Below are positions 1-64,000 of a DNA stretch of 64,000 nucleotides, piece by piece. A model generated the notes under the pieces. It was not told the DNA's origin. It was given only the letters and a program-made list of their open reading frames with translations, and made no database searches. How positions within the stretch are numbered: position 1 is the first letter of the stretch; each line of letters starts with the position of its first letter. Made by a program: the position numbers and the translations under genes. Origin of the DNA: Volvox africanus (lineage: Eukaryota; Chlorophyta; Chlorophyceae; Chlamydomonadales; Volvocaceae); NCBI GenBank assembly GCA_030268105.1, contig BSDZ01000019.1, forward strand, positions 1,590,001-1,654,000, read 5' to 3'.

Positions 1-195
1 TGCAATCGGTATCCCATTGATATCAAAATCTGGGGGCCTGAAGCCGTCAGGTAGGGGGGTCAATGAGCCTTCAGCGGAAGCCAGTGCAAACCGGCCATAT
101 CCGTCATGTGTGTCCACAAAAACGAGTTGCTCCACGATAACATAAGGAACTGTTGATGGCGGTGCTGCTGATAGTGCCTTTGCGGAAGCCTTTAC
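1..195 (-). CDS. Probable internal exon of an unidentified gene, running off the left edge
   Basis: Read on the minus strand, 195 down to 1 is open for 65 codons and looks like ordinary protein rather than low-complexity sequence. It includes the stretches VPYVIVEQLVFVDTHDGYG and PDGFRPPDFDINGIPIA. It is preceded by a good acceptor, a pyrimidine-containing run ending in CTGCAG at 200-196, giving a phase-0 start with GTA. There is no start codon and no stop inside the window, so the rest of the gene lies to the left and, upstream, probably among the weak minus-strand segments between 950 and 2000. I recognise no family. The exon boundary is inferred from the acceptor and the open frame only. 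Confidence 0.4.
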
Positions 196-944
196 CTGCA
201 GCAGTTCAAGTCCACCTGCACGGGTTACGTGTTAATGAACGAAGCAGAGCGAGGGCAGCACATGGGCAGAGCAAGCAAGCAGGGGGCGACAAAGCAGTTA
301 GATAACAGCAGCTAGCGGGCTCATTAGAGAGTTCGTTAATTAGCAGCTGGAAGTACGCAGCTAGCCGGAAGTACGTATTGCAACCTAAAAACTTTAAGGT
401 GAAATGAAGGTCTGTCTGTGTTCTGATATATGCGCGTATATAATGTAACCGACAATTAGGAAGCCGTGGTGGGCTGCCGTGGTGTGTGGCACGCAACAAG
501 AATGCACGGAGGCGCAGATTTCAAGCTAGTTATGGCAGAAGACCAGCCCCGCCTCACTCAGACCTGCCATGATGCAGCAACAAGGTACCTGCGTCGCCTA
601 TCTGTTTCATTTTTGCCACGCCATCGATTGTATCTCATCAGGCCGTTTCGCTCGGGTAAAGGTCAGCAATAAACCTCCATCCGTTTATTGCTACGCGTCA
701 TGCTGTACATATATTGTTATATTTCGCGGCTTTCCTTATTTGTCTTTCGTAACTAGCTTTTGCCGTTGGAAGTCGATCGAAGCAACTGTTCTACCCTGCT
801 CTATTTTTGAATTTGAAAAGCCAATGGCTACCTGCAAGGATAAGCATGTATATAAATAGGCAAGCTGCCCACATCTGGCTCAGGGCCCCCATCGTTTGCA
901 AAATGGCCGCACCACCCGATGCTTCTTGTCCACTGTTATGGTGA

Positions 945-1136
945 TCAAACGGGCGCCAGCAACAGCAACAGCAACAGTAGATGGAAATGCAACATAGCGG
1001 AAACAGTAAGAAACTTTCGCAGCTGCTCAACAGAAAAACGAACCGGATTCATGTAACCTTCCGGACCTACCAACTCGCCATGTTCATCGTACATAGCTTG
1101 CCAAGCTAACCTCACCAGCCAATCAGTATTTGACAT
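945..1136 (-). CDS. Coding-like minus-strand segment, unidentified
   Basis: A 63-codon open frame starts at an ATG at 1136. Its first 45 or so residues look protein-like, with segments such as DWLVRLAWQAMYDEHGELVG and NPVRFSVEQLRKF. The last part becomes a leucine run because it crosses a CAG/CAA trinucleotide repeat near 958-978, so real coding probably stops or splices out before that. It could be an upstream exon of the gene whose exon lies at 1-195, which is on the same strand, or a decayed mobile-element fragment. No splice junction could be fixed. Confidence 0.25.
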   Translation of the reverse strand: MSNTDWLVRLAWQAMYDEHGELVGPEGYMNPVRFSVEQLRKFLTVSAMLHFHLLLLLLLLAPV

Positions 1137-1388
1137 GACGTGTCTGCATATTATTTTATCATTATTGAGTCCTCTTCTTAATATAGAGATCTAGCCTGCC
1201 GGCTGCAGCAGCCCACTGTCGCACTCAAGAAACGTTCGCGGGTAGGTCTGTTAATCATATCAGGCATGGCTCCATGAATAAGCTGCCAGGTTAAACCGTT
1301 GATTTCAGCAGATAAGGCATTTCCGATTTTTTCGTCATGACGTTTGGACAAGCTTCGTGTTTAATCAACGATTTTTTAAAGAAAATTT

Positions 1389-1610
1389 TTATTTCGGATC
1401 AGAAACAGAGTGAATGGACAAATGGGAGAACCCTGGGACCAGGGTAGGTTGCGGAGAACCCTCCTGAAGCATCGTTTCCAACGCACAAGAGCCAATGAAA
1501 ATACGATTTTCACCAGGCTGCATAAGTAATGGCGGGCAGCAATTTCCTTTGGCGGCGTGCTTCCCAGCACGGTCCGACTCCACAAGACCCCATTCGCCAG
1601 TCAGAGAACA
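1389..1610 (-). CDS. Coding-like minus-strand segment, possible terminal exon
   Basis: The minus frame is open from upstream of 1583 to a stop at about 1389. It reads as mixed-composition protein, with pieces such as GEWGLVESDRAGKHAAKGN and LMQPGENRIFIGSCALETM. I recognise no domain. If it joins the segments at 945-1136 and 1-195, a donor inside this segment must be used, for example near the GTGAAAAT at about 1510. I could not confirm that. It may be a remnant rather than an active gene. Confidence 0.2.
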   Translation of the reverse strand, partial: CSLTGEWGLVESDRAGKHAAKGNCCPPLLMQPGENRIFIGSCALETMLQEGSPQPTLVPGFSHLSIHSVSDPK

Positions 1611-1815
1611 ATCAATTGTACTTCCTGAGATAAACTGTCTCTAGCCGCACCCTGAATACCTCTCGAGAGCGAGGGAGTTTCTGCCTCATGCGATATGCGT
1701 TCTTTGGTGATTTCTGTCCGTTAATTCCGTTTTGATTCGTACAGGCCATATGAGCTGATGAAGTATGCAACAATAACCGCGGCTCTTCTATGTACAGATT
1801 ACATCGTATAATGTT

Positions 1816-2004
1816 TCAGCTGGAGCTATTAAAAAGTTCAAGCGTGTATATAGGTGCGCCGAAAAATCGCTCTTGAGCCCTATCTACAAAACTCCTTAGT
1901 TTGCTACCACGCCCTATTCCGGTGAGGAACGGCAGGATACTACTGTTGGATGTCAGAAACGCCAGTACGCCCTGCGGCCCCAATCCCTTGCTTGGTAAGA
2001 TCAT
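1816..2004 (-). other. Weak coding-like minus-strand segment
   Basis: A 62-codon minus-strand frame (for example SKLRSFVDRAQERFFGAPI) has an acceptor-like GCCGCAG at about 1973 immediately before a GVLAF segment. Composition is protein-like but short, no family is recognised, and the flanking sequence gives no consistent donor. It is recorded only because three similar minus-strand segments lie between it and the left edge. Confidence 0.15.
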
Positions 2005-2380
2005 ACGCGGCCTACGGTATCTTCAAAACTGCACCTAAAAATACCTCCATACATAGCTTATACCTTGGTCGGGGAGGCTGCGGGTTTGATACCCAGAGGT
2101 TGGCTGTCTCCAACACAAGTGAGGCAGATAGACCTCCGGGAAAGGACGTGGCCGCAAACGACTTCTGCTTGACGACACACTTCGTCACCGCTTGCCTGCT
2201 GCGTGGCCGAGAATCGGTGTGGGTCATACAGCGGTGACCTCTCCCACGCATGGCCGTTGAATTACCATGACCATGCATGCACCTGAAGGTGATTTGAGCT
2301 TGCAATACTGCGCAAACCAGCAGGACTAAACTAGGCCTATATGGAATTACAGAGTCCACTCCTTGTGGAGCCCACTCCTA

Positions 2381-2411
2381 GTTAACCTGTTAGCGTTGCT
2401 AACGGGTTAAC
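2381..2411. repeat. Near-perfect inverted repeat (hairpin)
   Basis: GTTAACCTGTTAGC at 2381-2394 faces GCTAACGGGTTAAC at 2398-2411 across a 3-base loop. This makes a 14-bp stem with a single mismatch. It lies between the weak left-edge segments and the 3' end of the OPR-RAP gene. It has no T tract and no known function here. Confidence 0.7.
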
Positions 2412-2581
2412 TACATCAGGTAGAGCGCTTTCCTCAAACATGTTTAGCCCGAAGCGCATTCCTCAACGGAACGGTAGAGCTTAGGTAGAGCATAGCTATC
2501 GTACACAAGTCGTTTGCACATTTGGATGATGGATTGGCCAGCAGCAGTCAGCTCATATCAGAAGTGTAACTTTGAAAGCCG

Positions 2582-2586
2582 TTACA
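2582..2586 (-). promoter_or_regulatory. Candidate polyadenylation signal (TGTAA) of the OPR-RAP gene
   Basis: TTACA on the plus strand is TGTAA on the minus strand, the usual chlorophycean polyadenylation signal. It lies about 400 bases downstream of the OPR-RAP stop codon. I saw no closer copy. A pentamer is weak evidence. Confidence 0.25.
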
Positions 2587-2982
2587 TTAAAACTCAACTG
2601 GGATTGGATCGTCTGGCGTCATTTAGCTAGTCCACGAGTCCAGTAATCCGCTCCAGTGTTGCGGCACATGAAAAACCCTAATGGACAGCAGCGGGAAGAC
2701 TTCATTCCTTCATTTTTGCAGTATTTATAGCAGCTGATCATTCAAATGCAGTAGTAAGCAATGCAGCTTGTACGCCTCAAATCTCCAGCTTTTCTCTGCA
2801 GCCCTAAGGGTTCAAAACCCCAAGCTCTTACCCTTATTTTAAGGCATGCACAGACCCCGCATCGCCATCCTCAAGCGTGTAGATGCGGGTTTATTGCTTA
2901 TAAAATAACAGCAATTTATATACTTGGAGAAACGAGCTTACCTGCAATGACCTTTGCACAGTCGTGTATCAAGTTAGGGGAA

Positions 2983-5900
2983 CTAACCCAGATACTGCGC
3001 CAGCAACGGTTGCAGGCAGCGCGCCCATTTATCTCCGGGGGTACTCCCCGCAGCATTCCACTCCGCGTAGCTCAGCGTCGCTACGGCCACGCCCCGAACC
3101 AGGCCACAGCCGTTGCCGTTGCCGATGCTATTGGTGTCGATGGCACCGCCGGAGGAGGCACATGCAGCACATGCGGTCCCGCCTCCGTCGCTGCCACCAG
3201 TCCCCGCGACCCCAGCCGTCGGACCAACCGCATCCCCGTCACGACCCTGGCCCTGGCCCTGCCCCGCGCACCCGTGCCTCTCTGCCACAGATTCAGAATT
3301 AGCTGCTAAGGCCGCCTTCCCGTCTACTTTCGCTGCCGCTGCAGGCCTGATCCCAGGTGATAACTGTACAAGAAGACTCTGAATGACCCACGGGTCGTTT
3401 ACGCCAGTGCTCGCGTGTACCACGGATGCTCCTTCTTGGAGGCCGGGCGCCAGGAGGCCTAGGGACGCGACTAGAAATCGGTTTCGGAACACTGTGTCCC
3501 CGAGGGGCCGCAGGAGGCCCTGCCGTCGCAGCGCCATTGCCGCTGCTGCTGAATGTTTGCTGTTGCCTCGTGCGGGATTTCCTTCTCCCAGTCCATCTGT
3601 GACGAGCCTGTCCCCTTCCTCGTCGCCGCTATCGTCGCTGCCGTTGAAATCCGGGTCCCCATCTTCATTTTCCTTGCCGCAGCTAGTTGAGTATGCAGTG
3701 GCACCAATGTCAGCACCCTGAGCCGCGCCGTCGTTGTTGCAGCCACTTCCGGTTCCACCAAGCGTACGCATCGTGTCCGCAGCTCCTCTGAAACTGCTGC
3801 TGTCGCCGTTTGCAGTGTCGATCGGCTTTCCGTTTAGCTCCACCGCGAAGTGAGATGGACCGTCCACTTCTAACAGCACCAGCCACCCGTTGAACTGGAC
3901 GAGCAGATCCACGCGCAGCATGCGGTCTGAGGTCAAGGCCTCCTCCGCTACCAATGCTACGCCTCGAGTCTGGCTGGCAACAGCGCCGCTGCCGCCACAG
4001 CTGCCCCGAGTACTGCTATCTATGCCCCCATCACTGCCACCGCCTCCCCACCGATGATTTCGCAGCAATGCCGCCACAGCGGACTGCAGGTCCGAGGGCT
4101 TCGTGCTGGCGGTATTAAGGAACCAGGCATCACGACAGGCACGAAAAAGCGGCGGGCAAGCACCCAGCGGCCCGAACCGCACCATCTCTTTCAAAACGCG
4201 ACTTTGACCGCTCATACTCCCTTCTCCGCCTCCTCTTCGTCCTCCTTCTCCTTCTTTCCTTGCTGCTGACGCTGCTTTTCCTGTGTTGTGACCTTCGCTG
4301 TTGCTGGTACATTTGCTGATACCTCTGGCCTGGTCCCCTCCAATGGCCTCCGCAGCGCGCTGTGCCTGCAGCATGGCTGCCGCCGCAGCTCGTACCAGCA
4401 TCGTTCTACCACCACCACCACCACCACCGCCATCACTACAGCCGCCGTCGCCACAGCCTTTGCTGAAGCTGTAGTCGCGATCGCCATAACGTTCCTTCAC
4501 ATCCATTTTTATCATGACCATTGCCTTGGGATCCTGCAAGTCGTTGTCAGCACTGCCACCAATGGCGTCCAGCGTTGTCATAGCCAGGCAGGCGGCGTAG
4601 TTGGCGCCGTATAGTTGGACGAGTCCGAACAGATTGTACGGCTGTGTCTGCAGTTCGTCCAGCTCCGTGACCCCGGCATCCGCGGCATCGCCTGTGTCGG
4701 TAGTGGTGGAAGTAGGATCAGTGCTGCTGCTGTCGACGGCCGCGACTGCGGCTTTCAGGATTCGAAGCAAGGTGGGGCTGGCGGGGGCGAGGATGGCCAG
4801 AGACCAAGCCAGCATAGCGAGATCGCGAGGGTTGAAACGTTGAGCTGGGCTCAGTGTCCCTTCGCTAGTTGTGCTGACTGGCGAGTGAGGCATCAACCCA
4901 GACGTCGCTGGCTGTTCCACCAGCACCGTCTCAGCCGAATAGGTTTGCTTTCTCAGGCATTTGGTAGTGCTTTCCTGTTCGCGAGGCAGTTGGTTGCGAC
5001 GGCTACGTCGGTTCGTGCCAGCTTGGTCGTGCTGCCCCTGCCCCAACTCCACGCGCCGGTCGACCTCCTGAAGCAGTACCTGCATGAAGTAGTTGCACGT
5101 GATTGGTCAGTAGTTGGTATTAGCATTCTAAAAAGGAGGATGAGACAGGAGGCAGCTGCAACGTCGAAATTGGCTGTCAGTATTGATAAGAAAAGCCGAA
5201 ACGAAATCAAGAGCAGTGAAAGGCGTTTTCTGCAAGGGTGTGGTAGCCGGCGGAAATACATTTTTGCGAAATGGTATCTCTGTGAAATTAGTATTTTGAT
5301 ACCAAGTGTAGTGAGGAGACGAATATGCGCGCGAATTTATAAATTCACGAACTCATCATTGCGACTCGAGCCATCTCAAATTCACCTCCAACACGTCTGG
5401 ACGCGTTTCCCTGAAGTACGGCACCAACCGGGCTATGCTGTACAGTACATTGGATAGCTCCTGTGCGTTGAGGGCTGTCGCCATCGCCGCCGCTCGTCCA
5501 GCCAGCGCCCAAACCAGTGGATCGTGGCGGGCGCCGAGGGCTGCATATGCCCAGGCCAAATTGCCGACTGCCTGGTCACATGATCAGCACGGGTATATTT
5601 GAGTAGGGAGAGTGCCATCTATGCCTAGCTTAATTAATGGCCCCTGAACAGCAGCAGCAGACATCCAGACGTCCAGGAATAGTACCGATGATAGCAACAC
5701 ATGCCCATCGCTAGGCGAAACGATAACACACGGCACATTACTCCGTACTTGCGTACGGCGGCCTTTGCACGCCGCCAACCGCTCCGCCAGTGCCGCCTCC
5801 CAATCAGCCGTCGGTACCAATCCCGCGGGCCTCGGCACCGCTTGCGCCACGGCGTTGTTCATGGCGTGGCGGCCATGCTTTGCCCTCTTCCCAGCAGCCA

Positions 5901-8475
5901 GCCCCATCGCCACCGCCGGCGACGGCGTCGACGACAAGCCGGTCAGTGAGTGTGCCACTACTGCCATCATGTTTGGATCCAGGTGATTGACAGTCGCGAA
6001 GGCCCACAAGCAGATGGCCAAGAACTCAATAGGCATACGGATAGCTCTGCAAGACGTACGCCCGCGGGACACCGGCTCAAGGCTAGGAGGGAAAATGAGG
6101 GAAAATCTTCCGAACCCGGACACGTGAGCCCGGGCCCCAAGACGTGACACGTCTCAAGGGCTCGCTGCAGCGCTTTTAGTCAGCATTTAGGGTGTACGTT
6201 ACAAATTAGGTAAGTAGCTAGTTACCTAGCAAATAAGCCAGATGGGCAGCTAGCTAGACAGGTAGACAGCTAGGTAAAGTAGGTAGGTAGGCGTATATGT
6301 AGGTAGGAAGGTAGGTAGGTATGTGGGCAGGTAGGTAGGTGGGTGCCACTAAAACCCCACTTACCTCCGAGCCAGCTCATCTGCCGACGCCGCGAACAGC
6401 TTCGGCGCTTCCACGCCCGATGTCCCATACGCCCAAAGGAGGTTAGCGAGGGACTATTAGCGGTGAGAAGGGGAGGGGATGGTAAGGGGAGGGAAAGCGT
6501 GGGGACGGAAAGGTGCAAACATCAATACTGCACGAAGTCCAGATCTGAAATGTATCAGGAGTTAGGGAATAGGGGGAAGGTGGAGATAGCCCTCTCCCCC
6601 CCCTCTATCTACTCACGAATCTCATAGATACATGAAATGGCCACCATATCTGCCAACGCAACGCCAACGCCAACGCCAACGCGTTTTTCCGCTCGGCTGC
6701 AACAGAATTGTTATCGATCCATATCAGCCGCACCGCCCACCGCCCGACGAAGCCTTGAACCTTCATAACCGCAACCACCCAACCGTCAGATGAATCCTTC
6801 ACCATTATTGGTTAGCTGTCAAGTTATCACCTACTTGGTCGTCGAAGGCCCCCACGTCAGCAGCGGCAGGTCGCGACGCGGCGGACAGCAATCCCTCTGC
6901 GCCAACATAATGCAGCGAGGCGAATGCCCACAGGCATGTGGCGAATGCCCGTGAGTCAGTGGACGCTAGCGTCCGTACCTGCTCATTGCGGAAGACAGAG
7001 ACAGCCCAAGGGCCATGCGAGTGCGGCTGAGCTTAGTCCCAGCTACGACCACGTTTAACGTTGCAATAATTGTTGTGACGTCGGAGGTTATGGAAGTGAT
7101 GATGGCGATGATGATGATGATGTTCTGTATTGGACAGCTTTGTGATGTAGTCAATATTAAGGCCGCTTTGGGTGCTATAGTGCAGCGCTAGGTGTGGTGC
7201 TCACGTAAGTTAGGAAATGCGACGGTAAGGAATCCTCTTTTGTGAGTGAGTCTTCGCAAAAGGTGAAAATAGGATAGGCAAATAAACCAAAAGCGTGGCA
7301 ACACTATCACATAACATCATACCAAAGAAAGCAATTAGAAAGCTATGAGGAGAATATACGAGTACGTGTATTCGCACCTGCGGCTTCAGGAGTGCCACCG
7401 CCGCTGACAGCATGCGCTCGTCAGCATAGCCTAGCCGGGAAGCCCCCCACAACATGTTCGCCAGCCCCTGTGTGCTGCAGCCGTTCGGAGTGCGCATGTG
7501 CCGCTCTGCTGCAGTTGCGAGACCCGCCAATAGTCCCTCTGGCAAAGGGAACACCCCACTCGTCTCCTCCTTTCCCTCCCATTCCCCGTCAAGAGGCGTG
7601 CGAACCTTATGCCTCTGATGTTTATGCTGCTTCTGCATTTTGGATGATGCAAGGCCAGTGCGAGAAGGGACGGGAATAGAGGCTCCGAAGAAAGCGGCGG
7701 ATGGAGGAGGGGGAAGGCTTGCGAGAGTAGCGATGGCCCACCATGCGTTAGATGTGTCGAGCATGTTGAAGGAGGCTAGCCGTGGCACGCATGCCGCGGC
7801 CAGGGCACGCGCCGGAGGAAGCAGCGCGGACCAGTGTGTCGGCAGGATTGGCGTTTCGGAGCTACTATTGCCACGGGAAATTCGAGCGATGGCAGTTCTG
7901 GTGGAGGAGTTCCGGGAAAGTAAAGCTGCACCATAGAGTGCTTTGCAGAGGGTCTGGTTCGATGCGCTTTGCAAGGATGCCGGAGAGGAGGAAGAGGCAG
8001 AGGTTAGGGCTGTCAGCAGCGCTATTGCGTGTCCACAGCAGCACGGCGTAGAGAGCTTTGCCAGGGACCAAACAATTGATCCCAAATCGCGGTTGTTTGC
8101 TAAGGTGCCATCGGCGGTGGTCGATCTGAACTGGGTTGCGAGTGTATCGATGCGGACGTCAAGATCTGCGCGTGCAAGGTGGTCACGCGGAACGAGAGAC
8201 GCCTTTGCAAGATCCCTGAGGGTCCGTGCTATGTCAAACGGAGAATTTGGAATCGCAGCAGTTGAGGACGAACTTGTTGCCGGACGACGGACGAGCTGTC
8301 GTCGAAATATGTCAGAACGCTGCTGCAGCTGCACCAAACCATCGCAACGGATTATCGATACATTCGTAATTTGAACTCGCTTACATATGTAAGCGTCTGC
8401 GCTGTACCATTGTACAGGCCGACATTGCAGGAGCATGCGGCTGAAATTATAACTTACGAATGGAACCACCTCCAA
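2983..8475 (-). CDS. OPR (octotricopeptide-repeat) protein with C-terminal RAP domain, six exons
   Basis: Exons on the minus strand are 8475-7378, 6978-6835, 6453-6365, 6046-5749, 5571-5386 and 5079-2983. Intron phases are 0, 0, 2, 0, 0, and every junction is GT/AG. The product is about 1,303 residues (1,290 if the second Met, 13 residues in, is used). Residues 1-60 are Arg/Ser-rich and acid-poor, like an organelle transit peptide. Repeats with a LWA-x-A-x-L core recur in each exon, for example GLANMLWGASRLGY at the end of exon 1, FATCLWAFASLHY in exon 2, LANLLWAYGTSG in exon 3, FLAICLWAFATVNH in exon 4 and VGNLAWAYAALGA in exon 5. The last exon carries a RAP domain (LLEVDGPSHF near residue 1010, GDTVFRNRFL near 1135, LSYAEWN near 1273) split by Gly/Ser-rich insertions. 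OPR and RAP proteins typically bind specific organellar transcripts to stabilise, process or translate them; the target here is unknown. The family call is firm, the exact start less so. Confidence 0.85.
6206..6347. repeat. GTAG/GCTA-rich simple repeat inside an OPR-RAP intron
   Basis: Imperfect tetranucleotide repeats (GTAGGTAG, AGCTAGCTAG and variants) fill about 140 bases. All of it falls within the third intron of the OPR-RAP gene (6047-6364), ending about 20 bases short of the exon boundary at 6365. Confidence 0.8.
6651..6682. repeat. CGCCAA hexanucleotide microsatellite
   Basis: About four to five tandem copies of CCAACG/CGCCAA lie inside the second intron of the OPR-RAP gene (6454-6834). 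Confidence 0.8.
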
Positions 8476-11119
8476 GTTGATAATGTTTGCTACATAACAA
8501 ATGTACCTTGCATGTTTATTTATTGTTCGTTCGAATCCGTCAGATAAGAAAACTTGATGTTATGTGATTTTACGAGCTTGCAAGAGCTCATAAGGCCCAA
8601 ACGGGCCACGAGTGAGGCGCAAACTGCAAAGGAAAGGGTACGCAAGCCAAATTGGCTATAATGTAAGAGAGGGATAAGGAGATGCAAGCAAACAAGCAAA
8701 TAAGCAAACATGAAGCTGGTCCGGAATGGCCCAAACCACAGGAAGGAACGCCGGCCTCAGTCCTACGCAAAGTCGAAGAGTGCCTCAAACAGATCCTGCT
8801 ATCATTTTTACAATACCAAACATTTTGCCGTAAGTATATGGATCATCGTAGGATTCTGACCTACCCCTAGAGGTACCTAGTGACAGTAGTGCGTTTTACC
8901 GATTTGATGTAATCCGGGAGTTCAACCAGTACATGGTAATCAACTACTCATCCTCCTTAAGATTGGATTCCTTGCAAACGAACCACCAACGTTCCTCCCA
9001 GCGTCCCAGCTCTCAGGTTGGTCCTTTAAGTGACCGTTAGTCGGTTACCTTAAAACGGCCGAGCACGATGAAGAGGATACACAAGCTCCCATGCCCCATC
9101 AGGATGTGGCTAGAGCATTCCTGTCCATACCAATAAAAGTGCTGTGCCAATCTTTGTTGACACATTCGCTGGATTACTGTTGGCGACGTTTGACGACGTT
9201 TGGCCTGACCTTTGCAGCAAGGCGGCTAAGATACTGTCATTCGATCAGGAGAAGTGGTGCTCCCAATCATACAAAATAATGGATTGTGTTCCATAGACCT
9301 CATGTCCCATCGGCGCAAGATTTACGGTGCGATAGTTACAAGGGACGAAGGATACCAGTTATAACACCGGTCGCTCTACCGTCCAGACGGACTGCCCAAT
9401 CTACCGTAGGAGCACTCCGACAACTGCCAAAGACACGCTGCTGCTAAAAGAACACAAGAAATGAAAGCCGAGTCCCGGCCTCTGCATGTAATGAAAATCA
9501 CCTGCAAGTAACTAATTCCGTACTGCAACAGAAACCCAATAAGTTCACGCTAGGTAAAAAGGCGCATACAACTCAAGGCGCATACGTAGGGGACGAATAA
9601 CAAAAGCACTCTGCCGCTGCCTTCAAATTATACGTCTGCATCCTATATCAGCCCACCATGTAACCGAAAACCTCATTAACCGCTGCAAGCCCCATACTTG
9701 ATGCACCTCAGAAACAAAGACGGAAAGATTCCGTACGAAAAAAGCTAGAATGCTACGCCATGTGTCAGCGTTTTGCCGTACAAGTAATGCTTGCATTACT
9801 TATTACGGATGACAATCAGTTGCAATCTAGATTGCAATAATGTGCATCGTATGCAAACGGCGGCTGTGAATTGCCCTATATGTCGGTCGCAAAGAAGGGC
9901 GGCACCAGCCAGCCAAACATGCTGACAATCTTGCTGTCCGATATTCACGTTTTTATTTCCCGTCTCTTCCCGTCTTGCACCCATAATTCGGAGGAGGCAG
10001 GAAGCACATACACACGCGCATACACACATACACATACACATACATGCGCATACACACATACATACATATATATGTGTATAGGGGAGTACTGGAAACCTGC
10101 TTCATGCTTTACTGTCTGGTGTATAGGATATTGCCAGGACACGAGAACCCCTTCATTCACTAGCAACCATTACTGTGTGCCATACATCGATCCTACGTAC
10201 GCACACGCAACAAGTCATTTCATTCTCGCTAACGTTAGTTAACATGTGTACAAACCTACATCACCACAATTAACTTCGTACTAACTACATTTTAGGCATC
10301 ATGTATGCGAGCTGACCTTACTTTGCAGTCGTTAAGGTCGTCTGGGTAGGAGAATGACGATGCAAAATTCGGCTAGAATAATCCTCCTACGAGGATTGCG
10401 GCTCAGGCATTTAGCTGGATTAGCGAGATTCAGCTGCTGAAGTCCGGTTAAAAATCGTTAAATCCTAGAATCCATAAAAAAAATCAGCGAAAGCCGCGGG
10501 GCATCACAGCCCTCGCCAATAAAGATATCAACGACTACGTCCAATACCGCCAATGAAAACATGAAGATGGAAGCCTAAGGGGAACGAAACCAGGGAATGC
10601 CCTTTCAAGTTCGGGGGTTAAATATGCGCACAATGGTGCTTACCGTAGCGTGCGACGTTCGGTCATTGTACGGTGATACGTGCATCTGTCCGTCTGCATG
10701 TCTGCCGCAGGGCAAGCACGCTTGGAGGACACACACATCCGTCATCCCAGGCACGGGTCATGTCCTAATTCGTACCAACATTTAAAAACATATTTTCACT
10801 CTAATCTCAACTACACATTGGTGGGTAAAAATCTCAGGGATGCTACTATGTTCCAACTGTTTATTTCGTAATGCCCGCGGACATTAACCTGTACGTCTAA
10901 GTACGTCCTGGTAAGCCGATCAGGTAGCATAAGAGATAAATTATGCGACCCTGTATGCCGCATGCGGCCCTCAAACCTTCATTGTTCCCAAAATGCATCC
11001 CAAGCAGTGCACCTCTATCCGTTAGCCTTGGCACCCATCTCTGTATGGAGGCGCATCAACTAACTGTCATGAACTACCGTTGCCTGATGGCTCCTGGAAT
11101 CTTGGTCCGTCGTTCACTT
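8476..11119. other. Intergenic region upstream of the OPR-RAP gene
   Basis: This separates two genes on the same strand. All frames are short and compositionally random. Apart from the CA/TA microsatellite near 10.0 kb I see no gene, RNA gene or mobile-element signature. The OPR-RAP promoter should lie in its left end, but I recognise no promoter element. Confidence 0.5.
10009..10080. repeat. CA / CATA microsatellite
   Basis: A run of ACACAT, CACATA and CATACATA motifs ends in TATATATGTGTATA. It accounts for the Thr-His and Cys/Val-rich translations in this region, which should not be taken as genes. Confidence 0.9.
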
Positions 11120-13660
11120 TCACCTTGACTTCCCCGCCGGCGGCGTCCTTGGCCGCGGCTCATGCCGCAATGGCAACGGGGGCAGCGACGGCACCCCTGC
11201 CGTAAAATCCCGACTCGATGCACCGCCGTCCACCCCGTTACTCGAGCGGGGAGCGGCAGCAGCTGGCGTCGTCCCGACGCCTGCGATACTGCTGTAGAAC
11301 AGGTAAGTGGACGACATGGGCGATGGGATATCTTCGACACCATCGGTGGCGACTGGAGACAATCCAATGCCAGCCGTACTTTCAGCGTTAAGTGGCCTCA
11401 CGGATGATTTGGAATCTGCTGCCGCTGGTACCATGCCCGTTGCATTGCCGTCTTGTAGCAGCCACGGGGAAAATAAGGGCGATTGCTGATCCGCGGGGTC
11501 TGCGTTTGCCGCAGCGGCATCGTCGGCGCTGACGATGTGCAAAAAGTCACTGCGGACATCCTCAGTCGGAGTCCGCGCTGCCGGCGGCGCCTCATCAAAC
11601 TCGCTGGCTGTGAACGCAAGCCCGAGAGGTGGTAGCTGCTTGCTAAAGACACCAACCGCAAGGCTGTAGCAATCGGACGCGGAGCTAGCTGCAGCAACAC
11701 CGTCACCACCGCCGCTGCAACCGTCACCCTCGTATGTGGTATGGCGGGTACAGCCGCCACTTTTGCTGGCGCCCCGGGTACTCGGGCTGCTGTTGCCCCT
11801 GCTACAGCTACTGTTGCTGCAGCTACAAGGATTATCTGCGACAGGGCCGCTGCAGTTGCCGCAGTCGCAACAGCTGCTACTGCCCATGGGCGGTAGAGGC
11901 GCTGGGTCGTAGTACATGGGTGTTGCAACACCGTCGCCAACAGGCCGCGTCGCGGCGTCGGACCTGCTGCTGCTGCTGCCACCGTCGGCATGGCTACCCG
12001 TGGCACGGCTGAAAGATTGAGACCCCAGCTCCGATGCCGATTCCCTTGACGTGACCGCTCCAGGGAGACCCGTGCTTGACGTGACCGCTGACAAACCTGC
12101 TACAGCCGCCCTTTCCACCGTGGTGGCGACGTCAGCCATCATCATACCAACTTCCGAACCCTTGGAGCGCGTGCTACTAGCCTGCTCTAGAGCAGCCAGC
12201 TTTCGGCTGGCCCCGCTGCCGCGAACCCCACCATTACCGCCACCAGGAACAGCACTACCACCACTGCCACTACTGCCATTGCAAGTGGCAGTTGCACATG
12301 GCTGCGATCGTGATTGCGATTCTACCAACCTGCTCTGACCCGGCAAAGGCTGGTTACCCTCTGCCGCTTCCGCCGAAGTTCGGCAGTCGATGCAGTCCTC
12401 CTCCTCGATGGCGCCCTGGCCGCTGTTACTGCCACCACCATAGGCTCCACCAGTGCCACCACTGCTGCCGTCCTCCGTATCGCCGGTCTGGACCCGTCGC
12501 CGGCTACGATACCCTAGGGACTCAGTCACTGATCGACCCGTGTCAATGAGTACGCCGCGGAGTTTGGTCCACCAGGCTTCCGTTCGGGCGTGACGTGGCG
12601 GCCGGCGGTGGGTAAACATAAGGATACTGGGAAGCCGAAGGCGGCCGTACCTATCCGGTGTCAAATGCAAGTCCGTCATAACGCGAAAAGACCAGGAGCT
12701 GCCGTTGCTCTTGGCGCTGCGGCTTGGACCGCCGCTGGTGACGGCGGTAGAGGAGGTCCTGCCACCGACCTGCAATCCCCCCACTGCCTCGGCAGCATAT
12801 GCCGCCGAAGATGCAGCAGTAGCACGGGACAATCCACTTTGTTCCGCAACATCGCCGGTTACGTTATCATATGGGTCGCTGTACGGATTGTAGCCACTAT
12901 CCGAGGTCAACCCACAACCCTCTCCGGGCTCGCTAATGAACCCCCCCGTCAGGGCATCGTACTCCTGCTCTTCTCGCCCACCGCATTTGGTGTCCAGTTC
13001 GTCGCTGTTATTATGGGGGTTGTTCGCACCAATATTACTAAAACGCATTTTACTGCCGTTACTAGCGCCGATCCCCTTGCTCATCGAACGAGTTCCGTTG
13101 TTAACGTTAGGACCATCGATACTGGCTGTGCCGCCGTTAGCATTCGGCCTTGATTCATTGGCAAGACGGTGGTTGTGCGATGACGACGTGGCGCCTGGGC
13201 AGCTTTGCGATGGCCGTTGCCGTTGTGGCCGGGTGGCTTCGGAGCGGCTCGCTGCCTGGTCAGTAATTGGAGCAGTTGTGCCGTTAACAGAGAAAGGGAT
13301 GTAGGTCTTCGGGGCCACCCCACCGTCAGTTGATTTCAAGGCTGGTTTTATGGGCTGGATTTTGGAAGGGCGAGGCCAGTGGCTACATCCTGCTATATCA
13401 CGGGAGCCGTTCGAACGCCCATTCCTTGTTGTGGTTACGATAGAGGATACAGCGGCGGTGCTTAAATTGGCGGAGGTGATGGCGGCGGTGGTGCCGGCTG
13501 GCTCGGAACCTACCGGAAAGGGCTCGACCTTGGCCGAAGCTGCCTGCATGTTTACCAGAATGAAAGAAGAGGGACGTCTTATCATGCCTATGCGCTGAGG
13601 TTTGGGATGGAGACGAGGACGAAGGATGAGGAGGAGGCCCAGTTTGGGCTTGGCGTACAT
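11120..13660 (-). CDS. Unrecognised 846-residue Ser/Gly/Ala-rich protein
   Basis: A single uninterrupted minus-strand frame of 847 codons is far too long to be chance, and it has the same GCA/AGC/GGC-rich codon character as the insertions in the neighbouring OPR-RAP gene. Most of it is low complexity (Ser, Gly, Ala, Asn, Thr), so it is probably largely disordered. Two parts stand out. One is a more ordered basic segment near residues 325-400 with RVMTDLHLTPDRYGRLRLP and a TEAWWTKLRG motif. The other is a short cluster of seven cysteines near residues 594-620 (CCDCGNC followed by CSC and C). No signal peptide or membrane span is evident. The ATG at 13660 is the first in frame; further exons at either end cannot be excluded, because the final AAG before the stop region overlaps a donor-like GTGAAAG. 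I recognise no family and assign no function. Confidence 0.65.
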   Translation of the reverse strand: MYAKPKLGLLLILRPRLHPKPQRIGMIRRPSSFILVNMQAASAKVEPFPVGSEPAGTTAAITSANLSTAAVSSIVTTTRNGRSNGSRDIAGCSHWPRPSKIQPIKPALKSTDGGVAPKTYIPFSVNGTTAPITDQAASRSEATRPQRQRPSQSCPGATSSSHNHRLANESRPNANGGTASIDGPNVNNGTRSMSKGIGASNGSKMRFSNIGANNPHNNSDELDTKCGGREEQEYDALTGGFISEPGEGCGLTSDSGYNPYSDPYDNVTGDVAEQSGLSRATAASSAAYAAEAVGGLQVGGRTSSTAVTSGGPSRSAKSNGSSWSFRVMTDLHLTPDRYGRLRLPSILMFTHRRPPRHARTEAWWTKLRGVLIDTGRSVTESLGYRSRRRVQTGDTEDGSSGGTGGAYGGGSNSGQGAIEEEDCIDCRTSAEAAEGNQPLPGQSRLVESQSRSQPCATATCNGSSGSGGSAVPGGGNGGVRGSGASRKLAALEQASSTRSKGSEVGMMMADVATTVERAAVAGLSAVTSSTGLPGAVTSRESASELGSQSFSRATGSHADGGSSSSRSDAATRPVGDGVATPMYYDPAPLPPMGSSSCCDCGNCSGPVADNPCSCSNSSCSRGNSSPSTRGASKSGGCTRHTTYEGDGCSGGGDGVAAASSASDCYSLAVGVFSKQLPPLGLAFTASEFDEAPPAARTPTEDVRSDFLHIVSADDAAAANADPADQQSPLFSPWLLQDGNATGMVPAAADSKSSVRPLNAESTAGIGLSPVATDGVEDIPSPMSSTYLFYSSIAGVGTTPAAAAPRSSNGVDGGASSRDFTAGVPSLPPLPLRHEPRPRTPPAGKSR

Positions 13661-16600
13661 AATGCATCGGAGTAACTGGTCGCGCGACCGAGGTTAGAAT
13701 CAGCTCACTTGGGACAAGAAAGAAAACCTTTTCGAAAACTTAATTTTTGGAAAGCATGAACAAAACGGAGAGCTTTCCACGAGTCATGGCTTTGCTCGGC
13801 TATCGACAAGGAGCACTTCGGGCAAAGCGTACAGCTTGTAGTTGGTAAGAGCAAATTCCTGGGACAAGCATATACCAAGCTCATATAGCTTAACATACCG
13901 GGAAACACAAGCAACTGCCCAGTACCATTTATGCCGGCCTTTTGCCGAGTCCGGCCGCTGTGCGCTCTGAGGTTTCAAATGAAACGGCTCAAGTCAGAAG
14001 TCTATACAAAGAAAACGTGTTTAGTTAAAGTTGCCTATATCCTCACCTTTTTGGGTCCAGGGGAGTACGTGAAGGTTACAATTGCTGGGGGACTAAGAGA
14101 CGCCCTTGCGGGTTAATAATTGCCGACAGCTTATATAGCTTCAATTTTAGTTTTATTGCTAAACATGTAATCTATCGGAAGGTTTCATCCTTCGGCAAGG
14201 ATTACCACTGCCCGTCAAGACCTTCGTTAAGACGTCTCATTCGTCGAAATTTGCATACTACAGGTTTCGTAGTTCAGAACCAATGACATTCGTAATACTT
14301 TATAGGGAATTCTTGTAAAAGCTGAAAACTTAATAAAAATAAATAACGCGGGCGGCCCAAATCCGGAAACGCAATACGGCGCAGAGCAGTACAGGAAGTC
14401 TCTGAGTGCACAAAATACGTAATGAAGGGATTCAATAAGAAGGAATTGAAGTAATAAGTAATGTTAAGCCGTAAGTACCTGGTTTCATCCGGTTTTGGTT
14501 CATTCCAGTCCATCATTCCTTAGACCAAAGAGGATTTCCGGCTAAATGTTGTTACACACTATTGTTTCCAGTTGGGTGAATACCATATATATCGTCCAAG
14601 CGGGGAAGCACCAAACCTTCGTTAACCCGGCCAGTAATAGCTAACCCAACACTTTTGTGTCCCAACGTCTCCATCGCGCCCCTCCAGATAGGGCAGCAAC
14701 ATCACTTACCCGATTGCCAGCCCCCATGGTCCTGAAACAGCCGTTACTCCAATCCTATTGCAGGCACTTCCAAGTGTGCAATCCAAACCGTGCATTCACT
14801 GTCGCCATTATCAAACTCAAAACTTATCCCTCAAAAGCTTCAACAGTTCCACCTAATGGTGCATCTTGTATATGAAACGAGATCTGTGCCCCAAGATGAT
14901 TTGCCACTAAGAGCCCTATGAACCAATTCCCACCACTGAACAATAGTGGCAACTCTGCTGGCTGCTGCTGCGTGACAGCCGCACTGGGCAAGCCCCTGCT
15001 GTGAACCACTTGTGAACCCAGCGGCGCGATCATGCACACGATCATGCATGTTGTCCTCCCGAAACTGGTCATCATTTCGCTTGATCAGGGAAGCATACTG
15101 CTCTGTCGTCATGCATACGACTTGACCACAATGTGCTGAACGTCATTGAAGGACAGGGACCCAGCAGAGAAGTATGTATAATCCCACCATGACCGCCAAC
15201 ATCTGTGGTATATATCCCACACGACTGCAATTGTACATCGACCCGTACTGTACAACGGTCCATACCGTGTCTCCAACCTTTTGCAGTATTTTACTGCCAT
15301 GGCAAGTTGCCGTTTCAAAACCGCCTGAACCCTAGTTCGGAACACGTGCTTGATAGGCGAGTCCACCTGGTGCACTAACTACGCATATACCTTGGCGTCC
15401 CTACCTTCGTAATCAGCGCACTACCGCCCATTTGTGTTCTGGGTGCCAACCTTCCCAGCGCCGCCCCAACCCCGATCTGACATAGCGCCGGTTACCCACA
15501 AACCCACAAATATTCTGCTAGACCAAATACGTGGATTTCTGTTAAAATATTTAGAACTTCTGCAGAGGTCGATGGATGTGTCACAGCACACGTGAGGCCA
15601 AACCAGTAAGTAAGTTATTCTGTTTACAAAACGACAGTATACCCACTCAGCAGCCTTTCCTAACGCTTCATGCGTAGTTGCGACAACGTACATCTACCGT
15701 GGCCTTGTTCACCAGGATTTTTAACGCCCGCTTCATGTTAACACGTAGCATGTGTGCCAGCTTTATGGAGTCATGGAACTCATGCCTTCATGCTCGTAAC
15801 GCTAGAAGGAGCTAGCATCCCTGGTCACATAAGGCTGCACGTTTGTGCGCAGGCATTCGTTTTAGCGCCACACTCGAGCCTTTTGAGCCACACTGTAAGT
15901 CCTAAACAAGAAATCAATAATGCGAGGGAATGGCTGGACAAGGAATCGTTGGCCCATAAGGTGAGACATCGATGTGATAAAAGATGATTATCCTTGCTGT
16001 CAATATAAACAGCTCATTGTTAATGCCCATGGCTGTTGTGAACAGAATCATGTTGCATCCTCGCCGTAACATCCATGGTGTCAAGCCGCCCGAGCAACTC
16101 CTTAGATGCTATCTATTTGTTTTTGATTATAACTACCATGTAAGAATATGTGGATACAATCTATTTCTTCCATGGCTTTCTATTAGCCGGGCCTTGTCGT
16201 ATCTTCGTGTTGTTTAAACCTGGTCTTGTTGTGTCTTTAGGAATGCATAATGTATTGTTGAGAATGACTTTAAGATGTATGACTTCCTTGAATAGGAGCA
16301 ACCCACATGGGAAATGGAGGAATTATGTCCTGCTGCAAGAGACTCCTTACCGACTCCGCGCTTGCTCTCCGACCTTGGTACCAAAGCGATTGACCAGAAG
16401 TAAGGGGATTCACTTGATAAGGGTTACAAATTATCGATTAGCTATGATTGATTAGTTTTTATAAGCAACATGGGCTCGTAAGGCCCAACGAGCTAGAAGG
16501 TTCAAAGGACAAAGGCAATGACTCAAGCACAAAAAAGAGTAAAAAGGACATGAAAATACCAGAGTAGAATACACGAAAATAATTTTAAGAATGCCTTTCA

Positions 16601-16854
16601 TATAGGATATGGCACGAGACCTTGTTTCGTCTAAATAGTACGTACGCCATGCCCTTTCACATAGGAAGGCCGTATGGACAAGTAGGGTGTCGGCTTCCTT
16701 GAAGCCGGAAAGGAAAGGGCGGGGTCCCACAATCCGTACAGGCCGGTTACTTCACAATGAAACAGTTTGAAGTTTGCGAGGTTGCGATGATGCCGGCTCA
16801 TGACCTTCAGCAAGTAAACGACTGCACACGCAAGGGCAGGGACCTCACGTCCCA

Positions 16855-16920
16855 ACGGACGCGCGCGCGCGCGCGGATTGGCCTCCGCGCGCGCGTAGGC
16901 CAATCCGCGCGCGCGTGTTG
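16855..16920. repeat. GC-alternating long inverted repeat
   Basis: The arm ending GCGCGCGGATTGGCCT (to about 16884) is mirrored by AGGCCAATCCGCGCGC (from about 16897). This gives a 19-bp perfect stem, and a further CCAAC/GTTGG pairing lies outside it. The loop is itself CCGCGCGCGCGT. Alternating CG tracts in arms and loop favour Z-DNA or cruciform formation. Confidence 0.85.
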
Positions 16921-17649
16921 GCGAAGGCCTTTCCCAAGAGAACGGCGAGGACGTCAAGTGTTAGGTGTCGCCAGTACTACTGATGGGAAGCTTTAAGCTG
17001 TATCTCCGAATTGCCTGCGGCTTCAGCAATTCACCCCACAACATCGAACCCTAAGTGACCTGCGAGCTGACCAGTAGCGGAGTTGACGCCTTAGTTGATT
17101 CGGCAGATTCCGCTGGATGCTGGTGGTGGGTGCTGAACCTGGGAAAACCACTGATTTCGGAGAAGTCGGCATGGGAGACTGGATGAGGGTGCCCCGAAAC
17201 ACCGGGGAAGGTAGGGACTGCCAGGTTAGTGGCCACGGGTGATGTACCCCCCTATCCTACACACATAAACATCGAGCTCCATGTCGGGACTGTGGAACTC
17301 TTCTGCCCCGAGAACTGGCTTAAATCAATTGTACAAAACGTTACATTCTTTGTAGATAACTGTAAGCAAATTCTTCGACCTGCTGGTGGCAAATCGCCAT
17401 GCCTGTGAGAGCAGCTTAGTCACCCAAACGTTTGATTCACTCCACGCCGGCATGCCAGCATTCCATTACGAGAAACGCGGCACCTTTTGAAATGAAATTT
17501 AGGCCGAGAGGCGTTGATGTGACCTTGACCGGGGTCAAAGGAGACTGACAAACTTGTTTGTACTCATACGATTGTTATTGGCCAAAATGGTCCGTCACAT
17601 CTTTCTTACAGAGAGACAGAGAGACTGACGGACATGGGCAATCCCACAG

Positions 17650-17687
17650 GGCGGGGCCCCCTGAGCGCTTCGCGCCGGGGCCCCGCC
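17650..17687. repeat. GC-rich inverted repeat
   Basis: GGCGGGGCCCC at 17650-17660 is the exact reverse complement of GGGGCCCCGCC at 17677-17687, separated by 16 bases. It could be a small transposon end pair or a stable hairpin; no coding sequence is nearby. Confidence 0.85.
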
Positions 17688-18597
17688 AAAAAATTCACGC
17701 TTGTGTGGCGGCGGGCATGAAAGTTCTTTTGCTGGGAGCCCAACAAGTACTAATTATCACACTTAACATTAGCTACGTATAATCGTCTTTGCCCTACAAA
17801 AATCCGTCCTCTACGATCGAATTCCGTAGCCTCGTCGGGATGGCCGGCCACGGAAGCTGTGCATTATGCAGTTATGACTGACAATAGTGATTACTTTTTT
17901 GCGCAACAGTAGTTGGCGTATGTGCAGTGCTCCTTTAAGTAATAGTCTTTTCTCCTTCAGCTAGCTAGCCTCAGATAGCATAGCTGATCCGTTCGGCTCC
18001 GAAAGCTCCTTACAATCTGGATATATCAGGTACCAAATAAACCGCCACGACCCCACGCACATACACTTCTGGATGTGACGTTGACCATCAACCAGATGTA
18101 AAGCCCAAGTAACGTTCAATATTGCTTGTGACAAGAAAATGCATGTCGTGGTATTATTTCTGTACTGCAACTACTCCCCAAATGTGCATTCAGTATGCGT
18201 ATGTATGTGTATGTTTCTCTTTAGAGAATTCGACCAGTACCCTTCAGTGCTCTTCAGGTTTTCTGTGCTAAAATAGGTTTTTTGCTTCTGGAACCAATTG
18301 GTTGATGCACGTGGCTCCTCGTGCGTCTACTATATGTCGGTTTTGGGGAGGAATTGAAGGTAGCCGTTCTCAAGAATTGCCAGAGTGATACCTGGGGTGC
18401 TAAGATGCTTCGCCTCCTAGGAAATCTTGACTGTGAGCTGCTAGGGGGAATCTCTCTGGATAGCTATCATCACAGATATTAAGGAGGAAGTAGATGCCTT
18501 GGTAGCTTAAAAATTGGACACATCCAGCTTTGTGGAAGAAATGAGAAGTAGGATGAGGGTAGCTACCCTCTATAGATAGATTGGTTGAGTGATAGGA

Positions 18598-18831
18598 TTA
18601 CTTTGATCCCCTGTGATGTCGGACGATCATCAACCAGGTATTAAAATGTGTAGGTATTACAACTGGACGGGAGCCTCGAAATACATGGAAGGATATATGC
18701 GATATATTTGCATCGAATACCCGGATACTGAGGCGTCGCCAGAGGAATAAATCTTTCGACGTCTCCTCATTGCTGCCAAAACAAAAGAGGCATAGGTCGG
18801 TATTGCTGCTGGTGTAGAAAGGCGATGGCAA
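18598..18831 (-). pseudogene. Possible remnant of a retrotransposon C-terminal zinc-finger segment
   Basis: The minus-strand frame contains DLCLFCFGSNEETSKDLFLW. This resembles the C-x2-C...E-E/T...H-L-F pattern of the zf-RVT domain that follows LINE reverse transcriptases. The expected His and final Cys are missing, there is no reverse transcriptase beside it, and the resemblance could be accidental. Confidence 0.15.
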
Positions 18832-18869
18832 CGTTTACTGGCTATAAGTGGTATGTGTTCCCTAACATC

Positions 18870-19075
18870 GGGTGACTTCCAACTCCCTCATCTCGGGTGG
18901 AGGGGCCTCAGAGAGGGGCCGGGGTGTATGTGGAAGTGTATGCGCGCACCTGTGGAGACCTGGAGAAGATCACCACCCCCGTGTTGGTGTGTGCGAAGAC
19001 CTCCAATGTGTTCTTAGTAATATTGCCTGGTTGCAGGGTAGTGATCGTCGAAAATCATGTCAGACTTAATGACTC
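18870..19075 (+). other. Weak coding-like plus-strand segment
   Basis: Frame +3 reads GVYVEVYARTCGDLEKITT and VLVCAKTSNVFLVILPGCR without interruption and then degenerates into Lys/Gly-rich sequence. The first part has protein-like periodicity. No family, start or splice sites could be supported. Confidence 0.15.
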
Positions 19076-20291
19076 AGGGTGCTGCAAAAAAGTGTCGGAG
19101 AATACATTGGAAAACCAATTGGCGGGGAGGCGTGAAGGGAGAGGGGAAGCAAAGAAAGCGGAAGGTAGGGAGGGCTTGGGTAAGGGCGGGGAAAACGGAG
19201 GGGGTTTGTGAAAAAGATATTGGGGGCATCACGATTAAGCCATACGGGTGCAGGGCAGTCCGTTCTTACCAGTAACTATCCCAACTGTCAGCGCCACGTA
19301 TGCTCCCCAACCTGCCAACCGCCGCATTGCCGGTGATCGACTGTAGCTGTACACAAGGCCCAGAATGACCAGGTTTTGCATCGCCAAAATCAGCGCCTTG
19401 CCGTGCGTGTTGAATGGAGCTGCCGGGTGTATCCATACAGCTCAGCGACTAATAAGGTGTACGTTCAATTTCGAACATTTCCTTGCTGAGTCTATCTGCA
19501 CTGCCAGCTTGTTGTATGAGCAGAATCTGTCGGTTTTGGAGCGAGGAATATGCGCGAGATGATGGCACGTATGGCCTGGGATAAATGAAGTTATACAGTG
19601 TACTGGATTGAACAGGGAACCCACACTGAGAGGACTAAGTGATGAAGTAGCAGCTGTACGGCAGGGAGAAAAGGACCGGTAATAGCCGTTGTTACTTGTA
19701 TGGTGTAGTCTGTCCCTACTCACTGCTGCCTGACCTTGACTATGCCGCGCTGCAGTGAAATTGTCTAAACTGACCCAGGTACTTAGCTAGCCTTGCAACT
19801 ATTAAAGATAACCTAGCCAGATGGTTATATATCCAGTTACGCAACTAACTAGTTAGTTCTATGGCTAGCTTTACTGTTGACGCTGAAGTATCACTCCTAA
19901 CTAAATGGAACAAATACATTCGCACACCCCACTCACCTGGGTCAGCTTCGTGATGCAGGGCCCCCCCGAGGATGGTGTAACCTAGTGTCTGTGTATCAGA
20001 CGTATAGACGTGTACGGTCACATGTAATAAATACGGGAGGATGAAATGAGGTTAAGATCTTTAATACTGAGGCTTGCATGTGTATGTGGCATAGGAATTG
20101 TATACACAATCAGAACACAACTACATGGCGGAAGAATTCGACCTTGCAGAACTTCTACAGTAAGGGTGCTTGCTTTGAGCAAGAGAGCAAGAGAGCATGG
20201 TGTACGGCAGCGATGACGTCAACATTGGCCGACAAGGATCAAAGCAACCTGCGATCTATTCAGGTCATATGGTGTTTATCTCTGTTGTGTC

Positions 20292-21302
20292 GGCCAACAA
20301 AGGCCCGGTCGGAAGGATGACCATTGTGGTCCAGGATCCTTTGACACTACCCGTAGATACCCCAGGATAGTACATATGGCAGAATCGGCTGGAATAATCC
20401 TTATGATTCAGTGTATGCTGAACAAAGCTGCACCCGTCGTGCTGCGCATCACCGAACACACCTGCACAGTTGAATGACATCACATTCAACGTGCTATGTA
20501 AAGGGACATCTACACATTTAACATGACAGTGATGCAGAAGGCTGGGGCTGACCATGAGTCAGATAGAGGCGGCCGTGATGAGGCTAGCTGACCGTGACAT
20601 GCATGCCCACATATATATGCCATTCTCCCCGACGGCCCGAACGACATTTCAAGGGTTTTGTATTTCTGTATGTTCGATCCGTCTACATGCAGCAAAGGCC
20701 CGATCGAAAGATGTCCACCAGCAGATTGACACAGTCCATTCCGGATACCATCCATATACAGCAGCCCCACCAACTCATAGGGGGTATAACAGCTGTAATA
20801 ATGGCATAACAGGCGGCCAGAGGCTGTTTGACGTTGTTTGGCGCCAACTACACCCCTATAAGTTGGTAGGGAAACGGGGCTGCCGTTGCACCAGAGAAGA
20901 TAGGTTCTAAACGTACACGACTGATGCATGGCTGATATGGCTGGATGCGGTGCTCCGCTACACACGCCATTGCTTTCCGCACACACGCGCATGCACCCCT
21001 GTGCGTGTGCAATTTGCTTTCTAATTTCTGATTCTATCTCTTGTGTGTGCCGACTGTCCTGACAAGCAAGACCGGCTTTCAGCAACGGCTTTTGTTTCCT
21101 CTATTTCGTCAGAGATGACGAACGTTACCTTATTTGTGAGGATTGCATGCTCATCACTCCCCTTCATATTCAGGCCAGACACCAGATAAGGGCTGCTGCT
21201 GCCGCCGCAAACGGAAGCCCGTTGTTCGTTGTATGTATCTGTGTTAGTGATATACATCGGCCCTCACTGATGCACAGCAAAGGCCAGGTAGATCGAAAGA
21301 TG
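20292..21302. repeat. Three diverged copies of a dispersed short repeat
   Basis: Cores at 20292-20319, 20686-20713 and 21269-21302 share an AACAAAGGCCC or AGCAAAGGCC(C) block followed by GTCGGAAGGATG or GATCGAAAGATG. Weaker similarity extends some tens of bases to the left of the first two. The copies are in the same orientation, about 400 and 580 bp apart, and clearly older than the array at the right. They may be remnants of a short non-autonomous element. Confidence 0.5.
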
Positions 21303-22117
21303 ATCTGAACTCAAAGATGGCAACAGGGTGGATAGACAGATGATAGTGACTATTGGCTAATCACCTGCCTGTGCATATATGATGCAAGACCAAGGAAATG
21401 GCCACCATCCAGCCGGATATTACACGCACTTCATGCACCCATAATTCAATAATAATAATATGAGAAGGATGAAAAAGGGAAAGAAGCAATACAATTTGTA
21501 GTAAAGTCGGCGATCATAGCTGTGAAACTCTGCTAACCAGACAGCTAGCGGGAAACCGCGCATCAAAGTGCGAAATAAACGCAGGAGTAATGGATATGCG
21601 AGATGAGACTACTTTGGTGGCGAAAAAAAACTCTATATGCGCTTATATCATGATGGTAGGTTAAGTTATTTCGTAGTTAAAAAAAATAATAATACGATTA
21701 ATAATACGAATAATTATAAAAATAATCCGCATACTACGAACCCGGGTGCGTGTAGTTGTGATATTAATAATGATATATATTATTGATCAGATATGTATTC
21801 AACATAGGACGAATAAAATGAAGGAATTACCACGCGCATGCTTCCGCATCGCATGCATTACATGTATGATTCGTATGTTACTCCCTGCAGATATATAAGG
21901 GTCCTACGAATACATAACTGCATGTCGAGGTTGGCAACGTACGGCATGGTCGGTGGCTTTTGACATGCGCTGCATATACATATATATAGTAACCGGCGAA
22001 GCAATATAATTGCCAGCAACAGTGCTTCAAGAAGGGTAACCACCGCCAGATGAGCAACTCATAAGAAGCAGCTTTCCTAGCATGTGGACCTAGGACAGAA
22101 TCACTGTCGTGACGCAG

Positions 22118-22301
22118 GTTAACAGCTCAAGTGCACGATCTGTTGGCATCCCTTCTTATGAAGATGACATCCCGAGCTTCGCCGATGGCAGCTTCATGGA
22201 TCTTGACGGTGCTGCTTTTACGAGAAATAGCACTGGCGTCAGGTATGTTAACGTTTGTGCAGTTTCGTTAGGCATATGTGCACCCGGCAGCGACGCAGAA
22301 G
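22118..22301 (+). CDS. Possible short exon upstream of the domain array
   Basis: After an acceptor-like GACGCAG (ending 22117) the frame reads VNSSSARSVGIPSYEDDIP and SFADGSFMDLDGAAFTRNS. Protein-like sequence ends either at a good donor AG|GTATGT at 22243 (phase 2) or, reading on, at G|GTACTT at 22302 (phase 1). The second donor would join in phase to an acceptor at 22364, giving EDSDLYIFEPITNCSEM before a stop near 22500, but that intron would be only 63 bp. It could be an N-terminal exon of the giant F5/8C gene or a separate fragment. Its link to the array is not demonstrated. Confidence 0.25.
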
Positions 22302-23116
22302 GTACTTAATTGTCGTTCCATGCATGCATCACTTATATATACCTGGAAACGTGCCGAAACGCAGAGGACTCTGATTTATATATTTTTGAACCTATCACAA
22401 ACTGCTCGGAAATGACGGGCGCCCATAACAATAGTTACGCGAGTCATTTACTTTGGCCTCGGCCACGGACACTTTGCTCTCGCGCCTCTTCGCCAGATTA
22501 ATTGGAAATTCATAAATTCTAATTTAAGGGATAGTTTAAATGCTTGTGATTGACTATTCTTGAGAATGACCAAAAAGCCTGCCGCATTATTGCGTGTGCT
22601 CAAGCAGATTGGATGGTGATAACACTTATAACAGAACCAAAACTAATGTTTGATATTTGCAAGTTATGCATGCTGAGGGTCAAGGATGATAGTAGTCAGC
22701 AATGAGGCCAAAATGACGAACATCCTCATCCTCACACACAATCGTCCTTAATATATAATAATGTTTTAATTATTAACGCAAATGGCTGCTGAAAGCTAGC
22801 TCAAGCAACAAGAAAGCGGATGGACTAAAGCCCTTGCCTTCTGCATGCGCGTCATTCCCCTCATCAATTATTGTCTGATAAAAATAAAAGAACTTGTCCT
22901 AGCTTACAGTAAAACCAGAGCATTGAGGTGGCAAAAGTCGACCTTTCTGTCGTATTACTTTATTTGCTGACTGGCGACTACCTACCCAAGCCTACCCAGC
23001 CCAGCAAGCAAGGGGCTCTGCGCGCGCATCCCCGCGATAGTGCTTCACACCCGGGGCCTAGCTCAACCAGCCCAGAGTTTTATGATTGTTTACTATTATT
23101 CTATCGTTACTCACAT

Positions 23117-23243
23117 ATACCTAAATATCCCGAGTAGGGGGCCATATGGGTTTCATACTAGGATCATGTCGTATCTAGATGTGGATAGGAAGGGAGGGGT
23201 CTTGGTATCTAGATGCGGCTTCTTGGTCCCTAGATACAGCTAA
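23117..23243 (+). repeat. Diverged copy of the array's intron-3 segment, outside the array
   Basis: ATACCTAAATATCCCGAG...GGGGGCCATATGGG...GTATCTAGATG...ATACAGCTAA matches 24294-24436 in the leading piece of the array and its counterpart in every later unit. There are many substitutions and several indels; roughly three-quarters of positions agree by eye. It lies about 600 bp left of the array boundary. Confidence 0.75.
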
Positions 23244-23835
23244 TATAGAGGGCCGCCGGATATCCATACTAGGTGCCACTAACTGGACATACATCTAGAT
23301 GAGTCTTCTGTGTACCGAGATAGGGGCCCTTCAAGTCAGCAGCCTCAACCAGCACATGGTGCACATGGTGCGCCTGGTGTCTCTGCCAAAAGCGGAACAA
23401 ACACCAAAGAGATGAGTTAGATGCGTTAAGATATGCAACACATATATTTTTTGATCATTTGGAAAGTTGGTGCACGTGCACCAGGGGTGTGCGCAATCCA
23501 CTTCTACCCACACGCACGCACGCACGAAGTATCCACCTTCATCATATCCACATGTGGGAACGTATATAAATGCCGCTGCGAGCTAGATGCTGGTACCCAA
23601 TCTCCAGATGCGAGAAAAATGCGGCAAGTTTGTAGTATCCTCAAGACAGGAAATGTCGTCGTTAGTTATGAATAGACTGGCTGATTGAGAACGGAAATTC
23701 GATGCTCTCTAATGTCTCTCAAATATCTCTCTTATTTAATGCATGAATATATCCCTTGCGTGCATGCATCATGCATATTGAAAATGATAGAATGGTAAAC
23801 TAACCCTTCAAATGCGTTGGTGTTCTATATTTTAG

Positions 23836-24567
23836 GGTTAAGTCCAGCGCCTCCGGCACCCAGGCCCCCGCGTCCATCCACAGTCGGTGAGCCTTACTAT
23901 GATCAGTGGCACTTTTTCCTGCTCACGCATGCATCCGTTTTGTTTACAAAGAACTGCAATGCTTCATAGCTCATCCCTGAATCCAGTATCGCAAACTTGT
24001 TTTCTACTGATGGCCGACATGTATACATTTGATCATGAACACGCACTGGCTTGCAATCGAATGGGAACAAGGTTGCAATTATGACGACTGCTGGCTGCAC
24101 TCATCAAGGCAATCCTTTATTTGCTAATCGCCTACTGTGCGTGAGCGTAGTTTCTTGTTACAAATAAAGGCTGTACGTATGCATAGCCACGCATGGACGT
24201 TTTCAGATATGTAGAGGGATGAGGAATGGAGGTATCAACGGGCCTCACATGGGGTGAAGCACCTGGCTGCTGTGGATATCGTGTAACGTATATGTACCTA
24301 ACTATCCCGAGCAGGGGGCCATATGGGTACCTGACTAGCATCATGCTGTATCTAGATGGGGCTAATGGGGGCGTCCTTGGTATCCAGCTAGATGCATGCG
24401 GCTGCTACATACCCATGGGTAGCCGAATACAGCTAAGGAGGTCGACCTTCTCCTAACCCCCTAAACCCTTAACCCTTGACCCTCCCTACAACCCTAAGCC
24501 ATCCCGCACAGCTGCTCGTTAATGCTATTAACAACGTTCGCCTGCGTGTTGTGTTGTTTGTCCGTAG
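23836..24567 (+). repeat. Truncated leading piece of the array (partial linker exon and intron 3)
   Basis: Identity with later units begins at 23840, which corresponds to 26595, inside the linker exon. Upstream, TATTTTAG|GG supplies a new acceptor, so a 51-bp exon (23836-23886) reads (x)GG-LSPAPPAPRPPRPSTV-G in the right frame and phase, ending at the usual GTGAGC donor. The rest is a normal intron 3. One base differs from later copies in the CACTTTTTCC stretch (CACTTGTTCC elsewhere). Confidence 0.85.
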
Positions 24568-27500
24568 GCAACCTGGCCTTGGGCAAGGTGGCTTACGTAT
24601 CAAGTCCATCAAATACATATTCGGCCAGTTATGCAGTCGATGGTAACCTGTTGACGTCGTCTTATTCTGGCGGATATGATGACCCCGCCAAATGGTTATC
24701 AGTGGACCTGGGCGGGGTGTGGGACATCAGCCGTATCCTGGTCTGGCCCTACCAGTACTGCTGCTGGTACTACAATGAGAACATAGAAGTTCGTGTTGGC
24801 TTGCGGAACATCAGCTCAGCAGACGACACATACGCCATTGGGGACAACCAGCTGGTGTGGAAGCAGAACGGGAGCACTCCTGGCAACCCAGACGCTCCAA
24901 CAGACCCATTCGTGATCAATCTGCGGCCTGCAGTCAAGGGCCGCTGGGTCACAGTGCAGAACTTCTATGCTTACCAGTGTAAGTGTGCGTGGGAGTAGTG
25001 TAGGATCATTTGAGATCGTCACATCTCAAATGAAAGACCTGTATCTTAGCTTCATGCCCCTATTTGTTTGAATGTATGTGCCTGCTGCTGGTATTTATAT
25101 ATGTATGCTACATATAAAATATAAAGCACCAAAGAGAGTGTTATCTATCATATTGACGACGGATCCGCACTGAATATCCAAAAACAAATAATACAGGTGG
25201 ACGGTTTATTTCAGGATATGATGAAGAACATACATAGAACATACCTCCGCTGCAGACCAACGGTGCAGATAGACCAACGGTGCAGATATACCAACGGCGT
25301 ACATGCAGTGCATCGACTGCTGGTTCATTGCTTGCCAAATATATATTCAAGCTGCATTCATAATGAATGAACGGATCTGATACAACAAATGAAGGTTTTT
25401 CATCTGTCATTACATACTTCTTATGTATGCCGTTTTAGCAACCTACATCCATATATTATTTGAAAACACACACACACATATACATATACATATACATATT
25501 CATATATGTATATGTATATGCATGCATGGATGGATGTATATGCTGTTGAGCCTAATACTTATAACGGTTACTATTATATATGTCAGCCCGGTAGATGTTG
25601 ATGAGGTCATTGCTTACCCAAACAAGTCATGCATATCCTGCCTCCACATCAACAACTGGGAGTCGTGCTTACAGCCTTCATCATTCCCCATCATTCCCTG
25701 TGCTGCTCAGGGGCATACCTCTACATTGCTGAGGTTGAAGTCTACGGTAACGCCAGTGAGTTCAGTGGCTTTTGGTATAGCATATATAGGATTATATGGT
25801 GGTGTAGCAATGTTGCATTCATTATCTTTTGTGTATAAAATGCTTATAACTTTATATATGCTTTATTATAAAAATATGTGAAATCATCCGTGTCATTCAT
25901 GTACTTCGCATCATGTCATATCTTGACACAAGATACCTAAGATCCTAAGATCTAAGATCCTAAGATAATGTAACACAAATATGATTACCATAGATTCTTG
26001 AGAATAAATCCTGCATATTCTCACGGATTGCCATGGACTTCGCAGCACTTGCGTCATAGTTGAGCAAGAGCTTGAGAGTGCTTGAAGTTCCTTTGTGTGA
26101 CACGACGCACGGTTGAATCTGTATGTTTCTAATCACCTAGCTGGATTATATCGAGCGAGCTGGACATACCCACCGGCAAGAATGGCTGGACTCCAGCTAC
26201 CTGTGAATAGCATGTTCCTGTAGGCATGTTGTTCGTAGGTAGCTGAGCTAATGATAATAAACATCAAATCATGTGCATTGTCCCTGCATACTTTCACAGG
26301 GCAGCAAGCATGGTGTCTAGGACCCATGGATTGGTGTCACGTCCTGTGTGACTGTGTGACCTGATGATAGCCACATATGCAAAGCTTGCATGATGACATG
26401 GTGCAGCATGTGTATTCCCACAAATCATGGTTAGACGGCCTTAAGGAAAGTATGTGACACTTGTGTAAGTATGTGTTATATCATGACATACGCTATTGTG
26501 CTGCAGGCACATCACCGCTGCCACCTTCGCCGCCCCCTCGCCCTCCTCGGCCAAGTCCTCCTCCTCTACCGCCATCACCCCCACCGATTCCACCAAGTCC
26601 AGCGCCTCCGGCACCCAGGCCCCCGCGTCCATCCACAGTCGGTGAGCCTTACTATGATCAGTGGCACTTGTTCCTGCTCACGCATGCATCCGTTTTGTTT
26701 ACAAAGAACTGCAATGCTTCATAGCTCATCCCTGAATCCAGTATCGCAAACTTGTTTTCTACTGATGGCCGACATGTATACATTTGATCATGAACACGCA
26801 CTGGCTTGCAATCGAATGGGAACAAGGTTGCAATTATGACGACTGCTGGCTGCACTCATCAAGGCAATCCTTTATTTGCTAATCGCCTACTGTGCGTGAG
26901 CGTAGTTTCTTGTTACAAATAAAGGCTGTACGTATGCATAGCCACGCATGGACGTTTTCAGATATGTAGAGGGATGAGGAATGGAGGTATCAACGGGCCT
27001 CACATGGGGTGAAGCACCTGGCTGCTGTGGATATCGTGTAACGTATATGTACCTAACTATCCCGAGCAGGGGGCCATATGGGTACCTGACTAGCATCATG
27101 CTGTATCTAGATGGGGCTAATGGGGGCGTCCTTGGTATCCAGCTAGATGCATGCGGCTGCTACATACCCATGGGTAGCCGAATACAGCTAAGGAGGTCGA
27201 CCTTCTCCTAACCCCCTAAACCCTTAACCCTTGACCCTCCCTACAACCCTAAGCCATCCCGCACAGCTGCTCGTTAATGCTATTAACAACGTTCGCCTGC
27301 GTGTTGTGTTGTTTGTCCGTAGGCAACCTGGCCTTGGGCAAGGTGGCTTACGTATCAAGTCCATCAAATACATATTCGGCCAGTTATGCAGTCGATGGTA
27401 ACCTGTTGACGTCGTCTTATTCTGGCGGATATGATGACCCCGCCAAATGGTTATCAGTGGACCTGGGCGGGGTGTGGGACATCAGCCGTATCCTGGTCTG

Positions 27501-28230
27501 GCCCTACCAGTACTGCTGCTGGTACTACAATGAGAACATAGAAGTTCGTGTTGGCTTGCGGAACATCAGCTCAGCAGACGACACATACGCCATTGGGGAC
27601 AACCAGCTGGTGTGGAAGCAGAACGGGAGCACTCCTGGCAACCCAGACGCTCCAACAGACCCATTCGTGATCAATCTGCAGCCTGCAGTCAAGGGCCGCT
27701 GGGTCACAGTGCAGAACTTCTATGCTTACCAGTGTAAGTGTGCGTGGGAGTAGTGTAGGATCATTTGAGATCGTCACATCTCAAATGAAAGACCTGTATC
27801 TTAGCTTCATGCCCCTATTTGTTTGAATGTATGTGCCTGCTGCTGGTATTTATATATGTATGCTACATATAAAATATAAAGCACCAAAGAGAGTGTTATC
27901 TATCATATTGACGACGGATCCGCACTGAATATCCAAAAACAAATAATACAGGTGGACGGTTTATTTCAGGATATGATGAAGAACATACATAGAACATACC
28001 TCCGCTGCAGACCAACGGTGCAGATAGACCAACGGTGCAGATATACCAACGGCGTACATGCAGTGCATCGACTGCTGGTTCATTGCTTGCCAAATATATA
28101 TTCAAGCTGCATTCATAATGAATGAACGGATCTGATACAACAAATGAAGGTTTTTCATCTGTCATTACATACTTCTTATGTATGCCGTTTTAGCAACCTA
28201 CATCCATATATTATTTGAAAACACACACAC

Positions 28231-28266
<36 letters not shown>

Positions 28267-31200
28267 TCATATATGTATATGTATATGTATATGCATGCAT
28301 GGATGGATGTATATGCTGTTGAGCCTAATACTTATAACGGTTACTATTATATATGTCAGCCCGGTAGATGTTGATGAGGTCATTGCTTACCCAAACAAGT
28401 CATGCATATCCTGCCTCCACATCAACAACTGGGAGTCGTGCTTACAGCCTTCATCATTCCCCATCATTCCCTGTGCTGCTCAGGGGCATACCTCTACATT
28501 GCTGAGGTTGAAGTCTACGGTAACGCCAGTGAGTTCAGTGGCTTTTGGTATAGCATATATAGGATTATATGGTGGTGTAGCAATGTTGCATTCATTATCT
28601 TTTGTGTATAAAATGCTTATAACTTTATATATGCTTTATTATAAAAATATGTGAAATCATCCGTGTCATTCATGTACTTCGCATCATGTCATATCTTGAC
28701 ACAAGATACCTAAGATCCTAAGATCTAAGATCTAAGATCTACCTAAGATCCTAAGATCTAAGATCCTAAGATAATGTAACACAAATATGATTACCATAGA
28801 TTCTTGGGAATAAATCCTGCGTTTTCTCACGGATTGCCATGGACTTCGCAGCACTTGCGTCATAGTTGAGCAAGAGCTTGAGAGTGCTTGAAGTTCCTTT
28901 GTGTGACACGACGCACGGTTGAATCTGTATGTTTCTAATCACCTAGCTGGATTATATCGAGCGAGCTGGACATACCCACCGGCAAGAATGGCTGGACTCC
29001 AGCTACCTGTGAATAGCATGTTCCTGTAGGCATGTTGTTCGTAGGTAGCTGAGCTAATGATAATAAACTAGGTCCTGTGTGACTGTGTGACCTGATGATA
29101 GCCACATATGCAAAGCTTGCATGATGACATGGTGCAGCATGTGTATTCCCACAAATCATGGTTAGACGGCCTTAAGGAAAGTATGTGACACTTGTGTAAG
29201 TATGTGTTATATCATGACATACGCTATTGTGCTGCAGGCACATCACCGCTGCCACCTTCGCCGCCCCCTCGCCCTCCTCGGCCAAGTCCTCCTCCTCTAC
29301 CGCCATCACCCCCACCGATTCCACCAAGTCCAGCGCCTCCGGCACCCAGGCCCCCGCGTCCATCCACAGTCGGTGAGCCTTACTATGATCAGTGGCACTT
29401 GTTCCTGCTCACGCATGCATCCGTTTTGTTTACAAAGAACTGCAATGCTTCATAGCTCATCCCTGAATCCAGTATCGCAAACTTGTTTTCTACTGATGGC
29501 CGACATGTATACATTTGATCATGAACACGCACTGGCTTGCAATCGAATGGGAACAAGGTTGCAATTATGACGACTGCTGGCTGCACTCATCAAGGCAATC
29601 CTTTATTTGCTAATCGCCTACTGTGCGTGAGCGTAGTTTCTTGTTACAAATAAAGGCTGTACGTATGCATAGCCACGCATGGACGTTTTCAGATATGTAG
29701 AGGGATGAGGAATGGAGGTATCAACGGGCCTCACATGGGGTGAAGCACCTGGCTGCTGTGGATATCGTGTAACGTATATGTACCTAACTATCCCGAGCAG
29801 GGGGCCATATGGGTACCTGACTAGCATCATGCTGTATCTAGATGGGGCTAATGGGGGCGTCCTTGGTATCCAGCTAGATGCATGCGGCTGCTACATACCC
29901 ATGGGTAGCCGAATACAGCTAAGGAGGTCGACCTTCTCCTAACCCCCTAAACCCTTAACCCTTGACCCTCCCTACAACCCTAAGCCATCCCGCACAGCTG
30001 CTCGTTAATGCTATTAACAACGTTCGCCTGCGTGTTGTGTTGTTTGTCCGTAGGCAACCTGGCCTTGGGCAAGGTGGCTTACGTATCAAGTCCATCAAAT
30101 ACATATTCGGCCAGTTATGCAGTCGATGGTAACCTGTTGACGTCGTCTTATTCTGGCGGATATGATGACCCCGCCAAATGGTTATCAGTGGACCTGGGCG
30201 GGGTGTGGGACATCAGCCGTATCCTGGTCTGGCCCTACCAGTACTGCTGCTGGTACTACAATGAGAACATAGAAGTTCGTGTTGGCTTGCGGAACATCAG
30301 CTCAGCAGACGACACATACGCCATTGGGGACAACCAGCTGGTGTGGAAGCAGAACGGGAGCACTCCTGGCAACCCAGACGCTCCAACAGACCCATTCGTG
30401 ATCAATCTGCGGCCTGCAGTCAAGGGCCGCTGGGTCACAGTGCAGAACTTCTATGCTTACCAGTGTAAGTGTGCGTGGGAGTAGTGTAGGATCATTTGAG
30501 ATCGTCACATCTCAAATGAAAGACCTGTATCTTAGCTTCATGCCCCTATTTGTTTGAATGTATGTGCCTGCTGCTGGTATTTATATATGTATGCTACATA
30601 TAAAATATAAAGCACCAAAGAGAGTGTTATCTATCATATTGACGACGGATCCGCACTGAATATCCAAAAACAAATAATACAGGTGGACGGTTTATTTCAG
30701 GATATGATGAAGAACATACATAGAACATACCTCCGCTGCAGACCAACGGTGCAGATAGACCAACGGTGCAGATATACCAACGGCGTACATGCAGTGCATC
30801 GACTGCTGGTTCATTGCTTGCCAAATATATATTCAAGCTGCATTCATAATGAATGAACGGATCTGATACAACAAATGAAGGTTTTTCATCTGTCATTACA
30901 TACTTCTTATGTATGCCGTTTTAGCAACCTACATCCATATATTATTTGAAAACACACACACACATATACATATACATATACATATTCATATATGTATATG
31001 TATATGCATGCATGGATGGATGTATATGCTGTTGAGCCTAATACTTATAACGGTTACTATTATATATGTCAGCCCGGTAGATGTTGATGAGGTCATTGCT
31101 TACCCAAACAAGTCATGCATATCCTGCCTCCACATCAACAACTGGGAGTCGTGCTTACAGCCTTCATCATTCCCCATCATTCCCTGTGCTGCTCAGGGGC

Positions 31201-34200
31201 ATACCTCTACATTGCTGAGGTTGAAGTCTACGGTAACGCCAGTGAGTTCAGTGGCTTTTGGTATAGCATATATAGGATTATATGGTGGTGTAGCAATGTT
31301 GCATTCATTATCTTTTGTGTATAAAATGCTTATAACTTTATATATGCTTTATTATAAAAATATGTGAAATCATCCGTGTCATTCATGTACTTCGCATCAT
31401 GTCATATCTTGACACAAGATACCTAAGATCCTAAGATCTAAGATCTAAGATCTACCTAAGATCCTAAGATCTAAGATCCTAAGATAATGTAACACAAATA
31501 TGATTACCATAGATTCTTGGGAATAAATCCTGCGTTTTCTCACGGATTGCCATGGACTTCGCAGCACTTGCGTCATAGTTGAGCAAGAGCTTGAGAGTGC
31601 TTGAAGTTCCTTTGTGTGACACGACGCACGGTTGAATCTGTATGTTTCTAATCACCTAGCTGGATTATATCGAGCGAGCTGGACATACCCACCGGCAAGA
31701 ATGGCTGGACTCCAGCTACCTGTGAATAGCATGTTCCTGTAGGCATGTTGTTCGTAGGTAGCTGAGCTAATGATAATAAACTAGGTCCTGTGTGACTGTG
31801 TGACCTGATGATAGCCACATATGCAAAGCTTGCATGATGACATGGTGCAGCATGTGTATTCCCACAAATCATGGTTAGACGGCCTTAAGGAAAGTATGTG
31901 ACACTTGTGTAAGTATGTGTTATATCATGACATACGCTATTGTGCTGCAGGCACATCACCGCTGCCACCTTCGCCGCCCCCTCGCCCTCCTCGGCCAAGT
32001 CCTCCTCCTCTACCGCCATCACCCCCACCGATTCCACCAAGTCCAGCGCCTCCGGCACCCAGGCCCCCGCGTCCATCCACAGTCGGTGAGCCTTACTATG
32101 ATCAGTGGCACTTGTTCCTGCTCACGCATGCATCCGTTTTGTTTACAAAGAACTGCAATGCTTCATAGCTCATCCCTGAATCCAGTATCGCAAACTTGTT
32201 TTCTACTGATGGCCGACATGTATACATTTGATCATGAACACGCACTGGCTTGCAATCGAATGGGAACAAGGTTGCAATTATGACGACTGCTGGCTGCACT
32301 CATCAAGGCAATCCTTTATTTGCTAATCGCCTACTGTGCGTGAGCGTAGTTTCTTGTTACAAATAAAGGCTGTACGTATGCATAGCCACGCATGGACGTT
32401 TTCAGATATGTAGAGGGATGAGGAATGGAGGTATCAACGGGCCTCACATGGGGTGAAGCACCTGGCTGCTGTGGATATCGTGTAACGTATATGTACCTAA
32501 CTATCCCGAGCAGGGGGCCATATGGGTACCTGACTAGCATCATGCTGTATCTAGATGGGGCTAATGGGGGCGTCCTTGGTATCCAGCTAGATGCATGCGG
32601 CTGCTACATACCCATGGGTAGCCGAATACAGCTAAGGAGGTCGACCTTCTCCTAACCCCCTAAACCCTTAACCCTTGACCCTCCCTACAACCCTAAGCCA
32701 TCCCGCACAGCTGCTCGTTAATGCTATTAACAACGTTCGCCTGCGTGTTGTGTTGTTTGTCCGTAGGCAACCTGGCCTTGGGCAAGGTGGCTTACGTATC
32801 AAGTCCATCAAATACATATTCGGCCAGTTATGCAGTCGATGGTAACCTGTTGACGTCGTCTTATTCTGGCGGATATGATGACCCCGCCAAATGGTTATCA
32901 GTGGACCTGGGCGGGGTGTGGGACATCAGCCGTATCCTGGTCTGGCCCTACCAGTACTGCTGCTGGTACTACAATGAGAACATAGAAGTTCGTGTTGGCT
33001 TGCGGAACATCAGCTCAGCAGACGACACATACGCCATTGGGGACAACCAGCTGGTGTGGAAGCAGAACGGGAGCACTCCTGGCAACCCAGACGCTCCAAC
33101 AGACCCATTCGTGATCAATCTGCGGCCTGCAGTCAAGGGCCGCTGGGTCACAGTGCAGAACTTCTATGCTTACCAGTGTAAGTGTGCGTGGGAGTAGTGT
33201 AGGATCATTTGAGATCGTCACATCTCAAATGAAAGACCTGTATCTTAGCTTCATGCCCCTATTTGTTTGAATGTATGTGCCTGCTGCTGGTATTTATATA
33301 TGTATGCTACATATAAAATATAAAGCACCAAAGAGAGTGTTATCTATCATATTGACGACGGATCCGCACTGAATATCCAAAAACAAATAATACAGGTGGA
33401 CGGTTTATTTCAGGATATGATGAAGAACATACATAGAACATACCTCCGCTGCAGACCAACGGTGCAGATAGACCAACGGTGCAGATATACCAACGGCGTA
33501 CATGCAGTGCATCGACTGCTGGTTCATTGCTTGCCAAATATATATTCAAGCTGCATTCATAATGAATGAACGGATCTGATACAACAAATGAAGGTTTTTC
33601 ATCTGTCATTACATACTTCTTATGTATGCCGTTTTAGCAACCTACATCCATATATTATTTGAAAACACACACACACATATACATATACATATACATATTC
33701 ATATATGTATATGTATATGCATGCATGGATGGATGTATATGCTGTTGAGCCTAATACTTATAACGGTTACTATTATATATGTCAGCCCGGTAGATGTTGA
33801 TGAGGTCATTGCTTACCCAAACAAGTCATGCATATCCTGCCTCCACATCAACAACTGGGAGTCGTGCTTACAGCCTTCATCATTCCCCATCATTCCCTGT
33901 GCTGCTCAGGGGCATACCTCTACATTGCTGAGGTTGAAGTCTACGGTAACGCCAGTGAGTTCAGTGGCTTTTGGTATAGCATATATAGGATTATATGGTG
34001 GTGTAGCAATGTTGCATTCATTATCTTTTGTGTATAAAATGCTTATAACTTTATATATGCTTTATTATAAAAATATGTGAAATCATCCGTGTCATTCATG
34101 TACTTCGCATCATGTCATATCTTGACACAAGATACCTAAGATCCTAAGATCTAAGATCTAAGATCTACCTAAGATCCTAAGATCTAAGATCCTAAGATAA

Positions 34201-37200
34201 TGTAACACAAATATGATTACCATAGATTCTTGGGAATAAATCCTGCGTTTTCTCACGGATTGCCATGGACTTCGCAGCACTTGCGTCATAGTTGAGCAAG
34301 AGCTTGAGAGTGCTTGAAGTTCCTTTGTGTGACACGACGCACGGTTGAATCTGTATGTTTCTAATCACCTAGCTGGATTATATCGAGCGAGCTGGACATA
34401 CCCACCGGCAAGAATGGCTGGACTCCAGCTACCTGTGAATAGCATGTTCCTGTAGGCATGTTGTTCGTAGGTAGCTGAGCTAATGATAATAAACTAGGTC
34501 CTGTGTGACTGTGTGACCTGATGATAGCCACATATGCAAAGCTTGCATGATGACATGGTGCAGCATGTGTATTCCCACAAATCATGGTTAGACGGCCTTA
34601 AGGAAAGTATGTGACACTTGTGTAAGTATATGTTATATCATGACATACGCTATTGTGCTGCAGGCACATCACCGCTGCCACCTTCGCCGCCCCCTCGCCC
34701 TCCTCGGCCAAGTCCTCCTCCTCTACCGCCATCACCCCCACCGATTCCACCAAGTCCAGCGCCTCCGGCACCCAGGCCCCCGCGTCCATCCACAGTCGGT
34801 GAGCCTTACTATGATCAGTGGCACTTGTTCCTGCTCACGCATGCATCCGTTTTGTTTACAAAGAACTGCAATGCTTCATAGCTCATCCCTGAATCCAGTA
34901 TCGCAAACTTGTTTTCTACTGATGGCCGACATGTATACATTTGATCATGAACACGCACTGGCTTGCAATCGAATGGGAACAAGGTTGCAATTATGACGAC
35001 TGCTGGCTGCACTCATCAAGGCAATCCTTTATTTGCTAATCGCCTACTGTGCGTGAGCGTAGTTTCTTGTTACAAATAAAGGCTGTACGTATGCATAGCC
35101 ACGCATGGACGTTTTCAGATATGTAGAGGGATGAGGAATGGAGGTATCAACGGGCCTCACATGGGGTGAAGCACCTGGCTGCTGTGGATATCGTGTAACG
35201 TATATGTACCTAACTATCCCGAGCAGGGGGCCATATGGGTACCTGACTAGCATCATGCTGTATCTAGATGGGGCTAATGGGGGCGTCCTTGGTATCCAGC
35301 TAGATGCATGCGGCTGCTACATACCCATGGGTAGCCGAATACAGCTAAGGAGGTCGACCTTCTCCTAACCCCCTAAACCCTTAACCCTTGACCCTCCCTA
35401 CAACCCTAAGCCATCCCGCACAGCTGCTCGTTAATGCTATTAACAACGTTCGCCTGCGTGTTGTGTTGTTTGTCCGTAGGCAACCTGGCCTTGGGCAAGG
35501 TGGCTTACGTATCAAGTCCATCAAATACATATTCGGCCAGTTATGCAGTCGATGGTAACCTGTTGACGTCGTCTTATTCTGGCGGATATGATGACCCCGC
35601 CAAATGGTTATCAGTGGACCTGGGCGGGGTGTGGGACATCAGCCGTATCCTGGTCTGGCCCTACCAGTACTGCTGCTGGTACTACAATGAGAACATAGAA
35701 GTTCGTGTTGGCTTGCGGAACATCAGCTCAGCAGACGACACATACGCCATTGGGGACAACCAGCTGGTGTGGAAGCAGAACGGGAGCACTCCTGGCAACC
35801 CAGACGCTCCAACAGACCCATTCGTGATCAATCTGCGGCCTGCAGTCAAGGGCCGCTGGGTCACAGTGCAGAACTTCTATGCTTACCAGTGTAAGTGTGC
35901 GTGGGAGTAGTGTAGGATCATTTGAGATCGTCACATCTCAAATGAAAGACCTGTATCTTAGCTTCATGCCCCTATTTGTTTGAATGTATGTGCCTGCTGC
36001 TGGTATTTATATATGTATGCTACATATAAAATATAAAGCACCAAAGAGAGTGTTATCTATCATATTGACGACGGATCCGCACTGAATATCCAAAAACAAA
36101 TAATACAGGTGGACGGTTTATTTCAGGATATGATGAAGAACATACATAGAACATACCTCCGCTGCAGACCAACGGTGCAGATAGACCAACGGTGCAGATA
36201 TACCAACGGCGTACATGCAGTGCATCGACTGCTGGTTCATTGCTTGCCAAATATATATTCAAGCTGCATTCATAATGAATGAACGGATCTGATACAACAA
36301 ATGAAGGTTTTTCATCTGTCATTACATACTTCTTATGTATGCCGTTTTAGCAACCTACATCCATATATTATTTGAAAACACACACACACACATACATATA
36401 CATATACATATTCATATATGTATATGTATATGTATATGCATGCATGGATGGATGTATATGCTGTTGAGCCTAATACTTATAACGGTTACTATTATATATG
36501 TCAGCCCGGTAGATGTTGATGAGGTCATTGCTTACCCAAACAAGTCATGCATATCCTGCCTCCACATCAACAACTGGGAGTCGTGCTTACAGCCTTCATC
36601 ATTCCCCATCATTCCCTGTGCTGCTCAGGGGCATACCTCTACATTGCTGAGGTTGAAGTCTACGGTAACGCCAGTGAGTTCAGTGGCTTTTGGTATAGCA
36701 TATATAGGATTATATGGTGGTGTAGCAATGTTGCATTCATTATCTTTTGTGTATAAAATGCTTATAACTTTATATATGCTTTATTATAAAAATATGTGAA
36801 ATCATCCGTGTCATTCATGTACTTCGCATCATGTCATATCTTGACACAAGATACCTAAGATCCTAAGATCTAAGATCTAAGATCTACCTAAGATCCTAAG
36901 ATCTAAGATCCTAAGATAATGTAACACAAATATGATTACCATAGATTCTTGGGAATAAATCCTGCGTTTTCTCACGGATTGCCATGGACTTCGCAGCACT
37001 TGCGTCATAGTTGAGCAAGAGCTTGAGAGTGCTTGAAGTTCCTTTGTGTGACACGACGCACGGTTGAATCTGTATGTTTCTAATCACCTAGCTGGATTAT
37101 ATCGAGCGAGCTGGACATACCCACCGGCAAGAATGGCTGGACTCCAGCTACCTGTGAATAGCATGTTCCTGTAGGCATGTTGTTCGTAGGTAGCTGAGCT

Positions 37201-40200
37201 AATAATAATAAACATCAAATCATGTGCATTGTCCCTGCATACTTTCACAGGGCAGCAAGCATGGTGTCTAGGACCCATGGATTGGTGTCACGTCCTGTGT
37301 GACTGTGTGACCTGATGATAGCCACATATGCAAAGCTTGCATGATGACATGGTGCAGCATGTGTATTCCCACAAATCATGGTTAGACGGCCTTAAGGTAA
37401 GTATGTGACACTTGTGTAAGTATGTGTTATATCATGACATACGCTATTGTGCTGCAGGCACATCACCGCTGCCACCTTCGCCGCCCCCTCGCCCTCCTCG
37501 GCCAAGTCCTCCTCCTCTACCGCCATCACCCCCACCGATTCCACCAAGTCCAGCGCCTCCGGCACCCAGGCCCCCGCGTCCATCCACAGTCGGTGAGCCT
37601 TACTATGATCAGTGGCACTTGTTCCTGCTCACGCATGCATCCGTTTTGTTTACAAAGAACTGCAATGCTTCATAGCTCATCCCTGAATCCAGTATCGCAA
37701 ACTTGTTTTCTACTGATGGCCGACATGTATACATTTGATCATGAACACGCACTGGCTTGCAATCGAATGGGAACAAGGTTGCAATTATGACGACTGCTGG
37801 CTGCACTCATCAAGGCAATCCTTTATTTGCTAATCGCCTACTGTGCGTGAGCGTAGTTTCTTGTTACAAATATAGGCTGTACGTATGCATAGCCACGCAT
37901 GGACGTTTTCAGATATGTAGAGGGATGAGGAATGGAGGTATCAACGGGCCTCACATGGGGTGAAGCACCTGGCTGCTGTGGATATCGTGTAACGTATATG
38001 TACCTAACTATCCCGAGCAGGGGGCCATATGGGTACCTGACTAGCATCATGCTGTATCTAGATGGGGCTAATGGGGGCGTCCTTGGTATCCAGCTAGATG
38101 CATGCGGCTGCTACATACCCATGGGTAGCCGAATACAGCTAAGGAGGTCGACCTTCTCCTAACCCCCTAAACCCTTAACCCTTGACCCTCCCTACAACCC
38201 TAAGCCATCCCGCACAGCTGCTCGTTAATGCTATTAACAACGTTCGCCTGCGTGTTGTGTTGTTTGTCCGTAGGCAACCTGGCCTTGGGCAAGGTGGCTT
38301 ACGTATCAAGTCCATCAAATACATATTCGGCCAGTTATGCAGTCGATGGTAACCTGTTGACGTCGTCTTATTCTGGCGGATATGATGACCCCGCCAAATG
38401 GTTATCAGTGGACCTGGGCGGGGTGTGGGACATCAGCCGTATCCTGGTCTGGCCCTACCAGTACTGCTGCTGGTACTACAATGAGAACATAGAAGTTCGT
38501 GTTGGCTTGCGGAACATCAGCTCAGCAGACGACACATACGCCATTGGGGACAACCAGCTGGTGTGGAAGCAGAACGGGAGCACTCCTGGCAACCCAGACG
38601 CTCCAACAGACCCATTCGTGATCAATCTGCAGCCTGCAGTCAAGGGCCGCTGGGTCACAGTGCAGAACTTCTATGCTTACCAGTGTAAGTGTGCGTGGGA
38701 GTAGTGTAGGATCATTTGAGATCGTCACATCTCAAATGAAAGACCTGTATCTTAGCTTCATGCCCCTATTTGTTTGAATGTATGTGCCTGCTGCTGGTAT
38801 TTATATATGTATGCTACATATAAAATATAAAGCACCAAAGAGAGTGTTATCTATCATATTGACGACGGATCCGCACTGAATATCCAAAAACAAATAATAC
38901 AGGTGGACGGTTTATTTCAGGATATGATGAAGAACATACATAGAACATACCTCCGCTGCAGACCAACGGTGCAGATAGACCAACGGTGCAGATATACCAA
39001 CGGCGTACATGCAGTGCATCGACTGCTGGTTCATTGCTTGCCAAATATATATTCAAGCTGCATTCATAATGAATGAACGGATCTGATACAACAAATGAAG
39101 GTTTTTCATCTGTCATTACATACTTCTTATGTATGCCGTTTTAGCAACCTACATCCATATATTATTTGAAAACACACACACACACATACATATACATATA
39201 CATATTCATATATGTATATGTATATGTATATGCATGCATGGATGGATGTATATGCTGTTGAGCCTAATACTTATAACGGTTACTATTATATATGTCAGCC
39301 CGGTAGATGTTGATGAGGTCATTGCTTACCCAAACAAGTCATGCATATCCTGCCTCCACATCAACAACTGGGAGTCGTGCTTACAGCCTTCATCATTCCC
39401 CATCATTCCCTGTGCTGCTCAGGGGCATACCTCTACATTGCTGAGGTTGAAGTCTACGGTAACGCCAGTGAGTTCAGTGGCTTTTGGTATAGCATATATA
39501 GGATTATATGGTGGTGTAGCAATGTTGCATTCATTATCTTTTGTGTATAAAATGCTTATAACTTTATATATGCTTTATTATAAAAATATGTGAAATCATC
39601 CGTGTCATTCATGTACTTCGCATCATGTCATATCTTGACACAAGATACCTAAGATCCTAAGATCTAAGATCTAAGATCTACCTAAGATCCTAAGATCTAA
39701 GATCCTAAGATAATGTAACACAAATATGATTACCATAGATTCTTGGGAATAAATCCTGCGTTTTCTCACGGATTGCCATGGACTTCGCAGCACTTGCGTC
39801 ATAGTTGAGCAAGAGCTTGAGAGTGCTTGAAGTTCCTTTGTGTGACACGACGCACGGTTGAATCTGTATGTTTCTAATCACCTAGCTGGATTATATCGAG
39901 CGAGCTGGACATACCCACCGGCAAGAATGGCTGGACTCCAGCTACCTGTGAATAGCATGTTCCTGTAGGCATGTTGTTCGTAGGTAGCTGAGCTAATGAT
40001 AATAAACTAGGTCCTGTGTGACTGTGTGACCTGATGATAGCCACATATGCAAAGCTTGCATGATGACATGGTGCAGCATGTGTATTCCCACAAATCATGG
40101 TTAGACGGCCTTAAGGTAAGTATGTGACACTTGTGTAAGTATGTGTTATATCATGACATACGCTATTGTGCTGCAGGCACATCACCGCTGCCACCTTCGC

Positions 40201-43200
40201 CGCCCCCTCGCCCTCCTCGGCCAAGTCCTCCTCCTCTACCGCCATCACCCCCACCGATTCCACCAAGTCCAGCGCCTCCGGCACCCAGGCCCCCGCGTCC
40301 ATCCACAGTCGGTGAGCCTTACTATGATCAGTGGCACTTGTTCCTGCTCACGCATGCATCCGTTTTGTTTACAAAGAACTGCAATGCTTCATAGCTCATC
40401 CCTGAATCCAGTATCGCAAACTTGTTTTCTACTGATGGCCGACATGTATACATTTGATCATGAACACGCACTGGCTTGCAATCGAATGGGAACAAGGTTG
40501 CAATTATGACGACTGCTGGCTGCACTCATCAAGGCAATCCTTTATTTGCTAATCGCCTACTGTGCGTGAGCGTAGTTTCTTGTTACAAATAAAGGCTGTA
40601 CGTATGCATAGCCACGCATGGACGTTTTCAGATATGTAGAGGGATGAGGAATGGAGGTATCAACGGGCCTCACATGGGGTGAAGCACCTGGCTGCTGTGG
40701 ATATCGTGTAACGTATATGTACCTAACTATCCCGAGCAGGGGGCCATATGGGTACCTGACTAGCATCATGCTGTATCTAGATGGGGCTAATGGGGGCGTC
40801 CTTGGTATCCAGCTAGATGCATGCGGCTGCTACATACCCATGGGTAGCCGAATACAGCTAAGGAGGTCGACCTTCTCCTAACCCCCTAAACCCTTAACCC
40901 TTGACCCTCCCTACAACCCTAAGCCATCCCGCACAGCTGCTCGTTAATGCTATTAACAACGTTCGCCTGCGTGTTGTGTTGTTTGTCCGTAGGCAACCTG
41001 GCCTTGGGCAAGGTGGCTTACGTATCAAGTCCATCAAATACATATTCGGCCAGTTATGCAGTCGATGGTAACCTGTTGACGTCGTCTTATTCTGGCGGAT
41101 ATGATGACCCCGCCAAATGGTTATCAGTGGACCTGGGCGGGGTGTGGGACATCAGCCGTATCCTGGTCTGGCCCTACCAGTACTGCTGCTGGTACTACAA
41201 TGAGAACATAGAAGTTCGTGTTGGCTTGCGGAACATCAGCTCAGCAGACGACACATACGCCATTGGGGACAACCAGCTGGTGTGGAAGCAGAACGGGAGC
41301 ACTCCTGGCAACCCAGACGCTCCAACAGACCCATTCGTGATCAATCTGCAGCCTGCAGTCAAGGGCCGCTGGGTCACAGTGCAGAACTTCTATGCTTACC
41401 AGTGTAAGTGTGCGTGGGAGTAGTGTAGGATCATTTGAGATCGTCACATCTCAAATGAAAGACCTGTATCTTAGCTTCATGCCCCTATTTGTTTGAATGT
41501 ATGTGCCTGCTGCTGGTATTTATATATGTATGCTACATATAAAATATAAAGCACCAAAGAGAGTGTTATCTATCATATTGACGACGGATCCGCACTGAAT
41601 ATCCAAAAACAAATAATACAGGTGGACGGTTTATTTCAGGATATGATGAAGAACATACATAGAACATACCTCCGCTGCAGACCAACGGTGCAGATAGACC
41701 AACGGTGCAGATATACCAACGGCGTACATGCAGTGCATCGACTGCTGGTTCATTGCTTGCCAAATATATATTCAAGCTGCATTCATAATGAATGAACGGA
41801 TCTGATACAACAAATGAAGGTTTTTCATCTGTCATTACATACTTCTTATGTATGCCGTTTTAGAAACCTACATCCATATATTATTTGAAAACACACACAC
41901 ACACATACATATACATATACATATTCATATATGTATATGTATATGTATATGCATGCATGGATGGATGTATATGCTGTTGAGCCTAATACTTATAACGGTT
42001 ACTATTATATATGTCAGCCCGGTAGATGTTGATGAGGTCATTGCTTACCCAAACAAGTCATGCATATCCTGCCTCCACATCAACAACTGGGAGTCGTGCT
42101 TACAGCCTTCATCATTCCCCATCATTCCCTGTGCTGCTCAGGGGCATACCTCTACATTGCTGAGGTTGAAGTCTACGGTAACGCCAGTGAGTTCAGTGGC
42201 TTTTGGTATAGCATATATAGGATTATATGGTGGTGTAGCAATGTTGCATTCATTATCTTTTGTGTATAAAATGCTTATAACTTTATATATGCTTTATTAT
42301 AAAAATATGTGAAATCATCCGTGTCATTCATGTACTTCGCATCATGTCATATCTTGACACAAGATACCTAAGATCCTAAGATCTAAGATCTAAGATCTAC
42401 CTAAGATCCTAAGATCTAAGATCCTAAGATAATGTAACACAAATATGATTACCATAGATTCTTGGGAATAAATCCTGCGTTTTCTCACGGATTGCCATGG
42501 ACTTCGCAGCACTTGCGTCATAGTTGAGCAAGAGCTTGAGAGTGCTTGAAGTTCCTTTGTGTGACACGACGCACGGTTGAATCTGTATGTTTCTAATCAC
42601 CTAGCTGGATTATATCGAGCGAGCTGGACATACCCACCGGCAAGAATGGCTGGACTCCAGCTACCTGTGAATAGCATGTTCCTGTAGGCATGTTGTTCGT
42701 AGGTAGCTGAGCTAATGATAATAAACTAGGTCCTGTGTGACTGTGTGACCTGATGATAGCCACATATGCAAAGCTTGCATGATGACATGGTGCAGCATGT
42801 GTATTCCCACAAATCATGGTTAGACGGCCTTAAGGTAAGTATGTGACACTTGTGTAAGTATGTGTTATATCATGACATACGCTATTGTGCTGCAGGCACA
42901 TCACCGCTGCCACCTTCGCCGCCCCCTCGCCCTCCTCGGCCAAGTCCTCCTCCTCTACCGCCATCACCCCCACCGATTCCACCAAGTCCAGCGCCTCCGG
43001 CACCCAGGCCCCCGCGTCCATCCACAGTCGGTGAGCCTTACTATGATCAGTGGCACTTGTTCCTGCTCACGCATGCATCCGTTTTGTTTACAAAGAACTG
43101 CAATGCTTCATAGCTCATCCCTGAATCCAGTATCGCAACCTTGTTTTCTACTGATGGCCGACATGTATACATTTGATCATGAACACGCACTGGCTTGCAA

Positions 43201-46200
43201 TCGAATGGGAACAAGGTTGCAATTATGACGACTGCTGGCTGCACTCATCAAGGCAATCCTTTATTTGCTAATCGCCTACTGTGCGTGAGCGTAGTTTCTT
43301 GTTACAAATAAAGGCTGTACGTATGCATAGCCACGCATGGACGTTTTCAGATATGTAGAGGGATGAGGAATGGAGGTATCAACGGGCCTCACATGGGGTG
43401 AAGCACCTGGCTGCTGTGGATATCGTGTAACGTATATGTACCTAACTATCCCGAGCAGGGGGCCATATGGGTACCTGACTAGCATCATGCTGTATCTAGA
43501 TGGGGCTAATGGGGGCGTCCTTGGTATCCAGCTAGATGCATGCGGCTGCTACATACCCATGGGTAGCCGAATACAGCTAAGGAGGTCGACCTTCTCCTAA
43601 CCCCCTAAACCCTTAACCCTTGACCCTCCCTACAACCCTAAGCCATCCCGCACAGCTGCTCGTTAATGCTATTAACAACGTTCGCCTGCGTGTTGTGTTG
43701 TTTGTCCGTAGGCAACCTGGCCTTGGGCAAGGTGGCTTACGTATCAAGTCCATCAAATACATATTCGGCCAGTTATGCAGTCGATGGTAACCTGTTGACG
43801 TCGTCTTATTCTGGCGGATATGATGACCCCGCCAAATGGTTATCAGTGGACCTGGGCGGGGTGTGGGACATCAGCCGTATCCTGGTCTGGCCCTACCAGT
43901 ACTGCTGCTGGTACTACAATGAGAACATAGAAGTTCGTGTTGGCTTGCGGAACATCAGCTCAGCAGACGACACATACGCCATTGGGGACAACCAGCTGGT
44001 GTGGAAGCAGAACGGGAGCACTCCTGGCAACCCAGACGCTCCAACAGACCCATTCGTGATCAATCTGCAGCCTGCAGTCAAGGGCCGCTGGGTCACAGTG
44101 CAGAACTTCTATGCTTACCAGTGTAAGTGTGCGTGGGAGTAGTGTAGGATCATTTGAGATCGTCACATCTCAAATGAAAGACCTGTATCTTAGCTTCATG
44201 CCCCTATTTGTTTGAATGTATGTGCCTGCTGCTGGTATTTATATATGTATGCTACATATAAAATATAAAGCACCAAAGAGAGTGTTATCTATCATATTGA
44301 CGACGGATCCGCACTGAATATCCAAAAACAAATAATACAGGTGGACGGTTTATTTCAGGATATGATGAAGAACATACATAGAACATACCTCCGCTGCAGA
44401 CCAACGGTGCAGATAGACCAACGGTGCAGATATACCAACGGCGTACATGCAGTGCATCGACTGCTGGTTCATTGCTTGCCAAATATATATTCAAGCTGCA
44501 TTCATAATGAATGAACGGATCTGATACAACAAATGAAGGTTTTTCATCTGTCATTACATACTTCTTATGTATGCCGTTTTAGAAACCTACATCCATATAT
44601 TATTTGAAAACACACACACACACATACATATACATATACATATTCATATATGTATATGTATATGTATATGCATGCATGGATGGATGTATATGCTGTTGAG
44701 CCTAATACTTATAACGGTTACTATTATATATGTCAGCCCGGTAGATGTTGATGAGGTCATTGCTTACCCAAACAAGTCATGCATATCCTGCCTCCACATC
44801 AACAACTGGGAGTCGTGCTTACAGCCTTCATCATTCCCCATCATTCCCTGTGCTGCTCAGGGGCATACCTCTACATTGCTGAGGTTGAAGTCTACGGTAA
44901 CGCCAGTGAGTTCAGTGGCTTTTGGTATAGCATATATAGGATTATATGGTGGTGTAGCAATGTTGCATTCATTATCTTTTGTGTATAAAATGCTTATAAC
45001 TTTATATATGCTTTATTATAAAAATATGTGAAATCATCCGTGTCATTCATGTACTTCGCATCATGTCATATCTTGACACAAGATACCTAAGATCCTAAGA
45101 TCTAAGATCTAAGATCTACCTAAGATCCTAAGATCTAAGATCCTAAGATAATGTAACACAAATATGATTACCATAGATTCTTGGGAATAAATCCTGCGTT
45201 TTCTCACGGATTGCCATGGACTTCGCAGCACTTGCGTCATAGTTGAGCAAGAGCTTGAGAGTGCTTGAAGTTCCTTTGTGTGACACGACGCACGGTTGAA
45301 TCTGTATGTTTCTAATCACCTAGCTGGATTATATCGAGCGAGCTGGACATACCCACCGGCAAGAATGGCTGGACTCCAGCTACCTGTGAATAGCATGTTC
45401 CTGTAGGCATGTTGTTCGTAGGTAGCTGAGCTAATGATAATAAACTAGGTCCTGTGTGACTGTGTGACCTGATGATAGCCACATATGCAAAGCTTGCATG
45501 ATGACATGGTGCAGCATGTGTATTCCCACAAATCATGGTTAGACGGCCTTAAGGTAAGTATGTGACACTTGTGTAAGTATGTGTTATATCATGACATACG
45601 CTATTGTGCTGCAGGCACATCACCGCTGCCACCTTCGCCGCCCCCTCGCCCTCCTCGGCCAAGTCCTCCTCCTCTACCGCCATCACCCCCACCGATTCCA
45701 CCAAGTCCAGCGCCTCCGGCACCCAGGCCCCCGCGTCCATCCACAGTCGGTGAGCCTTACTATGATCAGTGGCACTTGTTCCTGCTCACGCATGCATCCG
45801 TTTTGTTTACAAAGAACTGCAATGCTTCATAGCTCATCCCTGAATCCAGTATCGCAAACTTGTTTTCTACTGATGGCCGACATGTATACATTTGATCATG
45901 AACACGCACTGGCTTGCAATCGAATGGGAACAAGGTTGCAATTATGACGACTGCTGGCTGCACTCATCAAGGCAATCCTTTATTTGCTAATCGCCTACTG
46001 TGCGTGAGCGTAGTTTCTTGTTACAAATAAAGGCTGTACGTATGCATAGCCACGCATGGACGTTTTCAGATATGTAGAGGGATGAGGAATGGAGGTATCA
46101 ACGGGCCTCACATGGGGTGAAGCACCTGGCTGCTGTGGATATCGTGTAACGTATATGTACCTAACTATCCCGAGCAGGGGGCCATATGGGTACCTGACTA

Positions 46201-49200
46201 GCATCATGCTGTATCTAGATGGGGCTAATGGGGGCGTCCTTGGTATCCAGCTAGATGCATGCGGCTGCTACATACCCATGGGTAGCCGAATACAGCTAAG
46301 GAGGTCGACCTTCTCCTAACCCCCTAAACCCTTAACCCTTGACCCTCCCTACAACCCTAAGCCATCCCGCACAGCTGCTCGTTAATGCTATTAACAACGT
46401 TCGCCTGCGTGTTGTGTTGTTTGTCCGTAGGCAACCTGGCCTTGGGCAAGGTGGCTTACGTATCAAGTCCATCAAATACATATTCGGCCAGTTATGCAGT
46501 CGATGGTAACCTGTTGACGTCGTCTTATTCTGGCGGATATGATGACCCCGCCAAATGGTTATCAGTGGACCTGGGCGGGGTGTGGGACATCAGCCGTATC
46601 CTGGTCTGGCCCTACCAGTACTGCTGCTGGTACTACAATGAGAACATAGAAGTTCGTGTTGGCTTGCGGAACATCAGCTCAGCAGACGACACATACGCCA
46701 TTGGGGACAACCAGCTGGTGTGGAAGCAGAACGGGAGCACTCCTGGCAACCCAGACGCTCCAACAGACCCATTCGTGATCAATCTGCAGCCTGCAGTCAA
46801 GGGCCGCTGGGTCACAGTGCAGAACTTCTATGCTTACCAGTGTAAGTGTGCGTGGGAGTAGTGTAGGATCATTTGAGATCGTCACATCTCAAATGAAAGA
46901 CCTGTATCTTAGCTTCATGCCCCTATTTGTTTGAATGTATGTGCCTGCTGCTGGTATTTATATATGTATGCTACATATAAAATATAAAGCACCAAAGAGA
47001 GTGTTATCTATCATATTGACGACGGATCCGCACTGAATATCCAAAAACAAATAATACAGGTGGACGGTTTATTTCAGGATATGATGAAGAACATACATAG
47101 AACATACCTCCGCTGCAGACCAACGGTGCAGATAGACCAACGGTGCAGATATACCAACGGCGTACATGCAGTGCATCGACTGCTGGTTCATTGCTTGCCA
47201 AATATATATTCAAGCTGCATTCATAATGAATGAACGGATCTGATACAACAAATGAAGGTTTTTCATCTGTCATTACATACTTCTTATGTATGCCGTTTTA
47301 GCAACCTACATCCATATATTATTTGAAAACACACACACACATATACATATACATATACATATTCATATATGTATATGTATATGCATGCATGGATGGATGT
47401 ATATGCTGTTGAGCCTAATACTTATAACGGTTACTATTATATATGTCAGCCCGGTAGATGTTGATGAGGTCATTGCTTACCCAAACAAGTCATGCATATC
47501 CTGCCTCCACATCAACAACTGGGAGTCGTGCTTACAGCCTTCATCATTCCCCATCATTCCCTGTGCTGCTCAGGGGCATACCTCTACATTGCTGAGGTTG
47601 AAGTCTACGGTAACGCCAGTGAGTTCAGTGGCTTTTGGTATAGCATATATAGGATTATATGGTGGTGTAGCAATGTTGCATTCATTATCTTTTGTGTATA
47701 AAATGCTTATAACTTTATATATGCTTTATTATAAAAATATGTGAAATCATCCGTGTCATTCATGTACTTCGCATCATGTCATATCTTGACACAAGATACC
47801 TAAGATCCTAAGATCTAAGATCTAAGATCTACCTAAGATCCTAAGATCTAAGATCCTAAGATAATGTAACACAAATATGATTACCATAGATTCTTGGGAA
47901 TAAATCCTGCGTTTTCTCACGGATTGCCATGGACTTCGCAGCACTTGCGTCATAGTTGAGCAAGAGCTTGAGAGTGCTTGAAGTTCCTTTGTGTGACACG
48001 ACGCACGGTTGAATCTGTATGTTTCTAATCACCTAGCTGGATTATATCGAGCGAGCTGGACATACCCACCGGCAAGAATGGCTGGACTCCAGCTACCTGT
48101 GAATAGCATGTTCCTGTAGGCATGTTGTTCGTAGGTAGCTGAGCTAATAATAATAAACATCAAATCATGTGCATTGTCCCTGCATACTTTCACAGGGCAG
48201 CAAGCATGGTGTCTAGGACCCATGGATTGGTGTCACGTCCTGTGTGACTGTGTGACCTGATGATAGCCACATATGCAAAGCTTGCATGATGACATGGTGC
48301 AGCATGTGTATTCCCACAAATCATGGTTAGACGGCCTTAAGGTAAGTATGTGACACTTGTGTAAGTATGTGTTATATCATGACATACGCTATTGTGCTGC
48401 AGGCACATCACCGCTGCCACCTTCGCCGCCCCCTCGCCCTCCTCGGCCAAGTCCTCCTCCTCTACCGCCATCACCCCCACCGATTCCACCAAGTCCAGCG
48501 CCTCCGGCACCCAGGCCCCCGCGTCCATCCACAGTCGGTGAGCCTTACTATGATCAGTGGCACTTGTTCCTGCTCACGCATGCATCCGTTTTGTTTACAA
48601 AGAACTGCAATGCTTCATAGCTCATCCCTGAATCCAGTATCGCAAACTTGTTTTCTACTGATGGCCGACATGTATACATTTGATCATGAACACGCACTGG
48701 CTTGCAATCGAATGGGAACAAGGTTGCAATTATGACGACTGCTGGCTGCACTCATCAAGGCAATCCTTTATTTGCTAATCGCCTACTGTGCGTGAGCGTA
48801 GTTTCTTGTTACAAATATAGGCTGTACGTATGCATAGCCACGCATGGACGTTTTCAGATATGTAGAGGGATGAGGAATGGAGGTATCAACGGGCCTCACA
48901 TGGGGTGAAGCACCTGGCTGCTGTGGATATCGTGTAACGTATATGTACCTAACTATCCCGAGCAGGGGGCCATATGGGTACCTGACTAGCATCATGCTGT
49001 ATCTAGATGGGGCTAATGGGGGCGTCCTTGGTATCCAGCTAGATGCATGCGGCTGCTACATACCCATGGGTAGCCGAATACAGCTAAGGAGGTCGACCTT
49101 CTCCTAACCCCCTAAACCCTTAACCCTTGACCCTCCCTACAACCCTAAGCCATCCCGCACAGCTGCTCGTTAATGCTATTAACAACGTTCGCCTGCGTGT

Positions 49201-52200
49201 TGTGTTGTTTGTCCGTAGGCAACCTGGCCTTGGGCAAGGTGGCTTACGTATCAAGTCCATCAAATACATATTCGGCCAGTTATGCAGTCGATGGTAACCT
49301 GTTGACGTCGTCTTATTCTGGCGGATATGATGACCCCGCCAAATGGTTATCAGTGGACCTGGGCGGGGTGTGGGACATCAGCCGTATCCTGGTCTGGCCC
49401 TACCAGTACTGCTGCTGGTACTACAATGAGAACATAGAAGTTCGTGTTGGCTTGCGGAACATCAGCTCAGCAGACGACACATACGCCATTGGGGACAACC
49501 AGCTGGTGTGGAAGCAGAACGGGAGCACTCCTGGCAACCCAGACGCTCCAACAGACCCATTCGTGATCAATCTGCAGCCTGCAGTCAAGGGCCGCTGGGT
49601 CACAGTGCAGAACTTCTATGCTTACCAGTGTAAGTGTGCGTGGGAGTAGTGTAGGATCATTTGAGATCGTCACATCTCAAATGAAAGACCTGTATCTTAG
49701 CTTCATGCCCCTATTTGTTTGAATGTATGTGCCTGCTGCTGGTATTTATATATGTATGCTACATATAAAATATAAAGCACCAAAGAGAGTGTTATCTATC
49801 ATATTGACGACGGATCCGCACTGAATATCCAAAAACAAATAATACAGGTGGACGGTTTATTTCAGGATATGATGAAGAACATACATAGAACATACCTCCG
49901 CTGCAGACCAACGGTGCAGATAGACCAACGGTGCAGATATACCAACGGCGTACATGCAGTGCATCGACTGCTGGTTCATTGCTTGCCAAATATATATTCA
50001 AGCTGCATTCATAATGAATGAACGGATCTGATACAACAAATGAAGGTTTTTCATCTGTCATTACATACTTCTTATGTATGCCGTTTTAGCAACCTACATC
50101 CATATATTATTTGAAAACACACACACACATATACATATACATATACATATTCATATATGTATATGTATATGCATGCATGGATGGATGTATATGCTGTTGA
50201 GCCTAATACTTATAACGGTTACTATTATATATGTCAGCCCGGTAGATGTTGATGAGGTCATTGCTTACCCAAACAAGTCATGCATATCCTGCCTCCACAT
50301 CAACAACTGGGAGTCGTGCTTACAGCCTTCATCATTCCCCATCATTCCCTGTGCTGCTCAGGGGCATACCTCTACATTGCTGAGGTTGAAGTCTACGGTA
50401 ACGCCAGTGAGTTCAGTGGCTTTTGGTATAGCATATATAGGATTATATGGTGGTGTAGCAATGTTGCATTCATTATCTTTTGTGTATAAAATGCTTATAA
50501 CTTTATATATGCTTTATTATAAAAATATGTGAAATCATCCGTGTCATTCATGTACTTCGCATCATGTCATATCTTGACACAAGATACCTAAGATCCTAAG
50601 ATCTAAGATCTAAGATCTACCTAAGATCCTAAGATCTAAGATCCTAAGATAATGTAACACAAATATGATTACCATAGATTCTTGGGAATAAATCCTGCGT
50701 TTTCTCACGGATTGCCATGGACTTCGCAGCACTTGCGTCATAGTTGAGCAAGAGCTTGAGAGTGCTTGAAGTTCCTTTGTGTGACACGACGCACGGTTGA
50801 ATCTGTATGTTTCTAATCACCTAGCTGGATTATATCGAGCGAGCTGGACATACCCACCGGCAAGAATGGCTGGACTCCAGCTACCTGTGAATAGCATGTT
50901 CCTGTAGGCATGTTGTTCGTAGGTAGCTGAGCTAATAATAATAAACATCAAATCATGTGCATTGTCCCTGCATACTTTCACAGGGCAGCAAGCATGGTGT
51001 CTAGGACCCATGGATTGGTGTCACGTCCTGTGTGACTGTGTGACCTGATGATAGCCACATATGCAAAGCTTGCATGATGACATGGTGCAGCATGTGTATT
51101 CCCACAAATCATGGTTAGACGGCCTTAAGGTAAGTATGTGACACTTGTGTAAGTATGTGTTATATCATGACATACGCTATTGTGCTGCAGGCACATCACC
51201 GCTGCCACCTTCGCCGCCCCCTCGCCCTCCTCGGCCAAGTCCTCCTCCTCTACCGCCATCACCCCCACCGATTCCACCAAGTCCAGCGCCTCCGGCACCC
51301 AGGCCCCCGCGTCCATCCACAGTCGGTGAGCCTTACTATGATCAGTGGCACTTGTTCCTGCTCACGCATGCATCCGTTTTGTTTACAAAGAACTGCAATG
51401 CTTCATAGCTCATCCCTGAATCCAGTATCGCAAACTTGTTTTCTACTGATGGCCGACATGTATACATTTGATCATGAACACGCACTGGCTTGCAATCGAA
51501 TGGGAACAAGGTTGCAATTATGACGACTGCTGGCTGCACTCATCAAGGCAATCCTTTATTTGCTAATCGCCTACTGTGCGTGAGCGTAGTTTCTTGTTAC
51601 AAATATAGGCTGTACGTATGCATAGCCACGCATGGACGTTTTCAGATATGTAGAGGGATGAGGAATGGAGGTATCAACGGGCCTCACATGGGGTGAAGCA
51701 CCTGGCTGCTGTGGATATCGTGTAACGTATATGTACCTAACTATCCCGAGCAGGGGGCCATATGGGTACCTGACTAGCATCATGCTGTATCTAGATGGGG
51801 CTAATGGGGGCGTCCTTGGTATCCAGCTAGATGCATGCGGCTGCTACATACCCATGGGTAGCCGAATACAGCTAAGGAGGTCGACCTTCTCCTAACCCCC
51901 TAAACCCTTAACCCTTGACCCTCCCTACAACCCTAAGCCATCCCGCACAGCTGCTCGTTAATGCTATTAACAACGTTCGCCTGCGTGTTGTGTTGTTTGT
52001 CCGTAGGCAACCTGGCCTTGGGCAAGGTGGCTTACGTATCAAGTCCATCAAATACATATTCGGCCAGTTATGCAGTCGATGGTAACCTGTTGACGTCGTC
52101 TTATTCTGGCGGATATGATGACCCCGCCAAATGGTTATCAGTGGACCTGGGCGGGGTGTGGGACATCAGCCGTATCCTGGTCTGGCCCTACCAGTACTGC

Positions 52201-52914
52201 TGCTGGTACTACAATGAGAACATAGAAGTTCGTGTTGGCTTGCGGAACATCAGCTCAGCAGACGACACATACGCCATTGGGGACAACCAGCTGGTGTGGA
52301 AGCAGAACGGGAGCACTCCTGGCAACCCAGACGCTCCAACAGACCCATTCGTGATCAATCTGCAGCCTGCAGTCAAGGGCCGCTGGGTCACAGTGCAGAA
52401 CTTCTATGCTTACCAGTGTAAGTGTGCGTGGGAGTAGTGTAGGATCATTTGAGATCGTCACATCTCAAATGAAAGACCTGTATCTTAGCTTCATGCCCCT
52501 ATTTGTTTGAATGTATGTGCCTGCTGCTGGTATTTATATATGTATGCTACATATAAAATATAAAGCACCAAAGAGAGTGTTATCTATCATATTGACGACG
52601 GATCCGCACTGAATATCCAAAAACAAATAATACAGGTGGACGGTTTATTTCAGGATATGATGAAGAACATACATAGAACATACCTCCGCTGCAGACCAAC
52701 GGTGCAGATAGACCAACGGTGCAGATATACCAACGGCGTACATGCAGTGCATCGACTGCTGGTTCATTGCTTGCCAAATATATATTCAAGCTGCATTCAT
52801 AATGAATGAACGGATCTGATACAACAAATGAAGGTTTTTCATCTGTCATTACATACTTCTTATGTATGCCGTTTTAGCAACCTACATCCATATATTATTT
52901 GAAAACACACACAC

Positions 52915-52968
<54 letters not shown>

Positions 52969-55900
52969 TCATATATGTATATGTATATGCATGCATGGAT
53001 GGATGTATATGCTGTTGAGCCTAATACTTATAACGGTTACTATTATATATGTCAGCCCGGTAGATGTTGATGAGGTCATTGCTTACCCAAACAAGTCATG
53101 CATATCCTGCCTCCACATCAACAACTGGGAGTCGTGCTTACAGCCTTCATCATTCCCCATCATTCCCTGTGCTGCTCAGGGGCATACCTCTACATTGCTG
53201 AGGTTGAAGTCTACGGTAACGCCAGTGAGTTCAGTGGCTTTTGGTATAGCATATATAGGATTATATGGTGGTGTAGCAATGTTGCATTCATTATCTTTTG
53301 TGTATAAAATGCTTATAACTTTATATATGCTTTATTATAAAAATATGTGAAATCATCCGTGTCATTCATGTACTTCGCATCATGTCATATCTTGACACAA
53401 GATACCTAAGATCCTAAGATCTAAGATCTAAGATCTACCTAAGATCCTAAGATCTAAGATCCTAAGATAATGTAACACAAATATGATTACCATAGATTCT
53501 TGGGAATAAATCCTGCGTTTTCTCACGGATTGCCATGGACTTCGCAGCACTTGCGTCATAGTTGAGCAAGAGCTTGAGAGTGCTTGAAGTTCCTTTGTGT
53601 GACACGACGCACGGTTGAATCTGTATGTTTCTAATCACCTAGCTGGATTATATCGAGCGAGCTGGACATACCCACCGGCAAGAATGGCTGGACTCCAGCT
53701 ACCTGTGAATAGCATGTTCCTGTAGGCATGTTGTTCGTAGGTAGCTGAGCTAATGATAATAAACTAGGTCCTGTGTGACTGTGTGACCTGATGATAGCCA
53801 CATATGCAAAGCTTGCATGATGACATGGTGCAGCATGTGTATTCCCACAAATCATGGTTAGACGGCCTTAAGGAAAGTATGTGACACTTGTGTAAGTATG
53901 TGTTATAGCATGACATACGCTATTGTGCTGCAGGCACATCACCGCTGCCACCTTCGCCGCCCCCTCGCCCTCCTCGGCCAAGTCCTCCTCCTCTACCGCC
54001 ATCACCCCCACCGATTCCACCAAGTCCAGCGCCTCCGGCACCCAGGCCCCCGCGTCCATCCACAGTCGGTGAGCCTTACTATGATCAGTGGCACTTGTTC
54101 CTGCTCACGCATGCATCCGTTTTGTTTACAAAGAACTGCAATGCTTCATAGCTCATCCCTGAATCCAGTATCGCAAACTTGTTTTCTACTGATGGCCGAC
54201 ATGTATACATTTGATCATGAACACGCACTGGCTTGCAATCGAATGGGAACAAGGTTGCAATTATGACGACTGCTGGCTGCACTCATCAAGGCAATCCTTT
54301 ATTTGCTAATCGCCTACTGTGCGTGAGCGTAGTTTCTTGTTACAAATAAAGGCTGTACGTATGCATAGCCACGCATGGACGTTTTCAGATATGTAGAGGG
54401 ATGAGGAATGGAGGTATCAACGGGCCTCACATGGGGTGAAGCACCTGGCTGCTGTGGATATCGTGTAACGTATATGTACCTAACTATCCCGAGCAGGGGG
54501 CCATATGGGTACCTGACTAGCATCATGCTGTATCTAGATGGGGCTAATGGGGGCGTCCTTGGTATCCAGCTAGATGCATGCGGCTGCTACATACCCATGG
54601 GTAGCCGAATACAGCTAAGGAGGTCGACCTTCTCCTAACCCCCTAAACCCTTAACCCTTGACCCTCCCTACAACCCTAAGCCATCCCGCACAGCTGCTCG
54701 TTAATGCTATTAACAACGTTCGCCTGCGTGTTGTGTTGTTTGTCCGTAGGCAACCTGGCCTTGGGCAAGGTGGCTTACGTATCAAGTCCATCAAATACAT
54801 ATTCGGCCAGTTATGCAGTCGATGGTAACCTGTTGACGTCGTCTTATTCTGGCGGATATGATGACCCCGCCAAATGGTTATCAGTGGACCTGGGCGGGGT
54901 GTGGGACATCAGCCGTATCCTGGTCTGGCCCTACCAGTACTGCTGCTGGTACTACAATGAGAACATAGAAGTTCGTGTTGGCTTGCGGAACATCAGCTCA
55001 GCAGACGACACATACGCCATTGGGGACAACCAGCTGGTGTGGAAGCAGAACGGGAGCACTCCTGGCAACCCAGACGCTCCAACAGACCCATTCGTGATCA
55101 ATCTGCGGCCTGCAGTCAAGGGCCGCTGGGTCACAGTGCAGAACTTCTATGCTTACCAGTGTAAGTGTGCGTGGGAGTAGTGTAGGATCATTTGAGATCG
55201 TCACATCTCAAATGAAAGACCTGTATCTTAGCTTCATGCCCCTATTTGTTTGAATGTATGTGCCTGCTGCTGGTATTTATATATGTATGCTACATATAAA
55301 ATATAAAGCACCAAAGAGAGTGTTATCTATCATATTGACGACGGATCCGCACTGAATATCCAAAAACAAATAATACAGGTGGACGGTTTATTTCAGGATA
55401 TGATGAAGAACATACATAGAACATACCTCCGCTGCAGACCAACGGTGCAGATAGACCAACGGTGCAGATATACCAACGGCGTACATGCAGTGCATCGACT
55501 GCTGGTTCATTGCTTGCCAAATATATATTCAAGCTGCATTCATAATGAATGAACGGATCTGATACAACAAATGAAGGTTTTTCATCTGTCATTACATACT
55601 TCTTATGTATGCCGTTTTAGCAACCTACATCCATATATTATTTGAAAACACACACACACATATACATATACATATACATATTCATATATGTATATGTATA
55701 TGCATGCATGGATGGATGTATATGCTGTTGAGCCTAATACTTATAACGGTTACTATTATATATGTCAGCCCGGTAGATGTTGATGAGGTCATTGCTTACC
55801 CAAACAAGTCATGCATATCCTGCCTCCACATCAACAACTGGGAGTCGTGCTTACAGCCTTCATCATTCCCCATCATTCCCTGTGCTGCTCAGGGGCATAC

Positions 55901-58900
55901 CTCTACATTGCTGAGGTTGAAGTCTACGGTAACGCCAGTGAGTTCAGTGGCTTTTGGTATAGCATATATAGGATTATATGGTGGTGTAGCAATGTTGCAT
56001 TCATTATCTTTTGTGTATAAAATGCTTATAACTTTATATATGCTTTATTATAAAAATATGTGAAATCATCCGTGTCATTCATGTACTTCGCATCATGTCA
56101 TATCTTGACACAAGATACCTAAGATCCTAAGATCTAAGATCTAAGATCTACCTAAGATCCTAAGATCTAAGATCCTAAGATAATGTAACACAAATATGAT
56201 TACCATAGATTCTTGGGAATAAATCCTGCGTTTTCTCACGGATTGCCATGGACTTCGCAGCACTTGCGTCATAGTTGAGCAAGAGCTTGAGAGTGCTTGA
56301 AGTTCCTTTGTGTGACACGACGCACGGTTGAATCTGTATGTTTCTAATCACCTAGCTGGATTATATCGAGCGAGCTGGACATACCCACCGGCAAGAATGG
56401 CTGGACTCCAGCTACCTGTGAATAGCATGTTCCTGTAGGCATGTTGTTCGTAGGTAGCTGAGCTAATGATAATAAACTAGGTCCTGTGTGACTGTGTGAC
56501 CTGATGATAGCCACATATGCAAAGCTTGCATGATGACATGGTGCAGCATGTGTATTCCCACAAATCATGGTTAGACGGCCTTAAGGTAAGTATGTGACAC
56601 TTGTGTAAGTATGTGTTATATCATGACATACGCTATTGTGCTGCAGGCACATCACCGCTGCCACCTTCGCCGCCCCCTCGCCCTCCTCGGCCAAGTCCTC
56701 CTCCTCTACCGCCATCACCCCCACCGATTCCACCAAGTCCAGCGCCTCCGGCACCCAGGCCCCCGCGTCCATCCACAGTCGGTGAGCCTTACTATGATCA
56801 GTGGCACTTGTTCCTGCTCACGCATGCATCCGTTTTGTTTACAAAGAACTGCAATGCTTCATAGCTCATCCCTGAATCCAGTATCGCAAACTTGTTTTCT
56901 ACTGATGGCCGACATGTATACATTTGATCATGAACACGCACTGGCTTGCAATCGAATGGGAACAAGGTTGCAATTATGACGACTGCTGGCTGCACTCATC
57001 AAGGCAATCCTTTATTTGCTAATCGCCTACTGTGCGTGAGCGTAGTTTCTTGTTACAAATAAAGGCTGTACGTATGCATAGCCACGCATGGACGTTTTCA
57101 GATATGTAGAGGGATGAGGAATGGAGGTATCAACGGGCCTCACATGGGGTGAAGCACCTGGCTGCTGTGGATATCGTGTAACGTATATGTACCTAACTAT
57201 CCCGAGCAGGGGGCCATATGGGTACCTGACTAGCATCATGCTGTATCTAGATGGGGCTAATGGGGGCGTCCTTGGTATCCAGCTAGATGCATGCGGCTGC
57301 TACATACCCATGGGTAGCCGAATACAGCTAAGGAGGTCGACCTTCTCCTAACCCCCTAAACCCTTAACCCTTGACCCTCCCTACAACCCTAAGCCATCCC
57401 GCACAGCTGCTCGTTAATGCTATTAACAACGTTCGCCTGCGTGTTGTGTTGTTTGTCCGTAGGCAACCTGGCCTTGGGCAAGGTGGCTTACGTATCAAGT
57501 CCATCAAATACATATTCGGCCAGTTATGCAGTCGATGGTAACCTGTTGACGTCGTCTTATTCTGGCGGATATGATGACCCCGCCAAATGGTTATCAGTGG
57601 ACCTGGGCGGGGTGTGGGACATCAGCCGTATCCTGGTCTGGCCCTACCAGTACTGCTGCTGGTACTACAATGAGAACATAGAAGTTCGTGTTGGCTTGCG
57701 GAACATCAGCTCAGCAGACGACACATACGCCATTGGGGACAACCAGCTGGTGTGGAAGCAGAACGGGAGCACTCCTGGCAACCCAGACGCTCCAACAGAC
57801 CCATTCGTGATCAATCTGCGGCCTGCAGTCAAGGGCCGCTGGGTCACAGTGCAGAACTTCTATGCTTACCAGTGTAAGTGTGCGTGGGAGTAGTGTAGGA
57901 TCATTTGAGATCGTCACATCTCAAATGAAAGACCTGTATCTTAGCTTCATGCCCCTATTTGTTTGAATGTATGTGCCTGCTGCTGGTATTTATATATGTA
58001 TGCTACATATAAAATATAAAGCACCAAAGAGAGTGTTATCTATCATATTGACGACGGATCCGCACTGAATATCCAAAAACAAATAATACAGGTGGACGGT
58101 TTATTTCAGGATATGATGAAGAACATACATAGAACATACCTCCGCTGCAGACCAACGGTGCAGATAGACCAACGGTGCAGATATACCAACGGCGTACATG
58201 CAGTGCATCGACTGCTGGTTCATTGCTTGCCAAATATATATTCAAGCTGCATTCATAATGAATGAACGGATCTGATACAACAAATGAAGGTTTTTCATCT
58301 GTCATTACATACTTCTTATGTATGCCGTTTTAGCAACCTACATCCATATATTATTTGAAAACACACACACACATATACATATACATATACATATTCATAT
58401 ATGTATATGTATATGCATGCATGGATGGATGTATATGCTGTTGAGCCTAATACTTATAACGGTTACTATTATATATGTCAGCCCGGTAGATGTTGATGAG
58501 GTCATTGCTTACCCAAACAAGTCATGCATATCCTGCCTCCACATCAACAACTGGGAGTCGTGCTTACAGCCTTCATCATTCCCCATCATTCCCTGTGCTG
58601 CTCAGGGGCATACCTCTACATTGCTGAGGTTGAAGTCTACGGTAACGCCAGTGAGTTCAGTGGCTTTTGGTATAGCATATATAGGATTATATGGTGGTGT
58701 AGCAATGTTGCATTCATTATCTTTTGTGTATAAAATGCTTATAACTTTATATATGCTTTATTATAAAAATATGTGAAATCATCCGTGTCATTCATGTACT
58801 TCGCATCATGTCATATCTTGACACAAGATACCTAAGATCCTAAGATCTAAGATCTAAGATCTACCTAAGATCCTAAGATCTAAGATCCTAAGATAATGTA

Positions 58901-61900
58901 ACACAAATATGATTACCATAGATTCTTGGGAATAAATCCTGCGTTTTCTCACGGATTGCCATGGACTTCGCAGCACTTGCGTCATAGTTGAGCAAGAGCT
59001 TGAGAGTGCTTGAAGTTCCTTTGTGTGACACGACGCACGGTTGAATCTGTATGTTTCTAATCACCTAGCTGGATTATATCGAGCGAGCTGGACATACCCA
59101 CCGGCAAGAATGGCTGGACTCCAGCTACCTGTGAATAGCATGTTCCTGTAGGCATGTTGTTCGTAGGTAGCTGAGCTAATGATAATAAACATCAAATCAT
59201 GTGCATTGTCCCTGCATACTTTCACAGGGCAGCAAGCATGGTGTCTAGGACCCATGGATTGGTGTCACGTCCTGTGTGACTGTGTGACCTGATGATAGCC
59301 ACATATGCAAAGCTTGCATGATGACATGGTGCAGCATGTGTATTCCCACAAATCATGGTTAGACGGCCTTAAGGTAAGTATGTGACACTTGTGTAAGTAT
59401 GTGTTATATCATGACATACGCTATTGTGCTGCAGGCACATCACCGCTGCCACCTTCGCCGCCCCCTCGCCCTCCTCGGCCAAGTCCTCCTCCTCTACCGC
59501 CATCACCCCCACCGATTCCACCAAGTCCAGCGCCTCCGGCACCCAGGCCCCCGCGTCCATCCACAGTCGGTGAGCCTTACTATGATCAGTGGCACTTGTT
59601 CCTGCTCACGCATGCATCCGTTTTGTTTACAAAGAACTGCAATGCTTCATAGCTCATCCCTGAATCCAGTATCGCAAACTTGTTTTCTACTGATGGCCGA
59701 CATGTATACATTTGATCATGAACACGCACTGGCTTGCAATCGAATGGGAACAAGGTTGCAATTATGACGACTGCTGGCTGCACTCATCAAGGCAATCCTT
59801 TATTTGCTAATCGCCTACTGTGCGTGAGCGTAGTTTCTTGTTACAAATAAAGGCTGTACGTATGCATAGCCACGCATGGACGTTTTCAGATATGTAGAGG
59901 GATGAGGAATGGAGGTATCAACGGGCCTCACATGGGGTGAAGCACCTGGCTGCTGTGGATATCGTGTAACGTATATGTACCTAACTATCCCGAGCAGGGG
60001 GCCATATGGGTACCTGACTAGCATCATGCTGTATCTAGATGGGGCTAATGGGGGCGTCCTTGGTATCCAGCTAGATGCATGCGGCTGCTACATACCCATG
60101 GGTAGCCGAATACAGCTAAGGAGGTCGACCTTCTCCTAACCCCCTAAACCCTTAACCCTTGACCCTCCCTACAACCCTAAGCCATCCCGCACAGCTGCTC
60201 GTTAATGCTATTAACAACGTTCGCCTGCGTGTTGTGTTGTTTGTCCGTAGGCAACCTGGCCTTGGGCAAGGTGGCTTACGTATCAAGTCCATCAAATACA
60301 TATTCGGCCAGTTATGCAGTCGATGGTAACCTGTTGACGTCGTCTTATTCTGGCGGATATGATGACCCCGCCAAATGGTTATCAGTGGACCTGGGCGGGG
60401 TGTGGGACATCAGCCGTATCCTGGTCTGGCCCTACCAGTACTGCTGCTGGTACTACAATGAGAACATAGAAGTTCGTGTTGGCTTGCGGAACATCAGCTC
60501 AGCAGACGACACATACGCCATTGGGGACAACCAGCTGGTGTGGAAGCAGAACGGGAGCACTCCTGGCAACCCAGACGCTCCAACAGACCCATTCGTGATC
60601 AATCTGCAGCCTGCAGTCAAGGGCCGCTGGGTCACAGTGCAGAACTTCTATGCTTACCAGTGTAAGTGTGCGTGGGAGTAGTGTAGGATCATTTGAGATC
60701 GTCACATCTCAAATGAAAGACCTGTATCTTAGCTTCATGCCCCTATTTGTTTGAATGTATGTGCCTGCTGCTGGTATTTATATATGTATGCTACATATAA
60801 AATATAAAGCACCAAAGAGAGTGTTATCTATCATATTGACGACGGATCCGCACTGAATATCCAAAAACAAATAATACAGGTGGACGGTTTATTTCAGGAT
60901 ATGATGAAGAACATACATAGAACATACCTCCGCTGCAGACCAACGGTGCAGATAGACCAACGGTGCAGATATACCAACGGCGTACATGCAGTGCATCGAC
61001 TGCTGGTTCATTGCTTGCCAAATATATATTCAAGCTGCATTCATAATGAATGAACGGATCTGATACAACAAATGAAGGTTTTTCATCTGTCATTACATAC
61101 TTCTTATGTATGCCGTTTTAGCAACCTACATCCATATATTATTTGAAAACACACACACACATATACATATACATATACATATTCATATATGTATATGTAT
61201 ATGCATGCATGGATGGATGTATATGCTGTTGAGCCTAATACTTATAACGGTTACTATTATATATGTCAGCCCGGTAGATGTTGATGAGGTCATTGCTTAC
61301 CCAAACAAGTCATGCATATCCTGCCTCCACATCAACAACTGGGAGTCGTGCTTACAGCCTTCATCATTCCCCATCATTCCCTGTGCTGCTCAGGGGCATA
61401 CCTCTACATTGCTGAGGTTGAAGTCTACGGTAACGCCAGTGAGTTCAGTGGCTTTTGGTATAGCATATATAGGATTATATGGTGGTGTAGCAATGTTGCA
61501 TTCATTATCTTTTGTGTATAAAATGCTTATAACTTTATATATGCTTTATTATAAAAATATGTGAAATCATCCGTGTCATTCATGTACTTCGCATCATGTC
61601 ATATCTTGACACAAGATACCTAAGATCCTAAGATCTAAGATCTAAGATCTACCTAAGATCCTAAGATCTAAGATCCTAAGATAATGTAACACAAATATGA
61701 TTACCATAGATTCTTGGGAATAAATCCTGCGTTTTCTCACGGATTGCCATGGACTTCGCAGCACTTGCGTCATAGTTGAGCAAGAGCTTGAGAGTGCTTG
61801 AAGTTCCTTTGTGTGACACGACGCACGGTTGAATCTGTATGTTTCTAATCACCTAGCTGGATTATATCGAGCGAGCTGGACATACCCACCGGCAAGAATG

Positions 61901-64000
61901 GCTGGACTCCAGCTACCTGTGAATAGCATGTTCCTGTAGGCATGTTGTTCGTAGGTAGCTGAGCTAATGATAATAAACATCAAATCATGTGCATTGTCCC
62001 TGCATACTTTCACAGGGCAGCAAGCATGGTGTCTAGGACCCATGGATTGGTGTCACGTCCTGTGTGACTGTGTGACCTGATGATAGCCACATATGCAAAG
62101 CTTGCATGATGACATGGTGCAGCATGTGTATTCCCACAAATCATGGTTAGACGGCCTTAAGGTAAGTATGTGACACTTGTGTAAGTATGTGTTATATCAT
62201 GACATACGCTATTGTGCTGCAGGCACATCACCGCTGCCACCTTCGCCGCCCCCTCGCCCTCCTCGGCCAAGTCCTCCTCCTCTACCGCCATCACCCCCAC
62301 CGATTCCACCAAGTCCAGCGCCTCCGGCACCCAGGCCCCCGCGTCCATCCACAGTCGGTGAGCCTTACTATGATCAGTGGCACTTGTTCCTGCTCACGCA
62401 TGCATCCGTTTTGTTTACAAAGAACTGCAATGCTTCATAGCTCATCCCTGAATCCAGTATCGCAAACTTGTTTTCTACTGATGGCCGACATGTATACATT
62501 TGATCATGAACACGCACTGGCTTGCAATCGAATGGGAACAAGGTTGCAATTATGACGACTGCTGGCTGCACTCATCAAGGCAATCCTTTATTTGCTAATC
62601 GCCTACTGTGCGTGAGCGTAGTTTCTTGTTACAAATAAAGGCTGTACGTATGCATAGCCACGCATGGACGTTTTCAGATATGTAGAGGGATGAGGAATGG
62701 AGGTATCAACGGGCCTCACATGGGGTGAAGCACCTGGCTGCTGTGGATATCGTGTAACGTATATGTACCTAACTATCCCGAGCAGGGGGCCATATGGGTA
62801 CCTGACTAGCATCATGCTGTATCTAGATGGGGCTAATGGGGGCGTCCTTGGTATCCAGCTAGATGCATGCGGCTGCTACATACCCATGGGTAGCCGAATA
62901 CAGCTAAGGAGGTCGACCTTCTCCTAACCCCCTAAACCCTTAACCCTTGACCCTCCCTACAACCCTAAGCCATCCCGCACAGCTGCTCGTTAATGCTATT
63001 AACAACGTTCGCCTGCGTGTTGTGTTGTTTGTCCGTAGGCAACCTGGCCTTGGGCAAGGTGGCTTACGTATCAAGTCCATCAAATACATATTCGGCCAGT
63101 TATGCAGTCGATGGTAACCTGTTGACGTCGTCTTATTCTGGCGGATATGATGACCCCGCCAAATGGTTATCAGTGGACCTGGGCGGGGTGTGGGACATCA
63201 GCCGTATCCTGGTCTGGCCCTACCAGTACTGCTGCTGGTACTACAATGAGAACATAGAAGTTCGTGTTGGCTTGCGGAACATCAGCTCAGCAGACGACAC
63301 ATACGCCATTGGGGACAACCAGCTGGTGTGGAAGCAGAACGGGAGCACTCCTGGCAACCCAGACGCTCCAACAGACCCATTCGTGATCAATCTGCAGCCT
63401 GCAGTCAAGGGCCGCTGGGTCACAGTGCAGAACTTCTATGCTTACCAGTGTAAGTGTGCGTGGGAGTAGTGTAGGATCATTTGAGATCGTCACATCTCAA
63501 ATGAAAGACCTGTATCTTAGCTTCATGCCCCTATTTGTTTGAATGTATGTGCCTGCTGCTGGTATTTATATATGTATGCTACATATAAAATATAAAGCAC
63601 CAAAGAGAGTGTTATCTATCATATTGACGACGGATCCGCACTGAATATCCAAAAACAAATAATACAGGTGGACGGTTTATTTCAGGATATGATGAAGAAC
63701 ATACATAGAACATACCTCCGCTGCAGACCAACGGTGCAGATAGACCAACGGTGCAGATATACCAACGGCGTACATGCAGTGCATCGACTGCTGGTTCATT
63801 GCTTGCCAAATATATATTCAAGCTGCATTCATAATGAATGAACGGATCTGATACAACAAATGAAGGTTTTTCATCTGTCATTACATACTTCTTATGTATG
63901 CCGTTTTAGCAACCTACATCCATATATTATTTGAAAACACACACACACATATACATATACATATACATATTCATATATGTATATGTATATGCATGCATGG
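23836..64000 (+). CDS. Giant modular protein of tandem F5/8 type C (discoidin-like) domains and polyproline linkers, partial at both ends
   Basis: Each 2.7-kb unit supplies a 411-bp exon and a 45-bp exon that together encode one F5/8 type C domain, and a 135-bp exon encoding a linker (SPLPPSPPPRPPRPSPPP and so on). Every intron is phase 1 and starts GTAAGT, GTGAGT or GTGAGC, so the exons chain indefinitely in frame, 197 residues per unit. Domain landmarks in unit numbering are NLALGK at 2-7, YAVDGN at 22-27, WLSVDLGG at 43-50, ISRILVWPY at 54-62, an adjacent Cys pair at 65-66, RWVTVQNF at 126-133 and LYIAEVEVYG at 141-150. N-glycosylation sequons lie at 81, 101 and 151; the last is created across the 45/135-bp exon junction. 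F5/8C domains usually bind carbohydrate or lipid, and Pro/Ser linkers are typical of algal cell-wall glycoproteins, so a secreted matrix lectin is the likely role (inference). The window shows 15 first exons, 14 second exons and 14 complete linkers plus a truncated first one. The start, signal peptide and end lie outside the array. Confidence 0.75.
24452..24499 (+). repeat. Degenerate telomere-like CCCTAAA tract in intron 3 (first of 15 copies)
   Basis: CCCCCTAAACCCTTAACCC is followed by CTTGACCCTCCC and CAACCCTAAG. This resembles degenerate CCCTAAA telomere repeats and also forms a pyrimidine-rich region 69-116 bases before the domain exon. The same block recurs at that offset before every 411-bp exon in the array. 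Confidence 0.7.
25006..25033 (+). repeat. Perfect 11-bp hairpin just inside intron 1 (first of 15 copies)
   Basis: TCATTTGAGAT at 25006-25016 pairs with ATCTCAAATGA at 25023-25033 across the 6-base loop CGTCAC. It lies 28-55 bases after the end of the 411-bp exon and is unchanged at the same offset in the other copies. Confidence 0.85.
25465..25536 (+). repeat. Palindromic CATATA/TATATG microsatellite in intron 1 (first of 15 copies)
   Basis: A CA run is followed by (CATATA)n and then its complement (TATATG)n. Arms 25483-25499 and 25504-25520 are a perfect 17-bp inverted repeat around TCAT. Copy number differs between units: 18 bp longer in unit 2, 6 bp in units 5-8 and 30 bp in unit 11. This is a main cause of unit length variation. 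Confidence 0.9.
27323..30053 (+). repeat. Array unit 2 (2731 bp)
   Basis: Exons are 27323-27733, 28484-28528 and 29238-29372. It has Gln at domain position 120, the microsatellite expanded by 18 bp, the 33-bp minisatellite expansion (about 28701-28772) present, the short form of intron 2, and GGAAAG before the linker exon. Confidence 0.97.
30054..32766 (+). repeat. Array unit 3 (2713 bp)
   Basis: Exons are 30054-30464, 31197-31241 and 31951-32085. It has Arg at position 120, the base-length microsatellite, the short intron 2 and GGAAAG before the linker. It has the same length and variant set as unit 4. Confidence 0.97.
32767..35479 (+). repeat. Array unit 4 (2713 bp)
   Basis: Exons are 32767-33177, 33910-33954 and 34664-34798. 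It matches unit 3 in all length markers and in Arg120, plus a private base change (TATATG for TATGTG near 34629). Confidence 0.97.
35480..38273 (+). repeat. Array unit 5 (2794 bp)
   Basis: Exons are 35480-35890, 36629-36673 and 37458-37592. It has Arg120, the +6 microsatellite, the long intron 2 with AATAATAATA before it, GGTAAG before the linker, and CAAATATAGG in intron 3. The last three markers reappear together only in units 9 and 10. Confidence 0.97.
38274..40992 (+). repeat. Array unit 6 (2719 bp)
   Basis: Exons are 38274-38684, 39423-39467 and 40177-40311. It has Gln120, the +6 microsatellite, the short intron 2, GGTAAG before the linker and CAAATAAAGG in intron 3. Confidence 0.97.
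40993..43711 (+). repeat. Array unit 7 (2719 bp)
   Basis: Exons are 40993-41403, 42142-42186 and 42896-43030. It has Gln120, the +6 microsatellite, and an intron-1 change (TTTTAGAAACC for TTTTAGCAACC near 41863) shared only with unit 8. It has a private change CGCAACCTTG near 43139 in intron 3. Confidence 0.97.
43712..46430 (+). repeat. Array unit 8 (2719 bp)
   Basis: Exons are 43712-44122, 44861-44905 and 45615-45749. It shares the TTTTAGAAACC variant, length and all other markers with unit 7, so the two are probably a very recent single-unit duplication. Confidence 0.97.
46431..49218 (+). repeat. Array unit 9 (2788 bp)
   Basis: Exons are 46431-46841, 47574-47618 and 48403-48537. It has Gln120, the base-length microsatellite, the long intron 2 with AATAATAATA, GGTAAG and CAAATATAGG. 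It is indistinguishable from unit 10 at every marker I compared. Confidence 0.97.
49219..52006 (+). repeat. Array unit 10 (2788 bp)
   Basis: Exons are 49219-49629, 50362-50406 and 51191-51325. It carries the same marker set as unit 9. Confidence 0.97.
52007..54749 (+). repeat. Array unit 11 (2743 bp)
   Basis: Exons are 52007-52417, 53180-53224 and 53934-54068. It has Gln120 and the longest microsatellite (+30 bp, all on the CATATA arm). It has the short intron 2, GGAAAG before the linker as in units 1-4, and a private TATAGCATGAC (TATATCATGAC elsewhere) near 53907. Confidence 0.97.
54750..57462 (+). repeat. Array unit 12 (2713 bp)
   Basis: Exons are 54750-55160, 55893-55937 and 56647-56781. 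It has Arg120, the base-length microsatellite and the short intron 2, but GGTAAG before the linker. This combination separates it from units 3 and 4. Confidence 0.97.
57463..60250 (+). repeat. Array unit 13 (2788 bp)
   Basis: Exons are 57463-57873, 58606-58650 and 59435-59569. It has Arg120, the long intron 2 with AATGATAATA as in unit 1, GGTAAG before the linker and CAAATAAAGG in intron 3. Confidence 0.97.
60251..63038 (+). repeat. Array unit 14 (2788 bp)
   Basis: Exons are 60251-60661, 61394-61438 and 62223-62357. It is the same as unit 13 except Gln at position 120. Confidence 0.97.
63039..64000 (+). repeat. Array unit 15, cut by the window edge
   Basis: The 411-bp exon is complete at 63039-63449 (Gln120). 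The window ends inside intron 1, in the CATATA microsatellite. The array shows no sign of ending here, so its true copy number is unknown. Confidence 0.97.

What the first reader, a model, noticed from the sequence alone, without database searches (positions are those of the whole stretch)
23836..64000. A forty-kilobase tandem array of exon triplets building a giant F5/8C-polyproline protein
Fifteen near-identical units in a row each carry exons of 411, 45 and 135 bp with canonical splice sites. Joining them gives an uninterrupted 197-residue period of one discoidin-like domain plus one Pro/Ser-rich linker. This implies a protein of at least 2,900 residues with 15 or more potential carbohydrate-binding domains on rigid HRGP-like rods. 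I know F5/8C domains and SPPP-type linkers separately in green algae, but not this intron-bearing, highly homogenised array; novelty is my inference.
Basis: partly seen in the sequence, partly recalled or inferred. Interest (0 to 1): 0.92.

Follow-up and report, generated by a model that had tools for sequence, protein, structure and literature searches.

The report
Giant Volvox lectin-like repeat gene
A Volvox alga carries what looks like a single gene whose near-identical, intron-bearing units repeat about 21 times in the assembly to spell a secreted protein of more than 4,000 amino acids, made of lectin-like domains on stiff proline rods, a natural system for seeing how a matrix protein grows by adding repeats.

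Summary
The window (Volvox africanus strain 1101-NZ-11) holds 15 copies of a 411-bp exon and 14 complete copies each of the 45- and 135-bp exons, all GT-AG, all phase 1, differing at one exon base. The gene starts with a likely signal-peptide exon outside the given range (22158-22242) and runs past the window to 21 near-identical units. Older exons lie beyond a roughly 51-kb retrotransposon-bearing stretch. The joined frame gives 4,122 residues to unit 21, with no stop.
PF00754 is confirmed. The domain looks F-type-lectin-like: it keeps the adjacent-cysteine pair and the DG cation motif, but 22 of 22 copies lack the fucose-binding residues. A gene model from another V. africanus assembly joins four units behind the same signal peptide, and a V. 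reticuliferus model has nine domains at nearly the same spacing, so the protein type is already in databases, uncharacterised. Domains cluster by gene, which indicates concerted evolution. Other models attach the same modules to gametolysin metalloproteases.
Best reading: a secreted, multivalent, proline-rich matrix protein whose length changes by unequal exchange. Full-length mRNA, 3' end, ligand and exact copy number are unproven.

The parts
22158..22242 (+). First coding exon: start codon (ATG at 22158; second in-frame ATG at 22164) and likely signal peptide MKMTSRASPMAASWILTVLLLREIALAS; donor GT at 22243, phase 1
   Evidence: the same N-terminus is in P0001 (VaNZ11_007670) and, at 90% identity over 30 residues, in P0012 (Vafri_7916). 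That it is a signal peptide is judged by eye; no predictor was run
23836..23886 (+). Truncated first linker exon (51 bp, GLSPAPPAPRPPRPSTV). Homology to the repeat unit begins at 23840, 4 nt inside this exon: left edge of the array
24568..26641 (+). Unit 1: domain exon A 24568-24978, exon B 25711-25755, linker exon 26507-26641
27323..29372 (+). Unit 2: A 27323-27733, B 28484-28528, linker 29238-29372
30054..32085 (+). Unit 3: A 30054-30464, B 31197-31241, linker 31951-32085
32767..34798 (+). Unit 4: A 32767-33177, B 33910-33954, linker 34664-34798
35480..37592 (+). Unit 5: A 35480-35890, B 36629-36673, linker 37458-37592
38274..40311 (+). Unit 6: A 38274-38684, B 39423-39467, linker 40177-40311
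40993..43030 (+). Unit 7: A 40993-41403, B 42142-42186, linker 42896-43030
43712..45749 (+). Unit 8: A 43712-44122, B 44861-44905, linker 45615-45749
46431..48537 (+). Unit 9: A 46431-46841, B 47574-47618, linker 48403-48537 (whole unit identical to unit 10)
49219..51325 (+). Unit 10: A 49219-49629, B 50362-50406, linker 51191-51325
52007..54068 (+). Unit 11: A 52007-52417, B 53180-53224, linker 53934-54068
54750..56781 (+). Unit 12: A 54750-55160, B 55893-55937, linker 56647-56781
57463..59569 (+). Unit 13: A 57463-57873, B 58606-58650, linker 59435-59569
60251..62357 (+). Unit 14: A 60251-60661, B 61394-61438, linker 62223-62357 (whole unit identical to unit 15)
63039..64000 (+). Unit 15, cut by the window end: A 63039-63449. 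Units 15-21 continue downstream on the contig (exon A of unit 21 at C19:1669845-1670255), then distal exons B21 at C19:1721249, L22 at 1726307, A22 at 1727123, B22 at 1728783, L23 at 1729553-1729666

Best explanation
This is one gene for a very large secreted protein of the Volvox extracellular matrix. A signal-peptide exon is followed by about 21 repeats of [F-type-lectin-like (F5/8C-fold) domain + 45-residue Pro/Ser/Arg linker]: 4,122 residues and about 449 kDa before modification up to the domain exon of unit 21, or 4,370 residues if the distal older exons are spliced in. Because every intron is phase 1, units can be added, lost or skipped without breaking the frame. Unequal crossing-over and gene conversion between the approximately 2.75-kb units have homogenised exons and introns alike. 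Proposed working: the linkers, probably hydroxylated and glycosylated as in other volvocine matrix proteins, form stiff spacers, and the evenly spaced domains act as many weak binding heads on matrix glycans or glycoproteins, cross-linking the gel; repeat number sets reach and avidity. Shown: exon/intron structure, open frame, Pfam family, predicted fold of a close relative, loss of the canonical fucose residues, related models with several joined units, within-gene clustering of domains. Inferred: full-length mRNA, secretion, hydroxylation, glycan binding, cross-linking.
Against: P0001 is a partial 182-residue model with one domain, and it carries Gln where unit 1 has Arg, so its domain exon is not unit 1: either a mapping artefact or real unit skipping. 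dN/dS between domain exons 21 and 22 is 0.037/0.031, no sign of purifying selection at that short range. Exon versus intron substitution density is only suggestive (1 of 591 exon columns against 18 of 2,089 ungapped intron columns, one-sided p 0.055). No 3' end or stop codon was located. The fold match to F-type lectins is tied within 1 Z with CBM32-type chitosan-binding modules, the array domain alone matches no F-type lectin by sequence, and the modelled protein is a relative, not the array domain. No ligand evidence at all.
Confidence: 0.68

Rival explanations
1. Same locus, but most mRNAs skip most units. Splicing from the first linker jumps to one or a few interchangeable domain exons, giving short proteins of variable length, as in oyster bindin, where alternative splicing sets the number of F-lectin repeats.
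For: All introns are phase 1, so any skip stays in frame. The model P0001 joins the first linker to a Gln-type domain exon, although unit 1 is Arg-type and the nearest Gln unit is unit 2. Oyster bindin precedent (PMC5712786, passages).
Against: P0012 joins four successive units and P0020 nine domains. The Gln could come from multi-mapping short reads in a near-identical array.
Confidence: 0.17
2. The number of units is an assembly product: the array is real but shorter or longer than 21, because PacBio reads from 20- and 30-kb libraries are unlikely to span about 57 kb of near-identical repeats.
For: 20 complete units carry only 19 substitution columns and 6 indel patterns; three adjacent pairs are identical. 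Assembly by Canu from PacBio Sequel subreads, Pilon-corrected (PMC10291315).
Against: The units carry a mosaic of length and base variants, multi-unit models exist in two other assemblies, and reported coverage is about 197x. This would change the count, not the gene.
Confidence: 0.08
3. A decaying or non-coding tandem duplication (satellite-like) in which only the first unit is used.
For: Introns are nearly as homogenised as exons; the array's distal side is interrupted by LTR retrotransposons; short-range dN/dS is near 1.
Against: No stop in the joined frame over 21 domain exons and the diverged distal exons; splice sites kept; in-frame indels only; multi-unit models in relatives.
Confidence: 0.07

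Closest known systems
Vafri_7916 (another V. africanus assembly, P0012; I take it to be the Japanese strain, recalled) and Vretifemale_7904 (V. reticuliferus, P0020), uncharacterised deposited models
   Same: P0012: same signal peptide at 90% identity, short first linker, then domain-linker units with a 200-residue period. P0020: nine domains, spacing mostly 197 residues, same linker type.
   Different: Their units are fewer in the models (4, partial; 9) and less uniform; within-gene sequences differ from those here. P0020 ends in a divergent domain. Their gene structure was not available to me.
Gametolysin-type metalloproteases with F5/8C modules (Vafri_18164, 15984, 16206, 18204; PF05548 + PF00754/PF22633)
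   Same: Same domain-linker modules, in one or two copies.
   Different: They carry an M11 protease before the modules; the present gene has the signal peptide directly followed by linker and domain. In this strain no close domain match lies beside an M11 match (both lists are lower bounds), though M11 genes lie just left of the window.
Oyster sperm bindin (F-type lectin repeats, 1-5 per protein)
   Same: Tandem F-lectin repeats with introns, change by intron recombination, variable repeat number, a retroelement beside the repeats; some isoforms lack the basic fucose triad (PMC5712786, passages).
   Different: 1-5 repeats that are diversified by positive selection; here about 21 repeats are homogenised, with Pro-rich rods between them.
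Human LPA kringle IV type 2 coding repeat
   Same: Coding VNTR of several kb per unit with introns and highly homologous units (5.6 kb per unit, 1 to about 40 units; PMC11462820, passages).
   Different: Kringle domain, two exons per unit; population copy-number variation is known there and untested here.
Pherophorins and other volvocine hydroxyproline-rich glycoproteins
   Same: Globular domains separated by a proline-rich rod in the Volvox matrix (PMC9818292, passages).
   Different: Pherophorins have two globular domains and one rod; their domain is another family (recalled); here one domain type repeats about 21 times.

Membership tests
F5/8 type C (PF00754 / PF22633) | Profile match above the curated cut-off | tested here: met
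   PF00754 35.4 bits (cut-off 28.2), PF22633 33.7 (27.8)
F5/8 type C (PF00754 / PF22633) | Discoidin-like jelly-roll fold | tested here: met
F-type lectin (fucolectin) | Nearest fold and sequence are F-type lectins | tested here: inconclusive
F-type lectin (fucolectin) | Contiguous cysteines that contact fucose (Cys82-Cys83 in AAA) | tested here: met
   CC in 22 of 22 domains of this gene and 64 of 70 domain instances examined; role from PMC5712786 passages. That they form a disulphide here is not tested
F-type lectin (fucolectin) | Cation motif h2DGx | tested here: met
   AVDGN in the unit; motif definition from PMC5712786
F-type lectin (fucolectin) | Fucose motif HX24RXDX4(R/K) | tested here: not met
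   22 of 22 domains read YQYCCWYY where Pleodorina P0008 reads RQDCCQER; the RxDCCxx(R/K) segment is in 2 of 70 instances; the His position falls on Gly in the profile alignment to FBP32
Coding VNTR of LPA KIV-2 type | Tandem intron-bearing coding units, near identical in exon and intron | tested here: met
Coding VNTR of LPA KIV-2 type | Copy number varies among individuals | not testable with these tools
   One assembly of this strain; the related genes differ in sequence and number, but only as protein models
Volvocine matrix HRGP | SP/PPP-rich rod | tested here: met
   45-residue linker with 26 Pro and 7 Ser
Volvocine matrix HRGP | Secretion signal | tested here: inconclusive
   N-terminal hydrophobic stretch by eye, kept in P0001 and P0012; no signal-peptide predictor was available
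Volvocine matrix HRGP | Hydroxyproline and matrix location | not testable with these tools
   needs protein chemistry
Gametolysin (Peptidase M11) | PF05548 domain in the same protein | tested here: not met
   Signal exon is followed directly by linker and domain; none of the 133 M11 matches lies between the signal exon and C19:1744000 (130 of 163 candidates scored)

The most novel reading that the evidence does not exclude
A coding VNTR in a green alga: repeat number differs between strains and is set by unequal exchange within the gene. Together with frame-neutral unit skipping, it tunes the length and avidity of a giant matrix cross-linker built from a repurposed F-type lectin fold that no longer binds fucose. 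It would be the algal counterpart of LPA KIV-2 in gene mechanics and of oyster bindin in domain type, with the largest F-type-lectin-like array I am aware of (recalled, not searched).
Probability: 0.35. Interest if true: 0.78.

Novelty: new variant of a known kind. Interest (0 to 1): 0.62.

Why it matters
Volvox is a main model for how a cell wall became a tissue-like matrix. Here a matrix protein appears to lengthen one module at a time by DNA exchange, and the state can be read directly: this strain, another V. africanus assembly and V. reticuliferus each carry their own version. This makes testable how fast repeat number changes, whether length alters matrix mechanics or hatching, and how short-read gene sets lose such genes (the deposited model found here is a 182-residue fragment). 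The same modules are also attached to gametolysin proteases, suggesting a shared targeting function. Loss of the fucose site while the paired cysteines and fold persist raises the question of the new ligand.

Tried and rejected
Separate gene per unit: rejected as a leading idea, because unit 1 has no in-frame ATG (0 of 197 codons), the exons of 20 units differ at one site only, and I saw no signal exon inside the units I read. Antisense gene: the longest open frame on the minus strand of unit 1 is 97 codons, nothing of note. Gametolysin at the C-terminus of this gene: looked for after the fusions appeared; listed M11 matches on C19 are to the left (nearest C19:1576823-1588420, minus strand) or beyond 2.3 Mb, none between the signal exon and C19:1744000. 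3' terminal exon: a tblastn of P0020 (whole, and its last part), P0018 and P0012 against the contig to 1744000 found, downstream of the array, only exon A22, and reading the sequence after L23 gave no safe terminal exon. Purifying selection within the array: not shown. NCBIfam gave only chance matches. Pfam gave nothing at E 0.01 for four long ORFs left of the array. A first structure model (11 rows) was weak, pLDDT 64, and was replaced by an 18-row model, pLDDT 80; both rank 3cqo first with VIA. Is it in print: searches of the open PMC library for Volvox + discoidin (5 papers), Volvox + F-type lectin (1), Volvox + 'type C domain' + extracellular matrix (0), gametolysin/Volvox/matrix/polyproline (14, 12 listed), volvocine + lectin domain + extracellular matrix (0), Volvox/pherophorin/tandem/genome/metalloproteinase (18, 10 listed) and a loose one (2,269, 8 listed). 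The titles and abstract starts that I saw do not describe this gene; I read into four papers only (PMC10291315: outline and two sections; PMC5712786, PMC11462820, PMC9818292: passages). No V. carteri or Chlamydomonas protein appeared by name in the three protein searches, whose word-based sensitivity and length limits do not allow a statement of absence.
Full report
WHAT IS THERE. The window is C19:1590001-1654000 of a genome held as 140,993,249 bases in 126 contigs. A protein deposited as VaNZ11_007670, partial, Volvox africanus (P0001), lies on a contig of 3,111,861 bp, the length of C19, so the source is V. africanus strain 1101-NZ-11 from Thailand (PMC10291315, outline and sections 8 and 20 seen: 141.0 Mb in 129 contigs, Canu from PacBio Sequel reads at about 197x, Pilon, gene prediction with transcriptome data).

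Joined from the ATG at 22164 they read 2,938 residues with no stop. Within the window the A exons differ at one base (Arg in 6, Gln in 9 of 15); the 14 B exons are identical, as are the 14 linker exons.

BEYOND THE GIVEN COORDINATES. Upstream, an exon at 22158-22242 starts MKMTSRASPMAASWILTVLLLREIALAS, a likely signal peptide (by eye), and joins in phase to a truncated 51-bp linker exon at 23836-23886; homology to the repeat unit begins 4 nt inside that exon. Downstream, the search of the genome gave 63 domain matches (a lower bound), of which 21 are near-identical A exons on C19, the last ending at C19:1670255. I joined the window to 90 kb of the same contig. After A21 the intron holds two copies, in opposite orientation, of a short element and then, from about 85 to 124 kb in window-based coordinates, a tandem array of LTR retrotransposons with a long pol-like frame (reverse transcriptase, integrase and chromodomain recognised by eye). 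Beyond it are B21 (131249; 86% identity over a 287-column stretch), L22 (136307-136441), A22 (137123-137527), B22 (138783) and L23 (139553-139666). A22 is 6 bp shorter and L23 21 bp shorter, both in frame, with splice sites kept. The joined frame is 4,122 residues to A21 (449 kDa unmodified) and 4,370 residues, with 67 N-glycosylation sequons, if the distal exons belong. That they do is inference; no 3' end was found.

HOMOGENISATION. Aligning the 20 complete units: 1 substitution column in 591 exon columns, 18 in 2,233 intron columns (144 of these gapped), 6 indel patterns, all in introns; three adjacent pairs of units are identical over their whole length (9/10, 14/15, 18/19). Exon depletion is suggestive only (one-sided Fisher p 0.055 against 2,089 ungapped intron columns). 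From inside L22 through the intron before A22, the distal unit shares identical runs of 354, 159 and 121 bp with unit 20, although exon A22 differs from A21 at 14 of 402 compared bases; this looks like patchwork conversion. Between A21 and A22, dN 0.037 and dS 0.031, so no purifying selection is visible at this range; against the 71%-identical copy on C25 (336 nt compared), dN 0.179 and dS 0.858.

RELATIVES. Three protein searches (11, 8 and 4 proteins at E 0.001) gave, among Volvox models: P0012 (Vafri_7916, partial; from another V. africanus assembly, which I take to be the Japanese strain, recalled) with the same signal peptide, a short first linker and four joined units; P0020 (Vretifemale_7904, V. 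reticuliferus) with nine domains, 6 of 8 spacings being 197 residues; and P0014, P0015, P0017, P0019, in which an M11 gametolysin domain precedes one or two modules (P0014 begins inside the M11 domain). P0021 combines seven F5/8C domains with two SUEL lectin domains. In a tree of 42 domains (4 of the 22 of this gene and 38 from 12 of the proteins), those of this gene form one clade (97/84), those of Vafri_7916 another (99/95), and Vretifemale_7904 domains 1-8 with one from P0018 a third (93/89, drawn open); 9 of 38 inner branches are well supported overall. Domains therefore resemble their neighbours in the gene more than their counterparts in the related gene: concerted evolution. In this strain no close domain match lies beside an M11 match, but M11 genes lie about 2-13 kb left of the window on the other strand.

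HOW IT MOST LIKELY WORKS. Secreted by its signal peptide, the protein would be a chain of about 21 globular heads on 45-residue rods with 26 prolines each. The prolines of pherophorin rods are hydroxylated (PMC9818292, passages); the same is assumed here. The even spacing and identical heads fit a multivalent cross-linker with repeat number as the tuning variable. This is inference; no ligand, location or full-length mRNA is shown. The deposited one-domain fragment P0001 carries Gln where unit 1 has Arg, so it was built on another unit: a short-read artefact or genuine unit skipping, which phase-1 introns would allow.

OTHER ARRAYS. The same genome has a four-unit array on C8 with a 2,520-bp period and a cluster of 27 weaker domain matches on C100 over 399-563 kb, with some equal-scoring repeats about 6.7 kb apart (not fetched). 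Repeat growth in this domain family is thus not unique to the window.

VERDICT. Observation confirmed and extended; interpretation right in outline. The architecture has uncharacterised relatives in two other Volvox assemblies and mechanical parallels in oyster bindin and human LPA (PMC5712786 and PMC11462820, passages). New variant of a known kind; interest 0.62.

Noticed in passing
C19 beyond the window, 85-124 kb in window-based coordinates (L024-L028): Tandem array of about five LTR retrotransposons (Ty3-type by eye) at spacings of 5.9-8.3 kb, apparently sitting in the intron that follows exon A21 of this gene.
   Followed up: partly
window 17053-17267; downstream at 80377-80591 and 81095-81307 (window-based): A roughly 215-bp element at 97-98% identity occurs once left of the array and twice, in opposite orientation, in the intron after A21: a likely short mobile element.
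   Followed up: no
C8:4990226-4998167 (L032-L033): Second homogenised array of F5/8C domain units, four copies, period 2,520 bp, 32% identical to the present domain; no adjacent-cysteine pair in the aligned stretch.
   Followed up: partly
C100:399623-562619: Cluster of 27 F5/8C-type domain matches (38-49% identity), some with identical scores at about 6.7-kb spacing; perhaps another giant or multigene array.
   Followed up: no
intron between linker and domain exon, e.g. window 24440-24510: Degenerate CCCTAAA/CCCTTAA runs resembling algal telomere repeats (recalled) occur in the units that I read by eye.
   Followed up: no
C19:1576823-1588420, just left of the window, minus strand: Gametolysin (M11) matches adjacent to the array; in another V. 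africanus assembly several M11 models carry the same F5/8C-linker modules.
   Followed up: partly
P0021 (Vretifemale_9373): V. reticuliferus protein with seven F5/8C domains and two SUEL (galactoside/rhamnose-binding) lectin domains joined by Pro-rich rods.
   Followed up: no
window 1-13700, minus strand: Long open frames (e.g. 2983-5106, 7210-8559, 11120-13693) without a Pfam match at E 0.01; part of 2983-5106 looks by eye like an organelle RNA-binding OPR/RAP protein (recalled).
   Followed up: partly
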